Part shown: positions 1 through 64,000 of the stretch, one piece after another
Numbering within the stretch: position 1 is the stretch's first letter
Layout: each line of letters starts with the position of its first letter
Assembly: GCF_012910805.1 (NCBI RefSeq)
Contig: NZ_WTVK01000009.1
Coordinates: 62,001-126,000 of the forward strand
Direction: 5' to 3'
Length of the DNA stretch: 64,000 bases
Source: Aromatoleum evansii
Lineage (GTDB): Bacteria; Pseudomonadota; Gammaproteobacteria; Burkholderiales; Rhodocyclaceae
Notes under the pieces: generated by a model
What the model saw: the letters and a program-made list of their open reading frames with translations, nothing else
Told to the model about the DNA's origin: nothing
Database searches by the model: none
Made by a program: the position numbers and the translations under genes

Positions 1-1
1 G

Positions 2-1360
2 ATCGATTTCATGGCGCGCTATGCGGCGCAGCTGGAGGGGATTTACGCGAAGGTGCCGGAGGTGGATCGCTACCTCGTGATCTCGGGCAATCCGACGGTG
101 TCGCAGGGGATTTCCTTTGCCGGCTTCAGCGACTGGGCCGAGCGCGGGCGCAACTCGACGGCGATCGCCGGCGACATGCGGCCGAAGATGGCGGCGATCC
201 CCGGCCTGCAGGCTTTCCCGGTGCTGCCGGCGTCCTTCGGGCAGAGCCCGCGCACGCGCCCGATCAGCTTCGTCATCACGACCTCGGAGTCCTACGACGA
301 GCTCGCGCGCTACACGGACCTGATCCTCGACGAGATGCGCAGGCAGCCGGGCTTCGTGTCGCCGGACACGGACCTCAAGCTCACCAAGCCCGAACTCGCG
401 GTGGACGTCGATCGCGACAAGGCGGCCGATCTCGGCATTCCGGTGGATGTGATCGGGCGCACGCTGGAGACGATGCTGGGCGGGCGCCAGGTGACGCGGT
501 ACAAGCAGGACGCCGAGCAGTACGACGTGATCGTGCAGGTGGAGGCGCCGAGCCGGGCCGTCGCGCGCGACATCCGCGAGATCTACGTGCGCGCGAAGAA
601 TGGCGAGATGGTTCCGCTGGCGAACCTCGTGAAGGTGCACGACCGCGTGAGTCCGCGCGAGCTGAACCACTTCGGGCAGCGCCGTTCGGTGACGATCTCG
701 GCTAACCTCGCGCCGGGCTTCGCGATGGGCGAGGCGCTGGAGTGGCTCGAGGGGGCGGCGGGGCGCATCCTGCCGGCCGGCTATGCGATCGACTACGATG
801 GCCAGTCGCGGGAGTTCAAGACCAGTTCGGCGAGCCTGGCGCTGACCTTCGTGCTCGCGCTGGCCTTCATCTACCTCGTGCTGGCGGCGCAGTTCGAGAG
901 CTTCCGCGATCCCTTCATCATCATGCTGACGGTGCCGCTGTCGATGACCGGGGCGCTCGCGGCGCTGTATTTCGCCGGGGGTACGCTCAACGTGTATAGC
1001 CAGATCGGGCTGGTGACGCTGGTCGGCCTGATCACGAAGCACGGCATCCTGATCGTGGAGTTCGCGAACCAGTTGCGTGACCAGGGCGCGGCGCTGCGCG
1101 AGGCGGTGATCGATGCGTCGGTGCTGCGCCTGCGCCCCATCCTGATGACGACCGGGGCGATGGTGCTGGGCTCGATCCCCCTCGCGCTGGCGACCGGGGC
1201 GGGGGCCGAGAGCCGCCAGCAGATCGGCTGGGTGATCGTCGGCGGGCTGCTGCTGGGGACCTTCTTCACCCTCTTCGTAGTGCCGACCGTCTATACGCTG
1301 CTCGCGCGGCGTGAACGCAACCGGCTCGCGGTCGAGGACGGCGCGCCCGCGTCCGCGTGA
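2..1360 (+). CDS. RND multidrug efflux transporter, C-terminal part (5' truncated by window edge)
   Basis: This is the C-terminal ~450 residues of an inner-membrane RND (HAE1/AcrB-type) proton-drug antiporter, which pumps substrates out through a tripartite envelope channel. The reading frame is open to the left edge. The first ~250 visible residues resemble the second periplasmic porter loop. They are followed by the TM7-TM12 block, including the segment LVGLITKHGILIVEFANQL, which matches the conserved family region after TM10. The protein ends with the usual short basic tail. The next gene starts inside its stop codon (GTGA overlap at 1357-1360), so the two are probably co-translated. Family assignment is firm; substrate cannot be judged. 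Confidence 0.93.
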   Translation: MDFMARYAAQLEGIYAKVPEVDRYLVISGNPTVSQGISFAGFSDWAERGRNSTAIAGDMRPKMAAIPGLQAFPVLPASFGQSPRTRPISFVITTSESYDELARYTDLILDEMRRQPGFVSPDTDLKLTKPELAVDVDRDKAADLGIPVDVIGRTLETMLGGRQVTRYKQDAEQYDVIVQVEAPSRAVARDIREIYVRAKNGEMVPLANLVKVHDRVSPRELNHFGQRRSVTISANLAPGFAMGEALEWLEGAAGRILPAGYAIDYDGQSREFKTSSASLALTFVLALAFIYLVLAAQFESFRDPFIIMLTVPLSMTGALAALYFAGGTLNVYSQIGLVTLVGLITKHGILIVEFANQLRDQGAALREAVIDASVLRLRPILMTTGAMVLGSIPLALATGAGAESRQQIGWVIVGGLLLGTFFTLFVVPTVYTLLARRERNRLAVEDGAPASA

Positions 1361-2694
1361 GCGTCCGCGGCGTGTCCGACGCGCATCTCCACCCCCTGTC
1401 GCGTCCGCGCGCCGTCCTTGCCGCCTGGCTGATGGCGGGGCTGGTGCTGCTTGCGTTCGCGCACGGCGCACGCACGGGGTTGCCGGCCTGGCCGGCGGGT
1501 GTCGCCGCGTGGGGAGCGGGTGTCGCGCTGTGGCCGCGCCTCGATGCGGGGCAGCGCCGGTTCGCGCTGATCCTGTGCGGGCTGGGGATGCTCGCGCTGG
1601 GCGTGGCGGTTTGGCGCGGGGGGCGGCCGGCGTGGAGCGGCCTGCTGACGCAGAACACTGCGCTGCTCGGGATGCTGGCGGCCGTGAGCTTCCTGCAGCT
1701 CGTCGGCGTCGGCAAGGACGGGGAACGGCCGCTGCCGCGCGGCCGCCGCGCGCTATGGCAGACGCTCGCGGGCGTGCATGTGCTGGGGGCGGTCATCAAC
1801 ATGTCGGTCGTGTTCATCATCGCCGAGCGCATCGCCCGGGACGGTCGCCTGAGCGCGGCGCAGGCGGCGCTGCTCGCACGCGGATTCCTCCTCGCGGCGT
1901 TGTGGTCGCCGTTCTTCGGCGCGATGGCGGTGGCGCTGACCTACGCGCCGGGGGCGCGGCTGGAGGAGCTCGTGCTGGCCGGCGTGCCGCTGGCCGTGAC
2001 GTTGTTGTGGCTGATCACGCGCACCCTGCCGGCGGACGCGGATGCGGGCGGGTTCGTCGGTTTTCCGATGCGCGCGTCCTCGCTGTGGCTGCCGCTGGCG
2101 CTGACGGCGATGGTGTCGGCGGGGCTGGCCTGGCTGCCCGGCTGGTCGTCGCTCGCGGTGATCAGTGGTTCGGCGTTGATGATCAGCGTCGTGTCGATGC
2201 TGGTGGCGCGCGGGCCGGTCGATGGTGTCGAGCGGCTTGCGGCCCATGCCTTGCGTCGTCTGCCGGCGATGTCGGGGGAGCTGATGCTGTTCCTGTCCGC
2301 GGGCGTGTTCGCCACCGGCCTGCAGGCGCTGATGCAGGGCGATGCGGGCTGGACGCCCTTCGAGCGCTTCGGCCCGGTGGAGGCGGCGCTGGTGCTGGGC
2401 GCGATGGTCGCGCTCGCGGCGATCGGCGTGCATACGGTGATCACGATCGTGATCGCGTCGACCTGGCTCGCGCCGCTGTCGCCCGATCCGATGCTGCTGG
2501 CGCAGATATTCCTGATGGCCTGGAGCATCGGCCTCGCGCTCAATCCGATGGCGGGCGTGCATCTGTCGCTGCAGGGGAGATTCGGGCTGTCGGCCGTGGG
2601 GCTGGCGCGGGGCAACCTGCGTTACTGCTTGGCGAGCTACGTGCTGGCGTCGCTGTGGCTGGTTGCGGTGGGGGCGTGGCGGGGCATATTGTGA
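1357..2694 (+). CDS. Polytopic membrane protein of unknown function
   Basis: A 445-residue, very hydrophobic protein with roughly eleven to twelve predicted membrane segments. I do not recognise the family. The GTG start overlaps the stop codon of the RND pump gene by four bases, which argues for co-expression and possibly a linked role in transport. The pattern of paired hydrophobic segments with short Arg-rich loops (for example around residues 105-120) looks like a secondary transporter rather than a channel. A later in-frame start is possible because the first ~15 residues are not conserved-looking. Codon use matches the neighbours, so this is a real gene. Confidence 0.75.
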   Translation: MSVRGVSDAHLHPLSRPRAVLAAWLMAGLVLLAFAHGARTGLPAWPAGVAAWGAGVALWPRLDAGQRRFALILCGLGMLALGVAVWRGGRPAWSGLLTQNTALLGMLAAVSFLQLVGVGKDGERPLPRGRRALWQTLAGVHVLGAVINMSVVFIIAERIARDGRLSAAQAALLARGFLLAALWSPFFGAMAVALTYAPGARLEELVLAGVPLAVTLLWLITRTLPADADAGGFVGFPMRASSLWLPLALTAMVSAGLAWLPGWSSLAVISGSALMISVVSMLVARGPVDGVERLAAHALRRLPAMSGELMLFLSAGVFATGLQALMQGDAGWTPFERFGPVEAALVLGAMVALAAIGVHTVITIVIASTWLAPLSPDPMLLAQIFLMAWSIGLALNPMAGVHLSLQGRFGLSAVGLARGNLRYCLASYVLASLWLVAVGAWRGIL

Positions 2695-2706
2695 ATGCAG
2701 ATCCGG

Positions 2707-2751
2707 TGTGGGAGCGGCTTCAGTCGCGAATTGGCTGAAGCCGCTCCCACA
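2707..2751. repeat. Dispersed inverted repeat, GTGGGAGCGGCTTCAG type, copy 1
   Basis: Arms of 17 bp (2707-2723 and 2735-2751) are exact reverse complements: TGTGGGAGCGGCTTCAG / CTGAAGCCGCTCCCACA, with an 11-bp loop. The same arm sequence recurs at 3880-3956. It resembles the REP-like intergenic palindromes common in Pseudomonas and Azoarcus-type genomes. It lies 12 bp after the membrane protein stop and may also act as a transcript end. Confidence 0.8.
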
Positions 2752-2819
2752 GCGGTAGATCTGCAAGCGGCGGGAGGCGCTGGGCTTTCCCGCCCTACGA
2801 CAGGGCCGCGCGAATCCTG

Positions 2820-3767
2820 CTACGCGGCGCTTAGCAGGCGTTGCGCCGTCGCAGCGACGGCGGCGGCGAGGTCCGGGCGCAGGCAGTCGAGTTCGACCAG
2901 CTCCGGCCAGGTGTCGCGGAACTGGCGTTGCCAGGTGAGCTGGCGCTTCGCGAGCTGGCGCGTGGCCGCAATGCCCTTGAAGCGCATCGTGTCGTAGTCG
3001 TCCGTGCCGTCGAGGTATTCCCACGCCTGCCGGTAGCCGACGCAGCGCATCGACGGCATCGACAGGTCGAGTCGGTAGCGTTCGCGCAGGCCGCGTACTT
3101 CGTCGAGGAGGCCGGCCGCGAGCATCGCGTCGAAGCGCTGTTCGATGCGCGCGTGCAGCACCGCGCGGTCGGACGGCGCGAGCGCGATCGGCAGCAGGCG
3201 GAAGGGCGGCGGCGCCATCTCGCGCTTTGCGTAGCTGTCGGCGAGTGGGCGGCCGGTGAGGCGGACGATCTCTAGCGCGCGCTGGATGCGCTGGGAATCG
3301 CCCGGTTCGAGCCGCGCCGCGGCGTCCGGGTCGAGGCGCGCGAGCTCGGCGTGCAGTGCGGGCCAGCCGCGCTTCGCCGCTTCCGCGTCGATCTCGGCGC
3401 GCAGGGTGGCGTCCGCCGCCGGGAGGTCGGACAGCCCGTCGCGCAAGGCCTTGAAGTACAGCATCGTGCCGCCGGCGAGCAGCGGGATGCGGCCGCGCGC
3501 GGTGATCTCGTCCATCAGGCGCAGGGCGTCGGCGCGGAATTGCGCGGCCGAGTAGCTTTCCTCTGGCGTGACGATGTCGATCAGGTGGTGCGGGCAGGCG
3601 GCAAGCTCCTCCGCCGTCGGCTTGGCCGTGCCGATGTCCATGTCGCGATAGACGAGGGCGGAGTCGACGCTGACGATCTCGACCGGCAGGATGCGCGCGA
3701 GCGCGAGCGCGGAGGCGGTCTTGCCGCTGGCGGTGGGGCCGAGGAGAAGCAGGGCGGGCGGGAGCAT
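2820..3767 (-). CDS. miaA: tRNA dimethylallyltransferase MiaA
   Basis: MiaA transfers a dimethylallyl group from DMAPP to N6 of A37 in tRNAs reading UNN codons. The product is 315 residues, the usual length. The P-loop GPTASGKT is near the N-terminus (residues 8-15), followed by the family signature [18 protein letters not shown] and the [12 protein letters not shown] substrate-tunnel motif. The region [14 protein letters not shown] and [12 protein letters not shown] near the C-terminus are also typical. The ATG at 3767 is chosen because it places the P-loop correctly; the frame stays open much further upstream but that part reads as an antisense shadow of the neighbouring MFS gene. Confidence 0.96.
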
Positions 3768-3879
3768 CGGTCGGGCGCGTGAGCAGGGCTGAGGCCGCGA
3801 TTGTAGCGATGAAACGTGCCCGACCCGAGAAGCTTCCGGCACAGGGGAGGGCAATCGCACCAATGTAGTGCAGTCCCGC

Positions 3880-3956
3880 CGTGGGAGCGGCTTCAGCCGC
3901 GAATGGGCGTCTGGTGGGTGCGAGCCGGTTGATTCGCGGCTGAAGCCGCTCCCACG
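3880..3956. repeat. Dispersed inverted repeat, GTGGGAGCGGCTTCAGCCGCGAAT type, copy 2
   Basis: A 25-bp perfect inverted repeat (3880-3904 and 3932-3956) with a 27-bp spacer lies between the miaA start and the MFS gene end. Its arms contain the arm sequence of copy 1 plus eight further bases. It is a REP-like mobile palindrome or pair of facing elements. Confidence 0.82.
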
Positions 3957-3979
3957 GAAACGGGTTTCGCCCCGGCGGG

Positions 3980-5170
3980 TCAGCGCGTTCGCATGAGCAC
4001 GACGAGCAGCGTCGCGCCCGCCAGCGCGGCGCCGGCGACGAAGGCCCAGGCGGCGCCGAACTGTTCCCACAGCAGGCCTGCCAGCGCGCTCGCGAGCAGC
4101 AGGCCGATGCCGCTGACGAGGTTGAAGACGCCGTAGGCGGTGCCGCGCAGCGCGGCGGGGGCGGTGTCCGCGATCATCGTCGCGAGCAGGCCCTGGCTCA
4201 TGCCCATGTGCAGGCCCCATAGCGCGATGCCGGCGACGAGCCAGGGCCACTCGGCGCCTTGCGCCAGCGCGAGGTCCGCCGCGACCAGCACGACGAGGCC
4301 GAGCGCGAGCAGGCGCGCGTGGTTCATGCTGTCGGCGAGCCGGCCGAAGGGGTAGGCGGTGAGCGAATAGACGACGTTCATGCCGATCAGCACCAGCGGC
4401 GTGTACGCGACCGGCAGGCCGGCGTCGAGCGCGCGCAGCACGAGGAAGGCCTCGGAGAAGCGCGCCAGCGCAAACAGCGCGCCGATGCCGACGACCCACC
4501 AGTAGGCGCGAGGCAGCTGACGCAGGTTCTCGCGGCGGATCGGGTTGAGCACCGGTGTGCCGGGCGGGCGTTCGGGTTCGCGCACGCCGAAGAATAGTAG
4601 CGCGACCGAGAGGAAGCCGGGGATGATCGCGACCCAGAACACCGCGCGGAAGTCGTTCGCCCACAGCAGCATCAGCCCCATCGCGAGCAGCGGGCCGAGG
4701 AATGCGCCGACGGTGTCGAGCGACTGGCGCAGGCCGAAGGCCGCCCCGCGCACTTCGGGCGGGGCGATGTCGGCCACCAGCGCATCGCGCGGCGCACCGC
4801 GGATGCCCTTGCCGACGCGGTCGATCAGGCGTGCGGCGAGCACCATGCCGGCACTCGTCGCCAGCGCGAACAGCGGCTTGGAGATCGCGCCGAGCCCGTA
4901 GCCCAGCACCGCGAGCGGCTTGCGCCTGCCCCAGTAGTCCGAGAGGGCGCCGGAGAAGACCTTGACGATCAGCGCGGTCGCTTCCGCTGCGCCTTCGATG
5001 AGGCCGACCGCGAGTGCGCCGGCGCCCAGCGAAGTGACGAGGAAGACCGGCAGCAGGCTGTGGATCAGCTCGGAGGAGACGTCCATCAACAGGCTGACGA
5101 AGCCGAGCATCCAGATCGCGGCCGGCAGTTTCGGTCGTGTGGAGGGGGCCGCGGGCGGGGCGTCTTGCAT
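3980..5170 (-). CDS. Major facilitator superfamily transporter
   Basis: A 396-residue inner-membrane carrier with about twelve membrane segments. The MFS loop 2-3 signature is visible as [19 protein letters not shown] (residues ~75-93), and a second copy-like loop [12 protein letters not shown] occurs in the C-terminal half. The segment [18 protein letters not shown] is typical of a bacterial MFS subgroup that keeps this long loop 4-5 motif. The substrate cannot be inferred. The gene is transcribed towards miaA but is separated from it by a repeat-containing 212-bp gap, so it is probably monocistronic. Confidence 0.9.
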
Positions 5171-5342
5171 GGTCCGGTACCGGGTCGGGGCGTTGCCGGC
5201 ATTCTGTCATGCAGCGCGAGGCAGTCAAATGACAGGCGCGAAATGTCGCAGATCAAGGAGACGCTCGGCAGCCTCGTCCAGAATCGGCGGCGGTTTGGTC
5301 CGCTTATCGGTTTGATCCCTTTGCCTGCGCTGCACCTGGATA

Positions 5343-5401
5343 CCGTTCGGGCTGAGCCTGTCGAAGCCCTGACAGCCCTTCGACAAGCTCAGGGCGAACG
5401 G
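5343..5401. repeat. TTCG-CTGAGC-GTCGAAG class inverted repeat
   Basis: The stretch contains CCGTTCGGGCTGAGCCTGTC and its imperfect reverse complement ending CTCAGGGCGAACGG around a short centre. This CTGAGC/GTCGAAG palindrome is widely dispersed in intergenic DNA of many proteobacteria. It abuts nnrS and influences the start choice there. Confidence 0.8.
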
Positions 5402-5436
5402 TCGTGTCTTTGATCGCTACCCCATTAGCCCTTCTC

Positions 5437-6597
5437 ATGAAGCTCGTCTCCCACCCGTTCTGGCTCGTCGGATTCCGCCCCTTCTTCAGCCTCGCCTGCT
5501 TCGCCGGCCTGAGCCTGCCGCTACTGTGGGCGCTGATGTTCAGCGGCGCGCTGCCCGCACCGGTGGGGCGTTTCACCCCCGTGCAGTGGCACGCGCACGA
5601 GATGTTCTTCGGCTTCGGCTGGGCGGTGATGGGCGGCTTCCTGCTCACCGCGTCGAAGAACTGGGTGCAGATTCGCGGCTACCACGGTGCGGCGCTGATG
5701 TGGCTGGTCGCCGCATGGCTGTTCGAGCGCGCCGGCATGGCCTGGGGCGGGCAGTGGCCGGGCGCGCTGTTCTGGCTGTCGAACACCGTGTACCTCGGCT
5801 CCATCGTCGCGATGCTGCTGTGGACGCTGATCCGCTACCGCAGCCAGGACAGCTTCCGCGACAACTACTTCTTCCTCGTCGCGCTGCCGCTTTTCATCGC
5901 CGCGAAGCTGTTGATGCTGGGCGGCGACAGTTTTCAGTCCGGCGTGACGATGGCGGTCGGGCTCTTTCGCGTCGCCTTCCTCGTGATGCTCGAACGCACG
6001 CTGACGCAGTTCATGAAGGGCGTGTTCCAGGCGGAGATCCTGCGCCATCCGCTGCTGGACAACCCGATCAAGCTGACCGCGCTTTCCCTGGTCTTCGTCG
6101 CCTGGATGCCCAAGCCCATGGCAGGGGCCCTGCTGGTCGTGCTCGCCTTTCTCCTTGTCGCGCGTCTGGCCTTCTGGAAACCGCAGCTCGCGATGCGCCG
6201 GCTGGAGCTGGCGGTGATGTACCTCGGCTATGCGGCGATCGCCGTGCAGCTGCTGCTCGAATTCGTCGCCTTGCACGGGTCGCCGGGCTGGGTCGGCAGC
6301 CTGTCGGTGCACGTGTTCACGTTCGGCGTGATGGGGCTGATCATCCCCGCGATGCTGGTACGCATCTCGAAGGGGCATACGGGGCGCAAGGTCGTGTTCG
6401 ACGCAGGCGACAAGCTCGTGCTGTGGATCATGATCGGCGCCTTCGTCGCGCGCGTCGTGCTGCCGCAGATCGTGCCGGGCATGTACACGGGATGGATCCA
6501 CCTGGCGGCGACGGCATGGTTCGCGTGCTTCGCGATCCTCGGCTGGCGCTACATTCCCTTCCTGCTCGCGCCGCGCGTGGACGGCAAGGAGCACTGA
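5437..6597 (+). CDS. nnrS: NnrS family haem/copper membrane protein
   Basis: NnrS proteins are polytopic membrane proteins linked to nitric-oxide metabolism and relief of nitrosative stress in denitrifiers. The 386-residue product shows the family hallmark WHAHEMFFGF (residues 51-60) and about twelve hydrophobic segments, with further conserved His in LSVHVFTFGVMG and WIHLAATAWF. I prefer ATG 5437 over the upstream in-frame GTG at 5404, because the GTG lies directly on the edge of the dispersed repeat and the NnrS family usually begins just before the HPFWLVGFRPFF motif. The gene stands alone; the facing rlmN-like gene ends 7 bp after it. Regulation by an NnrR-type factor is common in the family but I found no clear site. 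Confidence 0.92.
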   Translation: MKLVSHPFWLVGFRPFFSLACFAGLSLPLLWALMFSGALPAPVGRFTPVQWHAHEMFFGFGWAVMGGFLLTASKNWVQIRGYHGAALMWLVAAWLFERAGMAWGGQWPGALFWLSNTVYLGSIVAMLLWTLIRYRSQDSFRDNYFFLVALPLFIAAKLLMLGGDSFQSGVTMAVGLFRVAFLVMLERTLTQFMKGVFQAEILRHPLLDNPIKLTALSLVFVAWMPKPMAGALLVVLAFLLVARLAFWKPQLAMRRLELAVMYLGYAAIAVQLLLEFVALHGSPGWVGSLSVHVFTFGVMGLIIPAMLVRISKGHTGRKVVFDAGDKLVLWIMIGAFVARVVLPQIVPGMYTGWIHLAATAWFACFAILGWRYIPFLLAPRVDGKEH

Positions 6598-6604
6598 GGC
6601 CGGA

Positions 6605-7663
6605 TCAGTCCGCCCGCAGGTCCGCGTCGGTTGCGGGAAAGCGCCGCAGCACGGCCGGCGTGCGCGGCGCGACGAGGCGGGCGCGCAGCTGGCCGCAGCC
6701 GCCGTCGACGTCCTGGCCTGCCGACTGGCGTAGCTTGGTGAGCACGCCGCGTGCGTGCAGCCGGCGTGCGATCGCCTCCGCTTGTTCGCGTTCGGGGCGC
6801 GCAAAGCCGAAGCCTTCCACGTTGTTCCACGGGATCATGTTCATGATCGCGTACTTGCCCGCGAGCAGGCGCACGATGCCGTCGATCTCCGCGTCGGTGT
6901 CGTTGATGCCGGCGAGCAGCGTCCACTGGTACTGGATCGGATAGCCGGTCGCGCGGGCGTATTCCTCGCCGCGCTCGACCAGATCCTCCGGGCTGATGCG
7001 CGGGGCGCGCGGCAGCAGGTGTTCGCGCAGGTCGGCACGCGTCGTGTGCAGCGACAGCGCCAGTGCCGGCTTCACGCGCCCCTGCGGCAGGCGCTCGAAC
7101 ACGCGGTGGTCGCCCACCGTCGAGAACACCAGGTTCTTGTGACCGATGCCGCCCTCGGTGCCGAGGAAGTCGATCGCTTCCAGCACGTTGTCGATGTTGT
7201 GTGCCGGCTCGCCCATGCCCATGAACACGACCTTCTTCACGAAGCGGCGCGCGCGCGCGAGCACGACCTGGGCGACGATCTCGGCGCTGCCAAGCTGGCG
7301 GATGAGGCCGTCGCGGCCGGTCATGCAGAAGGTGCAGCCGACCGCGCAGCCGACCTGCGAGGACACGCACACGCCGTCGCGCGGCAGCAGCACGCTTTCC
7401 ACCGACTGCCCGTCGGCGAGTTGCACCAGCAGGCGCGCCGATCCGTCCTCGCCGGGATGCTCCGAGAGCACGCGCGCGAGCCCGTGCAGCTCCTCGCCCA
7501 GTGCCGGCAGGGCGGCGAGGATGCGCGGCGAGAGGAAGCCGTCGGCGCGCTTGCGGCCGCTGTCGAGCGGGCGCGCCTGGGCCCAGGCACGCAGGATCGC
7601 CTGTTCGTGGCAGGGCTTGGCGCCGAGGTCGCGCAGTCGCTGGCGGAGGTGTTCGATACGCAT
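6605..7663 (-). CDS. RlmN-like radical SAM rRNA/tRNA adenine C2-methyltransferase (divergent paralogue type)
   Basis: A 352-residue radical SAM enzyme of the RlmN/Cfr family. The sequence CVSSQVGCAVGCTFC (residues 99-113) gives the cluster motif CxxxCxxC (106, 110, 113) and the preceding Cys equivalent to C118 of E. coli RlmN. The second catalytic Cys is in DGGCGQL (~323). The protein is shorter at the N-terminus than classical RlmN, and its core differs at many places from the typical RlmN wording (for example RQSAGQDVDGGCGQL instead of RKTRGDDIDAACGQL). It therefore looks like a paralogue; its RNA target is uncertain. The ATG at 7663 gives the family-like start; the frame stays open further upstream to 7972, but that extension has no family similarity. 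Confidence 0.85.
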   Translation of the reverse strand: MRIEHLRQRLRDLGAKPCHEQAILRAWAQARPLDSGRKRADGFLSPRILAALPALGEELHGLARVLSEHPGEDGSARLLVQLADGQSVESVLLPRDGVCVSSQVGCAVGCTFCMTGRDGLIRQLGSAEIVAQVVLARARRFVKKVVFMGMGEPAHNIDNVLEAIDFLGTEGGIGHKNLVFSTVGDHRVFERLPQGRVKPALALSLHTTRADLREHLLPRAPRISPEDLVERGEEYARATGYPIQYQWTLLAGINDTDAEIDGIVRLLAGKYAIMNMIPWNNVEGFGFARPEREQAEAIARRLHARGVLTKLRQSAGQDVDGGCGQLRARLVAPRTPAVLRRFPATDADLRAD

Positions 7664-7798
7664 GGAGGGGGGGCGATGCGGGCCGGTGGCGCACATGAGC
7701 CGGGTCGGGCTGCCGCTTCCGGCTGGGTCGTTGCGGTGCACAAGAATAAAAAATTTTACACCCGTTCCCGCGGGTTTGCCGGGAAAACGCGCGGCGGA

Positions 7799-7812
7799 GT
7801 GATCTGGGTCAC
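7799..7812 (+). promoter_or_regulatory. FNR/CRP-family box upstream of the octahaem cytochrome operon
   Basis: GTGATCTGGGTCAC reads as GTGA-N6-TCAC, which fits the general FNR/ANR/CRP operator shape (TTGAT-N4-ATCAA or TGTGA-N6-TCACA). A possible -10 (TAGAAT, 7853-7858) lies about 45 bp further on, before the cytochrome gene at 7958. Anaerobic control is a plausible inference. Confidence 0.5.
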
Positions 7813-7957
7813 ATTCAAATAAGAGAATAATTAAATGCGAATTTAATGCTGATAGAATGGCTCCAGATTTCGTATGCCCTTGGGTTTCCCGGGCTGCGAC
7901 CTGGAAGCGGGCCGACGGGCAGGCGAAGACAGTTTCCGCAAACCGGAGTGTCACATC

Positions 7958-8350
7958 ATGAAACCCCGTCAATTACTGTTCTCGATCCTTGCGACGAGTC
8001 TCCTCGGCGTCAGCTTCGGCGCCGCCGCGTACGACGCCGACTGGAAGCGCGGCCGCATCTACTACCGCAGCGTCTGCACCGCCTGTCATGCCGCCCAGGC
8101 GGGCGGCTCCATCGCTCCCAGCACGATGACGATGGCGCAGTGGGAGGGCTATCTGAAAGCGGACAAGCACGCCGCCGGCAAGGACTCGCTGAAGAAGTAC
8201 GTCGGCAAGGACTACCGCGCCAGCATCCGCTCGCAGAACAAGGCGGCCGACAAGTTCGCCGACGTGCCCGATGCCGAGCTGTTCGAGGACATCAAGGCCT
8301 TCGTGATCAAGGGCGCCAAGGACGGCGACGCGCCGGCCAGCTGCAGCTGA
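7958..8350 (+). CDS. Periplasmic monohaem cytochrome c
   Basis: A 130-residue exported c-type cytochrome. A signal peptide is visible (MKPRQ, then a hydrophobic core ending near AAA at 22-24). One haem attachment motif CTACH lies at residues 40-44, and a Met-containing STMTM stretch downstream could give the distal ligand. It is the first gene of a four-gene operon with a rhodanese protein, an octahaem cytochrome and a membrane cytochrome b. It is probably a small electron shuttle between the membrane b-type subunit and the octahaem enzyme. ATG 7958 is chosen because it begins the signal peptide. Confidence 0.9.
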   Translation: MKPRQLLFSILATSLLGVSFGAAAYDADWKRGRIYYRSVCTACHAAQAGGSIAPSTMTMAQWEGYLKADKHAAGKDSLKKYVGKDYRASIRSQNKAADKFADVPDAELFEDIKAFVIKGAKDGDAPASCS

Positions 8351-8426
8351 TCACCCGCCTCCACGCATTCCGGACCTTCGCCCGCGCTTGGCGCGGGACG
8401 AGTCCCTCATCGTTCAGGGAGCCATC

Positions 8427-9572
8427 ATGAAACTCCGTCACACCCTGGCCTTCGCGGCCCTGCTGGCGGCGCTGGGCGCCGTTCCGCTGCAATCCTTGTC
8501 CGGCGCTGCGATCGCCGCCGACGCGCCCGCCGCTGCGGAAGCGAAGGCGGGCTGGTACAGCCGCATCGTCGATGCCGACTTCGTCGCCCGCTATGCGGTC
8601 CTGCCCAAGCCCGACGGCGTGCAGATCATCGACTCGCGCCCGACCGCGCGCAAGTACGATCCGGGCCACATCCCGACCGCGCTCAGCCTCCCCGACAGCC
8701 AGTTCGACAAGCTCGCCGACAAGCTGCCGCAGGACAAAGCCACGCTGCTGATCTTCTACTGCGACGGTCTCGAGTGCATGTTGAGCCACAACTCCGCCTT
8801 CCGCGCCGAGAAGCTCGGCTACACCGATATCCGCGTGTATGCGGCCGGTTTCCCGGACTGGGTGAAGAACGGCCACATGGCGGCGATCTCGGTGCCCCAT
8901 CTCAAGAAGCTGATGGACGAGGGCGCCCCGATGGCGCTGGTCGATTCGCGGCCGAAGGAGCGCAAGTACGACAAGGGCCACATCCCCGGCGCGATCAGCC
9001 TGCCCGACTCGCAGTTCGACAAGCTCGTCGACCGCCTGCCCGCCGACAAGGCGAGCCCGCTGTATTTCTATTGCGAGGGCCTCACCTGCAGGCTGAGTTC
9101 GGATTCCGCCGCGAAGGCGGTGAAGCTCGGCTACACGCAGGTGAAGGTGGTGCCCGAGGGTTATCCGGAGTGGGAGCGCCTGTATGGCGCAGGCCCGACC
9201 GCCGAGGGCGCTGCGGCCGCCAAGCCCGTCATCCAGGCCGGCAAGGAGAGCGGAACGATCGCTGTCGCATCCTTCGAGAAGATCTACAAGGAGGCCCCCG
9301 ACACGATCCACCTGATCGACGTGCGCGAGCCCAACGAGTTCGCCGCGGGCACCTTCAAGGGCGCGGTCAACGTCCCGGTCAATACGCTCGAGAAGCGCAT
9401 CGACGAGCTGCCGGCCGACAAGCCCATCGTGTTCTTCTGCGGCGCGGGCGGGCGCAGCGGCGAGGCGCACGACATGGTGCAGCTCTACAAGCCCGCCCTG
9501 AAGACCTTCTTCCTCAACGCCGACATCAAGTGGGCGCGCGACGGCAGCTACACGATGGTCGAGAAGAACTAG
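8427..9572 (+). CDS. Exported protein with three rhodanese domains
   Basis: A 381-residue periplasmic protein with a signal peptide (cleavage near AIAAD, residues 28-32) and three rhodanese-like domains at about 45-135, 150-245 and 275-375. Domains 1 and 2 are close repeats of each other and carry loops CDGLEC (112-117) and CEGLTC (216-221). Domain 3 has the canonical catalytic loop CGAGGRS starting at C338. Rhodanese domains transfer sulfane sulfur. Its place between a cytochrome c and an octahaem cytochrome suggests handling of thiosulfate- or polysulfide-type sulfur in the periplasm. Start chosen at the signal-peptide Met; the frame also continues upstream to a GTG at 8388. Confidence 0.9.
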   Translation: MKLRHTLAFAALLAALGAVPLQSLSGAAIAADAPAAAEAKAGWYSRIVDADFVARYAVLPKPDGVQIIDSRPTARKYDPGHIPTALSLPDSQFDKLADKLPQDKATLLIFYCDGLECMLSHNSAFRAEKLGYTDIRVYAAGFPDWVKNGHMAAISVPHLKKLMDEGAPMALVDSRPKERKYDKGHIPGAISLPDSQFDKLVDRLPADKASPLYFYCEGLTCRLSSDSAAKAVKLGYTQVKVVPEGYPEWERLYGAGPTAEGAAAAKPVIQAGKESGTIAVASFEKIYKEAPDTIHLIDVREPNEFAAGTFKGAVNVPVNTLEKRIDELPADKPIVFFCGAGGRSGEAHDMVQLYKPALKTFFLNADIKWARDGSYTMVEKN

Positions 9573-9588
9573 CAAGCGGGGAATCGCC

Positions 9589-11205
9589 ATGAAGACGAAT
9601 CGAACGAATCGGCGTGCGCGCCCCTGGGCGGCCGCGTTGCTCGCCGCCGCGCTAGCCGGCGCCGCATTCCAGGGCGGGCCGGCGCTTGCGGCGACGAAGG
9701 CGAGCACCGCCGATCACACCAAGTTCAAGGAGCTGCAGCAGGGCTTCGCGTCCGGCCCCGATGTCACGAAGGCCTGCCTCATCTGCCACACGGAGGCGGC
9801 GAAGCAGGTGCACAACACCAAGCACTGGAGCTGGGAATTCCTCAATCCCGCGACCGACCAGAAGCTCGGCAAGAAGAACGTCATCAACAACTTCTGCATC
9901 TCGATCCCGTCGAACTACCCCTTCTGCACCAGCTGCCACGTCGGCTACGGCTGGAAGGACGCCAGCTTCGACTTCACCGCCGAGCAGAACGTCGACTGCC
10001 TGGTGTGCCATGACACCACCGGCAGCTATCGCAAGCTGCCGGGACTCGCCGGCCATCCGCCCTATCAGGACACCGAGATCCCGCCGGGATCGGGCAAGTT
10101 CGCGAAGGCGGTGGACCTGACCAAGGTCGCGCAGAAGGTCGGTCGCAGCAGCCGCGACACCTGCGGCACGTGCCACTTCTTCGGCGGCGGCGGCGACGGC
10201 GTCAAGCATGGCGACATGGACTCCTCGCTCGCGGCGCCGGACAAGGAGCTCGACGTGCACATGGACGCCACCGGGCTCGACTTCAGCTGTGGCACCTGCC
10301 ACCGCACCTCGAGCCATGACGTGCCGGGCAGCCGCTACACGCCGGTCGCGCGCGACACCGAAGGCGCGCACATCCCCGGTCGCGCGGACGACTCGCTGCC
10401 GGCGACCTGTCCCGCGTGTCACGGCCAGGCGCCGCACAAGGGCGGCGGGCATGCGGCGAAGCTCAACGACCACACCGACGTCGTCGCCTGCCAGACCTGC
10501 CACATCCCGGAGATCGCACGCGGCGGGGTCGCGACCAAGATGAGCTGGGACTGGTCGACCGCAGGGCAGATGGGGCCGGACGGCAAGCCGATGCTGAAGA
10601 AGGATGAGGCGGGGCGGGTGATCTACGACTCCAAGAAGGGCGACTTTGTGCTCGGCGAGAACGTCGTGCCCGAGTACCGCTGGTTCAACGGCGAGGTCAC
10701 CTACACGCTGCTGGGCGACAAGGTGGACAAGGACAGCGGTGTGACGCGCATCAACCGCCTCGGCGGCAGCGCGGACGACGGCAAGTCCCTGATCTGGCCG
10801 ATGAAGGTGTTCGTCGGCGTGCAACCCTACGACCCGGTGAACCGCACCCTCGTCACCCCGCACACCGCGGGCAACGACGACACCGCGTACTGGAAGAACT
10901 TCGGCTGGGAAAAGGCCATCAAGACCGGCATGCAGGTCTCCGGTGCGCCGTTCTCGGGCGAGGTGGACTTCATCCGTACCGAGATGTCGTGGCCGATCAC
11001 GCACATGGTCGCGCCCAAGGAGAACGCGGTGCGCTGCGCCGAATGCCACATGAGGGGCGGACGCCTGGAGAAGGTCGGAGGCGTGTATATCCCGGGCCGC
11101 GACGCCCATCCCCTCGTCGACCTGTTCGGCTGGCTGATGGCGGGCGGCGCGCTGCTGGGTGCGCTTGCGCACGGTGGGCTGCGCATCCTGCGCCGCAAGG
11201 GCTGA
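9589..11205 (+). CDS. Octahaem c-type cytochrome, tetrathionate reductase family, membrane anchored
   Basis: A 538-residue exported multihaem cytochrome. Eight CxxCH motifs are present in order: CLICH (63), CTSCH, CLVCH, CGTCH, CGTCH, CPACH, CQTCH and CAECH. This count and the spacing match the octahaem tetrathionate reductase (OTR) family known from Shewanella, whose members can reduce tetrathionate, nitrite or hydroxylamine in vitro. A Sec signal occupies residues ~1-35. Unlike a soluble enzyme, it ends with a hydrophobic helix LFGWLMAGGALLGALAHGG and basic residues, a membrane anchor. The gene follows the rhodanese gene by 16 bp and precedes the cytochrome b gene by 24 bp, so they form one operon. 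The physiological substrate is not determined by sequence. Confidence 0.93.
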   Translation: MKTNRTNRRARPWAAALLAAALAGAAFQGGPALAATKASTADHTKFKELQQGFASGPDVTKACLICHTEAAKQVHNTKHWSWEFLNPATDQKLGKKNVINNFCISIPSNYPFCTSCHVGYGWKDASFDFTAEQNVDCLVCHDTTGSYRKLPGLAGHPPYQDTEIPPGSGKFAKAVDLTKVAQKVGRSSRDTCGTCHFFGGGGDGVKHGDMDSSLAAPDKELDVHMDATGLDFSCGTCHRTSSHDVPGSRYTPVARDTEGAHIPGRADDSLPATCPACHGQAPHKGGGHAAKLNDHTDVVACQTCHIPEIARGGVATKMSWDWSTAGQMGPDGKPMLKKDEAGRVIYDSKKGDFVLGENVVPEYRWFNGEVTYTLLGDKVDKDSGVTRINRLGGSADDGKSLIWPMKVFVGVQPYDPVNRTLVTPHTAGNDDTAYWKNFGWEKAIKTGMQVSGAPFSGEVDFIRTEMSWPITHMVAPKENAVRCAECHMRGGRLEKVGGVYIPGRDAHPLVDLFGWLMAGGALLGALAHGGLRILRRKG

Positions 11206-11229
11206 ACGAAGAGCCAAGGAGAGATCACC

Positions 11230-11844
11230 ATGGAACGCATCTACATCTTCAAGCGCTTCGAACGCTTCTGGCACTGGTCGCAGGCGCTGCTGATCATCCT
11301 GATGATGGTCACCGGCTTCGAGATCCACGGCACCTACACCCTGCTGGGCTACGGCGACGCCAGCGAGCTGCATACCAGTGCGGCCTGGGCGCTGATCGCG
11401 CTATGGGTGTTCGCGATCTTCTGGCACTTCACCACCGGAGAATGGCGCCAGTACATCCCGACGACGGAGAACCTCGTGGCGATGCTGCGCTACTACCTGA
11501 GCGGCATCTTCACGCATGCGCCGCACCCGTTCCGGCTGACGCAGCTGAGGAAGCACAACCCGCTGCAGCGCCTCGCCTACCTCAACGTGAAGCTGATGAT
11601 CAATCCGCTGATCTGGCTGAGCGGGCTCGCCTATCTCTATTACAACGAGATCAACGCCGCCGGCCTCGGGCTCGACCTGGGCGTGGTTGCCGTGCTGCAC
11701 ACGATAGGCGCCTTCCTCATGCTCGGCTTCTTCATCGTGCATGTGTACGTGATCACCACAGGGCATACCTGGAGCAGCCATCTCAAGGCGATGATCACCG
11801 GCTGGGAGGAGATCGAGGATCCGCAGGCCGGTGCGAAGTCCTGA
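11230..11844 (+). CDS. Membrane cytochrome b (b561/hydrogenase-b type)
   Basis: A 204-residue integral membrane protein with about four helices and several His in membrane positions (FWHWSQALLI, IFWHFTTGEW, AVLHTIGAF, FIVHVYVITTGH), the usual haem b ligation pattern of the cytochrome b561/Ni-Fe hydrogenase b subunit fold. It starts 24 bp after the octahaem cytochrome with a good ribosome site (AAGGAGAG). It would take electrons from the quinol pool and pass them to the periplasmic cytochromes of the operon. Confidence 0.9.
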   Translation: MERIYIFKRFERFWHWSQALLIILMMVTGFEIHGTYTLLGYGDASELHTSAAWALIALWVFAIFWHFTTGEWRQYIPTTENLVAMLRYYLSGIFTHAPHPFRLTQLRKHNPLQRLAYLNVKLMINPLIWLSGLAYLYYNEINAAGLGLDLGVVAVLHTIGAFLMLGFFIVHVYVITTGHTWSSHLKAMITGWEEIEDPQAGAKS

Positions 11845-11850
11845 AGCGCG

Positions 11851-12420
11851 CTACACGTCGCTGTCCCCGGTGCCCTGCTTGCGGCCGCGCCGCAGCAGGG
11901 CACCGAGCGATCGGCCGACCCGCTCCGGAAAGTGGCTGGAGACCCACGCGAAGACGCCGTATTTCAGCAGCTTTCCGGCCAGCATGGCGACGAACACGCC
12001 GGCGTAGTCCGGACGCAGTGCGCCGAAGAACATCAGCGCGGGGGTCTGCGGCAGCGGCGAGGCGGCGATCAGGAACAGTGCGGCCGTGCCGTAGCGCGTT
12101 CCCCAGTCGACCACCTGCGCCCACGACGGATCGGTCGCGAGCTCAGGAAAGCGCTCGTAGAGTTGCGTCCAGCCCAGATGGTGAAAAACCACCATCAGCA
12201 CGGTCGCGCCGATCGCGCTGCCGAGCGCAGCAACACCCGTGATTGCGCGCCAGCGCCCCGCGGCCATCAATGTCGCGGGCACGACCACGGCGGTCACCGG
12301 CCAGGCTGCGGTCAGCGTGCCGACGAAGGACAGCGCGCTGCAGGCGAGCAGCAGGCGGTGCCCGGCCTCGGCGAAGCGCAGGATGCGATAGATCAGGGCT
12401 TCGATGCGGGCGACGAGCAT
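11851..12420 (-). CDS. Small DedA/VTT-like membrane protein
   Basis: A 189-residue protein with four or five hydrophobic segments and the stretch ASPLPQTPALMFFGALRPDYAG, which resembles the conserved loop of the SNARE-associated/DedA (VTT) superfamily and YqaA-like proteins. It is read against the cytochrome operon and its stop lies 6 bp beyond the cytochrome b stop, so it is not part of that operon. DedA proteins are lipid-flipping or envelope-maintenance proteins; the exact role here is unknown. Confidence 0.7.
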   Translation of the reverse strand: MLVARIEALIYRILRFAEAGHRLLLACSALSFVGTLTAAWPVTAVVVPATLMAAGRWRAITGVAALGSAIGATVLMVVFHHLGWTQLYERFPELATDPSWAQVVDWGTRYGTAALFLIAASPLPQTPALMFFGALRPDYAGVFVAMLAGKLLKYGVFAWVSSHFPERVGRSLGALLRRGRKQGTGDSDV

Positions 12421-12511
12421 GCGGGGAATTCGGCTGAAAGCGGGGTGAAAGAGCTGCGCGATTCGCCCCGTCAGCGTGTGCCCGCAGCGTCGGCCGGAAT
12501 GCTGCAGGACT

Positions 12512-12552
12512 CGGCCGGGCAGTCGTCAGGGGGGGCGACGCCTGCCCGGCCG
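12512..12552. other. Strong intergenic hairpin
   Basis: CGGCCGGGCAG (12512-12522) and CTGCCCGGCCG (12542-12552) are exact reverse complements in the 213-bp gap between the VTT-like gene start and the protease gene end. No T-run follows on either strand, so it may be a rho-independent-like end without U-tract or simply a structured spacer. Confidence 0.4.
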
Positions 12553-12633
12553 TCCATGCGGTGCCCCTCAGGCTGACAACCTGTCGTCCCCCGGGGCACT
12601 GACGCAGGGCGACAGTCGGCAATCGTGGCGGCG

Positions 12634-14097
12634 TCAGCCCAGTTCGATCGGCACGAAGATGCGCGCGTCGCCGCGCTGGATGAGCAGTGCGACGTGCTTG
12701 CCGGCGTCGGTGAGCTGCTTGCGCAGATCGTCCACGCGGTTCACGTGCTTGCCGTTCACCGCGAGGATCACGTCGCCTTCCTCGATGCCGGCGCGGGCTG
12801 CCGGACCGTATGAGTCTAGCACCAGAAGTCCGCCGCGCGTTTCGACCTCCTTCTGTTCGTCGGCCGTCAGCGGGCGCACCGATACGCCGAGGCGGCCGCC
12901 GTCATCCGGTGGCGTTTCGGCGGCGGCCACCTTCTCGGGCTGCTGCTCGCCGACGGTGACGGTGATCTCCTGTGCCTTGCGTTTGCGCCAGATCTCCAGC
13001 TTCGCCGGCTTGCCCGGGGTGACCACGGCGACGCGCGGCGGCAGCTCCGCGGACGAAGCGATCGCCTCGCCGTTGAATTTCAGCACGACGTCGCCCGGTT
13101 CGATCCCGGCCTCGGCCGCGGGGCTGCCGGGCTCGACATGGCTCACCAGCGCACCGCGCGCCACGGTCAGGCCGAACGAGTCCGCCAAGCCCTGGTTCAG
13201 GTCCTGGATCGCGATGCCCAGGCGCCCGCGCGTCACCTTGCCCTGCGCGAGCAACTGGTCCTTCACGTGCGCCGCGACGCTGATCGGGATCGCGAACGAG
13301 AGTCCCTGATAGCCGCCCGACTGGCTGTAGATCTGCGAATTGATGCCGACCACCTCGCCCTTCAGGTTGAGCAGCGGCCCGCCCGAGTTGCCGGGGTTGA
13401 TCGCGACGTCCGTCTGGATGAAGGGCACGTAGCCCTCGTCGGGCAACGAGCGCGACTTTGCCGAGACGATGCCCGCCGTGACGCTGTTCTCGAAGCCGAA
13501 GGGCGAGCCGATCGCGAGCACCCAGTCGCCGACGCGGATGTCCGTGGGGTCGCCGAGCGGCACGGTCGGCAGGTCCTGCGCGTCGATGCGCAGCACCGCG
13601 ATGTCGGTCGGCTTGTCGATGCCGATGACCTTGGCCGTGAACTCGCGCTTGTCGGTGAGCTTCACCGTGACATGGTCGGCGTTGGCGACGACGTGCGCGT
13701 TGGTGAGCACGATGCCGTCCGCGCTGACGATGAAGCCCGAGCCCTGGCCGTGCGTGATCTGCTCGCCGGGCTTGCCCTGCCCGCGCGGGGCGAAGCGGCG
13801 GAAGAACTCGGAAAACGGGTCGTCCGGGTCGAGCTGACCGAAGGGCGTGCGACCGCGCGCGGCGGTCTTCACGGTGCCTTCGACGCTGATGTTCACGACC
13901 GCGGGGCCGTAGGAATCGACGATGCTGCCGAAGTCCGGCAGTGACGCGGCCGCGTACGGCTGCCCCCCCTTGCGCACGACCGTGGGGGTGGTCGCGGCGG
14001 GGGCCTGGTCCACGGAGCGGCCGATTTCATAGCCGCCCCACAGCGTCGCGGCAATCGCCGCGGCAATGACGGGTAACTTGAGCGCCTGTAGTGACAT
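12634..14097 (-). CDS. Periplasmic serine protease, HtrA/DegP/MucD type
   Basis: A 487-residue Do-family protease for periplasmic protein quality control. The N-terminal helix (residues ~5-22) is a signal or anchor. The trypsin-like domain shows the triad: His in LTNAHVV, Asp in TDIAVLRID, and Ser in NPGNSGGPLLN. Two PDZ domains follow, with EPGSPAAEAGIEPGDVVL and YGPAARAGIEEGDVIL as ligand-loop regions. ATG 14097 is chosen because GGAGG lies about 9 bases upstream on that strand; an ATG at 14121 would put this ribosome site inside the coding region. It lies downstream of a QseBC-like two-component pair on the same strand (103-bp gap), suggesting envelope-stress control. Confidence 0.95.
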   Translation of the reverse strand: MSLQALKLPVIAAAIAATLWGGYEIGRSVDQAPAATTPTVVRKGGQPYAAASLPDFGSIVDSYGPAVVNISVEGTVKTAARGRTPFGQLDPDDPFSEFFRRFAPRGQGKPGEQITHGQGSGFIVSADGIVLTNAHVVANADHVTVKLTDKREFTAKVIGIDKPTDIAVLRIDAQDLPTVPLGDPTDIRVGDWVLAIGSPFGFENSVTAGIVSAKSRSLPDEGYVPFIQTDVAINPGNSGGPLLNLKGEVVGINSQIYSQSGGYQGLSFAIPISVAAHVKDQLLAQGKVTRGRLGIAIQDLNQGLADSFGLTVARGALVSHVEPGSPAAEAGIEPGDVVLKFNGEAIASSAELPPRVAVVTPGKPAKLEIWRKRKAQEITVTVGEQQPEKVAAAETPPDDGGRLGVSVRPLTADEQKEVETRGGLLVLDSYGPAARAGIEEGDVILAVNGKHVNRVDDLRKQLTDAGKHVALLIQRGDARIFVPIELG

Positions 14098-14200
14098 GAT
14101 CTGTTTCCTCCCATCCCGCATGCACGGAGCGGGACGATGTTGGCACTCTACGGGCCTCTGACTTAAATCAAACTTAAGGGAATGCTGAATTTGCCCCGTT

Positions 14201-15511
14201 TCACGCGGGCGGGAATCCTACCGCGATGCGCAGGCCGCCCAGCGGGGAGGCGTTCAGGACGACGCGCGCATCGTGGCGCCGGGCGATGCTGTCGACGATC
14301 GCAAGGCCGAGTCCGCTGCCCGACTCCTGCTGGCCGGCGGGGCGATAGAAACGGTCGAGCACGCGGTCGCGCTCCTCGGGCGGGATGCCCGGTCCGCTGT
14401 CGTCGACGCGCAGCCAGTAGCGGCCATCGCTCTTGTTGACCGACACATCCACGCGGCCGCCGCGAGGCGTGTAGCGGATTGCGTTGTCGATCAGGTTGCC
14501 GGCCAGGGTGCGCAGCGCAGCCGGATCGCCCTGCGTCGCGAGCGCGTCGTCGAGCAGTTCGGCGCCGAGATCGATGCCGAGTTCGTGCGCGAGGGTGGTG
14601 TAGTCGGCGAGCGACTTGCGTGCGATGTCGGCGAGCACGACGCGCACCTGCGGTTTCGCCGCCCCCTCGCCGGGTTCCTGTCGGGCCAGCGTCAGCAACT
14701 GCTGCACGAGGTGCGCGGCGCGCGTCAGGCCGGTGCGCAGCTCTCCGAGCGCAGCGGTGCGTGTGGTTTCGTCGCGCGCCCGTTCGCACAGCTGCAGCTG
14801 GATCTGCAGCGCCGCGAGCGGCGTGCGCAGCTCGTGCGCGGCATCGGCGACGAAGGCGCGCTGGACGCTGATCGCCTGCCGCAATTGCTCGAGCAGTTCG
14901 TTGAGCGCCCGCACCAGCGGCTGCGCCTCGTCGGGAATGCCCTTCAGCGGCAGGGCGTCGAGCGAATCGGCGCGGCGCGTCGCCACCTCCTGCGCGAGCC
15001 GCTCGAGCGGGCGCAGGCCGCGGCCGACCAGATACCAGATCAGCGCGCCCAGGAGCGGCATCAGCGCCACCAGCGGGATCAGCGTGCGCAGCGCCGCGTG
15101 GGCGGCGAGGCGGCTGCGCACGGCCATCGGCTGGGCGATCTGGATCACGTGGTCGAGCAGCGGAATGGAATACACGCGCCAGTCGCCCTCGGAGGTCGTG
15201 ACCGTCGTGTAGCCGAGCTGCGCGCGGGCCGGCAGCGCGGTGTGCGGGTGCGAGAGGTACAGGCGCACGCCGGTGTCGTCCCAGATCTGGATCACGAGGT
15301 CCAGCGACTCGTCGGGCGCTGCGAGGGGGGTGACATTCGGCTCCGCCAGGCGCCTGTCGCGCAGCGAGAGCGCGAACTGGCGCAGGTTGTAGTCCATCAG
15401 CGCGTCGATCTCGTTGTGCGCCATGCGGTAGGTCGCGATGCCGCCGATCGCGAACACCAGCACCAGGGCGCCGAGCAGCGAGAACAGCAGCGTGCGGCGC
15501 AGCGAGTTCAT
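14201..15511 (-). CDS. Two-component sensor histidine kinase (QseC/TctE type)
   Basis: A 436-residue membrane kinase. It has an N-terminal helix (~8-30), a periplasmic sensor of the 2CSK_N kind, and a second helix near 155-175. The dimerisation/phosphoacceptor box is VADAAHELRTPLAAL. The catalytic domain follows, with the N-box NLIDNAIRYTPRGG and G-boxes DSGPGIPPEERD and GSGLGLAIVDSI. The start codon overlaps the stop of the response-regulator gene by four bases (ATGA), so the pair is translationally coupled. The signal is not evident; QseC/PmrB-like systems usually sense envelope cues. Confidence 0.93.
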   Translation of the reverse strand: MNSLRRTLLFSLLGALVLVFAIGGIATYRMAHNEIDALMDYNLRQFALSLRDRRLAEPNVTPLAAPDESLDLVIQIWDDTGVRLYLSHPHTALPARAQLGYTTVTTSEGDWRVYSIPLLDHVIQIAQPMAVRSRLAAHAALRTLIPLVALMPLLGALIWYLVGRGLRPLERLAQEVATRRADSLDALPLKGIPDEAQPLVRALNELLEQLRQAISVQRAFVADAAHELRTPLAALQIQLQLCERARDETTRTAALGELRTGLTRAAHLVQQLLTLARQEPGEGAAKPQVRVVLADIARKSLADYTTLAHELGIDLGAELLDDALATQGDPAALRTLAGNLIDNAIRYTPRGGRVDVSVNKSDGRYWLRVDDSGPGIPPEERDRVLDRFYRPAGQQESGSGLGLAIVDSIARRHDARVVLNASPLGGLRIAVGFPPA

Positions 15512-16170
15512 GGCCGCTCCGGCACGTAATAGCCGACGCCGCGCAGGTTGCGGATCCAGTCGGCGCCGAGCTTGCGACGCAGCGAATGGATATGCACCTC
15601 GACTGCGTTGCTGTCGACCTCTTCATCCCAGCCGTAGATGCGCTCCTCGATCTGGCTGCGCGACAGCGGCCGGCCGGGGTGTTCCAGCAGCGCCGACAGC
15701 AGCGCGAACTCGCGCGCCGAGAGCCGCACCGGCTCGCCCGCCAGCGTCACCGCGCGGCTCGCGGGATCGACCTGCAGCGCACCCAGCGTCACGAGCGGGT
15801 TGGCCTGCCCGCGCTGGCGGCGCAGCAGGGCCCGCACGCGCGCGGAGAGTTCGTCGAGGTCGAAGGGCTTGACGAGGTAGTCGTCCGCGCCGGCGTCCAG
15901 CCCGCGGATGCGGTCGGCGACGGCATCGCGTGCCGTGAGCACGAGCACGGGCATCGCGTGGCCGGCCGTGCGCAGGCGCTGCAGTAGCTCGATGCCGTCG
16001 CGGCGCGGCAGGCCGATGTCGAGCAGCAGCAGGTCGTAGGGGTTGTCGCGCGCCGCGAGTTCGCCGGCCACGCCGTCGCGCACCCAGTCGACCGCATAGC
16101 CGTCCTCGCGCAGCGCCTGCTGCACGCCGGCACCGATCATCGCGTCATCTTCGATCAGGAGCAGTCTCAT
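15508..16170 (-). CDS. OmpR-family response regulator (QseB/TctD type)
   Basis: A 220-residue transcription regulator. The receiver domain has the acidic pair near the N-terminus (IEDDAMIG), the phosphoacceptor Asp in LLLLDIGLPRRDG (~51), the conserved Thr/Ser in VLVLTARDA, and Lys in DYLVKPFDLDEL. A winged-helix DNA-binding domain occupies ~125-218 (SRSQIEERIYGWDEEVDSNA and VGYYVPE). It is the first gene of the operon with the kinase and probably the protease downstream. Confidence 0.94.
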   Translation of the reverse strand: MRLLLIEDDAMIGAGVQQALREDGYAVDWVRDGVAGELAARDNPYDLLLLDIGLPRRDGIELLQRLRTAGHAMPVLVLTARDAVADRIRGLDAGADDYLVKPFDLDELSARVRALLRRQRGQANPLVTLGALQVDPASRAVTLAGEPVRLSAREFALLSALLEHPGRPLSRSQIEERIYGWDEEVDSNAVEVHIHSLRRKLGADWIRNLRGVGYYVPERP

Positions 16171-16469
16171 GGTGGCGTAGGGTGGGGCGGCGGACGCCTT
16201 TGAAACATTCTATGCGATTGCACTGCCACACATCGAGGCACTACGTCCCGGTCTGCCCGCCATGTTGCCGTCGATGGCTTGTCCCCGGTGCCCGTCCTGC
16301 GCGACAAGCATCGGGTTCCCGGTCGCAACCGGATGGTATTTCCCGCAGGCGAATGTCTGATCGATAGCCTGTCGTGCGCCGACCGGAATAAACTGCGCGC
16401 GAGCGCGATCACCCCGGACGGTGGTGTGGTCGTCCGCCTGATCCACGACGCCGGACCGCGCAGGACCCA

Positions 16470-17159
16470 ATGAAGATACTTCTCGTCGAAGACGATCCGC
16501 AGCAGGCCGCCTACATCCGCAGGGGGCTGCAGGAAGCGGGGCACATCGTCGACGTCGCCGCCGACGGGCGCGACGGCTTGTTTCTCGCCACTACCGAAAG
16601 CTACGACGTCCTGGTCCTCGATCGCATGCTGCCGCGCGTGGACGGCCTCACGGTGCTGCGCACGCTGCGCGCGTCGAACGTTGCGACGCCCGTCGTCATC
16701 CTCAGCGCGCTGGGCGAAGTTGATGACCGGGTCGCCGGCCTGCGCGCCGGCGGCGACGACTACCTGGTGAAGCCGTTCTCGCTGATCGAACTCGTCGCCC
16801 GGCTGGAAGCCCTGGCGCGCAGGGGCGCGGTGTCCGGGGCCGGCGGGCCGAACACGCGGCTCGCCGTTGCCGACCTGGAGATGGATCTCCTGCGCCGCAG
16901 CGTCACGCGCGGCGGTCGCAAGATCGACCTCAAGCCCAAGGAGTTCCAGTTGCTCGAGTTCCTGCTGCGCCATTCGGAGCAGGTGGTCACGCGCGCGATG
17001 CTGCTCGAGGCCGTCTGGAACTACCATTTCGATCCCCAGACCAACGTCATCGACGTGCATATCTCGAACCTGCGCGCGAAAATCGATCTGGCTGGCCTGC
17101 CGCCGCTGATCCATACGGTGCGCGGCGCCGGCTACCGCCTGAGCACCGATGTCGCGTGA
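16470..17159 (+). CDS. OmpR-family response regulator
   Basis: A 229-residue regulator with receiver domain (LVEDDPQQAAYI; phosphoacceptor Asp in DVLVLDRMLPRVDG; Lys in DYLVKPFSLIEL) and a winged-helix output domain (~130-228) ending VRGAGYRLSTD. The region between the two divergent two-component operons (16171-16469) contains no convincing gene apart from a low-quality 64-codon frame and should hold both promoters. The 3' end overlaps the following kinase gene by 11 bp. Confidence 0.94.
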   Translation: MKILLVEDDPQQAAYIRRGLQEAGHIVDVAADGRDGLFLATTESYDVLVLDRMLPRVDGLTVLRTLRASNVATPVVILSALGEVDDRVAGLRAGGDDYLVKPFSLIELVARLEALARRGAVSGAGGPNTRLAVADLEMDLLRRSVTRGGRKIDLKPKEFQLLEFLLRHSEQVVTRAMLLEAVWNYHFDPQTNVIDVHISNLRAKIDLAGLPPLIHTVRGAGYRLSTDVA

Positions 17160-18540
17160 GACGGCGCCGGGCGGGCTGCGCGCCTGGTTCGGCAGCCCGT
17201 TCCACCGCTTCGCCCTCGCCCTGCCGGCCGCGATCGCGCTGATCGTGGCGATACTCTTCTATCCGCTGTTCCGCGAGGCCGAGGGGCATATCCGCGATGA
17301 GGTGCGCGCCGCGATCACGCTCGAGATCAACGGTCTCGATGAGCACTTCCACGAGCGCGGACTGGCCGGCCTGCGCGACGCCCTGCAGCGCCGCGTCGAC
17401 GCGGCTGCGGACCGCGACGCCGTGTATCTGCTGACCGACCGCGAAGGGCGGGCCGTGGTCGGCAACCTGGCCGCCTGGCCCGACGGCGTGCCGGTGGCCG
17501 ACGAGGCGTGGTTCCACGTCCGCGAGCCCGACGGCAGCACGCTGGAAGGGCAGGTGTTCGTGCTGTTCGGCGGCGACCGCCTGCTGGTCGGGCGGCATTC
17601 GCCGCTGGAGTCCTTCCAGCAGCACATGACGACCCGGCTGTGGGGCTCCGCGGCGCTGATCATCGTCGTCGCGGCGGCGATCGGATGGTTCTTCATGCAG
17701 CATCTGCACCGCCGGCTGGAGACGCTGGCGCGCGAGGCGGCGCGCATCCAGGAAGGCCACCTGGCGCAGCGCCTCAGCCTGAGTGCACGCAATGACGAGC
17801 TGGACGCGCTGGCGCGGCGCTTCAATCGTGCCTTCGACGAGATCGAGCGCCTCGTCGATGCGTCGCGGCACGTCTCCAGCGCGATCGCGCACGACATGCG
17901 TCGTCCGCTGATCGCCCTGCGGCGGGCGATCGACGAGGCGCGCGAGGCTGCCGCGGCGGACCGGATCCTGCGCGAGCGGCTGGAGGGGCTGCGAGTGCAG
18001 ACGGACGCACTGCTGCGCACCTTTGCTGCGCTGTTGAGCCTGGCGCGCATCGAGGCCGGCGCGCTCGGGCCGACATGGCAGCCGGTGGACCTCCGCGCCG
18101 TGGCCGCCGATGCGATCGAACTGTACGAACCGGTGGCCGCCGCCGAGGGCAGGGAACTCGTCGGTACGCTGGCGCCGGCAACGGTGCGCGGAGATCCGGA
18201 CCTGTTGTTTCAGGTGCTGCAGAACCTGATCGAGAACGCGCTGAAGCACGGGGCGGGGACGATAGCGCTCGATCTCGCGGCGGGCGAAGGCCGTGTCGTG
18301 CTGAGCGTGCGCGATCATGGTGCGGGCGTTCCCGACGCCGCGCTGCCGCGGCTGTTCGAGCGCTTCTTCCGTCTCGACGAGAGCCGCAGTGCGGCCGACG
18401 GGGCCGGCGTCGGCCTGGCGCTGGTGCGGGGCATCGTCGAGGCCCACGGCGGGCGCGTGTCGGCGCTCGATGCCGGCCCGGGCCTCGCCATCGAGGTCGT
18501 GCTGCCTGTCGACGGCGCAATGCCTGCGTCGCTTGACTGA
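17149..18540 (+). CDS. Two-component sensor histidine kinase
   Basis: A 463-residue membrane kinase with helices near residues 18-40 and 160-185, a periplasmic sensor between them, a HAMP linker (RLETLAREAARIQEGHL) and the phosphoacceptor box SAIAHDMRRPLIALRRAID. The HDMRRPL wording differs from the common HELRTPL but keeps His, Arg and Pro. The ATPase domain has NLIENALKHGAG, DHGAGVPDAALPRLF and GAGVGLALVRGI. It is translationally coupled to the upstream regulator. The input is unknown. Confidence 0.92.
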   Translation: MSRETAPGGLRAWFGSPFHRFALALPAAIALIVAILFYPLFREAEGHIRDEVRAAITLEINGLDEHFHERGLAGLRDALQRRVDAAADRDAVYLLTDREGRAVVGNLAAWPDGVPVADEAWFHVREPDGSTLEGQVFVLFGGDRLLVGRHSPLESFQQHMTTRLWGSAALIIVVAAAIGWFFMQHLHRRLETLAREAARIQEGHLAQRLSLSARNDELDALARRFNRAFDEIERLVDASRHVSSAIAHDMRRPLIALRRAIDEAREAAAADRILRERLEGLRVQTDALLRTFAALLSLARIEAGALGPTWQPVDLRAVAADAIELYEPVAAAEGRELVGTLAPATVRGDPDLLFQVLQNLIENALKHGAGTIALDLAAGEGRVVLSVRDHGAGVPDAALPRLFERFFRLDESRSAADGAGVGLALVRGIVEAHGGRVSALDAGPGLAIEVVLPVDGAMPASLD

Positions 18541-18562
18541 TGCCGCCGGACGTTCTATTTTT

Positions 18563-18708
18563 CGTACGTCCCAAGGGGGAGTAGCTCTCCGCCGCGGCGT
18601 CGTCAATCCGGCAGTCCCCGTGCAGGGGTTGCCCGGCGCCCGGGCAGTCGTTTCCCGACGGCTGCGAGCAAGACCTTTGCCGCGATGGCGGAGGTCCCCT
18701 TGTCGTAT
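18563..18708 (+). ncRNA. yybP-ykoY family (Mn2+) riboswitch aptamer
   Basis: The leader of terC carries the hallmark segments of Rfam class yybP-ykoY in the right order: AAGGGGGAGTAGCT (18573-18586), CGTCAATCCGG (18601-18611) and GCAAGACCTTTGCC (18667-18680). The outer helix forms between CCAAGGGG (18571-18578) and CCCCTTG (18696-18702). This class senses Mn2+ and is often found before terC/alx and mntP-type genes, as here. Confidence 0.87.
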
Positions 18709-18710
18709 CC

Positions 18711-18752
18711 ACGGCCCTTCGTCCTCGCAGGACAAAGGGCCGTTCTGTTTTT
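18711..18752 (+). terminator. Intrinsic terminator of the riboswitch expression platform
   Basis: CGGCCCTTCGTCC (18712-18724) pairs with GGACAAAGGGCCG (18730-18742) and is followed by TTCTGTTTTT. It lies between the aptamer and the terC start, so it is probably the ON/OFF element: Mn2+ binding would be expected to favour read-through in this class. Confidence 0.85.
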
Positions 18753-18804
18753 GCGCCTGCGGTGCGGGCAGGACGGGCTGGCGGATCCGGCAAGGAGGGA
18801 ATTT

Positions 18805-19806
18805 ATGGAAACAATCGGTACATGGTGGATGTGGGCGGGCTTCTTCGGCATCGTCCTGGCGATGCTCGCGGTGGACCTGTTCGTCGTCGGCGGGGGGCGC
18901 CAGCATCGCGTGAGCTTTCGCGAGGCGGCGACCTGGTCGGCCGTGTGGGTGGCGGTGTCGCTGGCCTTTGCGGCAGGTTTGTGGGGCTACCTCGACGGTT
19001 CGCTCGGGCGGGAGGTCGCCAACCAGAAGACGCTGGAGTTTCTTACCGGCTACCTGATCGAGAAGTCGCTCGCGGTCGACAACGTATTCGTTTGGCTGAT
19101 GCTGTTCGGCTTCTTCGCGGTGCCACTGGAATTGCAGAAGCGCGTGCTGGCGTACGGTGTGCTCGGGGCGATCGTGCTGCGGACGGCGATGATCTTCGCC
19201 GGCGTGTGGCTGATCGCGAAGTTCCACTGGATCCTGTATGTGTTCGGCGCTTTCCTGCTCTTCACCGGCGTGAAGATGTGGTGGTTCGCCGAGGCCAAGC
19301 CCGACCTCGCGAACAACCCGCTGATCCGCTGGCTGCGCGGGCACATGCGTATCACCGACCACCTCGAGGGCGAGCGCTTCTTCGTGACCCGCGGCGAGGG
19401 CGGGCGCCTCGTGCGCTACGCGACGCCGCTGTTCCTCGCGCTGGTGCTGGTGGAGATCTCCGACGTGATCTTCGCAGTGGACTCGATCCCGGCGATCTTC
19501 GCGATCACGACTGACCCCTTCATCGTGCTGACTTCGAACGTCTTCGCGATCCTGGGCCTGCGGGCGATGTACTTCCTGCTCGCCGGCATGGCGGACCGCT
19601 TCTCGCTGCTGAAGTACGGCCTGGCGCTGGTGCTGGTGTTCATCGGCACGAAGATGCTGCTGATCGACCTGATCAAGATCCCGGCGGGGGTGTCGCTTGG
19701 CGTTGTGGCGGTCATCATCGCGACGTCGATCCTGCTGTCGCTGCGCAGGGAGCGCAATGCGGGGGAGGCTGAAGGGGAGGCGGTGAGCGAGGGGCGCGGG
19801 GCTTGA
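18805..19806 (+). CDS. TerC family integral membrane protein (Alx-like, metal homeostasis)
   Basis: A 333-residue protein with about nine membrane helices. TerC family signatures include [12 protein letters not shown] (residues ~80-91) and [20 protein letters not shown], with membrane-embedded acidic residues thought to bind metal. E. coli Alx, a relative, exports Mn2+ and is preceded by the same riboswitch class. ATG 18805 is chosen because a strong AAGGAGG lies 6 bp upstream, while the in-frame upstream start falls inside the riboswitch. The gene is probably Mn-responsive through its leader. Confidence 0.94.
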
Positions 19807-19830
19807 GTGCGGCTGCGCGGTGAACGGAAA

Positions 19831-19871
19831 CGGGGCAAGCGCCCCGCCGGATGCGGCGGAGGCTTGCCCCG
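19831..19871. terminator. Hairpin between convergent terC and RTX genes
   Basis: CGGGGCAAGC (19831-19840) pairs with GCTTGCCCCG (19862-19871), with an inner CCGCCGgatgCGGCGG stem. On the minus strand a short GTTTCC follows. It is placed to end both converging transcripts. Confidence 0.6.
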
Positions 19872-19891
19872 GGGTGCGAGCCGGGTACGGC

Positions 19892-21505
19892 TTAGATGAT
19901 GGTCACGTCTTCGGCGGTGAGGGTTGCGCCGACGTTGAGCTGCGCGACTTGCACCGCCCCGCCGGCCCCATTGGCGTCTGCATCGTAGTACAGCGCTCCC
20001 GTGGTGCTATCGAACAGCAGGAAATCATCCGCTTCGACCGCAACAGCGCCGCTGACCAAGCTGCCGGCCGCGAGCGCACCATCCGTAGTGAATGCCGTGA
20101 ACACGCTGTTGTCGAAGGCGAGCATGTCGTTGCCGTTGCCGAAGTCCGTGATGGTGTCGACACCTGTCAGATCATCGAACAGGAACACGTCATCGCCCGC
20201 GCCGCCGGTCAGTGTGTTCGAACCCGCGTTGCCGTCCAGGACGTTGGCGCCTGCGTTGCCGGTTGCGCTGAACGCCCCGGTACCCGTGAGCTCGATGTTC
20301 TCGACATTGGCGAGCTTCGCGAGACTGAAGTCGGACGATGCGATCACCGTGTCGCTGCCGCCGCCAGCCTGCTCGACGATCTTGTCCTTGGCGTTGTCGA
20401 CGACGTAGGTGTCGTTGCCCGCACCGCCAGCCATGTTGTCCGCATCGGTGCCGCCGTCGATGAAGTCGTCGCCGTCGCCGGCCTTGATCTTGTCCTTGCC
20501 GGCGCCGCCGGAGATGTCGTCGTTGCCCGCACCGGACATGATGACGTCGTTGCCCGAGCCGCCGTCGATGATGTCATCGCCGTCGCCCGCGGTGACCTTG
20601 TCGTTGCCGTCGTCGGCGGAGATCACGTTGAGGCCGTTGCCGGCGATGATGTTGTCGTTGCCGCTGCCGCCGTGGATCTCGTCGTTGCCCTCGCCGCCGG
20701 TGAGCTTATCGTTGCCGTCACCGCCGTCGAGGAAGTCGTCATCGGCGCCGCCGTCGAGGTGATCATTACCCTTACCGCCGATCAGGTCGTCGAAGCCGTT
20801 GCCACCGAACAGCTTGTCATTGCCGTCGTCGCCGTCGAGGATGTCGTCGCCGTCACCGCCGGTGAGCTGGTCGTTGCCCTTGCCGCCGAGGAGGTCGTCG
20901 TCGCCAGCCAGGCCGAAGAGCTTGTCGTTGCCGTCATTGCCGTCGAGTTCGTTGTTGTCGTCGCTGCCGGTGATGCTGTCGCTCCCGCGCGAGCCGACGA
21001 CGTTCTCGATGCTGACGAGGGTGTCATTGCCCTGGCCACGCGAGGTTCCCGTCGTCAGGTTCACCGTGACGCGCGCCGACGAGTCGTCGTAATGGATAGT
21101 GTCGTCGCCGCTGGTGCCCTCGTGGGTGTCATCACCTTTGCGATCGCCGTGATCATCAATGTCTTCGCCGGGCATCAGGTCCTCGACGAAGTCCTCGAAC
21201 TGCTCGCTATTGGCCCGCAGAGCGTTGAATTCGGTCGTCGTCATCGACAGACCGCCGATCAGGAGCATCGAATTGTTGCTTGCATCGCGGAAGTTCAGAC
21301 TGTTGATGGTGCCGCTGCTTAGGTCGCTTGTCAGGTTGACGCCGGTGATCACGAGGGTGCTCGCATGCGGCAGGTCATCGCCCTCATAGGTCAGTCCGAG
21401 GATGATCTCCGTCGTCGAGGACGAGATTACGGTGGTGGAGCTGATGTCGCCGACCAGGTCTTCGACTTGGCTGTTGGTCAGAGTGGTATCAATCGTCGTT
21501 GCCAT
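19892..21505 (-). CDS. RTX-type Ca2+-binding repeat protein (type I secretion substrate)
   Basis: A 537-residue acidic protein without Sec signal. After a ~130-residue N-terminal part it has a long array of GGxGxDxUx nonapeptides (roughly residues 130-380), for example [20 protein letters not shown]. These form a Ca2+-binding parallel beta-roll. A C-terminal region [15 protein letters not shown] continues to the end LTAEDVTII, like the uncleaved secretion signal of type I exported proteins. No enzymatic domain is seen, so it could be a surface-layer, adhesin or matrix protein. No ABC/MFP secretion genes are in this window. Start at 21505 agrees with the compact N-terminus. Confidence 0.9.
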
Positions 21506-22053
21506 GTGCAGTCTCCCAACAAGGTTCTACAGGGTTGTTCGAAAGGTGATGCGGATTCGGCTTTGCGGTCGCTCACCGGTTGCGGCCGACTGTTTCATCC
21601 TGCGGGTGCATGGATTGCCGACTCATCTGGCTGATACATGCGTGTGGTAAAAATTCCCGCAGATCCGTAGATCGTAGTGTAATCCCCATCCCGAGAGAGG
21701 TTGGGAGAGATTGAAAGCAAATGTTTCAGCTGCCCGCGACCTCGTGGTTTCATCCTGGTTGTCGGCGCTGCAGGTGCGAATAGCATGTTGCGGGCAGTCC
21801 GCAGCCTTCGCTATGTAGCGCGAAGGGACTCCTGTTACAACTTCGCCGCCGACGAATGGCGCCCGGCGCGCGACGTAAGGAGGGGGCGCCGTGGCGTGAT
21901 GCCTTACCGGTCCGTCGGCAGCCGCGATGACCAGTGCGGCGCTTGCGCGTGTAAGCTGATTGCATGGTGCTGGGGCATGGAGCGCGGAAGTATGGCAGGT
22001 CTGCTTTCCACGACTGTGACAGTTTGTTCCGGGTTAGGGCCGGAGATGGCGCA
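21506..22053. other. Intergenic region without a supported gene
   Basis: About 550 bp between the divergent RTX gene and the DUF445 gene. It is less GC-rich than its surroundings around 21640-21710 (GTAAAAATTC and neighbouring AT stretches), which fits promoters for the RTX gene. The small frames within it have no recognisable features. I see no RNA gene. Confidence 0.5.
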
Positions 22054-23346
22054 ATGAGCGGCGCGGCGGCGCTCAAGGCGCGCGAGCTGGCGAAGATGAA
22101 GCGCGTGGCGCTAGCGCTGCTCGCCACGGTGACGCTGCTGTTCGTGCTGGCGCGCCTGCAGCACGGCGTGGGTATCTGGGGCTGGGTCGCGGCCTTCGCC
22201 GAGGCGGCGATGATCGGCGCGCTCGCGGACTGGTTCGCCGTCGTCGCGCTGTTCAGGCGTCCGCTCGGCCTGCCGATCCCGCACACGGCGATCATCCCGG
22301 CGAACAAGGAGCGCATCGCCGGCAACCTCGCGGCCTTCATCCGCGACAAGTTTCTTGCCACGGATACCATCGTGCGCAGGATGCGGGCTTTCGATCCGGC
22401 CGGCCGCATGGGGGTGTGGCTGCAGCAGCCGGACAACGCGGCGATGATTGCCGGCAAGCTGGGGTCGGCGCTGGCCGGCTGGCTCGATTTCATCGACGAT
22501 GCGCGCGTGCGCCGCTTCCTCGCCGCGGCGGTCCGCGGGCGGTTGAAGGAGGTCGACCTGTCGGAGGTGACGGGCAGGATCCTCGACGCGATGACGGCCG
22601 ACGATCGCCATCAGGAGGTGCTGGACGCGGCCCTCGCGCGCCTGGCGCGCTGGCTGGACGACCCCGAGGTGCAGGCGGCGTTCGCGGCGATGATCGTCGA
22701 GGTGGCGGGCAAGGAGTATCCGAAGGTGTTGCGGACGGTGGGGCTCGTGACCGACACCGAGGAATTCTCGCGCCGCATCGCGGCGAGCCTGGTGCGCGGC
22801 ATCAACGGCTGGTTGCACGACATCGGCGACGACCCGCAGCATCCGCGCCGGCAGGCGTTCGATGAGTCGGTCGCGGAATTCATCGAGCGCCTGAAGACGG
22901 ACGCGGACCTCGCCGCGCGCATCGAGGCGGCCAAGCGCGACCTGCTCGCGCACCCGGCGATGGCCGAGTACCTGAACGGCTTGTGGGACGACATGAAGAA
23001 ATGGCTGCGCAGCGACCTGCAGCGTGACGACTCGCAGCTCGCGGGCCGGCTGCGCAGCGCGGCGATGGCCTTCGGGGCGACGCTCGCGGCCAACCCGGCG
23101 CTGCATGAATCGCTGGACGATCACCTGCAGTCGGCGGTCGTCGCGCTCGCGGACGACTTCCGCGATGGGCTGGCGGATCACATCGAGTCGACGATCCGCG
23201 GCTGGAAGGACGAGGACTTGGTGCGCGAGCTGGAGCTGAGCGTGGGGCGCGACCTGCAGTTCATCCGCCTGAACGGGACGCTGGTGGGCGGCGCGATCGG
23301 CCTGTTGCTGCATGCGCTGACCTTGCTGGCGACGCGGCCGGGGTAG
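22054..23346 (+). CDS. DUF445 (YjiN-like) membrane-associated protein
   Basis: A 430-residue protein with an N-terminal hydrophobic segment (~20-38), the conserved DUF445 beginning GALADWFAVVALFRRPLGLPIPHTAIIP, a long mostly helical soluble part, and a C-terminal hydrophobic segment (GTLVGGAIGLLLHALTLL). Function of the family is unknown. ATG 22054 has GGAG eight bases upstream; a longer in-frame start at 21964 adds a poorly conserved sequence. Confidence 0.85.
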   Translation: MSGAAALKARELAKMKRVALALLATVTLLFVLARLQHGVGIWGWVAAFAEAAMIGALADWFAVVALFRRPLGLPIPHTAIIPANKERIAGNLAAFIRDKFLATDTIVRRMRAFDPAGRMGVWLQQPDNAAMIAGKLGSALAGWLDFIDDARVRRFLAAAVRGRLKEVDLSEVTGRILDAMTADDRHQEVLDAALARLARWLDDPEVQAAFAAMIVEVAGKEYPKVLRTVGLVTDTEEFSRRIAASLVRGINGWLHDIGDDPQHPRRQAFDESVAEFIERLKTDADLAARIEAAKRDLLAHPAMAEYLNGLWDDMKKWLRSDLQRDDSQLAGRLRSAAMAFGATLAANPALHESLDDHLQSAVVALADDFRDGLADHIESTIRGWKDEDLVRELELSVGRDLQFIRLNGTLVGGAIGLLLHALTLLATRPG

Positions 23347-23469
23347 CGGGCGCTCCGCGAGGGGCGGGTTTCACGATGTCTTGACATGTGTTCGACGGGC
23401 GTTTGACGGCCTCCGCGCGATGCTGGCGCGATTGTGAAACCGTCCGATCCACGCACCTGGAAATCGCCC

Positions 23470-25332
23470 ATGCCCTTCACCCAGACCCAGCTCGTGCTGA
23501 GACGCTACTACGCACTGCTCTATGTCGCGGTGTTCGCGATGATCGCACTCTTCTGGCCGCATGCCGAGGTCGGGTCGTCCGGCGCGCGCGTGTTCCTCGT
23601 CGCGGCGACGGCGGGCTACGCGGCCTTGTACGTCGCCCCGCTGTGGATCCTCAGCTCGGCGCTGGGCCGGTTGCTGCGCAGCTTTCCGGGATGGCGGGTG
23701 CGCGTGCCCTACGGGGTGGCCTTTGTCGGCGGCAGTGCCGTGCTGCTGGCGATCTTCGCCGACTACCGCCTGTACGAGCTGTACCAGTTCCATTTCAATG
23801 CCTTCGTGTGGAATCTGCTGACGACCCCCGGCGGCATCGAGGCGCTGGGCGCAACCGAGGCGACGACGCGTTCGCTCGCGCTGCAGGTATCGGTGTTCCC
23901 GATCCTGTGCGGCGCAGCGCTGGCGCTGCTGTACCGCCGCGTGACGCACGGCTGGGCGCCGTCGCCGCGCACGCTCGTTGCGGCCGTGCTGGTGCTGTTT
24001 TCGGTGCTCTCGGTGGAGGAGGTCGTGTATGCCTACAGCGAGCACGTCGGCAAGGAGGACTACCTGCAGGCGGCCGAGGCCATCCCCTTCCACCTGCACA
24101 CCGGCGCGCGCAAGGTGTTCAAGCGCATGGGCATCGAGCAGGCGGCCGTGAAGGAGCTGCGCCTGGCGGGCGGTACGGTGGACTACCCCGGCCATGACCT
24201 CCCTGCGAAGGAGATCGCGAAGCGGCCCAACCTGATGATGCTGGTGGGCGAGTCCTTCCGCTGGGATCTGCTGAGCCCGGAGATCACTCCCAACCTGTGG
24301 AAGCTCTCGCAGGAGGGAACACGCTACGAGCAGCACTACAGCGGCGGCAACCGCACGCGCATGGGCCTGTTCTCGATGTTCTACGGCTTGTATGCGCCTT
24401 ACTGGTACAGCTTCGAGCAGCAGCGCGTCGCCCCTGCGCTGATGAACTTCCTGCGCGACCGGGGCTATCAGCTGGCGATCCATACCAGCCAGAGTTTCGA
24501 CTATCCGGAGCTGCGCCATACCGTGTTCTCGGGCGTGCCGGAGGCGAACCTGCAGGAGCTGAAGCAGGGCGAGCCGTGGCGGCGCGACGTGCGGAACATC
24601 GACGACCTGATCGGCAAGTTCGACCGCCGAACTGCCGACAAGCCCTTCTACGGCTTCATGTTCTTCGAGTCCACGCACGCGCCCTACACCTTCCCGGAGG
24701 AAACCGCGCTGCGCCAGGACTACCTGCGCCAGCTCGACTACATGAAGCTCGACCTGCGCGACAATATCGACGCGATCCACGCGCGCTACATCAACGCCGC
24801 GCATCACGTCGATGCGCAGATCGGACGCCTGCTGGATCACCTGCGCGCGCAGGGCGAGCTCGACAATACGGTGATCCTGTTCTCGGGCGATCACGGCGAG
24901 GAGTTCATGGAGAAGGGCCACTGGGGCCACGGCCACGGCAACACCTTTCCCGAGGAGCAGATCCGCGTGCCGCTGGTGATCCGGCTGCCCGGCCAGCAGC
25001 CGCAGGTCGTCACGCACCGCACCTCGCACCTGCAGATCTCGCCGACGCTGCTGGAGTACCTCGGCGTGACCGCCCCGTCGCGCAGCTACAGCTCCGCGGA
25101 TACGCTGGACCACACGGCGGACAATCTCGTGCTGGGCGAGTACGACTACATGGGGATCTTCGACGGCGAGCACAAGATCTCCTTCCCCTACACGCGCAGC
25201 TCCTTCTTCCGCTACAGCGTGTTCGATGCGCAGGATCATCCGGTCGCGCGCGAGGAGGGCAAGCAGGTGCTGGCGGAGAAGCAGTCGCTGCTCGACGCGG
25301 TGGTGCGCGAAAGCAGGCGTTTCGTGCGGTAG
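23470..25332 (+). CDS. Membrane-bound sulfatase-superfamily protein (YejM/PbgA or LtaS-like)
   Basis: About 620 residues. The N-terminal ~200 residues contain four or five membrane helices, followed by a periplasmic alkaline-phosphatase-fold domain. In it, MLVGESFRWDLLSPEITPNL marks the nucleophile/metal region, and SGDHGEEFMEKGHWGHGHGN the C-terminal metal-binding motif of sulfatases and phosphoglycerol/phosphoethanolamine transferases. This architecture matches YejM/PbgA and LtaS-type proteins that act on or sense envelope lipids. A GTG at 23434 is an alternative start. The next gene encodes a phospholipid-type transferase (85-bp gap), supporting a lipid role. Confidence 0.85.
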   Translation: MPFTQTQLVLRRYYALLYVAVFAMIALFWPHAEVGSSGARVFLVAATAGYAALYVAPLWILSSALGRLLRSFPGWRVRVPYGVAFVGGSAVLLAIFADYRLYELYQFHFNAFVWNLLTTPGGIEALGATEATTRSLALQVSVFPILCGAALALLYRRVTHGWAPSPRTLVAAVLVLFSVLSVEEVVYAYSEHVGKEDYLQAAEAIPFHLHTGARKVFKRMGIEQAAVKELRLAGGTVDYPGHDLPAKEIAKRPNLMMLVGESFRWDLLSPEITPNLWKLSQEGTRYEQHYSGGNRTRMGLFSMFYGLYAPYWYSFEQQRVAPALMNFLRDRGYQLAIHTSQSFDYPELRHTVFSGVPEANLQELKQGEPWRRDVRNIDDLIGKFDRRTADKPFYGFMFFESTHAPYTFPEETALRQDYLRQLDYMKLDLRDNIDAIHARYINAAHHVDAQIGRLLDHLRAQGELDNTVILFSGDHGEEFMEKGHWGHGHGNTFPEEQIRVPLVIRLPGQQPQVVTHRTSHLQISPTLLEYLGVTAPSRSYSSADTLDHTADNLVLGEYDYMGIFDGEHKISFPYTRSSFFRYSVFDAQDHPVAREEGKQVLAEKQSLLDAVVRESRRFVR

Positions 25333-25417
25333 TACCGGCAACCGCGCCGCGACCTCGGCGGGACGGGCCGGCCGGCCATGCATAATGTGGGCGACGAGCC
25401 CACGATGGTCCGGCCAG

Positions 25418-25978
25418 ATGCTCAATGTCCCCAACACCATCACCTTGCTGCGTGTCGCGCTGATCCTTCCGCTTGCCGTGCTGCTGCGGCGAGGCGAGTT
25501 CGGGATCGCGCTGGCTCTCTTCGTCGTGTCGGCGCTGTCCGACCTCGCCGACGGCCTCATCGCGCGTCGCTGGAATCTGCGCACGCGTTTCGGCGCGATC
25601 GCCGATCCTGTCGCCGACAAGCTGACGATGCTTACGGTGACGCTGCTGCTCGCGTTCGACGGGCGGCTGCCGTGGTGGCTTGCCGCGGCGGTCGTTACGC
25701 GGGATGTCGTGATCGTGGGCGGCGCGCTCGCCTATCACTACCTGATCGGGACGGTGGAGATGGCCCCGAGCACGGTGTCGAAGCTCAATACGGCGCTCGA
25801 GTTCCTGCTGCTCGCGAGCGTCCTTGCGATCGGCGCGGGATTCGTGGCTGGCGGGACGTGGCTCACCGCGCTCACGCTGACGACCTTCGTCACCATCCTG
25901 TGGTCCGGCTCCCACTATGTGTTGGTGTGGGGCCGACGGGCGTCACGGGCGCGACGCAGCCGATCCGCGCAATCCTGA
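25418..25978 (+). CDS. CDP-alcohol phosphatidyltransferase family protein
   Basis: A 186-residue membrane enzyme with the CDP-alcohol phosphotransferase motif D-x2-DG-x2-AR-x9-G-x3-D-x3-D, seen as SDLADGLIARR followed by FGAIADPVADK. The family includes PgsA and cardiolipin synthase Cls of the eukaryotic type; the very short N-terminus and VPNTITLLRV start fit PgsA-like proteins. ATG 25418 gives this typical beginning. The substrate alcohol is not determined. It probably forms a transcription unit with the upstream sulfatase-like gene. Confidence 0.9.
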   Translation: MLNVPNTITLLRVALILPLAVLLRRGEFGIALALFVVSALSDLADGLIARRWNLRTRFGAIADPVADKLTMLTVTLLLAFDGRLPWWLAAAVVTRDVVIVGGALAYHYLIGTVEMAPSTVSKLNTALEFLLLASVLAIGAGFVAGGTWLTALTLTTFVTILWSGSHYVLVWGRRASRARRSRSAQS

Positions 25979-25999
25979 CCCGCCGGGCAGCGGAAGGCG

Positions 26000-26818
26000 T
26001 CAGGCCTCGGCCTCGTCCTCGTCCGGTTCGTTTCCTTCGATGCAGGCGAGCGCCGTTGCCGCGCGCTGTAGTGCCGGCAGGAACTGCAGGGCCTTTTCGC
26101 GCGTGAGCCGCATGATCGGTGCCTGGATCGCGAGGCCCATGTTGGACTGCTTGCGTTGCGTCGGGACGAGCACGCCGATGCACAGCAGGCCCGGCAGGAA
26201 TTCCTCGTTGTCGAGCGCGTAACCGTTGCGCTTGACCTCCTCGATCTCGCGTTCGAGGGCGTCCACGTCGGTGATCGTGTTCGGCGTGAACTTTTCCAGC
26301 GGCGCGTAGGCGAGCAGGCGCCGGCGTTGGGCGGGCGTCATCTGGGCGAGGAAGAGCTTGCCGGTGGCGGAGCAGTGGGCCGGCACGCGCGAACCCGGAT
26401 GCAGGTAGAAGCGCAGCGGGGCGGTTGACTCGAGGCGGTCGAGGTACATCACTTCGCTTCCCGAGAAGGCCGTGATGTTGCAGCTCTCGCCGACCTCTTC
26501 GACCAGCTGGCGCAGCACGACGTGGCGCGCGCCGTGGGTGGTGCTGTTGAGCAGCAGGTTCTCCGCGAGACGGCGCAGGCGCACGCCGGTGCTGTAGTGG
26601 CGGCCGTCGCCTTCGCGATGCAGCAGGCCTTCGGACTCGAGCTGCTGCAGCATGCGGTGGAGGGTGGGTTTCGGTAGTCCCGTTTCTTCGACGAGGCCTT
26701 GCAGAGAGACCGTCTGGTCCTTGGCCGCAATGACTTCCAGCAGGCTGAAAAGCCGCATGGTCGGGGTGTCGCCGTCGATGCGGGCGGGTTCCGATGCGGA
26801 GGCGCGGGTGATCTTCAT
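26000..26818 (-). CDS. IclR family transcriptional regulator, likely regulator of the taurine genes
   Basis: A 272-residue regulator. The N-terminal winged helix-turn-helix spans about 20-85 (VSLQGLVEETGLPKPTLHRM as recognition region), and the C-terminal IclR effector domain spans about 100-260 (FYLHPGSRVPAHCSATGKLFLAQM is the characteristic stretch). It is divergent from pta. A 30-bp palindrome-like element (26839-26868) lies 20 bp before its start and could give autoregulation. Similar elements precede pta, xsc, tauX and the cobS/permease pair, so this protein is the best candidate for their regulator. In Paracoccus and Rhodobacter the role is played by a MocR-type TauR, so the IclR type here would be different. 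Confidence 0.9.
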   Translation of the reverse strand: MKITRASASEPARIDGDTPTMRLFSLLEVIAAKDQTVSLQGLVEETGLPKPTLHRMLQQLESEGLLHREGDGRHYSTGVRLRRLAENLLLNSTTHGARHVVLRQLVEEVGESCNITAFSGSEVMYLDRLESTAPLRFYLHPGSRVPAHCSATGKLFLAQMTPAQRRRLLAYAPLEKFTPNTITDVDALEREIEEVKRNGYALDNEEFLPGLLCIGVLVPTQRKQSNMGLAIQAPIMRLTREKALQFLPALQRAATALACIEGNEPDEDEAEA

Positions 26819-26838
26819 GGCGATCTCGCTGAGGTAAG

Positions 26839-26868
26839 TTTCGATAAATAATACACCACGTACCGGTT
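26839..26868. promoter_or_regulatory. Predicted IclR operator O1 (iclR/pta)
   Basis: A 30-bp element beginning TTTCGATAAA and ending CGTACCGGTT. It shares the half-sites TTTCG and GTACCG with six others in this region. It ends 14 bp before the -35 of the pta promoter and lies 20 bp before the iclR start codon. Confidence 0.65.
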
Positions 26869-26882
26869 TATAAGAATACCCG

Positions 26883-26911
26883 TTGACTGTGCCCTGTTTT
26901 GCATCTAGAGT
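26883..26911 (+). promoter_or_regulatory. Predicted sigma70 promoter of pta
   Basis: TTGACT (26883-26888), a 17-bp spacer and TAGAGT (26906-26911). It lies between the two predicted IclR operators. Confidence 0.6.
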
Positions 26912-26920
26912 TTGATCAAG

Positions 26921-26950
26921 TTTCGAATAACGGAACGAAACGTATCGAAA
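26921..26950. promoter_or_regulatory. Predicted IclR operator O2 (pta)
   Basis: A 30-bp element with left end TTTCGAATAACGG and right end ACGTATCGAAA, an imperfect inverted repeat. It starts 9 bp after the -10 box, so it would overlap the transcription start. The distance from the start of O1 is 82 bp. Confidence 0.7.
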
Positions 26951-27113
26951 GTTGTTTGTTTGTTGTTGCTGATGCGTATTACCGCCCCCGCGCCTGACCG
27001 GCATATGGGCGGCGACGTCGGCGGCGCGCGTGACCCGCGTCGCTCCGCCGGCGGTGCTCCATCCGTGGTATTTCCCTCCACGGCCCCGCTTCCCCGGACG
27101 GGGCCGTTACCTG

Positions 27114-27160
27114 GCCGGAACCGAGTCGTCTCCCAACCCCTGCGGTTCCGGCATTTTTTT
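27114..27160 (+). terminator. Terminator-like hairpin in the pta leader
   Basis: GCCGGAACCG (27114-27123) pairs exactly with CGGTTCCGGC (27143-27152), followed by ATTTTTTT (27153-27160). The element sits only 10 bp before the pta start codon and about 240 nt after the predicted transcription start, so it may act as an attenuator. A second, GC-rich hairpin (CGGCCCCG/CGGGGCCG) lies just upstream near 27081-27106. Confidence 0.6.
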
Positions 27161-27170
27161 GGTGAATGGA

Positions 27171-28205
27171 ATGAAAGCGATCAACCGCATCATCGAGACC
27201 GCACGCGCGAAACCCCGACGGATCGTGCTCAGCGAGGGCGACGACCCGCGCGTGCTGCAGGCCGCGGTGCGCGCGACGCGCGAAGGCACGGCGAAGATCG
27301 TCCTCGTCGGCAGCTGCGCCGCGATCGAGGCCTGCGCCTACCGTGAAGGGCTGGATCTGGCAGGCATCGAGCTGGTCGACCCGGCGCGTTCGCATCTCAC
27401 CGAGGGTTTCGTGCGCGTGCTGCTGCGCCTGCGCGCGCACAAGGGCATGACGCACGAGCAGGCCCAGCGCGACGTGCTCGACCCGCTGTGCTTCGCGAAC
27501 TTGATGGTGCGCCTGGGGCATGCGGACGGGTCGGTGTCGGGCGCGGTGCGCACGACTGCCGACGTGGTGCGTACCGCGATCCAGATCATCGGCCCGGACA
27601 AGTCGTTCAAGCTCGTGTCGAGTTTCTTCCTGATGATGTTGTGCGAGCCCTTCCACAGTCTGAAGGGCGGGTTGATCTTTTCGGACTGCGGGCTGGTCGT
27701 GGACCCCGATGCGGAGGAATTGTCGGAGATCGCGATGGCGGCGGCCGACAGCGCGCGCAGCCTGCTGATGGAAGAACCGCGCGTCGCGATGCTGTCCTTC
27801 TCGACGAGCGGCAGCGCGAAGCATGCGGCTGTGGACAAGGTGGTGGCGGCCGCGCAGCGCGTGCGCGAGATGCGCCCGGGGCTCGCGATCGACGGCGACG
27901 TGCAGCTCGATGCGGCCATCGTGGCCGAGATCGCCAACCGCAAGCTGCCGGATTCGCAGGTGAAGGGGCGGGCGAACGTGCTGGTGTTCCCGAACCTCGA
28001 GGCGGGCAACATCGGTTACAAGCTGGCGGAGCGGGTCGGCGGCGCGGTTGCGATCGGGCCGCTGCTGCAGGGGCTGGACAAGCCGGCGAACGACCTGTCG
28101 CGCGGCTGCAGTGCCGACGACATCTTCTACGTGATCGCGGTGACGGTCGTGCAGGCACAGGCGGCGGACGCCGCGCGGCAGCGCGAGACTGCGGCCGCGG
28201 TGTGA
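27171..28205 (+). CDS. pta: Phosphate acetyltransferase (short form)
   Basis: A 344-residue enzyme consisting of the PTA_PTB domain only, which converts acetyl phosphate and CoA to acetyl-CoA and phosphate. Typical segments are [34 protein letters not shown] and [20 protein letters not shown]. In sulfonate degraders this short Pta completes the pathway after Xsc. The next gene, a TauE/SafE exporter, begins one base after its stop. ATG 27171 fits the family start. An in-frame GTG three codons upstream is possible. Confidence 0.95.
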
Positions 28206-28206
28206 G

Positions 28207-28974
28207 ATGGACGGCGGGACGCAGCTCGCGCTGCTGCTGATCGTTGCGGTCGCCACCTATTTCCAGACGGTCACGGGCTTCGGCCTCGGCATGATCGTCA
28301 TGGGGGCGACCAGCGGCATGCAGCTCGCTTCGGTCGCGACTGTCGCGGCGGTCGTGAGCCTGGTGTCGCTCGCCAACAGCGTCGTCGCGCTGCCCGGTCG
28401 CATGCACGGCATCGACTGGCGCGCGGCACGGGCGGCCATCCTGGGCATCCTGCCCGCGATCGTCGCCGGCGTGGTGCTGCTCGATTTTCTGAGTGCCACG
28501 GCGGCCGGCATCCTGCAGCTTCTGCTCGGCATCGTCATCATCCAGGGCAGCGTCGGCTTCGCCTTGCGCCCGGTGCAGCTCGACGAGCGCTCGTCGGATT
28601 TCAGCTTCGCCGCCAGCGGCTTCTTTTCGGGGCTCAGCGGCGGGCTCTTCGGCGTCGCGGGGCCGCCGCTGATCTTCCAGTTCTATCGCCAGCCGATGGA
28701 TGCGGTAGCGGTGCGCAACATTCTCCTGCTGCTCTTCTCGGTCACCTCCGCGACCCGCTCGGTCTACCTCGGCGTGCAGGGCCGGCTCGATGCGGAGATC
28801 TGGACGGTGTTCGCGCTCGCCTTGCCGGTGGTGGCCCTCGTGACGATCGTCGGGCGTCGGTACCCGCCGCCGCTCGCCGCGCGCACGATGCGCCGCCTCG
28901 TGTTCATGCTGCTGATGGCGATCGGTGCCTATCTGGTGATGTCGGCACTGCCGACAATCGTGGCGGGTTGGTAG
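28207..28974 (+). CDS. tauE: TauE/SafE family sulfite (or sulfonate) exporter
   Basis: A 255-residue membrane protein with about eight helices and the DUF81/TauE pattern: an N-terminal FQTVTGFGLGMIVMG and a repeat-related GFFSGLSGGLFGVAGPPLIF. In Cupriavidus necator TauE is proposed to export sulfite made during taurine degradation. Its position directly after pta makes sulfite export the likely role here. The family also contains other anion transporters. Confidence 0.88.
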   Translation: MDGGTQLALLLIVAVATYFQTVTGFGLGMIVMGATSGMQLASVATVAAVVSLVSLANSVVALPGRMHGIDWRAARAAILGILPAIVAGVVLLDFLSATAAGILQLLLGIVIIQGSVGFALRPVQLDERSSDFSFAASGFFSGLSGGLFGVAGPPLIFQFYRQPMDAVAVRNILLLLFSVTSATRSVYLGVQGRLDAEIWTVFALALPVVALVTIVGRRYPPPLAARTMRRLVFMLLMAIGAYLVMSALPTIVAGW

Positions 28975-29101
28975 CGTCGCTGTGGCGTACTCGCCCGTTG
29001 ATGCTCATATGGCAATTGGCAATAACGATATGGGGTTCTAATAACCAGAGTTCGAGTATCCTCCACTTCGATATTTCGTCGTTCAGAGTTGGAGGCCCAC
29101 G

Positions 29102-29410
29102 ATGTCCGAACTCCTTGGCGTTGCCGCTGGCGTGTTGACCTTCGTGTCCGCCGCTTGCGTCCTCGGGCGCATGCGCAAGCAGGAAGGGCTCGCCTGGCTG
29201 GAGAGCCGGCCCCAGGATGTGGCGCGCCTGTATCTGAGGTCGGCATCCGACGTCGATGCCTACTGGCTGCACGTGGAATTCCGCAATGGCCGCAAGCGCA
29301 TGGTCGCGGCGCCGTGGGAGATCGAAGACGCGTTGCGCCGCCTGGCGCCGCTCGGGCTCAGGCTGTCGGCGCAGGACCGCGAGGCGCTTGCGCGCCTGCA
29401 TCACCGGTGA
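29102..29410 (+). CDS. Small membrane-anchored protein of unknown function
   Basis: A 102-residue protein beginning with one hydrophobic helix (residues ~3-22) followed by a basic soluble part (FRNGRKRMVAAPWEIEDALR). I do not recognise it. A good ribosome site (TTGGAGG) stands 8 bp before the ATG. It starts 127 bp after tauE and does not look related to sulfonate metabolism. Confidence 0.65.
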   Translation: MSELLGVAAGVLTFVSAACVLGRMRKQEGLAWLESRPQDVARLYLRSASDVDAYWLHVEFRNGRKRMVAAPWEIEDALRRLAPLGLRLSAQDREALARLHHR

Positions 29411-29435
29411 ACGCCGCGCTCCGCAGGCGACGGGG

Positions 29436-29927
29436 CTATTCCGCCGGTGCGTCAGGTTCGACTGCGCCGGCCGCGGCCCGGCCGCGCTGCTTGGCCGCGA
29501 TGAAATCGCCGCGGGGAATGTAGAGCAGGTCGCCGAGCTTGCGCATGAGGTGGTTCTCGTGATGGCTCAGCGTGCCATCCGCGTAGGCCACCTGCCACAG
29601 GTATTCGACCATGCGCAGCTTCTGCTCAGCGCTGAAGCCCTTGTTGAGGCGTGACGTGAAGCTGTAGAGGTCCGGCGCATCGCGCGAGGTCGCGTCTGCG
29701 AGGTCCATCAGGCGCGCGAGCTCGTCGTCGCCAAGGGGGAACTTGTTGCGCAGGGCCTGCACGACGGCCGTGCGCTCGGCCGGCGAGTAGTCCTCATCCG
29801 ACCGCATCACCTCGACGAGGAGCACCGCTGCTGCGAGCTGAAGTGCGTGATCGGGGCCCTTGGCGGCGGCCGCACTGGATGGACCAGCGGTAAGGGAGTT
29901 GAATAGATCCCGCAGGTTGGCAAACAT
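29436..29927 (-). CDS. TerB-like (tellurite resistance family) protein
   Basis: A 163-residue cytoplasmic helical protein resembling the TerB/DUF533 group: RSDEDYSPAERTAVVQALRN and VAYADGTLSHHENHLMRKLGDLL carry the acidic metal-binding-like pattern repeated in the two halves. Function in the family is unclear; some members are linked to tellurite or phage resistance. Start chosen at the Met of MFANLRDLFNSL, which is the usual beginning. Confidence 0.8.
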   Translation of the reverse strand: MFANLRDLFNSLTAGPSSAAAAKGPDHALQLAAAVLLVEVMRSDEDYSPAERTAVVQALRNKFPLGDDELARLMDLADATSRDAPDLYSFTSRLNKGFSAEQKLRMVEYLWQVAYADGTLSHHENHLMRKLGDLLYIPRGDFIAAKQRGRAAAGAVEPDAPAE

Positions 29928-30071
29928 CGTCGTCGAGCGCTCCCATTCGAACACGAACGAGGGCTCAGTGTAGCGCGAGGCGCGAACGGGTTTCGCACGA
30001 GCGGCCAAGAACCCTCCAATCGCATAGGAGTTTACGGACGAGAGTGGCGATGCCTCGGCCCGAACCGCTGC

Positions 30072-30587
30072 TTACGGTGTCGAGATGTTCAGCACCCCCT
30101 TGTATAAGTTCGCCTTCTCCCACGGGTCGTCGATTTTCTCGAAATGTCCGGTACCGGAGGCTCCCTTGTAGAGACCGCTACCACTGAGCACCGTGTAGCG
30201 GCCGAGCATCGGCTTGCCCGGCTCGACAACGCCTTCGAAGCGCAGCGTCAGACTGGAACCGTCGGTGAAGGTGTAGGTGCTGTAGCCGTAGAAGGGCCCG
30301 GCGCCGTTCCGGAAATCGAACGAGAACGTAAACTCCTTGTTGGCGATGCGTCCGTCCGCGAACACGGCGGTACCGGCGTAGCGGCCGGTGCTGACCATCT
30401 GCCCCTCGACCTCGGCGATCTTTTCAGTCTTCACGTCGATGGTGCGGGTGACCAGCTGGAACCTGAGCTCCTGTTCCGCGGCCAGGCCGAGCGCGGGCGC
30501 GGCCACGAGCGCGGCGCCCAGGAGAAACCCGCGCAGCCGTCTGCGCAAGGGGGAACCCCCCGCGCTGCAATCGATGGCATTGTTCAT
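30072..30587 (-). CDS. Exported protein of unknown function, beta-barrel-like
   Basis: A 171-residue protein with an N-terminal signal (RRRLRGFLLGAALVAAPALGLAAE, cleavage after ~37). The mature part is rich in alternating beta-strand patterns (GYSTYTFTDGSSLTLRFEG and GRYTVLSGSGLYKGASGTGH) similar to allene-oxide-cyclase/dirigent-like barrels. No catalytic residues can be named. It probably forms a unit with the upstream 117-residue secreted protein, which begins 383 bp before it on the same strand. Confidence 0.65.
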   Translation of the reverse strand: MNNAIDCSAGGSPLRRRLRGFLLGAALVAAPALGLAAEQELRFQLVTRTIDVKTEKIAEVEGQMVSTGRYAGTAVFADGRIANKEFTFSFDFRNGAGPFYGYSTYTFTDGSSLTLRFEGVVEPGKPMLGRYTVLSGSGLYKGASGTGHFEKIDDPWEKANLYKGVLNISTP

Positions 30588-30616
30588 GTCGATCTCCCCG
30601 GTCAGTTGTCAGGACG

Positions 30617-30970
30617 CTAGCGCGTGGTGGTCGCTCCGTCGCCTGGCGCGCTCGCGAGCAAGGGGTGGCCGGCATCGTAGGTCCGTGTCTTCACGTAGGG
30701 ATTGAGCCACCCGCCGCGATCGAGCAGCGCCCGGGAGTAGCCGGCGAGGGTCGCCGTCATGACCGTGTCGGCCGATTGTGTGCCGTCCTCGTGACGCATC
30801 GCTGCTGCGAGGGGATTGCTCCACGTCCCTCGTTCAGCAAAGCCGTCCATGGTTTGTCTTGCCTGCGTGACAAGAGGGTCGGCAGCCGGCTCGGCCGACA
30901 CGGCTGCGGTTGAAAGCGACAGCAGCGTGCCCGCTCCGAGTGCCCCGATGATTCCGATCAGTCGTTTCAT
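30617..30970 (-). CDS. Small exported protein of unknown function
   Basis: A 117-residue protein with a clear signal peptide (MKRLIGIIGALGAGTLLSLS, cleavage near SAEPA). The mature part has no motif I know. ATG 30970 has GGAGG ten bases upstream and starts the signal directly; an upstream Met at 30982 would cover this ribosome site. It lies 29 bp before the other secreted protein gene. Confidence 0.65.
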   Translation of the reverse strand: MKRLIGIIGALGAGTLLSLSTAAVSAEPAADPLVTQARQTMDGFAERGTWSNPLAAAMRHEDGTQSADTVMTATLAGYSRALLDRGGWLNPYVKTRTYDAGHPLLASAPGDGATTTR

Positions 30971-31252
30971 GTTCGCCTCCATTCCTCTGGCGCGCCGGCT
31001 CGAACATGCCGCCGGGCCGCCATGATTTTTTCTATGCCGCCGCCCGCGAATCGGCCTGACGATCGTCTGACGAATCGCTGATTTTTTTATTCACACGAAA
31101 AATCAACGTGTTATGAATCCGTCGCGGCAGGTTTTCGGTTGGCGGAACAGCACCGAAAGCCGGCGAATGGGCCGGATGTCGTTACGGTTGCCCCGGATGC
31201 CGGCATGGTCTATCCGTAAATTGACCGGCTTGCATCCGGCCCAGGGGGCTCA

Positions 31253-32938
31253 ATGGATTCCTTCTTCCTGCACGACTGCCGCATCCGTCCGTCCGAGCGC
31301 ATCATCGAGCGCAATGGCGAAGCCCAGCGCATCGAGCCGCGGGCGATGGACCTGCTCCTGTTGCTCGTCGCGCGGGTGGGCGAAGTCGTGACCCGCCAGG
31401 AAATCGAGGATCGACTGTGGGAAGGCCGCGTGGTCGGCTACGACGCGCTCACCCAGACGGTGGCGAAGCTTCGACGCGCGCTGGGCGACGATGCCCACGA
31501 GCCGAGCTTTCTGCTCACCATCCCCAAGGGCGGTTACAAACTCGCGGTGGCTCCCGAGACGCGAGACGCAGGCGAACAGCGGCTCGCAGTGGCGGAGGCG
31601 CCGTCCCTCGCCGCACCGATGGTGCCCGCCAACGCGGCGCCGCGCGGCCCAAACCGCCTGTGGCGCCTCATGGGCGGAGCGCTCCTCGTGCTCGTCGCCA
31701 TCGCCGGCATCGGGTGGATGAGCCAGGAGGCCCCGCCCGCGGCCCGGCCGGCTACGGCCCTGGAGCGACGGCCGGCCCTTGCGGTACTGCCATTCCTCGA
31801 TCGCAGCAATGACGACGACTACGCCTACGTCGCCGACGGCCTGACCGAGGATCTCATTACAACCCTGACCCATATTTCAGAGCTCAACGTGCTCGCTCTG
31901 ACCTCGACCACCGGATACAAGAGCCAGCCGTTCGACGCTGCAGCGGTTCGGCGTGCGCTCGGCGCGCGCTACGTCGTCACCGGGGCCGTGCAGGCGGATC
32001 AGGCCTCGCTGCGCGTTCATGTGCAACTGATCGACGCGGAAAGCGAAAGCAATCTATGGGCGGAGAAGTACGATCGACCCCGTGCCGAATGGTTTGCCTT
32101 GCGCGACGAATTGGCCGATGCGATCTCGTCGCGAGTGCTCCCGAACGTGCAGGAGGCCGAGAAGCGCCGCGCGCGCCGCAAGCCGACGGAGAACCTGGAT
32201 GCCTACGATCTCTTCCAGCGGGCGCGGAGCGAGAAGCACAAGCTCACGGTCGACAGCGAGCGGGAGGCGGTGACCTTGCTGCGCCGGGCGATCGAGCTGG
32301 ACCCGAATTTTGCCGAAGCCCACGCCTTGTTGGGTTGGGTGGGCGCCCTCGAAAGGCTCTTCGGCGGAACCGGCGCGTCCTATGAGGAGTCGCTCGCGCA
32401 GGTGCAGCGCAGCCTGGAGCTTCACCCGCAGCTTTCGATCGGATATCAGGCGCTCACGCAGGTGCTGACCTTCATGAAACGCTTTGAAGAGGCGACCCAG
32501 GCCGGACTGCGGGCGATCGAGATCAACCCCAACGACGCCGAGAACCACATCTTCTACTCGCGCGCGGCATCGACCGCGGGGTATTACGAGCCGGCGGTGG
32601 CGGCCGCCGAGCGGGCGGTCGCGCTCAACCCGATGTATCCGAAGTGGTACCCCTACATCTTCGCCCGGGCGCTGTACGCGGACGGACAGATCGCGCGGGC
32701 GGTGGAAATCTGCGCCGACGGGATGGCCCGCCAGCCATTCGTGGCAACGACGGTGACCTGCATCGCGGTGTTCGAACGCGCCAGCCGTCACGACGAGGCC
32801 GCGGCCCATGCACGGACGCTCAACGCGGCGCCGATACCGATCACGGTGGCGCACGCCCAGGATTCATGGGGATTCCGCGAGGCGGCACTCAACGAACGCT
32901 TTGCGGACGACCTGACGGCGGCAGGCCTGAGGCGGTGA
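31253..32938 (+). CDS. CadC/ToxR-like membrane-bound transcription regulator with TPR domain
   Basis: A 561-residue one-component regulator. The N-terminal OmpR-type winged helix spans residues 1-100 (VVTRQEIEDRLWEGRVVGYD and LLTIPKGGYKLAV). A single membrane helix is at about 137-156. The periplasmic part has a TolB-like/adenylate-cyclase-associated segment (LAVLPFLDRSNDDDYAYVADG) and then TPR-like helical repeats (~290-520). Such proteins sense periplasmic signals and act on promoters while membrane-bound. It is divergent from the two small secreted proteins, so these may be its targets. Confidence 0.85.
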   Translation: MDSFFLHDCRIRPSERIIERNGEAQRIEPRAMDLLLLLVARVGEVVTRQEIEDRLWEGRVVGYDALTQTVAKLRRALGDDAHEPSFLLTIPKGGYKLAVAPETRDAGEQRLAVAEAPSLAAPMVPANAAPRGPNRLWRLMGGALLVLVAIAGIGWMSQEAPPAARPATALERRPALAVLPFLDRSNDDDYAYVADGLTEDLITTLTHISELNVLALTSTTGYKSQPFDAAAVRRALGARYVVTGAVQADQASLRVHVQLIDAESESNLWAEKYDRPRAEWFALRDELADAISSRVLPNVQEAEKRRARRKPTENLDAYDLFQRARSEKHKLTVDSEREAVTLLRRAIELDPNFAEAHALLGWVGALERLFGGTGASYEESLAQVQRSLELHPQLSIGYQALTQVLTFMKRFEEATQAGLRAIEINPNDAENHIFYSRAASTAGYYEPAVAAAERAVALNPMYPKWYPYIFARALYADGQIARAVEICADGMARQPFVATTVTCIAVFERASRHDEAAAHARTLNAAPIPITVAHAQDSWGFREAALNERFADDLTAAGLRR

Positions 32939-33008
32939 TCAGCCGATCGACCTCAGTGGGGCGGCACACTTTCCCGGTCGGCGCCCCGAAGCCGACGGTG
33001 CTCCCCGC

Positions 33009-33383
33009 TTACGTCTGAGTGGGCACCAGCCGCCACGCGTCCGATTCGATCGGCAGCCAGGCTTCGATGGCGGCGGTTGCGACGACGTGGAGCATGTCCT
33101 GCTCGGGGTGATGCACGTCGAGGCCGCCGAAGACCACCTTGACCTCGGGGCGGCCGCGCGGGAGTTCGGCGCGCACGATTTCGGCGTCGACGAGGTCCGG
33201 GCGTTGCACACCGATCGTGACCTGCACGCGCATGTCCTGGGTGTCGTAGCCCAGGGTGCGGAACAGCGGCATCACGGAGTGGTGCAGGGCGTCCTGCACG
33301 GCGCGGCAGGCGGCCTTGGTGTAGTCGCCACCGAGGAGGTCGTTGCCGGTGCCCATTTCGAGGATCAGGCGCTTTTCAGGCAT
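33009..33383 (-). CDS. Lin0512 family protein, copy B
   Basis: A 124-residue protein of the conserved hypothetical Lin0512 family, beginning MPEKRLILEMGTGNDLLGGD and containing DYTKAACRAVQDALHHS. It is a paralogue of the gene just upstream, whose matching segment is DYTQAAARAIRDALWHNS; the two overlap by 8 bp. No function is established. Placement after cobS-like and cobT-like genes suggests that the two act with that complex, perhaps as a heteromer. Confidence 0.8.
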   Translation of the reverse strand: MPEKRLILEMGTGNDLLGGDYTKAACRAVQDALHHSVMPLFRTLGYDTQDMRVQVTIGVQRPDLVDAEIVRAELPRGRPEVKVVFGGLDVHHPEQDMLHVVATAAIEAWLPIESDAWRLVPTQT

Positions 33384-33729
33384 GGGCGGGCTCCAGGTCG
33401 AAGGAGACGATGACGGCGGCGTTGGCGATCACGGTCACGCCAGTGCCGTCGTGCTTGGGGATGTCGAGCCCGCCGGGCACGAGCCTGATCGTGGGCTTGC
33501 CGTAGGGGAAGACTTCGAGCAACGGCGCGAGGTCCACCGCTTCGGGTTTCTGGATGCCGATCTCGACGTCAATCAGCATCTCGTCCTTGGGGAAGCCGAA
33601 GGCCGAGGCGACGTTGAGGGAGTTGTGCCACAGCGCGTCGCGGATCGCGCGTGCGGCGGCCTGGGTGTAGTCCTGGCTGCGGATCGAGGTCCCCATGCCG
33701 AACTGCACCACCATGCGGGTCTTTGCCAT
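33376..33729 (-). CDS. Lin0512 family protein, copy A
   Basis: A 117-residue member of the Lin0512 family (VQFGMGTSIRSQDYTQAAAR; PYGKPTIRLVPGGLDIP). ATG 33729 is the family-like start; the longer open frame upstream is an antisense shadow. It lies 35 bp after the cobT-like gene, and copy B begins inside its 3' end, so the four genes cobS-cobT-lin0512A-lin0512B form one operon. Function unknown. Confidence 0.82.
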   Translation of the reverse strand: MAKTRMVVQFGMGTSIRSQDYTQAAARAIRDALWHNSLNVASAFGFPKDEMLIDVEIGIQKPEAVDLAPLLEVFPYGKPTIRLVPGGLDIPKHDGTGVTVIANAAVIVSFDLEPAHA

Positions 33730-33764
33730 GCTTTGCCGGTCTCCTGGTCGGTGGATGGGCGCGC

Positions 33765-35507
33765 TCAGCGGTGGGCGTGGCCGCCGATGAGCTGCACGAT
33801 TTCGGGGAAGAGCGTGTTGTCCAGCCCCCGCGTCAGGTCGGCCGCGAGGCTGCGGCGGTAGAAGGGGCTGAGGTCCAGGCCCACGCCGAGGCCGAGGATC
33901 TCGACCGCCCCTTCGCGGCTGCGCCGGGCGACGACGTCCTTGAGGTGATTGTCGAGGTAGAAGGGGTCGTTGGCCAGCCCCGTGGCGCTGTCCGAGGGGC
34001 AGCCGTCGGAGATCACGATGAGGATGCGGCGGGCCTCGGGGCGGGCGAGCAGGCGGTTGCACGCCCAGTCGACCGCTTCGCCATCGATGCCTTCGCGGAA
34101 GAGGTCGCCCTTGAAGAGGGCGGCGATGTCGGTGCGCGCGCGGCGCCAGTTGCGCTCGGCGTCCTTGAACACCATGTGGCAGACCTCATTGAGCCGCCCG
34201 GGGTGCGGCGGGCGGCCGCGGCTCATCCAGTCGCGGTACGCGCGCCCGCCGTTCCACGCGCCGGTGGTGAAGCCCAGCAATTCGGTGGCGACGCCGATCA
34301 TGTCGAGGGCGCGCAGCAGCGTGTCGATCATCACCGCGACCGGCTCGATGTGCGCCTTCATCGAGCCGGAGCAGTCGAGCAGCAGGCCGACGATGCAGTC
34401 GGACTGCGGCAGGTGGCGCTCCTGGCGGAAGACGCGGCGCTCGGCGGGCGAGCTGATGACCTGCGCGAGGCGGCGGCCGTCGATGTGGCCTTCCTCTTCG
34501 CCGAAGCGCCAGCCGTCGCGCGCGGGGCGGGTGAGGACGGCGGCGAGCTGGCGTGCGAGGCGTGGCAGGTTGAGCCCTTGTTCGGCGACGCAGCGATCCA
34601 GCCGTTCGCGGTACTCGCGCAGCAGCGCGCGGCGCACGAGCGTGCCGGCGGCGACCTCGGTGTCGAAGCGGGTGGTGTACACGCGGTAGGCGAGGGCGGC
34701 GTCGGCGAGCACCTTGCTCGTGCCGGTGGTCGCGGCGGCGATGCCGTTGTCGCCGTCGCCGGCGTCGTCGAAATCAAGCAGCAGGGCGAAGTCGCGCGTG
34801 GCGGGTTCGTCCTGATCGGCCTTCTCCCCGTCTTCGGCCGCGGCCTGCTCGGCGTGCACGCGCTCGCCGACGATGCGCGCGATCTCCAGTGCGTGCGGCG
34901 CGAAGGCGGCCTGATCGTGGCGCTGGCGGCGGATGCCCGCGAGCGACGTGCCCATCGCGGAGACGAGGCCCATGCGGGTGCTTTCGATGTAGTCCTCGGT
35001 GTCTTCGAGGACGGGGCGCGTGGTGAGGCGCGACCAGCACATCTGCGCCACGGTGTACAACAGGATGCCGACGCTGCCCTCGGTGAGGCCGGAGCGGTAG
35101 AAGGCGCGCGACCAGCTCACGAAGCGCTCCTGCAGGTTGTGCGCCATGCCGGGCATGGCGGCGGGCGCGAGGGTTTCGACGCGCAGTTGTTCGAGCAGCT
35201 CGAAGACGAGACGCTCGACCGGGTCGGCGGGGGCGAGGCGGGCGTGCAGGGCGGCGTCCGAATGCAGCAGGCGCAGGGCGATGCCGTCGGCGGCGGCGCG
35301 GCAGTCGGCGAAGGCGTCGGTGCCGGCGTCGATGCGCAGGTGCGGCGCATGCACGGGCACGCTGCGTTCGCCTGCATACAGGCGGCGCCCGCGGTAGTGC
35401 AGGGCGGGGCGGCCGGTGAGCGCGCGCAGCGTCGCCGCGCACAGCTCCTCGACGCGCTGCTGGCGCCGCGCCTGTTGCTGAGCGTTGGGCGCCGGGGCCT
35501 TGCTCAC
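33765..35507 (-). CDS. CobT-like protein with VWA domain (cobaltochelatase-type subunit without CobN)
   Basis: A 580-residue protein resembling CobT, the von Willebrand A subunit of aerobic cobaltochelatase. The C-terminal third contains the MIDAS-type motif DCSGSM (~377) and the typical [17 protein letters not shown]. The N-terminal part matches CobT ([22 protein letters not shown]). The central acidic linker is short. Classical CobT acts with CobS and the large CobN to insert cobalt into hydrogenobyrinate; no CobN or other cobalamin gene is in the window. The GTG start overlaps the cobS-like stop by four bases. Its task here is more likely chaperone-like activation or metal insertion for another enzyme of the region. 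Confidence 0.85.
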
Positions 35508-36481
35508 GCTGCGGCCTCGCGCATCCAGGATTCGTCGAGTTCCGTGCCGAAGCAGCGCTGGTAGTACTCGGCGACGATGGGGCGTTCGGCCTCGTCGCAC
35601 TTGTTGAGGAAGGACAGCCGGAAGGCGAGCGCCGGGTTGCGGAAGATCTCGCAGTTCTCCGCCCAGGTGATCACTGTGCGCGGCGACATCAGCGTCGACA
35701 GGTCGCCCGCGGCGAAGCCCTTGCGGGTGAGCTCGGCGACCGCGACCATCGCGCGCACGAGTTCCCGGCCTTTCTCGTAGTTCTTCGCCGGCACGCGCGC
35801 GAGCACGATCGCCACTTCCTCGTCGGCGGGCAGGTAGTTGAGCGTCGCGACGATGTTCCAGCGGTCGATCTGCGCGTGGTTGAGCACCTGGGTGCCGTGG
35901 TACATGCCCGAGAGGTTGCCGAGGCCCACGGTGTTCGAGGTTGCGAACAGGCGGAACCAGGGATGCGGGCGGATCACGCGGTTCTGGTCGAGCAGCGTGA
36001 ACTTGCCGTCGCGCTCGAGGATGCGCTGGATCACGAACATCACGTCGGGGCGACCGGCGTCGTACTCGTCGAAGATCAGCGCGACCGGCCGCTGCAGCGC
36101 CCACGGCACGATGCCTTCCTGGAATTCGGTGACCTGGCGGCCATCGCGCACGACGATCGCGTCCTTGCCGACGAGGTCGAGGCGGCTGATGTGGCCGTCG
36201 AGGTTCACGCGCACGCACGGCCAGTTCAGGCGCGCGGCGACCTGTTCGATGTGCGTCGATTTGCCGGTGCCGTGCAGCCCCTGGACCATCACGCGGCGGT
36301 CGCGCGTGAAGCCGGCGAGGATGGCCAGCGTGACGTCCGGGTTGAAGCGGTAGGCCTCGTCGATCTCGGGGACGTGGTCATCGCGGGTGCCGAAGGCGGG
36401 CACCTGCAGGTCGGAATCGATTCCGAACAGCGAGCGGACCGAAACCAGCTGGTCCGGTGTGTCGAGGGCGAGTTCCGTCAC
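35504..36481 (-). CDS. CobS-like AAA+ ATPase (MoxR/CobS family)
   Basis: A 325-residue AAA+ ATPase very similar in wording to Cob[19 protein letters not shown] near the start, Walker A GLHGTGKS (68-75), [17 protein letters not shown], Walker [11 protein letters not shown] (~134-143) and sensor [14 protein letters not shown] 36481 is preferred because AGGAG lies 6 bases before it and the start then agrees with CobS; an ATG at 36514 is possible. It heads an operon with the CobT-like and two Lin0512 genes. A predicted IclR operator lies 44 bp upstream, linking it to taurine control. Confidence 0.88.
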
Positions 36482-36524
36482 GGCAGTCTCCTGGGGGCGT
36501 CTTGTGCGATTCATGATAGTCGCG

Positions 36525-36554
36525 TTCCGGTAAAAGGTACAAGAAGTTCCGGAA
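36525..36554. promoter_or_regulatory. Predicted IclR operator in the cobS-like/permease divergent region
   Basis: A 30-bp inverted repeat with ends TTCCGGTAAA and GTTCCGGAA and the centre GGTACAAGA, which is also the centre of the tauX downstream element. It ends 13 bp before the -35 of the permease promoter, like the O1 elements at xsc and tauX. No second copy was found at the expected O2 place. Confidence 0.65.
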
Positions 36555-36557
36555 AGA

Positions 36558-36596
36558 GAAATTTAGCTTGACGCCTGCGAGGCTTGATCCTACATT
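36558..36596 (+). promoter_or_regulatory. Predicted promoter of the APC permease gene
   Basis: GAAATTT, three bases, TTGACG (36568-36573), a 17-bp spacer and TACATT (36591-36596). The -35, spacing and -10 are identical to those of the xsc promoter. Confidence 0.65.
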
Positions 36597-36713
36597 CACA
36601 TCAAAACAGCGAATCCGTGCATAAGGCTGAACGATTGGCCCGCGACCGGACGCGCAAGAAGACGACAAGCATCGGTTGCGGCCTTGCGGGCCGCGCCAAC
36701 GGAGGAGACGGAC

Positions 36714-38141
36714 GTGAAACCGGAAGCTGGAAATTCGGCTGGGCTGCAGCACGGCCTCAAGCAGCGGCACATGACGATGATCGCGCTGGGCGGCGTGATC
36801 GGCGCAGGCCTCTTCGTGGGCAGCGGCGTGGTGATCAAGTCGGCCGGCCCGGCCGCGGTGCTGTCCTTCCTGCTCACGGGCGGGCTCGTGGTGCTGGTGA
36901 TGCGCATGCTCGGCGAGATGGCTGTGGCGATGCCGGGTGTCGGCGCCTTCTACGAATTCGCCCGCACCGCGTGGTCGGACCGGCCCGCGGTCGGCAATCT
37001 CGCCGGCTTCCTGACCGGCTGGATGTACTGGTACTTCTGGGTCATCGTCGTCGCGCTCGAAGCGGTCGCCGGGGCGGATCTGGTGCGTTACTGGCTGCCG
37101 GACGTGCCGGCCTGGATCATCAGCCTGGTCTTGCTGGTGACGCTGACGATGACCAACCTGATCTCGGTGAAATCCTTCGGCGAGTTCGAGTTCTGGTTCG
37201 CATCGATCAAGGTCGCGGCGATCATCGTGTTCCTGTTCCTCGGCGGCCTGTACGTGCTGGGGATGTGGCCGGACGCCACGGCCAGCGTCGCCAACCTGAC
37301 CGAGCACGGCGGCTTCATGCCGAACGGCATCGTGCCGGTGCTGACGGGGGCGGTTGCCGCCACCGGCTTCTACTTCGGTGCCGAGATCGTCACGGTCGCC
37401 GCGGCCGAGACAGCGGAGCCCGAGCGCGCCGTCGCGAAGGCGACGAGTTCGGTGATCACCCGCGTGCTGGTGTTCTACGTAGGCTCGGTACTGCTCGTCG
37501 TATGCCTCGTGCCGTGGAACTCCAGTGCGATCTCGACGCCCTACGTCAGCGCGCTCGACGCGATCGGTATTCCGGCCGCGGCGCAGATCATGAACGCGAT
37601 CGTCCTGACCGCGGTGCTGTCGGCGCTGAACTCCGGCCTCTACGCCTCCTCGCGCATGCTCTTCGCGCTGACGCGCCGCGGCGATGCGCCGATGGTGCTG
37701 GCGAAGGTGAGCCGCAACGGCGTACCGGTGCCGGCGATCCTGATCGGCACGCTGTTCGGTTACGGGGCGGTGGTGATGTCGTACGTGTCGCCCGACACGG
37801 TGTTCGCCTTCCTCGTGAATTCGTACGGCACCGTCGCGATCTTCGTCTATGTGTCGATCGCGGTTTCCCAGCTGCGCCTGCGTGCCCGTCTCGAGAAGGA
37901 AGATCCCGCGCGCCTGCGCGTGAAGATGTGGTGCTATCCCTATCTCACCTGGGTCGCGATCGTCGGCATGCTCGCGATCGTCGTCGCGATGGCCTTCATC
38001 CCCGAGCAGCGCACGCCGCTGCTGCTGGGCGTGGCGAGCCTGGGCATCCTGCTTGCCCTGTACGGCATGAAAAGCCTGTGGTTGGCGAAACCGGACATCG
38101 CCCCCGTCGTGATCGACACGCAGGCTTTCGAGCGATCCTGA
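36714..38141 (+). CDS. APC-superfamily amino acid permease (GabP/AAT type)
   Basis: A 475-residue permease with about twelve helices. The first helix region KQRHMTMIALGGVIGAGLFV is the amino acid transporter (AAT) signature; helix 3 EMAVAMPGVGAFYEFAR and ISVKSFGEFEFWFASIKV are also typical. GabP-like carriers accept omega-amino acids, so taurine or hypotaurine uptake is a reasonable inference from the surroundings. GTG 36714 is chosen because GGAGGA lies 7 bp upstream. It is divergent from the cobS-like operon and shares its promoter type with xsc. Confidence 0.9.
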   Translation: MKPEAGNSAGLQHGLKQRHMTMIALGGVIGAGLFVGSGVVIKSAGPAAVLSFLLTGGLVVLVMRMLGEMAVAMPGVGAFYEFARTAWSDRPAVGNLAGFLTGWMYWYFWVIVVALEAVAGADLVRYWLPDVPAWIISLVLLVTLTMTNLISVKSFGEFEFWFASIKVAAIIVFLFLGGLYVLGMWPDATASVANLTEHGGFMPNGIVPVLTGAVAATGFYFGAEIVTVAAAETAEPERAVAKATSSVITRVLVFYVGSVLLVVCLVPWNSSAISTPYVSALDAIGIPAAAQIMNAIVLTAVLSALNSGLYASSRMLFALTRRGDAPMVLAKVSRNGVPVPAILIGTLFGYGAVVMSYVSPDTVFAFLVNSYGTVAIFVYVSIAVSQLRLRARLEKEDPARLRVKMWCYPYLTWVAIVGMLAIVVAMAFIPEQRTPLLLGVASLGILLALYGMKSLWLAKPDIAPVVIDTQAFERS

Positions 38142-38197
38142 TCCCTCCGTGCGCGGGGTAGGGGCCGTCACCGGCCCCGCGCCGCCGCGCTTCGGCA

Positions 38198-38238
38198 GAA
38201 AACGGCATCCGTCGCCGATTGGCGCGGATGCCGTTTTC
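38198..38238. terminator. Bidirectional-type intrinsic terminator after the permease
   Basis: GAAAACGGCATCCG (38198-38211) and CGGATGCCGTTTTC (38225-38238) are exact reverse complements. The A-run before and T-run after the GC stem are typical of an intrinsic terminator. Confidence 0.85.
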
Positions 38239-38277
38239 ACGTCCACGCCCTGCCGATCCTGCTGCACTTGGATGTAA

Positions 38278-38307
38278 TTTCAAAATAAGAGACAAATGGT
38301 TCAGAAA
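38278..38307. promoter_or_regulatory. Predicted IclR operator O1 (xsc)
   Basis: A 30-bp element from TTTCAAAATA to GGTTCAGAAA. It is the weakest of the set, but it sits exactly where O1 is found at tauX: 13 bp before the -35. Confidence 0.5.
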
Positions 38308-38310
38308 AAC

Positions 38311-38349
38311 GAAATTTATGTTGACGTCTCAAAAATGTCGACGTACATT
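38311..38349 (+). promoter_or_regulatory. Predicted promoter of the xsc operon
   Basis: GAAATTT (38311-38317), three bases, TTGACG (38321-38326), a 17-bp spacer and TACATT (38344-38349). Confidence 0.7.
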
Positions 38350-38358
38350 GAACTCAAG

Positions 38359-38388
38359 TATCGAATATCGGAACGCTAGGTACCGAAA
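38359..38388. promoter_or_regulatory. Predicted IclR operator O2 (xsc)
   Basis: A 30-bp element with ends TATCGAATATCGG and GGTACCGAAA, matching the pta O2 at 19 of 30 positions or more. It starts 9 bp after the -10 and 81 bp after the start of O1. Confidence 0.7.
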
Positions 38389-38432
38389 ACGATATCTTGA
38401 CTTCGCGATCACTCGACAAGGAGACAGCAGCA

Positions 38433-40244
38433 ATGAGCGAACAAGACCGCCGCACCGTCGTCAGCGGCCCGCACAAGATGACCCCGTCGGAAGCCTTCGT
38501 GGAAACCATGGTGGCCAACGGCGTGACCGACATGTTCGGGATCATGGGCTCGGCCTTCATGGACGCGATGGACATCTTCGCGCCGGCCGGCATCCGCCTG
38601 ATCCCGGTGGTGCATGAGCAGGGTGCGGGCCACATGGCCGACGGCTACTCGCGCGTGTCGGGTCGCCACGGTGTCGTGATCGGCCAGAACGGTCCCGGCA
38701 TCTCCAACTGCGTGACCTCCATCGCGGCGGCGTACTGGGCGCACAGCCCGGTCGTGATCGTGACCCCCGAGACCGGCACCATGACCATGGGCCTGGGCGG
38801 CTTCCAGGAATGCAAGCAGCTGCCGATGTTCCAGGAATTCACCAAGTACCAGGGCCACGTCACCAACCCCGCGCGCATGGCCGAGTTCACCGGCCGCTGC
38901 TTCGACCGCGCGATGAGCGAGATGGGCCCGACCCAGCTCAACATCCCGCGCGACTACTTCTACGGCGAGATCACCTGCGAGATCCCCAAGCCCAGCCGTC
39001 TCGATCGCGGCCCCGGCGGCGAGCAGAGCCTGAACGAAGCGGCCGAGCTGCTCGCCACTGCCAAGTTCCCGGTGATCATCTCGGGCGGCGGCGTGGTGAT
39101 GGCCGATGCGGTCGAGGAGTGCAAGGCGCTCGCCGAGCGCCTGGGTGCGCCGGTCGTGAATAGTTACCTGCACAACGATTCCTTCCCGGCGAGCCACCCG
39201 CTGTGGTGCGGCCCGCTCGGCTACCAGGGCTCCAAGGCGGCGATGAAGCTGATCAGCCAGGCCGACGTGGTCGTCGCGCTCGGTTCGCGCCTCGGCCCCT
39301 TCGGCACGCTGCCGCAGCACGGCATGGACTACTGGCCGAAGAATGCCAAGATCATCCAGATCGACGCCGACAACAAGATGCTGGGCCTGGTGAAGAAGAT
39401 CTCGGTGGGCATCTGCGGCGACGCCAAGGCCGCCGCGAAGGCGCTGGTGTGGCGCTTGACCGGCCGCACGCTCGAATGCGATGCAACCCGCGAGCAGCGC
39501 TTCGCCAAGGTGCAGGAAGAGAAGGCCGCGTGGGAGCGCGAACTCGACGAGTGGACGCACGAGCGCGACCCCTTCAGCCTCGACATGATCGAGGAGAACG
39601 CCAAGGAGAAGACCTTCAACGGCGGCGACTACCTGCATCCGCGCCAGGTGCTGCGCGAACTGGAAAAGGCGATGCCGCCGGACGTGATGGTGTCCACCGA
39701 CATCGGCAACATCAACTCGGTCGCCAACAGCTACCTGCGCTTCGAGAAGCCGCGCAGCTTCTTCGCCGCGATGAGCTTCGGCAACTGCGGTTACGCCTTC
39801 CCGACCATCATCGGCGCGAAGGTCGCCGCGCCGCATCGCCCGGCAGTGTCCTACGCCGGTGACGGCGCCTGGGGCATGAGCCTGATGGAGACGATGACCT
39901 GCGTGCGCCATAACATCCCGGTGACCGCGGTGGTGTTCCATAACCGCCAGTGGGGCGCGGAGAAGAAGAACCAGGTGGACTTCTACAACCGCCGCTTCGT
40001 CGCCGGCGAACTCGACAACCAGAGTTTCGCGGAAATCGCGCGGGCGATGGGCGCCGAGGGCATCACCGTGGATCGGCTGGAGGACGTGGGCCCGGCGCTG
40101 AAGAAGGCCATCGACCTGCAGATGAACCACGGCAAGACCTGCATCATCGAGATCATGTGCACGCGCGAACTGGGCGACCCGTTCCGCCGCGACGCGCTCT
40201 CGAAGCCGGTGCGTCACCTCGACAAGTACAAGGACTACGTCTGA
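38433..40244 (+). CDS. xsc: Sulfoacetaldehyde acetyltransferase
   Basis: Xsc is a TPP-dependent enzyme that converts sulfoacetaldehyde and phosphate to acetyl phosphate and sulfite, the C-S bond-breaking step of taurine degradation. The 603-residue product has the TPP-family N-terminal glutamate in HEQGAGHMADGYSR (E62), the Xsc-like stretch ETGTMTMGLGGFQECKQLPM, and the GDG...N cofactor motif in SYAGDGAWGMSLMETM. Length and wording agree with described Xsc proteins. ATG 38433 has AAGGAG 9 bp upstream; an in-frame TTG at 38397 is not needed. It is the first gene of an operon with a YeiH-like exporter, thiS and thiG. Confidence 0.96.
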   Translation: MSEQDRRTVVSGPHKMTPSEAFVETMVANGVTDMFGIMGSAFMDAMDIFAPAGIRLIPVVHEQGAGHMADGYSRVSGRHGVVIGQNGPGISNCVTSIAAAYWAHSPVVIVTPETGTMTMGLGGFQECKQLPMFQEFTKYQGHVTNPARMAEFTGRCFDRAMSEMGPTQLNIPRDYFYGEITCEIPKPSRLDRGPGGEQSLNEAAELLATAKFPVIISGGGVVMADAVEECKALAERLGAPVVNSYLHNDSFPASHPLWCGPLGYQGSKAAMKLISQADVVVALGSRLGPFGTLPQHGMDYWPKNAKIIQIDADNKMLGLVKKISVGICGDAKAAAKALVWRLTGRTLECDATREQRFAKVQEEKAAWERELDEWTHERDPFSLDMIEENAKEKTFNGGDYLHPRQVLRELEKAMPPDVMVSTDIGNINSVANSYLRFEKPRSFFAAMSFGNCGYAFPTIIGAKVAAPHRPAVSYAGDGAWGMSLMETMTCVRHNIPVTAVVFHNRQWGAEKKNQVDFYNRRFVAGELDNQSFAEIARAMGAEGITVDRLEDVGPALKKAIDLQMNHGKTCIIEIMCTRELGDPFRRDALSKPVRHLDKYKDYV

Positions 40245-40262
40245 TCCGTAGCGCCTGAAGAA

Positions 40263-40291
40263 GGCGGGGCGGCCCACAAGGCCGTTCCGCC
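40263..40291 (+). other. Intercistronic hairpin after xsc
   Basis: GGCGGGGCGGCC (40263-40274) and GGCCGTTCCGCC (40280-40291) form a stem with one mismatch. There is no T-run, so it may stabilise the xsc mRNA or reduce read-through into the following gene. Confidence 0.45.
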
Positions 40292-40323
40292 ACCGCCCGA
40301 CATCCCCACCGGACCCCGATCCA

Positions 40324-41364
40324 ATGACCACTCAAACGACAATTGCGCCGCCCGCGATGTTCAGCGAGGTGCGTGTGCTGATGCCGGGCTTCATGCTGTG
40401 CGCCGTGATTGCCGTCGCGGCGACCTTCGTGTCCGAGCATTACGGCGGACCGCAGTTTCTCTACGCGCTGCTGCTGGGCATCGCGTTCCACTTCCTTTCC
40501 GACAGCGAGAAGTGCATCCCCGGCATCGAGGTTTCCGCGAAGAAGCTCGTGCGCTTCGGCGTCGCGCTGCTCGGTGCGCGCATCGTCGCCAGCGACGTGA
40601 GCGACCTGGGGCTGATCGGCGTCGGTGCCCTCGTCGGCGCGGTGGTGCTGACCATCGGCTTCGGCCTGTTGCTCGCCCGCATCCTCGGCCTGCCGCCGCT
40701 GCTGGGCCTGCTCTCGGGCGGCGGCACGGGCATCTGCGGCATCTCCGCGACGCTCGCGATCTCCTCGACGCTGCCCGCGACACGCGAGACCGAGCGCTAC
40801 ACGTTGCTCACCGCGATCGGCGTGGCGATCTTCTCGACCGTGGCGATGGTGCTCTATCCGCTGGTCGTGAAGGCCGCCGGGTTGTCGGTGAGCGAGGCGG
40901 GGCTCTTCCTCGGTGGCTCGATCCACGACGTCGCGCAGGTGGTCGGCGCCGGGCTGATCATCTCGCCCGAGGTCGGCGACGCAGCGACGCTCGCGAAGAT
41001 GTTCCGTGTCGCGATGCTGATGCCGGTGGTCGTCGTGCTCGCGTTGGTGTTCCACGCCGAGCGCAAGAAGGAAAACGGCGGCAGCGCGAAGAAGACGCCG
41101 ATCCTGCCGCTTTTCCTCGTCGCCTTCGCAGCGCTGGCGGCGCTCAACAGCCTGGGCCTGCTCTCGCACGAGCTGGTCGAGGCGAGCTCCACGCTCTCGC
41201 GCTGGTGCCTGGTGATCTCGATCGCCGCGCTGGGCGTGAAGACCTCGCTGGAGAAACTCGCCGAACTGGGGTGGAAGCCGATCGTGCTGCTGTCGGGCGA
41301 GGCCTTGTTCGTGGCTGCTTACATGCTGGCGGTGGTCTTCGCCGCCCGCCTGATCGCGACGTAA
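40324..41364 (+). CDS. YeiH/UPF0324 family putative sulfate exporter
   Basis: A 346-residue membrane protein with about ten helices. Family wording is clear: FLSDSEKCIPGIEVSAKKLVR, LLSGGGTGICGISATLAISS and GLFLGGSIHDVAQVVGAG. YeiH-type proteins (putative sulfate exporter family) accompany taurine and sulfoacetate genes in several bacteria; the Paracoccus TauZ is a proposed sulfate exporter of this general kind. Together with TauE this window therefore offers two candidate routes for releasing the sulfur product. It follows xsc by 79 bp and precedes thiS by 16 bp. Confidence 0.9.
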   Translation: MTTQTTIAPPAMFSEVRVLMPGFMLCAVIAVAATFVSEHYGGPQFLYALLLGIAFHFLSDSEKCIPGIEVSAKKLVRFGVALLGARIVASDVSDLGLIGVGALVGAVVLTIGFGLLLARILGLPPLLGLLSGGGTGICGISATLAISSTLPATRETERYTLLTAIGVAIFSTVAMVLYPLVVKAAGLSVSEAGLFLGGSIHDVAQVVGAGLIISPEVGDAATLAKMFRVAMLMPVVVVLALVFHAERKKENGGSAKKTPILPLFLVAFAALAALNSLGLLSHELVEASSTLSRWCLVISIAALGVKTSLEKLAELGWKPIVLLSGEALFVAAYMLAVVFAARLIAT

Positions 41365-41380
41365 TGACGGAGGGCGGACC

Positions 41381-41590
41381 ATGGTCAGCGTGAAGATAGA
41401 ACTGAACGGAGCGGCGCACATGCTGCGCGCCGGCCGCAGCCTGCACGACCTCATCGCCAGCCTGGACCTGCTGGGCAAGCGTGTCGCGGTCGCCGTCAAT
41501 CGCGAGGTGATCCCGTCGCCGCGCTGGGCGGGCCGGGTGCTGCAACCGGATGATCGCGTCGAGGTCGTCGTCGCGATCGGCGGCGGCTAG
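41381..41590 (+). CDS. thiS: Sulfur carrier protein ThiS
   Basis: A 69-residue ubiquitin-like sulfur carrier for thiazole synthesis. It starts with the beta-strand VSVKIELNG, has the conserved VAVAVNREVIPSPRW, and ends with the obligatory di-glycine (AIGGG), which is adenylated and thiocarboxylated. It begins 16 bp after the YeiH-like gene, with GGAGGG upstream, and is followed by thiG. Location in the xsc operon suggests that thiamin pyrophosphate supply for Xsc is co-induced. Confidence 0.92.
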   Translation: MVSVKIELNGAAHMLRAGRSLHDLIASLDLLGKRVAVAVNREVIPSPRWAGRVLQPDDRVEVVVAIGGG

Positions 41591-41617
41591 TAAACAAGTA
41601 GAGGAGGAACGAACGGA

Positions 41618-42439
41618 ATGAAGCTGAACGACACCCCGGACGAGATCCGGCCGGCCGTGACCGACGTGGGCCTCACGATCGCCGGCAAGACCTACGCGTC
41701 GCGCCTGCTGGTGGGCACCGGCAAGTATCGCGACTTCGACGAAACGCGGGCCGCGGTCGACGCGAGCGGCACCGACATCGTCACCGTGACGATCCGCCGC
41801 GTGAACATCGGCCAGCACGCCCACGAGCCGAATCTGCTCGACGCCGTGCCGCCCGACCGCTTCACGATCCTGCCCAACACGGGCGGCTGTTTTAACGCCA
41901 AGGACGCGGTCTACACGCTGCAGCTCGCACGCGAACTGCTCGATGGCCATCCGTTGTGCAAACTCGAGGTGCTCGGCGACGAGAAGACGCTGTTCCCGAA
42001 CATGCCCGAGACGCTGAAGGCGGCCGAGGCGTTGGTGAAGGACGGCTTCGAGGTGATGGTGTATTGCAGCGACGACCCCATCCAGGCGCGCATCCTCGAA
42101 GACATCGGCTGCGTCGCGGTGATGCCTCTGGCGAGCCTGATCGGCTCGGGCATGGGCATCCTCAACCCGTGGAACCTGTCGCTGATCATCGAGCAGGCTC
42201 GGGTGCCGGTGATCGTCGATGCCGGCGTGGGCACCGCCTCCGACGCGGCAATCGCGATGGAACTCGGTTGCGACGGGGTGCTGATGAACACCGCGATCGC
42301 CCATGCGCGCGAGCCGGTGCGCATGGCGCGGGCGATGCGCCTGGCGGTGCAGGCCGGACGCGAGGCCTTTCTCGCGGGGCGCATGCCGCGCCGCTTCGCG
42401 GCTTCGCCGTCGTCGCCGATGGCGGGGCGGATCGCGTGA
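41618..42439 (+). CDS. thiG: Thiazole synthase ThiG
   Basis: ThiG condenses 1-deoxyxylulose 5-phosphate, dehydroglycine and ThiS thiocarboxylate to the thiazole phosphate of thiamin. The 273-residue product keeps the TIM-barrel signatures [18 protein letters not shown], the Schiff-base Lys in [14 protein letters not shown] (~115), [20 protein letters not shown] and [19 protein letters not shown]. An N-terminal extension of ~15 residues and the variation [14 protein letters not shown] distinguish it slightly from common ThiG. A strong GAGGAGG precedes the ATG. No thiO/thiE/thiC is adjacent, so it could be a second, taurine-dedicated copy. Confidence 0.93.
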
Positions 42440-42462
42440 GTATTGCGCGCTGCGGAGTGAAA

Positions 42463-42492
42463 TTTCAGAAAGTTTGTAGTTGTGTACCGATA
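42463..42492. promoter_or_regulatory. Predicted IclR operator O1 (tauX)
   Basis: A 30-bp element from TTTCAGAAAG to TGTACCGATA. The right half matches the right half of xsc O2 (GTACCGA). It ends 13 bp before the -35. Confidence 0.55.
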
Positions 42493-42495
42493 ATC

Positions 42496-42534
42496 GAAAT
42501 TTCTCTTGACAGCGTAGCGGCGTAGTCCTAATGT
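42496..42534 (+). promoter_or_regulatory. Predicted promoter of the tauXY-TRAP operon
   Basis: GAAATTT (42496-42502), three bases, TTGACA (42506-42511), a 17-bp spacer and TAATGT (42529-42534). This is a near-consensus sigma70 promoter. Confidence 0.75.
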
Positions 42535-42542
42535 AAATCAAG

Positions 42543-42572
42543 TTTCAAAAAACGGTACAAGACGTTTCATAT
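42543..42572. promoter_or_regulatory. Predicted IclR operator O2 (tauX)
   Basis: A 30-bp element with left part TTTCAAAAAACGGTACAAG and right end CGTTTCATAT. It starts 8 bp after the -10 and 80 bp after the start of O1. Its middle is shared with the element at 36525. Confidence 0.65.
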
Positions 42573-42605
42573 TAGGCAAAAATAGTTTTCCGGAGATTTA
42601 CTTTC

Positions 42606-43025
42606 ATGACCAGCCTGACCGCCACCCCGACCCGCAGCGAAGTCACTGCCGAGACGCTGAAGGCCTTCGCCGATGCCTGGAACAGGCACGACATCGAGGC
42701 ACTGATGAGCTTCATGGCCGAGGACTGCGTATTCCACGCGGTGGCCGGCCCGGATCTGTTCGGCAAGAGCTTCGTCGGTCGTGACGCGGTACGCGCCGGC
42801 TTCCAACTCGCCTGGCAGACCTTCCCCGACGCCGCCTGGCTCGACGGTGAGCACTTCGTGTGCGGCGACCGTGGCGTATCGGAGTCCACCTTCAGCGGCA
42901 CCAAGGTCGACGGCACGCGCATCGAGGCGCGCATGGTCGACGTATTCACCTTCCGCGACGGCAAGATCGCGGTCAAGAACGCCTACCGCAAGGATCGCCC
43001 GCCGGTCGCCAAGGCGGGCAACTGA
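42606..43025 (+). CDS. tauX: TauX-like small subunit of taurine dehydrogenase (NTF2-like fold)
   Basis: A 139-residue SnoaL/NTF2-like protein (AWNRHDIEALMSFMAEDCVF, then VDVFTFRDGKIAVKNAYRK). TauX of Rhodobacter and Paracoccus is a small protein needed together with the flavoprotein TauY for taurine dehydrogenase activity. Identity rests on this fold, size and direct position before tauY (29 bp). ATG 42606 follows CCGGAG by a good distance. It is the first gene of the tauXY-TRAP operon. Confidence 0.85.
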   Translation: MTSLTATPTRSEVTAETLKAFADAWNRHDIEALMSFMAEDCVFHAVAGPDLFGKSFVGRDAVRAGFQLAWQTFPDAAWLDGEHFVCGDRGVSESTFSGTKVDGTRIEARMVDVFTFRDGKIAVKNAYRKDRPPVAKAGN

Positions 43026-43054
43026 GCATCCCCGGACACATCAGGAGTCGGGAC

Positions 43055-44491
43055 ATGGAAGCCATTGCAGAAAAGCGCACCGTAAGCAGCGAGCGCGCCA
43101 CCGCGCCGGTGCAGCCCTACGATCCGGCCTACGATCCGCTGGTATCGGCGACGCCGGGGCAGGGCCGCGATTACGCGCCGACCTACTGGATCGGCACCGC
43201 CGGCGAACCGCCCGCGGATGACGGTCCGGTACGCCAGGACATGGACGTCGATGTGGTGATCATCGGCGCCGGTTTCACCGGCCTCACGGCCGCCATCGCG
43301 CTCGCCGAGAAGCACGGCATCAAGGCGACAGTGCTGGAGGCCAATCGCACGGCCTGGGGCTGCAGCACGCGCAACGGCGGCCAGGCGCAGTGCGCCTCCG
43401 GGCGGCTGAAGCGCTCGCAGTGGATCGAGCGCTACGGCCTCGACACCGCCCTGCGCATGCACGAGGAAGTGTGCGACGGGATGGAGTACTTCAAGGAGAT
43501 GATCAAGGACATCGACTGCGACCCGCAGCCGGGCGGCCATCTCTACATCGCGCACAAGCCGCGCGTGATGCCGGTGCTGGAGAAGGAAGCGAAAGTCCTG
43601 CGCGAGGTCTTCAAGTACGACGCGCGCATCCTCGACGCCGGCACCGTGAAGCGCGAGTACGTGGATGACAAGGAAGCCGCGGGCGCGATGCACGAGCCCG
43701 AGGGCATCGGCATCCACGCCGGCAAGCTCGCCTTCGGCTACCTCAAGAAGGCGCGCGCTCTGGGCGTGAAGGTGCACCCGGCGAGCCCGGTGACGGGTTG
43801 GGAAACGAAGAACGGCGTGCATCACCTGAAGACGCCCGGCGGCATCGTGCGCGCCCGCGCGGTCGGCATCGCCACCGGCGGCTACACTTCGAACCACCTG
43901 CACCGCGAGCTGAAGAACCGCATCCTGCCGATCCTGTCGAACTCCATCGTCACGCGCCCGCTCACGCAGGCCGAGATCGACGCGTGCAACTTCCGCACGA
44001 CCCAGGTCATCACCGACACGCGCATCCTGCGCCACTACTATCGCCTGCTGCCCGACGGCCGCGTGCAGATCGGCAGCCGCAGCGCGATCACCGGCAACGA
44101 CGCGCCGCAGGATAAGTACAAGCAGTTCCTGATCCGCGACCTGCACCGCAAGTTCCCGGCGCTCGAGGGCATCCAGATCGACTACTCGTGGTGGGGCTGG
44201 GTGGACGTGGCGCACGACATGATGCCGCGCATCTATCAGCCGAATCCGAAGGAAACGGTCTATTACGCACTCGGCTACGGCGGCAATGGCGTCATGTACT
44301 CCGCGCAGGCCGGCCGTCGCCTCGCCGAGAACATCGCCGGCATCCGCACGCCCGAGCTGCCGATCTTCCGCTCCAGGCTGCCCTTCCCGAACGTGCGCGA
44401 GATGGTCGAGGCGGAAATGTTCGCCCCCTTCCGCCGCTTCGGCCAGTGGTGGCTGTACCGCTGGTACCACTTCAAGGACGAAGTCCTGTAA
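43055..44491 (+). CDS. tauY: TauY-like FAD-dependent taurine dehydrogenase large subunit
   Basis: A 478-residue flavoprotein of the DAO (D-amino acid oxidase) superfamily. The FAD-binding VVIIGAGFTGLTAAIALAE starts at about 67, followed by CSTRNGGQAQCASGR, and a second FAD-region GYGGNGVMYSAQAGRRLAEN is near the C-terminus. TauXY oxidatively deaminates taurine to sulfoacetaldehyde and ammonia, passing electrons to cytochrome c or the respiratory chain. Neighbours (tauX, TRAP transporter, xsc, pta) strongly support taurine as substrate; other aminosulfonates are possible. ATG 43055 has AGGAG 8 bp upstream. Confidence 0.9.
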   Translation: MEAIAEKRTVSSERATAPVQPYDPAYDPLVSATPGQGRDYAPTYWIGTAGEPPADDGPVRQDMDVDVVIIGAGFTGLTAAIALAEKHGIKATVLEANRTAWGCSTRNGGQAQCASGRLKRSQWIERYGLDTALRMHEEVCDGMEYFKEMIKDIDCDPQPGGHLYIAHKPRVMPVLEKEAKVLREVFKYDARILDAGTVKREYVDDKEAAGAMHEPEGIGIHAGKLAFGYLKKARALGVKVHPASPVTGWETKNGVHHLKTPGGIVRARAVGIATGGYTSNHLHRELKNRILPILSNSIVTRPLTQAEIDACNFRTTQVITDTRILRHYYRLLPDGRVQIGSRSAITGNDAPQDKYKQFLIRDLHRKFPALEGIQIDYSWWGWVDVAHDMMPRIYQPNPKETVYYALGYGGNGVMYSAQAGRRLAENIAGIRTPELPIFRSRLPFPNVREMVEAEMFAPFRRFGQWWLYRWYHFKDEVL

Positions 44492-44571
44492 CGGGCCGCT
44501 GCAGGAAGCAGCACCTTGATACCCCCAGGCAGCAAGATCTGCCAAACCATAAAGAGATCGAGGAGACAGAA

Positions 44572-45570
44572 ATGAAATTCAGCAAGAACGTACTGATGCC
44601 GCTCGTCACCGCCGCCAGCCTGCTGGTGGCCGCGCCTGCTGCGCTCGCCGAGACCTTCAAGATGGCCGTCGGCGATGCCGCGGGCGGCACGCAGTGGGAA
44701 CTCGGGACGACTTTCGCCAAGCTGTTCCAGCAGAAGACCGGCGGCAAGCACAAGGTGGACCTGTTCCCCAACGGGCAACTCGGCAGCGAGGAAGACACGA
44801 TCAACAACGCCGCGATGGGAACGCTGGATTTCTCGATCCTCGCGGTGAACAACATCACACCGTTTTCGCCAACGGTCGGTCTGCTGACGATGCCCTACCT
44901 GATCCAGAGCGCCGATGAAGCGAAAAAACTGACCCAGGGTGAAATCGGCAAGGAGCTGACCGACAACACCGTGCGCGACGCCGGCGTACGCATCGTCGGC
45001 TGGGCCTACTCGGGCTTCCGCGTGCTCACCAACTCCAAGCGCCCGGTCAAGACGCTGGAAGACCTCAAGGGGCTGGTGATCCGCGTACCGAAGAACGAAA
45101 TCATGATCTCTTCGTATCAGGCGTGGGGCATCAACCCGACCCCGATGTCGTGGTCGGAAACCTTCACCGGCCTGCAGCAGCGCGTCGTCGACGGCCAGGA
45201 CAACCCCTACATCACCGTCTCGGCGATGAAGTTCTACGAGGTGCAGAAGTACATCACCAACATCCGCTACATCTTCTCGCTGGAGCCGCTGGTGGTGAGC
45301 GAGCAGGTCTTCAAGTCGCAGAAGCCCGAGGTGCAGAAGGCGATCCTCGAAGCCGGCCAGGAGGCCACCGAGCACAGCTTCAAGTACCTGCTCGACACCG
45401 AGGACAAGATCAAGAAGGACCTCGCCGCGCGCGGCATGCAGATCACCGATCCGGCCAACGGCGAGAAGGAGTGGATCGCCAAGGCGACCACCGCGGTGTG
45501 GCCGAAGTTCTACAAGAGCATCGGCGGCAAGGAAAAGCTCGACCGCGCACAGAAGGTGCTCGGCCGCTGA
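44572..45570 (+). CDS. tauK: TRAP transporter solute-binding protein (DctP family), probably taurine
   Basis: A 332-residue periplasmic receptor with a signal peptide ending at ALAE (residues ~24-27). Typical DctP features include LFPNGQLGSEEDTINNAAMG and GLVIRVPKNEIMISSYQAWG, with the usual ligand-region motif SETFTGLQQRVVDGQDNP. TRAP systems import organic acids, ectoines and sulfonates with a Na+ gradient. Its place after tauXY makes taurine the expected ligand, as for TauKLM of Rhodobacter. A strong hairpin follows the gene and may raise its expression relative to the membrane subunits. Confidence 0.9.
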   Translation: MKFSKNVLMPLVTAASLLVAAPAALAETFKMAVGDAAGGTQWELGTTFAKLFQQKTGGKHKVDLFPNGQLGSEEDTINNAAMGTLDFSILAVNNITPFSPTVGLLTMPYLIQSADEAKKLTQGEIGKELTDNTVRDAGVRIVGWAYSGFRVLTNSKRPVKTLEDLKGLVIRVPKNEIMISSYQAWGINPTPMSWSETFTGLQQRVVDGQDNPYITVSAMKFYEVQKYITNIRYIFSLEPLVVSEQVFKSQKPEVQKAILEAGQEATEHSFKYLLDTEDKIKKDLAARGMQITDPANGEKEWIAKATTAVWPKFYKSIGGKEKLDRAQKVLGR

Positions 45571-45601
45571 ACCTCGGCCGGAGGCGGTGTCCGGCGGCAA
45601 G

Positions 45602-45637
45602 GCATGCGGCGCGCGAGCCACGGCTCGTGCCGCATGC
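45602..45637 (+). other. Strong hairpin between dctP-type and dctQ-type genes
   Basis: GCATGCGGC (45602-45610) pairs with GCCGCATGC (45629-45637) and the inner bases continue the stem (GCGAGCC/GGCTCG). Such structures after binding-protein genes commonly protect the upstream mRNA from 3' decay. No T-run follows. Confidence 0.65.
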
Positions 45638-45762
45638 GGCCCCCGGAGCCGCCACGAACGCAGATCTCGCGCACAACAAGCCGCCACGATTCCGGACGAC
45701 TCCAGCCGGTGGCAGGGGCCGTCCCCGTGTGATCGGGCGCACCGGATTTCCTGGAGTTTGTC

Positions 45763-46311
45763 ATGGCCGCAGGGCGCATCTTCCTCAAATTCATCAGCAA
45801 CATCGAAGAGTATCTGTGCGAGGCGCTGCTCGCGTTCTTCGTCGTGCTGCTCTTCGTCCAGATCCTGCTGCGTCAGTTCTTTCAGTACTCGCTGCCCTGG
45901 GGTGAAGAACTCGCAACTTATCTCTTCGTCTGGTTTGCCTACCTCGGCGCCTGCGTGGCGGCCAAGATGTCGGCGCACAACCGCGTGGCCTTCCACTTCA
46001 AGTTCTTCCCGCCCATCGTCAAGAAGGTCAGCGAGGCGTTCGCCGACCTGCTGTGGGTCGGTTTCAACCTCTATTTCGCCTTCCTCAGCTACGACTTCGT
46101 CTTCAACCGCATGAACCTGTTCTGGAAGTCGCAGACCATCGGGCTGCCGATGAAGTACTTCTACATGATCCTGCCGATCGCCTTCGTGCTGATGTCGATC
46201 CGCATCCTGTGGAACAACTACCTGTCGCTGTTCAAGGGCGTGGAGATCCTCGATCCGGAAGCCGAGGAGCTCGAGAACCTGAAGCGTGCCGCCGCCGCGG
46301 CGAATGCCTGA
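45763..46311 (+). CDS. tauL: TRAP transporter small membrane subunit (DctQ family)
   Basis: A 182-residue protein with four helices and the DctQ signature FVQILLRQFFQYSLPWGEELATYLFVW region. It forms the membrane complex with the large DctM subunit. It begins 192 bp after the binding-protein gene and ends 26 bp before the DctM gene. Confidence 0.9.
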   Translation: MAAGRIFLKFISNIEEYLCEALLAFFVVLLFVQILLRQFFQYSLPWGEELATYLFVWFAYLGACVAAKMSAHNRVAFHFKFFPPIVKKVSEAFADLLWVGFNLYFAFLSYDFVFNRMNLFWKSQTIGLPMKYFYMILPIAFVLMSIRILWNNYLSLFKGVEILDPEAEELENLKRAAAAANA

Positions 46312-46337
46312 GACGGATCCTCCGCGGAGAAAAGACA

Positions 46338-47678
46338 ATGGAAGCATATGTGGTAGAAATCCTGTTCGGCGGCTTCTTCGCCCTGCTGTTGCTGGGCGCG
46401 CCGATCACGGTGTCGCTGGCCGGCGCGGCGATGGTCGCCTTCCTGGTGCTGGGGAAGAATCCCATCGCCTTCGTGCAGATCGCCTTCACCTCGGTGGGCA
46501 GCTTCCCGCTGATGGCCCTGCCGGCCTTCGTACTTGCCGGCGCGCTGATGGAGGCCGCCGGCATCTCGAAGCGGCTCGTGGACATCGCCGAAACCCTGGC
46601 CGGCCCGATCACCGGCGGCCTCGGCGCGGCCACGGTGCTCGCGTGCCTGTTCTTCGGCGCGATCTCCGGCTCGGGTCCGGCCACGACCGCCGCCGTCGGC
46701 ATGCTGATGATCCCGGCGATGGTCAACCGCAAGTACGAGCGCAGCTACGCCTCGGCGGTCACTGCCGCCTCGGGCGGTCTGGGCATCATCATCCCGCCGT
46801 CGATCCCGATGGTGATCTTCGGCATCTCGGCGCTGGGCATGGCGCCGCCGTCCGATGCCGTCGAGAAATACGGCGAGTTCGCGTCGCTGTCGATCCCCAA
46901 GCTGTTCGTCGCCGGCGTCGTCCCGGGCTTCATCATGGCCGCCGCACTGCTGATCACGAACTACATGATTTCCAACAAGCGCGGCTATCGCGGGCTGACG
47001 GAGAAATGGTCGTACGGCGAGATCGGCCAAGCGCTGCGCCGGGGCACGTGGTCCGTGCTGGCGCCGGTGATCATCCTCGGCGGCATCTACACCGGCCTGT
47101 TCACGCCGACCGAGTCGGCCATCGTCGCGATCTTCTACACGCTGTTCGTCGGTCTCGTGCTGCACCGCGAGCTCAAGTTCGCCGCGATCCTGAACTCGCT
47201 CAAGACCACGACGTGGATCACCGGCCGGGTGCTGCTGATCCTGTTCGCGGCGGTGGTGTTCGGGCGCCTGCTGGTTGAACAACGCATCCCGGCGACGATC
47301 GCGGAATCCCTGCTGAACCTCACCGACAACATCTACCTGATCTGGTCACTGATCATCGTGTTCCTGCTTTTCGTCGGCATGTTCATGGAAACGCTCGCCG
47401 CGATCATGATCCTGGTGCCGGTGCTGTTGCCGGTGATGTACATGATGGGCGCGGACCCCACCCACGTCGGCATCGTCGTGATCTGCACGCTGTCGGTCGG
47501 CTTCCAGACGCCGCCGCTGGGCGAGAACCTCTTCGTCGCATCCGGCATCGGCGGTTCCACGGTCGAGCAGATCGTCGCGCGCATCCACCCCTTCGTGCTC
47601 GCCTCGACGGCCGCGATCTTCCTGATCGCCTTCGTGCCGCAACTCTCGCTGTGGTTGCCGCAGATGCTCGGCTACTGA
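46338..47678 (+). CDS. tauM: TRAP transporter large membrane subunit (DctM family)
   Basis: A 446-residue protein with about twelve helices. DctM signatures are FFGAISGSGPATTAAVGMLM, SGGLGIIIPPSIPMVIFG and GGIYTGLFTPTESAIVA. It carries the Na+-coupled translocation path of the TRAP complex. It is the last gene of the tauX-to-tauM operon; a perfect inverted repeat follows. Confidence 0.93.
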   Translation: MEAYVVEILFGGFFALLLLGAPITVSLAGAAMVAFLVLGKNPIAFVQIAFTSVGSFPLMALPAFVLAGALMEAAGISKRLVDIAETLAGPITGGLGAATVLACLFFGAISGSGPATTAAVGMLMIPAMVNRKYERSYASAVTAASGGLGIIIPPSIPMVIFGISALGMAPPSDAVEKYGEFASLSIPKLFVAGVVPGFIMAAALLITNYMISNKRGYRGLTEKWSYGEIGQALRRGTWSVLAPVIILGGIYTGLFTPTESAIVAIFYTLFVGLVLHRELKFAAILNSLKTTTWITGRVLLILFAAVVFGRLLVEQRIPATIAESLLNLTDNIYLIWSLIIVFLLFVGMFMETLAAIMILVPVLLPVMYMMGADPTHVGIVVICTLSVGFQTPPLGENLFVASGIGGSTVEQIVARIHPFVLASTAAIFLIAFVPQLSLWLPQMLGY

Positions 47679-47688
47679 GCGACTCCCG

Positions 47689-47731
47689 CCCCGCAAAGCA
47701 AGCGTGCATCGTGCACGCTTGCTTTGCGGGG
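47689..47731. terminator. Perfect 20-bp inverted repeat after the TRAP genes
   Basis: CCCCGCAAAGCAAGCGTGCA and its exact reverse complement are separated by three bases. It probably ends the tau operon transcript, although no T-run follows on the plus strand (AGAAAAC follows). It is only 42 bp before the next gene start. Confidence 0.7.
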
Positions 47732-47772
47732 AGAAAACAACAACCGAAACAGCATTCTCAAGAGGTTCGACG

Positions 47773-48651
47773 ATGTCTGCTCCAGTTCGCGCACTCGTTC
47801 TCACGCTGGGCCTCGCCCTGGTTACGGGCTTACTGACGTCACCCGCCCATGCGGCCGACGCCGAATCGATCCGCCTGTTCGACAGCGAACTCGGCAAGCG
47901 CGCCACCGCGCTGCTGGAGCGCGCGGTCAAGCACATCGAGCAAACGGGGGAAAAAGGTGCGGCCGACTTCAGTCGCCAGGCGGCTTTCGTCGATCGCGAC
48001 CTCTACGCCTACGCGGTGCGCATGGACGGCCGCTTCCTTGCGAGCGGAGGATCGTCGGCCGCGCTGATCGGCGACAACGTGCTCGACTACACCGACGTCG
48101 AAGGCAAGGCGTTCTTCCGCGAGATGATCGAACTGGCGAAAGCCAAAGGGGGCGGACAGGTCGAGTACCGCTGGTTCAACCCCGCCGACAGCCGCGGCGA
48201 GCCGAAGGTGACGATGTTCCGCAAGGTCGGCGAGATCGTCGTCGCCGTCGGTTTCTATCCGCCCCGTGCCACCCCGGTCCAGGCCCGGGCCCTGCTCAAG
48301 GACGCGGTCAAGGCGATGAAGGCGGATGTGAAGGGCGCGCTGGCCCAGTTCCAGCGGCTCGACGGACGCTTCGTTCACGATGACCTGTACGTCTTCGTCA
48401 TCGACATGGCGGACGGTCGGTTTCTTGCGCATGGTGCGACGCCGACCCTTGTCGGCAGCAACGGTTTCGAGGTGCGCGACCCGAACGGCAAGCCGATCGT
48501 CACCGAGATGGTCAGGCTCGCGGCGAAGAAGGGTGAGGGCGAGCTCGACTATAGCTGGCTGAACCCGATGACCGGCAAGGTCGAAAGGAAGCACTCCTAC
48601 TTCCGCGCCGTGGATGGAAAACTGGTCGGCGTCGGCTACTTCCAGCGCTGA
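47773..48651 (+). CDS. Exported protein with two Cache-type sensor domains
   Basis: A 292-residue secreted protein with a signal peptide (cleavage near AHAAD, ~29). It contains two related domains (~40-165 and ~170-292) with the single-Cache pattern: DLYAYAVRMDGRFLASGGSS ... GKAFFREMIELAKAKGGGQVEYRWFNP, and DLYVFVIDMADGRFLAHGA ... YSWLNPMTGKVERKHSYFR. It has no transducer domain, so it may be a periplasmic ligand-binding protein working with a separate membrane partner. It follows the tau operon on the same strand but behind a strong inverted repeat. Confidence 0.85.
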   Translation: MSAPVRALVLTLGLALVTGLLTSPAHAADAESIRLFDSELGKRATALLERAVKHIEQTGEKGAADFSRQAAFVDRDLYAYAVRMDGRFLASGGSSAALIGDNVLDYTDVEGKAFFREMIELAKAKGGGQVEYRWFNPADSRGEPKVTMFRKVGEIVVAVGFYPPRATPVQARALLKDAVKAMKADVKGALAQFQRLDGRFVHDDLYVFVIDMADGRFLAHGATPTLVGSNGFEVRDPNGKPIVTEMVRLAAKKGEGELDYSWLNPMTGKVERKHSYFRAVDGKLVGVGYFQR

Positions 48652-48718
48652 GGATGACCTGATGCAGCTCGCGCCGGATTGGTGACGCGGCTGACGGCCG
48701 CCCCTTGTCGGCTGACTG

Positions 48719-49636
48719 CTAACCCGTGATCTCGCGCGCGTGCTGGCGCAAGGCATTACGGGCAACCGTCCGCACCGCGGACGTCAGTGCGTGCAGCGCC
48801 TGCGAGCCCAGTCGCCAGCGGTGCCAGTGGAGCGGCACGTCCAGATACCGGCCGGGTGCGATCTCGACCAGGTCGCCCGCCGCGATGGCCGGCAGCGCGA
48901 AATGCTCGGGGACCATGCCCCAACCCAGCCCGCGTTGCGCCAGCGCGACGAAGCCATGTACCGACGGCACCATGTGGGTCGGCGGCTGCAGGGCGTCGGT
49001 CGTGAAGAGTGCGATGAACTGTTGCTGCAGCGCGTCCTTCAGGTTGAAGCGCAGCATCGGCGCGCTGCCGAGGGCGGCGGCATTCATACCGGCCGGGAAA
49101 TGGCAGGCGACGTAGGCCGGCGAGCTCACCGCGAGGTAGCGCATCACGCCGAGGGGCTCGACGGTGCAGCCCTGGATCGCCGCCGGGCTCGCGCTTACGG
49201 CCGCCATCACCGTGCCCTCGCGCAGCAGCGCGGCGGAATGGTCCTGGTCCTCGACGCGCAGGTCGACGCTGATCGCCGGCTCGGCCGGCATCGCGTCGAA
49301 GACCGCTAAAAACCAGCTTTCGAGCGAGTCGGCATTGACCGCGATGGGCATCCGCAGGGGCGCCTGCAGCGTGGTGTCCGCGCCGCCCAGCGTGCCGAGC
49401 ATTTCCGCCTCGAGCAGCGCCAGTTCTTCCGTGTAGCGCACCAGCGTCTTGCCGGCATCGGTCGCCTGGCAGGGGGTGGCGCGGCGGATCAGCACCTGGC
49501 CGAGGCGCTCTTCCAGCAGCTTGATGCGCTGGCTCACGGCCGACGGCGTGACGTGCAGCTTGCGCGCCGCCGCCTCGAACGAGCCTTCGCGGACCACCAT
49601 CGCGAAGGCCGCGAGCTGGGCGTTGTCGATCTTCAT
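48719..49636 (-). CDS. argP: LysR-family regulator of the ArgP/LysG type
   Basis: A 305-residue regulator with the N-terminal helix-turn-helix (AAFAMVVREGSFEAAARKLH, VTPSAVSQRIKLLEERLGQ), and wording very close to ArgP/IciA. It is divergent from a LysE/ArgO exporter gene, the standard arrangement in which ArgP with lysine or arginine controls amino acid export. The 95-bp intergenic region is AT-rich (around 49640-49680) and should hold the operator. Confidence 0.92.
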   Translation of the reverse strand: MKIDNAQLAAFAMVVREGSFEAAARKLHVTPSAVSQRIKLLEERLGQVLIRRATPCQATDAGKTLVRYTEELALLEAEMLGTLGGADTTLQAPLRMPIAVNADSLESWFLAVFDAMPAEPAISVDLRVEDQDHSAALLREGTVMAAVSASPAAIQGCTVEPLGVMRYLAVSSPAYVACHFPAGMNAAALGSAPMLRFNLKDALQQQFIALFTTDALQPPTHMVPSVHGFVALAQRGLGWGMVPEHFALPAIAAGDLVEIAPGRYLDVPLHWHRWRLGSQALHALTSAVRTVARNALRQHAREITG

Positions 49637-49731
49637 GATTCAGAAAAATTAACGGTAACTAAAAAAGTTTAGTTTTTCTGATCGAAAGTTGCTCGCTAAA
49701 GTGGCCTCGACAACCTTCACCGAGCCTGTTC

Positions 49732-50367
49732 ATGGACACCCGATTCCTGGCCGGATTCCTCGCCAGCATGGCCCTGATCGTCGCGATCGGCGCACAGAAC
49801 TCCTTCGTGCTGCGGCAGGGCATCCGGCGCGAGCACCTGCTGCCCGTCGCGCTGATCTGCGCGCTGTCCGATGCGCTGCTGATCGGTGCCGGGATTGCCG
49901 GCCTGGGCGCCCTGATCCAGTCGAGCCCGGACCTGCTGGCCATTGCGCGCTACGGTGGTGCGGCCTTCCTCGTCATGTACGGCGGGTTCGCCGCCCGGCG
50001 CGCCTGGCAGGGCGAGCGCATGCATGTCGAGGCGGGCGCGCCGGTGCCGCTCGCAACGGCCGTGGCCACCTGCCTCGGCTTCACCTTCCTGAACCCCCAC
50101 GTGTACCTCGACACGGTGGTCCTGCTCGGCGGCCTTGCGAACCAGCACGGCGAGCACGGGCGCTGGGTTTTCGGCGCCGGCTCGGCCGCGGCCAGCCTGC
50201 TGTGGTTCTTCACGCTGGCCTACGGGGCGCGCGTGCTGGCGCCGCTCTTCGCGCGCGCGATCGCGTGGCGCGTGCTCGATGCGCTGATGGCGCTCGTGAT
50301 GTTCGCGCTGGCGGCGAGCCTGCTGCAGGGGGAGGGCGTCGCGGCCATGATCCCGATGGGCGGGTAA
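49732..50367 (+). CDS. LysE/ArgO family amino acid exporter
   Basis: A 211-residue exporter with five or six helices and the LysE signature GAQNSFVLRQGIRREHLLPV near the N-terminus and TCLGFTFLNPHVYLDTVVLL. It exports basic amino acids, probably arginine or lysine. Control by the divergent ArgP-type regulator is expected. Confidence 0.93.
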   Translation: MDTRFLAGFLASMALIVAIGAQNSFVLRQGIRREHLLPVALICALSDALLIGAGIAGLGALIQSSPDLLAIARYGGAAFLVMYGGFAARRAWQGERMHVEAGAPVPLATAVATCLGFTFLNPHVYLDTVVLLGGLANQHGEHGRWVFGAGSAAASLLWFFTLAYGARVLAPLFARAIAWRVLDALMALVMFALAASLLQGEGVAAMIPMGG

Positions 50368-50394
50368 GGCAGGGACGTTCCGCCCCCGCGGCGC

Positions 50395-51075
50395 TCATTT
50401 TTCGGCGAAGCAGTAGAACAACCCGTCGCCGCCCGTGCTTTGCAGCGCTTTCTGGCTGCAGCCGCCGCGCGACGGGTGTGCCGAGTTCCACGATGTCGCC
50501 CATGCGTCTCCGGTCGGTCCGGCGCGGTCGTGGTGGCCGGTCATTGCCATGCCCTCGTCGCCGCCTTTCGTCCAGTTGCCGCAGGTCATGTCGTTGAACG
50601 GCGGGCTGGGCGGGAAGGCCGTGCCGTCGGGCCGCGAGCCGGTGAGGATGTCGTGGCGGTTGGGCTTCTCGGTGCGGCCATTCACCATCTGCCCCTTCTC
50701 GTCCACCAGGGTGGCCTTGGTCAGGTTGGAATGCGGCGAATGCAATTCATCGACATTGCGCGCGATCAGCGCACCCTTGGCATTGAACCAGGGGCCGGTG
50801 CCGATGCGGTCGCGCGCATGTACGACATTGGTGTCGTTGAGCGCCGCGGCCTGGGTGCTGAGATAGGCGCGCCAGGTGCGTTTGCCGGCGCCAGCCGCTG
50901 CGGCGAGCGTCTGGCAATGCCGGTCGGCCCCTTCCAGTCCGCCCAGGTTCGCACCATTGCCGGGGCCCGCGCTCGTGACGAAGAACGTCATTTCGGTCGC
51001 CGTCACGGGCAGCGATGCGCCCCACAAGAGCAGGGTACCCGCCAGAATCCGCACCGTCTTTTTCGTGTTATGCAT
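50395..51075 (-). CDS. Secreted protein with lectin-like/endostatin-like domain
   Basis: A 226-residue exported protein (signal peptide, cleavage near VTATE, residues ~24-28). The mature part, with FFVTSAGPGNGANLGGLEGADRHCQTL, TWRAYLSTQ, RDRIGTGPWFNAKG and a C-terminal Cys (GDGLFYCFAE), resembles the C-type-lectin/endostatin-like proteins found scattered in proteobacteria. Four conserved Cys could form two disulfides. Function unknown. AGGAAGGAGG stands directly before the ATG. Strand and position suggest a single-gene unit. Confidence 0.75.
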   Translation of the reverse strand: MHNTKKTVRILAGTLLLWGASLPVTATEMTFFVTSAGPGNGANLGGLEGADRHCQTLAAAAGAGKRTWRAYLSTQAAALNDTNVVHARDRIGTGPWFNAKGALIARNVDELHSPHSNLTKATLVDEKGQMVNGRTEKPNRHDILTGSRPDGTAFPPSPPFNDMTCGNWTKGGDEGMAMTGHHDRAGPTGDAWATSWNSAHPSRGGCSQKALQSTGGDGLFYCFAEK

Positions 51076-51242
51076 GAATTCCTCCTTCCTGGGGTTGGTG
51101 GAAACATTTAGATGGAATTGTTCGCGATCGGTTCGCGGGACAAACGCATGCAGTGCATATCGTCGTGCGGAGCCGTCACCAGCGCCGCAGCGGAAGTGCG
51201 CTACCCTTGCGTACTTACGTCCAAACTCGAAGAACCCGACCC

Positions 51243-52337
51243 ATGACAGTCCACGGCAGGTGGAGCAGGCTCGCGGCGCTGGTCCGCGAAGAACTGCGCC
51301 AGCTCATGACGATCAAGCCGAGCGACCGGCCCTGGCAGATGCCGTTCGCCGCGGCACTGGCCACCGGCCTGCCGCTGATGGTGGGTGCCTGGTTCGACCG
51401 CATGGACTACGGCCTGATCTCCTCGCTGGGCGGCCTGGTGTTCCTCTACATGCCGGAAACGCCCCTGCATCACCGCATGGTCGCGCTGATGGCGAGTGCC
51501 TTCGCCATGACGGCCAGCTACGCGCTAGGGGTGATGAGCCACCTCGTGCCGCCGGTCATGATGCTGGTGCTGACCTTCACCGCGATCCTCGTGACGATGG
51601 TGTGCCGCTTCTACCGCGTCGGCCCGCCCGGCAGCCTGTTCTTCATCATGGCGGCCTCGATCGGCGCCTATTCGCCCGGCGACATCCTCGAAGTGCCGCT
51701 CAAGGTCGGGCTGTTCGCGATGGGCTGCCTGCTCGCGAGCCTGATCGCGTTCTTCTACAGCGTGTACATCCTGCGCCGGCGCGACCCCAAGCCCGTCGAG
51801 CCGCTGCCCCCACCGAGCTTCGATTTCGTCGTGTTCGATTCGGTCGTGATCGGCCTGAGCGTCGGCGTGTCCCTCGCGCTCGCCCAACTGCTGCAGCTCG
51901 AGCGCGCCTACTGGGTGCCGGTGAGCTGCCTCGCGGTGATGCAGGGCATGAACCTGCGCGCCGTGTGGGACAAGCAGGTGCATCGCCTCCTCGGCACCGC
52001 CATCGGCATGCTCGTGTCGTGGGCGCTGCTGAGCCTGCCGCTGGACAAGTGGTCGATCTCGGTGGTGATGATCGGGCTCGCCTTCATCGTCGAGACTGCG
52101 GTGGTGCGGCACTACGGCTTCGCCGCGATCTTCATCACGCCGCTGACCATCCTGCTGGCCGAGGCGGCGACCCTGGGACACGGCTCCGCCACCGAACTGA
52201 TCCAGGCACGCTTCTTCGATACGTTGCTCGGTTGCCTGGTCGGCTTTGCGGGCGGCATCTGCCTGCACAGTCCGCGCTTCCGGAGTGTGCTGGGCGGGCA
52301 GATGCGGCGGGTGATTCCGGCGCGGCTGTTCGGCTAG
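51243..52337 (+). CDS. FUSC-family (fusaric-acid-resistance-like) membrane protein
   Basis: A 364-residue membrane protein with two groups of helices (about 40-180 and 205-350) separated by the polar stretch RRRDPKPVEPLPPPSFDF. The second group, with QLERAYWVPVSCLAVMQG and HRLLGTAIGMLVSWALL, is the usual FUSC domain wording (PF13515). Related proteins form aromatic-acid efflux systems (AaeB). It is a short version without a large cytosolic tail. ATG 51243 is the clear start; the in-frame upstream extension is not conserved-looking. Confidence 0.82.
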   Translation: MTVHGRWSRLAALVREELRQLMTIKPSDRPWQMPFAAALATGLPLMVGAWFDRMDYGLISSLGGLVFLYMPETPLHHRMVALMASAFAMTASYALGVMSHLVPPVMMLVLTFTAILVTMVCRFYRVGPPGSLFFIMAASIGAYSPGDILEVPLKVGLFAMGCLLASLIAFFYSVYILRRRDPKPVEPLPPPSFDFVVFDSVVIGLSVGVSLALAQLLQLERAYWVPVSCLAVMQGMNLRAVWDKQVHRLLGTAIGMLVSWALLSLPLDKWSISVVMIGLAFIVETAVVRHYGFAAIFITPLTILLAEAATLGHGSATELIQARFFDTLLGCLVGFAGGICLHSPRFRSVLGGQMRRVIPARLFG

Positions 52338-52356
52338 GCTGCGCGAATGCGGGGCA

Positions 52357-52989
52357 TCAGCCGGCGGGCGCGGGCTGCGGTGCGGCGACTCCCGTGTAGC
52401 AGATGAGGTTGTGGCAGACGGCCGGCGCGTCGCCGAGGTTGCGGTAGCCGTGCGGCCGGTCTGCGGCGAAGCGCACCGCGTCGCCTTCCTTCAGGGGGTG
52501 CCAGCGGCCTTCGATGAGCACCTCCAGCGTGCCGCGGATGACGATCACGTGCTCCACGACGCCGGCAAGGTGGGGCTCGGAATGCCGCTCGTAGCCGGGC
52601 GCAAGCGTCAGTTCGAGCAGCTCGAAACCCAGGTGCGCGTCGTAGGGGAAGAGCGGGGCGACCCACATCGGGTCGCTCGCCGGCCGGTCGCGCAACGCGG
52701 CGGCGGAGCGGAAGGCGGCTTCTTCGTGACGCACCGGCGCGTCGATGAAGGCCGACAGCGGGGTGTGGAAGCCGGAGGCGATGCGCCACAAGGTGGCCAC
52801 GGTCGGGCTCGATTCGGCGCGTTCGATCTGGCCGAGCATGGCCTTGCTGACGCCGGTCTCGCCCGCGGCACGGTCGAGGCTCCAGCCGCGCTCGGCGCGC
52901 AAGCGCCGCAAGGTCGCGGCCAGATGCTCGGCCAGCGCGGGCGTGGCGCTGGGCGCCGGGGCGGAAGAGGGGGGGCCGTTCTTGGACAT
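52357..52989 (-). CDS. XRE-family regulator with C-terminal cupin domain
   Basis: A 210-residue regulator. The helix-turn-helix lies at about 25-80 (LRAERGWSLDRAAGETGVSK, then LGQIERAESSPTVATLWRI), and the cupin at about 115-200 (AGVVEHVIVIRGTLEVLIEG, EGDAVRFAADRPHGYRN). The cupin is expected to bind a small effector. It is divergent from benE, with two copies of a perfect 16-bp palindrome between them, so it most likely controls the transporter and itself. Confidence 0.9.
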   Translation of the reverse strand: MSKNGPPSSAPAPSATPALAEHLAATLRRLRAERGWSLDRAAGETGVSKAMLGQIERAESSPTVATLWRIASGFHTPLSAFIDAPVRHEEAAFRSAAALRDRPASDPMWVAPLFPYDAHLGFELLELTLAPGYERHSEPHLAGVVEHVIVIRGTLEVLIEGRWHPLKEGDAVRFAADRPHGYRNLGDAPAVCHNLICYTGVAAPQPAPAG

Positions 52990-53016
52990 GTCGTTCGTGC
53001 TGGGCGTCTCAGGCTT

Positions 53017-53032
53017 GTGCGTTAAAACGCAC
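53017..53032. promoter_or_regulatory. Palindromic operator 1 of the XRE-cupin/benE pair
   Basis: GTGCGTTAAAACGCAC, palindromic arms GTGCGTT/AACGCAC around two central A. It lies 27 bp before the regulator start codon. Confidence 0.82.
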
Positions 53033-53050
53033 GCTGCTAGGCTTGAGGGT

Positions 53051-53066
53051 GTGCGTTATAACGCAC
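53051..53066. promoter_or_regulatory. Palindromic operator 2 of the XRE-cupin/benE pair
   Basis: GTGCGTTATAACGCAC, a perfect 16-bp palindrome, differing from operator 1 only in the centre. Start-to-start distance is 34 bp, a little over three helical turns. It is 31 bp before the benE start. Confidence 0.85.
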
Positions 53067-53097
53067 GATCTTCCGATTAGAGCAGATAGAGCCAAGC

Positions 53098-54288
53098 ATG
53101 GGCAACCCACACACGGCGCCGGGCATCACCCGTCATTTTCCGCACCTCGCGGCCGGTTTGATCGCCGTGCTGGTCGGCTACACCAGCTCGGCGGCGATCG
53201 TCTTCCAGGCCGCCCACGCTGCCGGGGCCACGCCTTCGCAGCTGGCTTCGTGGCTGTGGGCGCTCGGGCTGGGGATGAGCCTCACGTCCATCGCGTTGTC
53301 CCTGCGCTACCGCGCGCCCATCCTCACGGCGTGGTCGACGCCGGGTGCGGCGCTCCTTGCCACGGGGCTCGTCGGCGTGCCGATGAGCGAAGCGATCGGC
53401 GCCTTCCTGTTTGCGTCTACCTTGATGGCGGTGCTCGGCTTCAGCGGCGCGTTCGAGCGCATCATGCGCCACGTGCCACCGTCGATTGCCGCCGCAATGC
53501 TGGCCGGCGTGCTGCTGCGCTTCGGTCTTGGCGCCTTCGCGCAGCTCGGTCAGGATCTCGCGTTGGTGGGGACGATGATCCTCGTGTTCTTCGCCGCCCG
53601 TCGCTGGTCCCCGCGTTATGCCGTGCCGCTCGCCTTCCTTGCCGGTCTGGTCGTCGCCGCGGCCAATGGCGGCATTGCCGCCGCCGAAATCCGCTGGCAA
53701 CTGTCCGGCCCTGAATTCGTGATGCCCAGCTTCTCGCCCGCGACGCTCCTCGGCATCGGCCTGCCGCTGTTCATCGTCACGCTCGCCTCGCAGAACGTGC
53801 CCGGCCTGGCCGTGCTGCGCGCCAACGGCTACGCGACGCCCGGTTCGCCGCTGCTCGGCTGGACCGGCATCACCGGCGTCGTGCTCGCGCCCTTCGGCGG
53901 ATTCTCCTTCAACCTCGCCGCGATCACGGCCGCCATCTGCATGAGCCCGGACGCCGATCCGAATCCGGCCCGGCGCTACCTCGCGTCGATCTGGGCGGGC
54001 GGCTTCTATCTCCTCACCGGCATCGGCGGGGCCACGGTGGCGAGCCTGCTGTCCGCCTTCCCGCAGACCTTGGTCGCCGCCATCGCCGGGCTTGCGCTGA
54101 TGGGCACGATCGCCGCCAGCCTGAGCGCGGCGCTCGCCGACGAGAGCGGACGCGATGCGGCCGTGGTCACCTTCCTCGTCACCGCGTCGGGCCTCACACT
54201 GTTCGGCATCGGCAGCGCATTCTGGGGGCTGGTCTTCGGCTATGCCGTGAGCCACGCCCTGCGGCGGCCGCAAAGGCTCGCGGCCTGA
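53098..54288 (+). CDS. benE: BenE-family benzoate/H+ symporter
   Basis: A 396-residue carrier with about twelve helices. Wording matches BenE: VLVGYTSSAAIVFQAAHAAG, AWSTPGAALLA, and TLASQNVPGLAVLRANGY, plus GFSFNLAAITAAICM. It is expected to import benzoate or a similar aromatic acid. No aromatic-degradation enzymes are adjacent, so the substrate remains open. The divergent XRE-cupin regulator and the two palindromes indicate effector-dependent control. Confidence 0.92.
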   Translation: MGNPHTAPGITRHFPHLAAGLIAVLVGYTSSAAIVFQAAHAAGATPSQLASWLWALGLGMSLTSIALSLRYRAPILTAWSTPGAALLATGLVGVPMSEAIGAFLFASTLMAVLGFSGAFERIMRHVPPSIAAAMLAGVLLRFGLGAFAQLGQDLALVGTMILVFFAARRWSPRYAVPLAFLAGLVVAAANGGIAAAEIRWQLSGPEFVMPSFSPATLLGIGLPLFIVTLASQNVPGLAVLRANGYATPGSPLLGWTGITGVVLAPFGGFSFNLAAITAAICMSPDADPNPARRYLASIWAGGFYLLTGIGGATVASLLSAFPQTLVAAIAGLALMGTIAASLSAALADESGRDAAVVTFLVTASGLTLFGIGSAFWGLVFGYAVSHALRRPQRLAA

Positions 54289-54302
54289 GCCGCGCCGGGG
54301 CG

Positions 54303-54749
54303 TCAGTCCGGAATTTCAGGCTCGACGAGTCGCGCCAGATGCTCGAGCGATTCCTGCCAGCCGAGGTAGCAGAATTCCACCGGAATCGCCTCGGGAATGC
54401 CTTCCTGCACGATGTTCACCTCCGCCCCGCAGGCCACCGCGCGCAGCGACACGGTCGTCACCATCTCGCCCGGCAGCTTGGTGTCGTCGAACTTGTCCGT
54501 GTAGCGAATGCGCTCGTTCGGCACGAGTTCCAGGTAGTTACCGCCGAAGGAATGGCTGTTGCCCGTGCTGAAATTCCTGAACGCCATCCTGAATGTGCCG
54601 CCCACCGTGGCATCCAGGTGGGCGACGGTGGAGGTGAAGCCGTTGGGCGGCAGCCAGCGGGCGAGGGCTTCCGCATCGAGGAAGGCCCGGTAGATCTTCT
54701 CGGGTTTTGCGCGCAGCACGCGGTGCAGGCGGACGGTACCGGTAGGCAT
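54303..54749 (-). CDS. SRPBCC/AHSA1-like protein
   Basis: A 148-residue protein of the START-like Activator-of-Hsp90 homologue type: HRVLRAKPEKIYRAFLDAEA, LARWLPPNGFTSTV, GTFRMAFRNFSTG and the end CYLGWQESLEHLARLVEPEI are the usual wording. These bind small hydrophobic ligands; function is unknown. AAAGGAGAG stands just before ATG 54749. It converges with benE. Confidence 0.9.
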   Translation of the reverse strand: MPTGTVRLHRVLRAKPEKIYRAFLDAEALARWLPPNGFTSTVAHLDATVGGTFRMAFRNFSTGNSHSFGGNYLELVPNERIRYTDKFDDTKLPGEMVTTVSLRAVACGAEVNIVQEGIPEAIPVEFCYLGWQESLEHLARLVEPEIPD

Positions 54750-54958
54750 GGTCTCTCCTTTCGTCGGGGGGCGGATCCGCGGCTGTTGTCGCCGCTCCGT
54801 CCACCATAGTCGAACGGCAGGGCGGCGGTTTGACAGTCGCAGCGAAATCCAGGGCGTTCCGGCTTGCCCCTGTCCGTCTTTTCCGGTGAATCTAGTGTGG
54901 ATTGGCCAAGGCGCCGGGGGCGGTTCCATGCACTGTCCTTAGCGGATCTTGATTTAAC

Positions 54959-54973
54959 GAAACGATCGGTCTA
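54959..54973. promoter_or_regulatory. TetR-type operator half-match before acuR
   Basis: GAAACGATCGGTCTA, sharing CGATCGGTCTAAA with the site before acuI. It lies 10 bp before the acuR start, which suggests autoregulation. Confidence 0.65.
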
Positions 54974-54983
54974 AATTATAGCC

Positions 54984-55622
54984 ATGGACCTTGCACACCA
55001 GCCCCCTCGCCGCCGCGGCAGGCCCCCCAGGCAGCGCGAAGACCTCACCGAGACGCGCGAGCTGCTGTTGCGCGCCGGGCTGGAAGTGCTCACCGAAAAG
55101 GGCTTCACGTCCACCGGCATCGACGAGATTCTCGGCCGCGTTGGTGTCCCGAAGGGGTCCTTCTATCACTATTTCGACAGCAAGGAAGCGTTCGGCCTCG
55201 ACCTGATCGAACGCTACGGGGAGTTCTTTGCCCGCAAGCTGGACCGTCACCTGCGCAACGCGGCGCTCTCGCCCTTGTGTCGTCTGCGGGCCTTCGTCGT
55301 CGATGCGACGGACGGCATGGCCCGCCACGAATTCCGTCGCGGCTGCCTGATCGGCAACCTCGGCCAGGAAATGGGGGCGCTTCCCGAGAGCTTTCGGGCC
55401 CGGCTCAAGGAGACCTTCGAGGATTGGCAGGCCCGCTTCGCCGCCTGCCTGGTCGAGGCGCAACAAGCCGGTGAGTTGGCCCAGAACGCCGACACCGCCC
55501 GGCTGGCGGCCTTCTTCTGGATTGGCTGGGAGGGCGCCGTCCTGCGGGCCAAGCTCGAGCGAAGCGCGCAAGCGCTCGAGACCTTTGCCGGACTGTTCTT
55601 TGCCGGCTTGCCCCGGCGCTGA
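54984..55622 (+). CDS. acuR: TetR-family regulator (AcuR/NemR type)
   Basis: A 212-residue regulator with N-terminal helix-turn-helix (LEVLTEKGFTSTGIDEILGR, VGVPKGSFYHYFDSKEAFGL) and a C-terminal ligand domain containing the Cys in RRGCLIGNLGQEMGA, a feature of NemR/AcuR-type repressors that respond to electrophiles such as acrylate. It precedes acuI by 47 bp, and both genes have the same operator-like sequence. Assignment as AcuR rests on this pairing. Confidence 0.85.
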   Translation: MDLAHQPPRRRGRPPRQREDLTETRELLLRAGLEVLTEKGFTSTGIDEILGRVGVPKGSFYHYFDSKEAFGLDLIERYGEFFARKLDRHLRNAALSPLCRLRAFVVDATDGMARHEFRRGCLIGNLGQEMGALPESFRARLKETFEDWQARFAACLVEAQQAGELAQNADTARLAAFFWIGWEGAVLRAKLERSAQALETFAGLFFAGLPRR

Positions 55623-55638
55623 TTTTTTCGTGTTTTTG

Positions 55639-55653
55639 TAGACGATCGGTCTA
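55639..55653. promoter_or_regulatory. TetR-type operator before acuI
   Basis: TAGACGATCGGTCTA, an inverted repeat TAGAC-N5-GTCTA, 16 bp before the acuI start. It resembles NemR/AcuR boxes (TAGACCGGTCTA type). Confidence 0.75.
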
Positions 55654-55669
55654 AAGGGAGAGGAGTCGT

Positions 55670-56653
55670 ATGTTCGAGGGAATCCTGATCGAGAAGGACG
55701 AGTCCGGTTACCGCGCGAGCGTGCAGGAACTCGATGAAGCGCAGTTGCCCGAGGGCAACGTGACGGTCCGCGTCAGCCACTCGACGCTCAATTACAAGGA
55801 CGGCCTGGCCATTACCGGCAAGGGGCCGGTGGTGCGGAAGTTCCCCATGGTCCCCGGCATCGACCTGGTGGGCGTGGTCGAGGAAAGCACCCATCCGGCG
55901 TACCAGACCGGCGATCCGGTCGTGCTCAACGGTTGGGGCGTCGGCGAGGTGCACTGGGGCGGCCTCGCGCAGAAGGCGCGCCTGAACGGCGACTGGCTGG
56001 TGCCCTTGCCGTCGGCGTTTACGCCGCAGCAGGCAATGGCAATCGGCACCGCGGGCTACACCGCCATGCTGTGCGTACTCGCGCTCGAGCGGCATGGCGT
56101 CAGGCCCGAGGACGGCGAGATCCTGGTCACCGGTGCCGCGGGTGGCGTCGGCAGCGTCGCCATCGCGGTCCTGGCGAAGCTCGGTTACACGGTCGTCGCC
56201 GCCACCGGCCGCCCGCAGGATGCCGACTACCTGAAGTCGCTCGGCGCAAGCGAAGTCGTCGAGCGCGCCCTGTTCTCGTCGCCCGGCAAGCCCCTGGGCA
56301 AGGAGCGCTGGGCCGGCGCCGTCGATGTCGTTGGCAGCCACGTGCTGGCCAATGTCTGCGCCACGACCAAGTACCGCGGCGTGGTCGCCGCTTGCGGCCT
56401 GGCGGCAGGCATGGATTTCCCCGCGACCGTCGCGCCCTTCATCCTGCGCGGCGTCACGCTGGCGGGCGTCGATAGCGTGATGTGCCCGCGTCCCGAGCGC
56501 CTCGTGGCCTGGCAACGTCTGGGAATCGATCTGGACGTCGCCAAGCTCGGCCAGATCAGCCGCGAAGTCGGCCTGGCCGAAGCCATTCCGCTCGCCGACA
56601 GCCTTCTGAAGGGCGAAGTGCGCGGCCGCATCGTAGTGGACGTGAATCGCTAA
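55670..56653 (+). CDS. acuI: Acrylyl-CoA reductase AcuI (YhdH family)
   Basis: A 327-residue NADPH-dependent medium-chain reductase that converts acryloyl-CoA to propionyl-CoA. Signatures are [31 protein letters not shown], the nucleotide-binding [19 protein letters not shown] and [14 protein letters not shown]. In DMSP and acrylate users acuI sits with acuR, as here. Its usual role also includes detoxifying acryloyl-CoA. It starts with AGAGGAG upstream and is followed by an AhpD-like gene 47 bp later. Confidence 0.93.
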
Positions 56654-56700
56654 ACCAACTTCAGCAGCAGAAACCGCTTCATCATCCGAAGGAGAACAGC

Positions 56701-57297
56701 ATGACCCAAGCGCAGCAGGCCGCAGTAAGCCGGTTTCCCGTTCCCGAACTGAAGGACATGCCCGAAGACATCCGCGCGCGCATCCTCGCCGTCCAGGAGA
56801 AATCCGGTTTCATCCCCAACGTGTTCCTGACGCTCGCCCACCGCCCCGACGAGTTCCGGGCCTTCTTCGCCTATCACGATGCGCTGATGGAAAAGCCCGG
56901 CAACCTGAGCAAGGCCGAGCGCGAAATGATCGTCGTCGCGACGAGCGGTGTGAACCAATGCCAGTATTGCGTGATCGCCCACGGCGCCATCCTGCGCATT
57001 CGCGCCAAGAACCCGCTCATTGCCGACCAGGTCGCCACCAACTACCGCAAGGCCGACATCACCGAGCGCCAGAAGGTGATGCTGGATTTCGCCATGAAGG
57101 TTTCGCAGAGTGCCCACCTCGTCGGAGAGGCCGATTTCGAAGCGCTGAAGGCACACGGCTTCAACGATGACGACATCTGGGACATCGCGGGCATCTCGGC
57201 CTTCTTCGGCATGTCCAACCGCATCGCCAACGTGACGAGCATGCGGCCCAACGCCGAGTTCTACGCGCTCGGTCGCCAGACCATCGAGCGCGCTTGA
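56701..57297 (+). CDS. Peroxidase-related/AhpD-like (carboxymuconolactone decarboxylase family) protein
   Basis: A 198-residue protein of the uncharacterised peroxidase-related group within the CMD/AhpD superfamily. The redox motif is CQYCVIAHGA (CxxC-x3-H, residues ~81-88) preceded by LSKAEREMIVVATSGVN. It probably acts as a thiol-dependent peroxide or alkylhydroperoxide reductase. It follows acuI at 47 bp with AAGGAG before the ATG, so a link to electrophile stress is plausible. Confidence 0.9.
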   Translation: MTQAQQAAVSRFPVPELKDMPEDIRARILAVQEKSGFIPNVFLTLAHRPDEFRAFFAYHDALMEKPGNLSKAEREMIVVATSGVNQCQYCVIAHGAILRIRAKNPLIADQVATNYRKADITERQKVMLDFAMKVSQSAHLVGEADFEALKAHGFNDDDIWDIAGISAFFGMSNRIANVTSMRPNAEFYALGRQTIERA

Positions 57298-57322
57298 ACT
57301 CGCCTCCCTGTCGCGCCGCGAG

Positions 57323-57356
57323 CTGCCGCGCAGAGCCATGAAGCGCTGCGCGGCAG
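57323..57356 (+). terminator. Candidate terminator hairpin after the acuI operon
   Basis: CTGCCGCGCAG (57323-57333) pairs with CTGCGCGGCAG (57346-57356). No T-run follows, so termination is uncertain. Confidence 0.45.
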
Positions 57357-57424
57357 CGGGGACTATCCCCGCGGTTCGCTGTACGGCAATGCGGCGCGAC
57401 AGCTTTCTTCTTGGGGCGCCGGGC

Positions 57425-58099
57425 TCATTGGCCCGTACCCGCCCGACGGACGCTCGACCGTCCGGCGAACCGTGTCGCTGGCGCCTCGCTCAGCACGCTG
57501 TCGTGCTCGGTGTGCGGCGTGCCGGTCTCGGTGCGTAGCGGGATGACCCCGGCCCATGCCGGCCAGTTCAGGTCCCCTTCGTCGTCCGCCACTCCCCAGT
57601 CGCGCACTTTGGCGGATGCTTCCGCGAGGGGGATCCGCAACAGGCTGGTCGCGTTGAGTTCCTTGTCGTTGATCGGGCGCAATGTTGCCCAACGGTCGGG
57701 ATAGAGACCGTCGATGAACGCGCGCAGGCTGCGCCGTTTGTCCTCCGGGTTGGTGACGAGCTCGAACCGGCCGTAGATCACCACCGAACGGTAGTTCATC
57801 GAGTGGTGCATGGCCGAGCGTGCCAGCACCAATCCGTCGGCGAGCGCGATGGTGACGCAGGCCTCGCCCTGCACGAGCGCCTTGAGCATGCGCGACGCCT
57901 TGGCGCCGTGGATGTACAAGTGTTCGCCTTCGCGCCAATGCAGGGTGGGGATCGCGTGCACCGCGCCATCGATCTGGAAGGCGACGGTGCAGATCATCGC
58001 CGCGTCGACAATGGCTGCCACGGCGTCGGCCTCGTAGTGCGCGCGCTCCGGCAGGCGGCGGACGCGGGTGCGCGGGGAAGGGGCGGAAGGCTTGGACAT
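57425..58099 (-). CDS. Pyridoxamine 5'-phosphate oxidase-like flavin-binding protein
   Basis: A 224-residue protein of the PNPOx-like split-barrel fold (flavin-nucleotide-binding type): AIVDAAMICTVAFQIDGAVH, AIPTLHWREGEHLYIHG and RSVVIYGRFELV are typical. It is divergent from a MocR-type regulator gene, an arrangement common for vitamin B6-related or flavin-binding proteins controlled by PLP-binding regulators. ATG 58099 is chosen by fold start. Confidence 0.88.
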   Translation of the reverse strand: MSKPSAPSPRTRVRRLPERAHYEADAVAAIVDAAMICTVAFQIDGAVHAIPTLHWREGEHLYIHGAKASRMLKALVQGEACVTIALADGLVLARSAMHHSMNYRSVVIYGRFELVTNPEDKRRSLRAFIDGLYPDRWATLRPINDKELNATSLLRIPLAEASAKVRDWGVADDEGDLNWPAWAGVIPLRTETGTPHTEHDSVLSEAPATRFAGRSSVRRAGTGQ

Positions 58100-58147
58100 G
58101 ACGGCGGGGCTCCGGAAAAAGAAGGATGGCGCAAGCCTACGGGGGTG

Positions 58148-58169
58148 GTGGTACCTTTCGTAGTGCCAC
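58148..58169. promoter_or_regulatory. Imperfect palindrome in the MocR/PNPOx divergent region
   Basis: GTGGTAC (58148-58154), 8 bp, GTGCCAC (58163-58169), an inverted repeat with one mismatch. A MocR-family binding site is possible. Confidence 0.4.
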
Positions 58170-58194
58170 GCGATCAACCAACCATGGAGCCACG

Positions 58195-59637
58195 ATGGAG
58201 CTCGACTGGCTGCTCGCCCCGCCGCTGCCGGAGACCTTGCCGCGTCAGCGCGTGCTCTACCTGCGCCTGCGCGACGCCATCCTGTCGGGTCGTCTTGCGC
58301 CCGGCACGCGCCTGCCTGCGAGCCGGGGGCTGGCCGCATCGCTGAAGATCGCTCGCAACACCGTGCTGTTCGCCTACGAGCAGCTCGTCGCCGAAGGCTG
58401 CCTGGAGGCGGATCGCCAAGGCACGCGCGTGGCAGCCCTCCCCGCGCGGCCGGCGGGGCGTTCGGCTACTGCCGATGCGCCCACCGCGCCGCTACGACTC
58501 TCCGCCCGCGCTGCGGCCGCACTCCAACCCGCACCGGGGCGCGAGGCCGAAGCGCTGCCATTTGCTCCCGGCGTGCCGGACTTCGGCGCCTTTCCCTTCC
58601 GTAGCTGGCGTGCCTGCCTGGAGCGCGCCTGGCGCGACGCCGGTTGGCGCCAGCTCGGCTATGCGGCGCACGGCGGCGATCCCGCGCTGCGCCAGGCGCT
58701 CGCCAACCACCTCACGACCGGGCGCGGCTTGCCCGTGGATCCGGCCCAAATCGTCATCACCAGCGGAACGCAGGTCGCGCTGGACCTGTGCGCCCGTCTG
58801 CTGTGCGACGATGGCGACACCGTCTGGGCCGAAAACCCGGGCTACCTCGCCGCCCGCGTCGCCTTCGGCCTGGCCGGGCTGCGGGTGCATGACGTGCCGG
58901 TCGACGCCGAAGGGCTTGCTCCGTCGGAGGAGGACTGGCGCGCTTACCCGCCGCGGCTCGTCATGGTCACCCCTTCGCACCAGTACCCGACCGGCCGCGT
59001 CATGACCTTGCCGCGGCGCCTCGCCCTCATCGAGGGGGCGCGCCGAACGGGCGCCTGGATCATCGAGGACGACTACGACAGCGAGTTCCGCCGTGCCGGC
59101 CCCGCGCCGCCCGCGCTGTTCGGCCTGCGGCCGGATGCCCCCGTCGTCTATGTCGGCACGTTCAGCAAGACGCTCTATCCCGGCCTGCGCCTTGGCTATC
59201 TCGTGCTGCCCGAACCCATCGCCGCCGACTTCGCCCGTGCCGCCGCGCTGGCGATGCGCGCCGGACAGGGCGTCGAACAGCGTGCGCTCGCCGACTTCAT
59301 GCAGCGCGGCCATTACACCGCTCATCTGCAGCGCATGCGCGTCCGCTATGCCGCGCGGCAGGCGGCACTGCGTGCGGCGCTACGTGATGCGTTCGGTCCC
59401 GGGGTGGAACTGTCGGGTGGCGAAGCCGGCTTGCATCTGGTGATGTGGTTGCCGGCCGAAGTGTGCGACTTCGAGGTGGTAGAACGTGCGGCCAAGTTGG
59501 GGCTGGGGGTGCGGGCGCTAGGGCGCTACGCCAGGGCACCGATGAGGTGCAACGGCTTGGTGCTCGGGTACGGGAATCTGGACGAAGGGATGATCGCAGA
59601 GGGCGTAAGGCGTTTGAAGATGGCCGTAAGCCCATGA
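58195..59637 (+). CDS. MocR-type (GntR/aminotransferase fusion) transcription regulator
   Basis: A 480-residue regulator. The GntR winged helix lies at ~10-80 (LPRQRVLYLRLRDAILSGRL, PASRGLAASLKIARNTVLFA), and the remaining part is an aminotransferase class I domain with the PLP-Lys in GTFSKTLYPGLRLGY. It binds PLP and usually controls vitamin B6, GABA or taurine genes (PdxR, GabR, TauR). Here its neighbour is a PNPOx-like gene rather than tau genes, so I do not call it TauR. ATG 58195 agrees with the family start. Confidence 0.9.
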   Translation: MELDWLLAPPLPETLPRQRVLYLRLRDAILSGRLAPGTRLPASRGLAASLKIARNTVLFAYEQLVAEGCLEADRQGTRVAALPARPAGRSATADAPTAPLRLSARAAAALQPAPGREAEALPFAPGVPDFGAFPFRSWRACLERAWRDAGWRQLGYAAHGGDPALRQALANHLTTGRGLPVDPAQIVITSGTQVALDLCARLLCDDGDTVWAENPGYLAARVAFGLAGLRVHDVPVDAEGLAPSEEDWRAYPPRLVMVTPSHQYPTGRVMTLPRRLALIEGARRTGAWIIEDDYDSEFRRAGPAPPALFGLRPDAPVVYVGTFSKTLYPGLRLGYLVLPEPIAADFARAAALAMRAGQGVEQRALADFMQRGHYTAHLQRMRVRYAARQAALRAALRDAFGPGVELSGGEAGLHLVMWLPAEVCDFEVVERAAKLGLGVRALGRYARAPMRCNGLVLGYGNLDEGMIAEGVRRLKMAVSP

Positions 59638-59725
59638 GGTGCGCCAGCGGAGCCGTTAGCCGATAAACCCGGTCACCCCATCGATCCTGTGTGCCTCGAC
59701 AACCGAACCGTCCTTGGCGGGCGCA

Positions 59726-59757
59726 GAAAATGGCGCGACCTTGGCCGCGCCATTTTC
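59726..59757. terminator. Bidirectional intrinsic terminator between mocR-type gene and amt
   Basis: GAAAATGGCGCG (59726-59737) and CGCGCCATTTTC (59746-59757) are exact reverse complements with flanking A- and T-runs, placed between the convergent genes. Confidence 0.85.
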
Positions 59758-59824
59758 ATCAAGGTCGATCCGGGAGCCTATCTTCGGCCCCGACCTGTTT
59801 CATTTTCGTTTACGTGGATCGACG

Positions 59825-61027
59825 TCACCACGACGTCTCGTGCTCCGCGGTTGCCGAGATCTTGTGGATGGACAGGTCGGCGCCGGCGAATTCCTCCTCG
59901 GGGTCGAGGCGCAGGCCGAGGGTGGCGCGGATGAGGCCGTAGACGATGGCGCCGCCGGCAAGCGCGATGGCGATGCCGCCGAGGGTGCCGACGAGCTGGG
60001 CGCCAAAGCTGACGCCGCCGATGCCGCCCAGTGCCTTGCTGCCGAAAATGCCGGCGGCGATGCCGCCCCAGGCACCGCACAGGCCGTGCAGGGGCCACAC
60101 GCCGAGGACGTCGTCGATCTTCCAGCGGTTCTGCGCGATGGTGAAGAGTTGCACGAAAAGGACGCCGGCGATGGAGCCGACGACGAGCGCACCAAGCGGG
60201 TGCATCAGGTCGGAGCCGGCGCAGACGGCGACGAGGCCGGCGAGGGGACCGTTGTGTACGAAGCCGGGGTCGTTGCGTCCCGCTGCGAGGGCGGCGAGGG
60301 TGCCGCCGATCATGGCCATCAGCGAGTTGAGCGCGACGAGACCGTTGATGGCGTCGAGGCGCTGGGCGCTCATGACGTTGAAGCCGAACCAGCCGACCGC
60401 GAGGATCCATGCGCCCAGCGCGAGGAAGGGGATGCTCGACGGCGGGTGCGCCGAGATCTGGCCGTTCTTGTGGTAGCGGCCGCGGCGGGCGCCGAGCAGC
60501 AGCACGGCGGGGAGCGCGATCCAGCCGCCCACGGCATGTACCACGACACTGCCCGCGAAGTCGTGGAATTTCGCCCCGAAGGCGCCCTCGAGCCAATCCT
60601 GCAGGCCGAAGTTGCCGTTCCACACGATGCCTTCGAAGAAGGGGTAGATGAAGCCGACGATGAGGAAGGTCGCGATCAGCTGCGGCACGAAGCGCGCGCG
60701 TTCGGCGATGCCGCCGGAGATGATGGCGGGAATCGCAGCGGCGAAGGTCAGCAGGAAGAAGAACTTGACCAGCTCGTAGCCGGAGTTGGCGGCAAGCTGC
60801 TCGGCGCTCACGAAGAAGCCGTTGCCGTAGGCGAGGGTGTAGCCGATGACGAAGTAGGCCAGCGTCGACATCGAGAAGTCGCTGAGGATCTTCACGAGGG
60901 CGTTCACCTGGTTCTTCTTGCGCACGGTGCCGACCTCGAGGAAGGCGAAGCCGGCGTGCATCGCGAGCACCATGATGGCGCCCAGAAGGACGAAGAGTAC
61001 GTCCGCGGATGTCTTGAACTGCTCCAT
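59825..61027 (-). CDS. amt: Ammonium transporter Amt
   Basis: A 400-residue ammonium channel with eleven helices. Typical segments are GAIMVLAMHAGFAFLEVGTV, the DFAGSVVVHAVGG motif (~143-155) and ALGAWILAVGWFGFNVMSA with twin pore His regions. ATG 61027 is the usual start. A sigma54 promoter and an NtrC site lie upstream. No glnK is adjacent, which is less common. It would serve uptake of ammonium under nitrogen limitation; in taurine growth, ammonia is produced internally. Confidence 0.94.
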   Translation of the reverse strand: MEQFKTSADVLFVLLGAIMVLAMHAGFAFLEVGTVRKKNQVNALVKILSDFSMSTLAYFVIGYTLAYGNGFFVSAEQLAANSGYELVKFFFLLTFAAAIPAIISGGIAERARFVPQLIATFLIVGFIYPFFEGIVWNGNFGLQDWLEGAFGAKFHDFAGSVVVHAVGGWIALPAVLLLGARRGRYHKNGQISAHPPSSIPFLALGAWILAVGWFGFNVMSAQRLDAINGLVALNSLMAMIGGTLAALAAGRNDPGFVHNGPLAGLVAVCAGSDLMHPLGALVVGSIAGVLFVQLFTIAQNRWKIDDVLGVWPLHGLCGAWGGIAAGIFGSKALGGIGGVSFGAQLVGTLGGIAIALAGGAIVYGLIRATLGLRLDPEEEFAGADLSIHKISATAEHETSW

Positions 61028-61061
61028 TGATGTGCTCCGGGTAGCGTGGTCGGTGCGGTCA

Positions 61062-61077
61062 AGCAAATCATGTGCCG
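61062..61077 (-). promoter_or_regulatory. Sigma54 (-24/-12) promoter of amt
   Basis: On the minus strand CGGCACATGATTTGCT gives GGCAC-N5-TTGC, with GG and GC exactly 10 bp apart. It lies about 36 bp before the amt start. Confidence 0.8.
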
Positions 61078-61171
61078 AAAAACAATGTGTCGTTTATTCA
61101 ATGTCTTGCGTCTGTGGTGCGGACGATCGGTGCGGCGTTGTCCCGTCGGTGGTGCATCGCGCCAGGTCGGC

Positions 61172-61186
61172 GCACGATAATGGTGC
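61172..61186. promoter_or_regulatory. NtrC enhancer site upstream of amt
   Basis: GCACGATAATGGTGC fits the NtrC consensus GCAC-N7-GTGC. It is about 100 bp upstream of the sigma54 promoter, a usual enhancer distance. The rest of the amt/eamA intergenic DNA has several more GGTGCG motifs but no second full site. Confidence 0.75.
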
Positions 61187-61334
61187 GCGATGGCGGTGCG
61201 CAGCTTCGGTGTGGTGCGCGGTCGTGCAACAAGTTGGGGCGTTGCAGGTTCTATTTGGTTCACAATATGGTCGTGAATTGCAGACAAGAATGTAGAATTG
61301 CGCTTTGCGCGGCGCACGGCGCCTGGAATCGCCA

Positions 61335-62249
61335 ATGAATCGAGATCGGAAACTGCTGGCGGCGGCGGGGGTGCTGGTCGTCCTCTCCATCATCTGGGGC
61401 TACAACTACGTGGTGATGAAGAAGGTGATGCGCTATGTCGATCCCTTCGATTTCTCCGCGATGCGCACCTTCTTCGGCGCGCTCGCGCTGTTCGCGGTGC
61501 TTGCGCTGCGCCGCCGCCCGCTGCGGCCGGTGGCGCTGGGGGGCACCTTGTGGCTGGGGCTGTTGCAGACCGCGGCCTTCACGGCATTGATCCAGTGGGC
61601 GCTGGTGAGCGGCGGGGCGGGCAAGACGGCAGTGCTGGTGTATACGATGCCGTTCTGGCTGCTGCTGATGGCGCGCGTCTTCCTCGGGGAGCGGGTGCGC
61701 GGCTCGCAGTGGATGGCCGTCGGTCTGGCGCTGGCGGGGCTGGTGCTGATCCTCGAGCCGTGGATGCTGCGCGGGGACTCGCGGGGCCCGCTGCTGGCGG
61801 TGCTCGCCGGTCTGGTGTGGGCCGCGAGCGCGGTGTGGGCGAAGCGGCTGCGCGCCAATGTGGAGTTCGACCTGCTATCACTGACGGCGTGGCAGATGCT
61901 GCTGGGGTCGCTGGTGTTGTGCGTGATCGCGTGGCTGTTGCCATCCGCGCCGCCGCAGGTGACGCCCTATTTCATCGGGGCGCTGGTCTACAACGCGCTG
62001 TTGGCGACGGGGCTGGCATGGCTGATGTGGCTCTTCATCCTCGACCGCCTGCCCGCGGGGATGGCCGGGCTGTCATCGCTGGCCGTGCCGGCGGTGGGGG
62101 TGTTGAGCGGCTGGGTGGAACTGGGCGAGCGGCCGAACCCGACCGAGTCCGTGGGCATGGTGTGCATCGTCCTGGCGCTGCTGACGATCAGCGCGATCGC
62201 GATCCGCGGGCGCAGTTCGGTGGCGCGCTCCGCTGCGGACGAAGGCTAG
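61335..62249 (+). CDS. EamA/DMT superfamily permease
   Basis: A 304-residue transporter with ten helices in two EamA repeats (SIIWGYNYVVMKKVMRYVDP and ALVYNALLATGLAWLMW). RhaT/YdcZ-like DMT carriers export amino acids, nucleosides or metabolites. Substrate not evident. It is divergent from amt and converges with the amidotransferase gene; start at 61335 is the family-like Met. Confidence 0.88.
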   Translation: MNRDRKLLAAAGVLVVLSIIWGYNYVVMKKVMRYVDPFDFSAMRTFFGALALFAVLALRRRPLRPVALGGTLWLGLLQTAAFTALIQWALVSGGAGKTAVLVYTMPFWLLLMARVFLGERVRGSQWMAVGLALAGLVLILEPWMLRGDSRGPLLAVLAGLVWAASAVWAKRLRANVEFDLLSLTAWQMLLGSLVLCVIAWLLPSAPPQVTPYFIGALVYNALLATGLAWLMWLFILDRLPAGMAGLSSLAVPAVGVLSGWVELGERPNPTESVGMVCIVLALLTISAIAIRGRSSVARSAADEG

Positions 62250-62262
62250 GCGGCCGCTGCGC

Positions 62263-63048
62263 TCAGCCGCCCCGGCCGCGCTCGGCTGCGTCGAGGAAGT
62301 CCTGCAGGATGGGGCTGCCGTCGAGCAGATCGCCCCCGCCGCCGTGGAATTCCGGATGCCACTGGCAGCCGAACAGGTAGCCGTTGCCCAGCCAGCGGAT
62401 CGCTTCGACGACGTTGTCGCCGCGCGAGTAGGCCTCGATGCGCAGGTCGGAGCCGAGGTCGCGCACCGCCTGGTGGTGGATGCTGTTGACGCGTCCGCCG
62501 GGCGTGCCGCCATACAGCGTCGCGAGATGGCCGCCGGGGACGAAGTCGATCTCGTGGTGGTGCTTGTCGTAGAGGTCGGCGTCGCGGTGCGCGCCGGCGC
62601 CGGGAACGTACTCGGAGATGTCCTGCCACAGCGTGCCGCCGCACGCCACGTTGATGAGCTGCGCGCCGCGGCACACGCCCAGCACCGGCTTGCCCTGGAT
62701 GACGAATTCCCACAGCAGCTCGATCTCGTAGAGATCGCGGATGCGGTCGCCGGTCCATTCGGGGCGCAGCGGATCCTGGCGGTAGGTGGTGGGGCTGACG
62801 TCGGCGCCGCCCTGTAGCACGAGCCCGTCGAGCACCTTGACGTAGTCGTGCACGGAAATCTGCGCCCGCCGCAGGCCGAGGTGCTGGCCGATGGTGGGCA
62901 CCATGAGGACGAGCGCGCCGTGAGACATGATCCAGTGGGCCATCGACTGTTCCAGGTATTGCAGGGTCTTGCCCGGAAAGCCGAGTTCCGCCGGCGGCGT
63001 GTGCAGCAGGCGGGCCGAGAGGCCGATGCGCAGCGGCGCCCTGCTCAC
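62263..63048 (-). CDS. Class I glutamine amidotransferase-like gamma-glutamyl hydrolase (peptidase C26/PuuD type)
   Basis: A 261-residue hydrolase of the C26 family. The catalytic Cys is in [16 protein letters not shown] and the His-Glu pair in [25 protein letters not shown] is the oxyanion region. PuuD-type enzymes cleave gamma-glutamyl amides. The GTG start overlaps the stop of the upstream glutamate-cysteine ligase-like gene by four bases, so both are translated together. An ATG at 63078 is an alternative. The pair could form and cleave a gamma-glutamyl compound. Confidence 0.88.
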
Positions 63049-64000
63049 ATCGCTTCTCCTCCCATCCAGCGCGCGCACTGATCCATCACCAGTTCGGGCA
63101 GCGATTCGCCCTTGGTGTGCCGCTCGCGCAGCCAGGCGGCGTCATTGCGGCCTTCGCGCACCTGGCGCAGCAGTTCCCCGAGGGCGTCGTCGCAGCCGAG
63201 CTCGATGGCGTGCTGTTCGATGCGCGCGAAGCTCGCCTCGATCTCCTCGGCGACCGTGTGATGTTCGTGCGTTTCCGGATGGACGTAGGTGCCGGCGAAG
63301 CCGAAGCGGCAAGCCTGGAAGCGGTTGAAGGTGTAGACGAGGTAGTCGTCCTCGGCCAGGCGGATGGGGCGCTCGATCATCAGGTAGCGGGCGATGGCCT
63401 GGATGTAGGCGGCGATCGCGGCGGCGCGGCCGATGGTGAGCGGCGTGTCCATGACGCGGACTTCGATCGTGCCGTACTCCGGCTTGGGGCGGATGTCCCA
63501 ATAGAAGTCCTTCATGCTCTGGACGACGCCGGTGTCCGTCATCTTGGCGAAATAGGCCTCGAAGTCGTGCCAGGTCTCGACGAAGGGCGCGCGCCCCGAC
63601 AGCGGGAAGGCGAACACGGAGTTGAGCCGCGCGGACTGGAAGCCCGTGTCCTTGCCCTGCACGTAGGGCGAGGAGGCCGACAGCGCGATCAGGTGCGGGA
63701 TGTAGCGCGACATGCCGTGCAGCAGGTAGAGCGCGGCATCGGGGCCGGGGCAGCCGATGTGCACGTGCTGGCCGAATACGGTGAATTGCTTGGCGAGATA
63801 GCCGTACAGGTCCGAGAGGTAGTGGAAGCGCGGCTTGTCGAAGATGCGGCGCTCGCCCCAGTCCTGGAAGGCATGGGTGCCGCCGCCGCAGATGCCGATG
63901 TTGAGCTTGCGCGCGGCCTCGGTGAGGGCGGCGCGCAGCGCTTCCAGCTCTTCGGCGACGCGGGCGTAATCGTTGCAGATGCCGGTCGACACCTCGATCA
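63045..64000 (-). CDS. YbdK-type glutamate-cysteine ligase family protein (5' end outside window)
   Basis: The visible ~318 residues belong to the carboxylate-amine ligase GCS2 family (YbdK). The reading frame runs past the right edge; the first visible codons read [14 protein letters not shown]. Signatures are [40 protein letters not shown], and [20 protein letters not shown]. Known members have weak glutamate-cysteine ligase activity and often serve special gamma-glutamyl or mycofactocin-like chemistry. The C26 hydrolase overlaps its end. Confidence 0.92.

Follow-up and report, generated by a model that had tools for sequence, protein, structure and literature searches.

Seven copies of an IclR-type sequence element lie at promoters of the taurine cluster in the window, the 64,000-nucleotide stretch of the Aromatoleum evansii genome (contig NZ_WTVK01000009.1) that was analysed, and the set is not due to chance. 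Three promoters carry a pair, with one copy upstream (O1) and one downstream (O2), and this pair recurs upstream of most orthologues of the adjoining iclR gene. We think it somewhat probable that the elements are operators of the IclR protein encoded at 26000-26818, which would be a sulfoacetaldehyde-responsive regulator of C2-sulfonate catabolism, activating from O1 and repressing from O2.

Elements and promoters of the taurine cluster

The first-pass annotation had located all seven elements and had given start-to-start distances of 82 (pta), 81 (xsc) and 80 bp (tauX) within the pairs; both are confirmed, with box 1 starting one base earlier in our reading (Table 1). In each element up to four half-sites alternate in direction at 0, 11, 22 and 33 bp, the fourth being weak in O2. 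The element size was put at 30 bp earlier, but O1 extends to about 39 bp owing to its fourth half-site, a CGAAAT-like sequence that ends 5-6 bp upstream of the -35 and is weak at pta. Group-1-type half-sites (GTTYCR...YGRAAC) are present in the putative operators. The seventh copy does occupy the O1 place of the permease promoter, 44 bp before TTGACG-17-TACATT, and a matrix scan of the window found no O2 downstream of it. The start codon of the divergent cobS-like gene is 9 bp from this element, which might serve that gene as well as the permease.

The xsc gene is the sole match in the genome above the TIGR03457 cut-off. We adopted the name tauX from the first-pass annotation and from its presumed pairing with a DAO oxidase, which we take to be tauY; among the matches listed, no NCBIfam model scored the tauY-like protein above its cut-off.

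Table 1. Elements, predicted core promoters and genes of the cluster; elements begin at box 1, and those marked 'matrix' were scored with the O1 and O2 matrices
Feature	Position	Strand	Remarks
iclR-family regulator gene, proposed regulator of the elements	26000..26818	-	272 aa; HTH_IclR and IclR_C above cut-off
O1 of pta	26838..26876	+	boxes 26838, 26849, 26860, 26871 (fourth weak); 20 bp from iclR start codon; matrix
pta core promoter, predicted	26883..26911	+	TTGACT-17-TAGAGT
O2 of pta	26920..26947	+	three boxes; core pattern matched exactly; matrix
pta, phosphate acetyltransferase	27171..28205	+	TIGR00651 357.7 bits, cut-off 311.2
TauE/SafE-type sulfite exporter gene	28207..28974	+	PF01925
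cobS-like AAA+ gene, divergent from permease	35504..36514	-	TIGR01650 548.1 bits, slightly below 558.55 cut-off; PF12556
O1 of permease (amino-acid/GABA-type)	36524..36562	+	four boxes; one core mismatch; matrix
permease core promoter, predicted	36568..36596	+	TTGACG-17-TACATT
APC-family permease gene, GABA permease-like	36714..38141	+	PF00324; TIGR01773 545.5 bits, under 678.1 cut-off
O1 of xsc	38277..38315	+	boxes 38277, 38288, 38299, 38310; matrix
xsc core promoter, predicted	38321..38349	+	TTGACG-17-TACATT
O2 of xsc	38358..38385	+	three boxes; core pattern matched exactly; matrix
xsc, sulfoacetaldehyde acetyltransferase	38433..40244	+	TIGR03457 1084.2 bits, cut-off 676.4
O1 of tauX	42462..42500	+	boxes 42462, 42473, 42484, 42495; matrix
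tauX core promoter, predicted	42506..42534	+	TTGACA-17-TAATGT
O2 of tauX	42542..42569	+	three boxes; core pattern matched exactly; matrix
tauX-like SnoaL-fold subunit gene	42606..43025	+	PF12680
tauY-like DAO-family FAD oxidoreductase gene	43022..44491	+	PF01266; same frame 42860-44491

Among the matches listed for the 5.94-Mb genome, the core GTWYCR-N5-CGGWAC-N5-GTWYCR occurs three times exactly and once with one mismatch, all four in the taurine cluster. Allowing up to three mismatches gave 150 places, fewer than the 264 of the reversed control, which marks the remaining loose matches as background. The upstream copies of the three pairs have at least three core mismatches and cannot be told from this background by the pattern; their identification therefore rests on O1 and O2 matrices, which were built from xsc and iclR regions of other species. 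By these matrices the three window pairs total 79-85, whereas the maximum in 1 Mb of random sequence was -11. On the + strand of the window the seven sites take ranks 1-7 with the O1 matrix; with the O2 matrix six of them lead, followed by 7812 (15.6), slightly above 42462 (14.9). The site at 7812 was rejected as a regulon site because it lies in an A/T-rich stretch, as was 54985 on the minus strand (O1 matrix 20.2), which stands between AHSA1 and TetR genes without a pair.

Conservation in related bacteria

For the matrices, 68 xsc intergenic regions were reduced to 49 by similarity dereplication, and fitting was seeded with the window half-site pattern, the sole spacing demand being that two sites lie at least 40 bp apart. 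Under this demand the spacing was 79-82 bp in 38 of the 49 regions, compared with 4.6% in shuffled sets. The final matrices were made from the 45 regions with a spacing of 76-84 bp and thus cannot themselves prove the spacing. An earlier strict IUPAC pattern of O2 was dropped as too rigid, having matched 9 of 199 family genomes (reversed control, 4); in four of the nine, which belong to the genus of the window, the match lies beside iclR.

When both elements must be positive, 69 of 80 iclR orthologues from Beta- and Gammaproteobacteria and Actinobacteria have an upstream pair spaced 76-84 bp (70 by total score alone, the difference being L086), and none of 1457 control stretches reached the pair threshold. 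The check proposed in the first-pass annotation, conservation of the pairs at orthologous promoters of relatives, was thus passed at most loci. Among family genomes, 18 of 20 close-clade IclR loci have a pair scoring at least 77.9, a count in which one locus is the window itself and some others may be species also used in matrix training. Eleven of the 80 loci have no pair upstream of iclR (L019, L022, L027, L030, L040, L043, L045, L060, L068, L083 and L086), and five of these (L019, L030, L043, L083, L086) carry one at another regulon promoter. Lone sites of ambiguous type stand upstream of iclR at L019 and L093 (O2 matrix 28.6, with nothing O1-like at pair distance) and at L043, L083 and L086; such sites lower our confidence in the O1/O2 explanation.

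Promoter geometry was compared over 76 promoters, namely the three of the window and pairs upstream of five gene classes whose two scores each exceed 8 at a spacing of 70-86 bp (77 rows before identical cores were removed; the count includes three tauX rows, L043, L083 and L086, in which the promoter is that of divergent xsc). From O1 box 1 to the -35 there are 45 (pta), 44 (xsc) and 44 bp (tauX) in the window and 44-45 bp in 61 of the 76. The -10 ends 8, 8 and 7 bp before O2, and 7-9 bp before it in 66 of the 76. The predicted promoter between the elements is TTGAC-17-TAnnnT; TTGAC opens the -35 in 70 promoters and the spacer is 17 bp in 73, figures to be read with the promoter finder in mind, the weights of which favour TTGACA, TATAAT and a 17-bp spacer. 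In the window the 17-bp spacers are unrelated in sequence (4-9 identities), so the geometry is kept without copying of sequence. Relative to predicted start points, O1 would have its centre near -62 and run from about -81 to -42, with O2 at about +1 to +28.

Regulator and regulon

The product of 26000-26818 has an N-terminal HTH_IclR domain (PF09339, 48.9 bits, cut-off 22) followed by a C-terminal IclR_C domain (PF01614, 130.6 bits, cut-off 24). Its relatives were retrieved at 68-97% identity and mostly adjoin sulfonate genes, and all 17 aligned orthologues share PKPTLHR as their recognition-helix stretch. A plasmid search with the protein returned one relative, in Photobacterium. The gene had been named as the likely regulator, which the co-conservation of gene and pair supports.

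At least one of xsc, pta, tauX and tauY is found at 72 of the 80 iclR loci. In some species pairs precede homologues of xsc, pta (6 of 32 candidate targets), the permease (6 of 15), yeiH (1 of 7) and tauX (4 of 14, three of them common to divergent xsc), as well as tauA (L016), sauS (L019, L020) and thiO (L077). For cobS the count is 4 of 58, these genes too being divergent from other targets, and there is no pair at tauE (0 of 23) or thiG (0 of 3) homologues. O1 stands alone at the window permease, at the permeases of L009 and L010 and, judged by eye, at L060 and L106. The single regulon proposed earlier finds computational support, and the recurring layout probably marks one shared control system.

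Proposed mechanism and alternatives

Each element would be a two-palindrome array covered by one tetramer (two dimers), which is plausible given four half-sites 11 bp apart. A protein bound at O1, just upstream of the -35, could contact the polymerase alpha-CTD or sigma, and at O2, over the first transcribed bases, would block initiation or escape. The promoter would be shut in the uninduced state, with the protein on O2 and probably on O1 too; with inducer the protein would leave O2 and activate from O1. The inducer is most likely sulfoacetaldehyde, at which several of the target pathways meet. Promoters with O1 alone were counted in favour of this division of roles. Against the explanation count the loci that have no pair at iclR, and the fact that pairs occur at just a fraction of the candidate targets.

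It is also possible, if in our judgement doubtful, that O1 does not activate at all, and that the protein, sitting on both elements with its tetramers touching or not, simply occludes the promoter until the inducer frees both sites. A promoter with a near-consensus -35 and a 17-bp spacer could well do without an activator, in which case the role of O1 may lie in repression or in autoregulation of iclR, and its proximity to the iclR start codon in the window could alone have kept it. O2 covers the start region, and the stronger palindromes (O1 boxes 3-4 and O2 boxes 1-2) flank the promoter almost symmetrically. Against simple occlusion, promoters with O1 only would be poorly repressed, yet O1 is kept there, and the distances on the two sides of the promoter do not compensate significantly.

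We consider it unlikely that two IclR-type tetramers, near -62 and +20, embrace the promoter and act jointly on bound polymerase as a single switch, a module that, in Proteobacteria and Actinobacteria, would have come to stand at unrelated promoters within a single regulon centred on sulfoacetaldehyde. A short loop or clamp, in which two tetramers touch across 81-82 bp and the spacing is the selected feature, was the model of the first-pass annotation and seems improbable to us. It would account for a narrow spacing peak, seen across many species and also among unrelated promoters within one genome, yet the O1-to-(-35) and (-10)-to-O2 distances show no significant compensation (r -0.17, p 0.15, a weak effect being possible, in 47 promoters; r +0.20 with four Variovorax promoters added, 51 in all, the three tauX rows left out). 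The spacing also departs from the peak in Variovorax (76-78 bp), at two Rhizobacter loci (79), at the Cupriavidus permease (83) and at L068 (70), and 81-82 bp amounts to some 7.75 helical turns, so that on relaxed DNA the sites would be out of phase by a quarter turn. Promoters with O1 only likewise speak against a loop. The lack of significant compensation between the two sides suggests that the O1-O2 distance is set by the promoter instead. Of the earlier interpretation as a whole, the IclR motif, the regulon, the likely regulator and the conserved pairs are supported, and a rigid loop as the cause of the fixed distance is not supported.

That another regulator, either an IclR paralogue or an unlinked protein, binds the elements in place of the 26000-26818 protein is very unlikely. 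Some loci do have a second IclR gene, 34-37% identical, in the cluster, and motifs are alike across the IclR family as described in the main text of PMC8222616. A more distant clade (36-44% identical) has PKPTVHR in the recognition-helix stretch, nearly the same sequence, so the helix does not account for the difference between the clades. But the pair lies upstream of the orthologue's own gene at the 69 loci, including loci showing no second IclR gene, and was not found at ten loci of the distant clade (L107-L116), seven of them beside xsc, where the best pairs totalled 25.7 (spacing 61 bp) and 20.4 (spacing 75 bp). By eye, several of these ten loci have one array-like stretch near xsc. A leader-RNA element (attenuator or riboswitch) in place of DNA operators can practically be set aside, for although O2 is probably transcribed, O1 stands upstream of each promoter, and the leader pieces with the three O2 copies are no more stably folded than shuffled sequences (z -0.35, -0.47 and +0.94).

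Comparison with known systems

The E. coli IclR protein (aceBAK) belongs to the same family, and its C-domain ranks with the closest proteins of solved structure, but its targets differ and the window protein scores 116.4 bits with its equivalog model, below the cut-off of 380. Small C2-C3 acids are the effectors of E. coli IclR. TtgV differs in being an efflux-pump repressor, and we know of no upstream/downstream element pair for it. It shares the IclR family, with homology over residues 22-244 (PDB 2xrn/2xro), and is cited for tetramer binding in the main text of PMC8222616. The best NCBIfam match of the window protein is BhcR (NF045644), at 149.1 bits far under the cut-off of 350, and that of the PcaR/PcaU/PobR model (TIGR02431) is also missed (140.8 against 284.75). 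PcaU and PobR of Acinetobacter baylyi are likewise IclR proteins, and their sites combine a palindrome with a third half-site that PcaU binding requires (main text of PMC8222616); the window protein differs in being tied to sulfonate instead of aromatic genes and in having two element arrays around one promoter.

In the main text of their survey, Suvorova and Gelfand (2021, PMC8222616) give the IclR half-site consensus GKTYCRYW3-4RYGRAMC, read palindromes 18-22 nt apart as tetramer sites, and list 32 three-box and 94 tandem groups, which the window elements resemble in half-site consensus and arrays. The parts of it consulted report neither pairs at about 80 bp around a core promoter nor a taurine regulon; in its main text 'taurine' and 'sulfo' occur 0 times at word starts, TauABC transporter COGs are mentioned, and the supplementary tables may list such a group. 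Our search found no literature on an IclR regulator of xsc or of taurine dissimilation, with subscription journals thinly covered and an earlier gene name possible.

TauR, of the MocR/GntR family, is described as an activator of taurine metabolism in the part of PMC5320631 consulted, and is unrelated to IclR as a protein family. The earlier suggestion that regulation here departs from this model stands in part: no TauR-like gene is among the annotated cluster genes, and no regulator joining GntR and aminotransferase domains lies in the taurine cluster within the window, where the sole MocR-type frame found (58126-59637) scores 392.6 with the PdxR model, above its cut-off of 320, but a TauR elsewhere in the genome is possible, two further GntR-aminotransferase frames (C258, C259) being candidates.

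Many environments offer taurine and related C2 sulfonates as nutrients, and for their dissimilation we predict a control system that is unrelated to MocR-type TauR and would stand beside it, with operators, promoters and targets specified precisely enough for laboratory testing. The more than 70 promoter sequences with a promoter-locked pair, together with the cases that have O1 only, offer a natural set for studying how repression and activation may be combined in one regulator.

Proposed regulator and sulfonate cluster

The iclR-family gene is part of a C2-sulfonate cluster that also holds pta, a TauE/SafE exporter gene, cobT/cobS-like genes, an APC permease gene, xsc, a YeiH-type exporter gene, thiG, a tauX/tauY-like pair and TRAP transporter genes. 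The predicted regulator is of the IclR family by both domains and scores under the cut-offs of the PcaR/PcaU/PobR, BhcR, KdgR, IclR and AllR models. Among solved structures, 1mkm, 9e6a and the acetate operon repressor are nearest to it in sequence. Named Aromatoleum strains carry orthologues with up to 97% identity. The recognition stretch PKPTLHR is identical across 17 orthologues and reads PKPTVHR in a more distant IclR clade. The taurine regulator described in the relevant part of PMC5320631, TauR, is MocR-type, and an IclR regulator of xsc was not found in the literature, which was partially covered. The window also encodes a MocR-type regulator that scores over the PdxR cut-off and adjoins a pyridoxamine-phosphate-oxidase-like gene.

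Features in the window and in loci of relatives (element copies by start position; pairs as upstream/downstream)
Feature	Location	Position	Strand
iclR-family gene	window	26000-26818	minus
Element pair, pta promoter	window	26839/26921	
CobS/CobT-like pair	window	33765-36514	minus
Single element, permease promoter	window	36525	
Element pair, xsc promoter	window	38278/38359	
Thiamine gene (thiG)	window	41618-42439	
Element pair, tauX promoter	window	42463/42543	
Lone O1-matrix match	window	54947-54985	minus
MocR-type regulator	window	58126-59637	
68-bp element pair	L020	16132-16200	
Thiamine gene (thiO)	L077	1859-3016	
Thiamine gene (thiO-like)	L068	8766-9821	

A CobS/CobT-like AAA+/VWA pair, or one member of it, stands beside iclR/xsc genes in 61 of 80 orthologous loci (L009-L088), in Proteobacteria and Streptomyces. 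Because CobN has no match in the window's genome, the pair is probably not a cobaltochelatase; perhaps it is a helper of Xsc or of another sulfonate enzyme.

Detection of the elements

All seven element copies listed in the first-pass annotation are present. When the core GTWYCR-N5-CGGWAC-N5-GTWYCR was searched in the whole 5.94-Mb genome, with the reversed pattern as control, it occurred three times without a mismatch and once with one, all four places being inside the sulfonate cluster and preceding pta, xsc, tauX and the permease gene. With up to three mismatches, the core is rarer (75+75 places) than the reversed control (132+132), so the remaining places are background. The upstream copies, which are weaker, were checked against matrices for the upstream (O1) and downstream (O2) elements, built from the xsc/iclR regions of 45 relatives with the window excluded (nearest training IclR 84% identical). 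On the window's plus strand, the seven sites take ranks 1-7 with the O1 matrix, and six of the seven head the O2 ranking, followed by 7812 (15.6) and then by the remaining site, 42462 (14.9). The pairs score 79.3 at pta, 85.3 at xsc and 81.3 at tauX, against 6.5 for the next-best plus-strand pair and -11.2 for the top pair in a 1-Mb random sequence of matching dinucleotide composition. A lone O1-matrix match (20.2), flanked by AHSA1 and TetR genes, is probably unrelated to the regulon.

Conservation in relatives

From a larger set of IclR relatives in named species, 80 loci were kept; xsc is present in 62, and xsc, pta, tauX or tauY in 72. Matrix fitting started from the window's half-site pattern and used 49 dereplicated xsc/iclR intergenic regions, the sole spacing condition being that two sites lie at least 40 bp apart. 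The fitted spacing was 79-82 bp in 38 of these regions, against 4.6% in shuffled sets. Scored with the matrices so obtained, 69 of the 80 loci have a pair upstream of iclR whose elements are both positive and spaced 76-84 bp, and none of 1457 control stretches from the same loci exceeded the total-score threshold. The bracketing pair first seen in the window is thus conserved at the orthologous promoters of relatives in most of these loci. Among the 11 pairless iclR upstream regions, five belong to loci with a pair at a different promoter of the regulon (L019, L030, L043, L083, L086) and four look O1-only (L027, L040, L045, L060); the others are L068, with a 70-bp pair, and L022, on a short contig.

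At E 1e-40, 28 of the 199 family genomes yielded IclR relatives, and the close clade has the pair in 18 of 20 loci, window counted (exceptions L093 and L106). The distant clade (36-44% identical, L107-L116) has a pair at 76-84 bp in none of its 10 loci, seven of which adjoin xsc; its highest pair totals reach 25.7 (61 bp) and 20.4 (75 bp). The IclR proteins of eight of these loci, L107-L114, are 39-44% identical and form a second clade, which in seven of the eight adjoins another type of xsc (68-73% identical), without the pair.

Promoter architecture

Half-sites, or boxes, start at 0, 11, 22 and 33 bp in alternating orientation. The information per box (3.9, 2.8, 6.2 and 4.4 bits in O1; 4.7, 7.7, 6.6 and 1.0 bits in O2) makes O1 a four-box site with its stronger palindrome adjoining the -35; O2 has three boxes, and its stronger palindrome adjoins the start. 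The 22-bp distance between an element's two palindromes falls within the 18-22 nt of the tandem sites that Suvorova and Gelfand, in the pertinent part of PMC8222616, linked to tetramers.

A predicted promoter, TTGACN-17-TAnnnT, stands between O1 and O2. In 76 promoters, called by a finder that favours the offset, spacer and -35 values it reports, the distance between O1 and the -35 measures 44-45 bp in 61 and the spacer is 17 in 73. The -10 and O2 are separated by 8 bp in 48 of the promoters and by 7-9 bp in 66, and the -35 starts TTGAC in 70. The first-pass annotation read the rigid geometry as a sign of a tetrameric IclR protein or a short loop enclosing each promoter; were the spacing itself selected, a shift on one side would be compensated on the other. 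Across 47 dereplicated promoters without Variovorax, r was -0.17 (one-sided permutation p 0.15), and adding four Variovorax promoters gave +0.20. Pairs are 76-78 bp apart in Variovorax and 83 bp at the Cupriavidus permease. Given these variants and no significant compensation, a rigid O1-O2 loop finds no support as the cause of the distance, and we conclude that each element is probably positioned relative to polymerase; total distance may have a weak effect.

With +1 assumed seven bases past the -10, O1 is centred at about -62, a usual site of an activator contacting alpha-CTD, and O2 starts at about +1, a position typical of a repressor. Some promoters carry O1 only: the permease promoters of the window, L009 and L010 and, judged by eye, promoters in L060 and L106. 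These positions and the O1-only promoters favour a predicted activating role for O1 and a repressing one for O2. The elements may instead act by pure repression, for which promoter quality and the closeness of O1 to iclR speak. Lone sites upstream of iclR in L019, L093, L043, L083 and L086 are of ambiguous type. In L106, O1 lies about 35 bp from the -35, roughly one helical turn closer, with the fourth box replaced and O2 absent by eye; this O1-only promoter is a natural variant suited to testing activation.

Candidate target genes and proposed inducer

Pairs lie upstream of xsc, pta, permease, yeiH and tauX homologues. They precede pta in 6 of 32 cases, permease in 6 of 15, cobS in 4 of 58, yeiH in 1 of 7 and tauX in 4 of 14 (three in common with divergent xsc); none was found at tauE (0/23) or thiG (0/3). 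All six site-bearing pta genes are iclR-adjoining copies in Aromatoleum-type loci, and no pta behind xsc has sites. Pairs also precede tauA in Glaciimonas (L016; pair 28.8 and 14.7; TIGR01729 380.3 bits, cut-off 304.25), sauS in L019 (NF047625 786.3 bits, cut-off 600) and L020 (783.5 bits by the same model), and thiO in L077 (305.6, cut-off 250.8). The 68-bp pair in L020, lacking a good promoter between its elements, lies upstream of a choline-dehydrogenase-type GMC gene, a possible isethionate dehydrogenase.

Thiamine genes occur in sulfonate clusters (table); the one in L068 scores under the ThiO cut-off. The thiO and thiG genes in clusters, and the pair at thiO in L077, fit the need of Xsc for thiamine-diphosphate. 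Taurine import and oxidation yield sulfoacetaldehyde, the substrate of Xsc, according to the relevant part of PMC5320631, and SauS is a sulfoacetaldehyde enzyme by the name of its model. Because Xsc, SauS and taurine import and oxidation converge there, we propose sulfoacetaldehyde as the inducer of the regulon.
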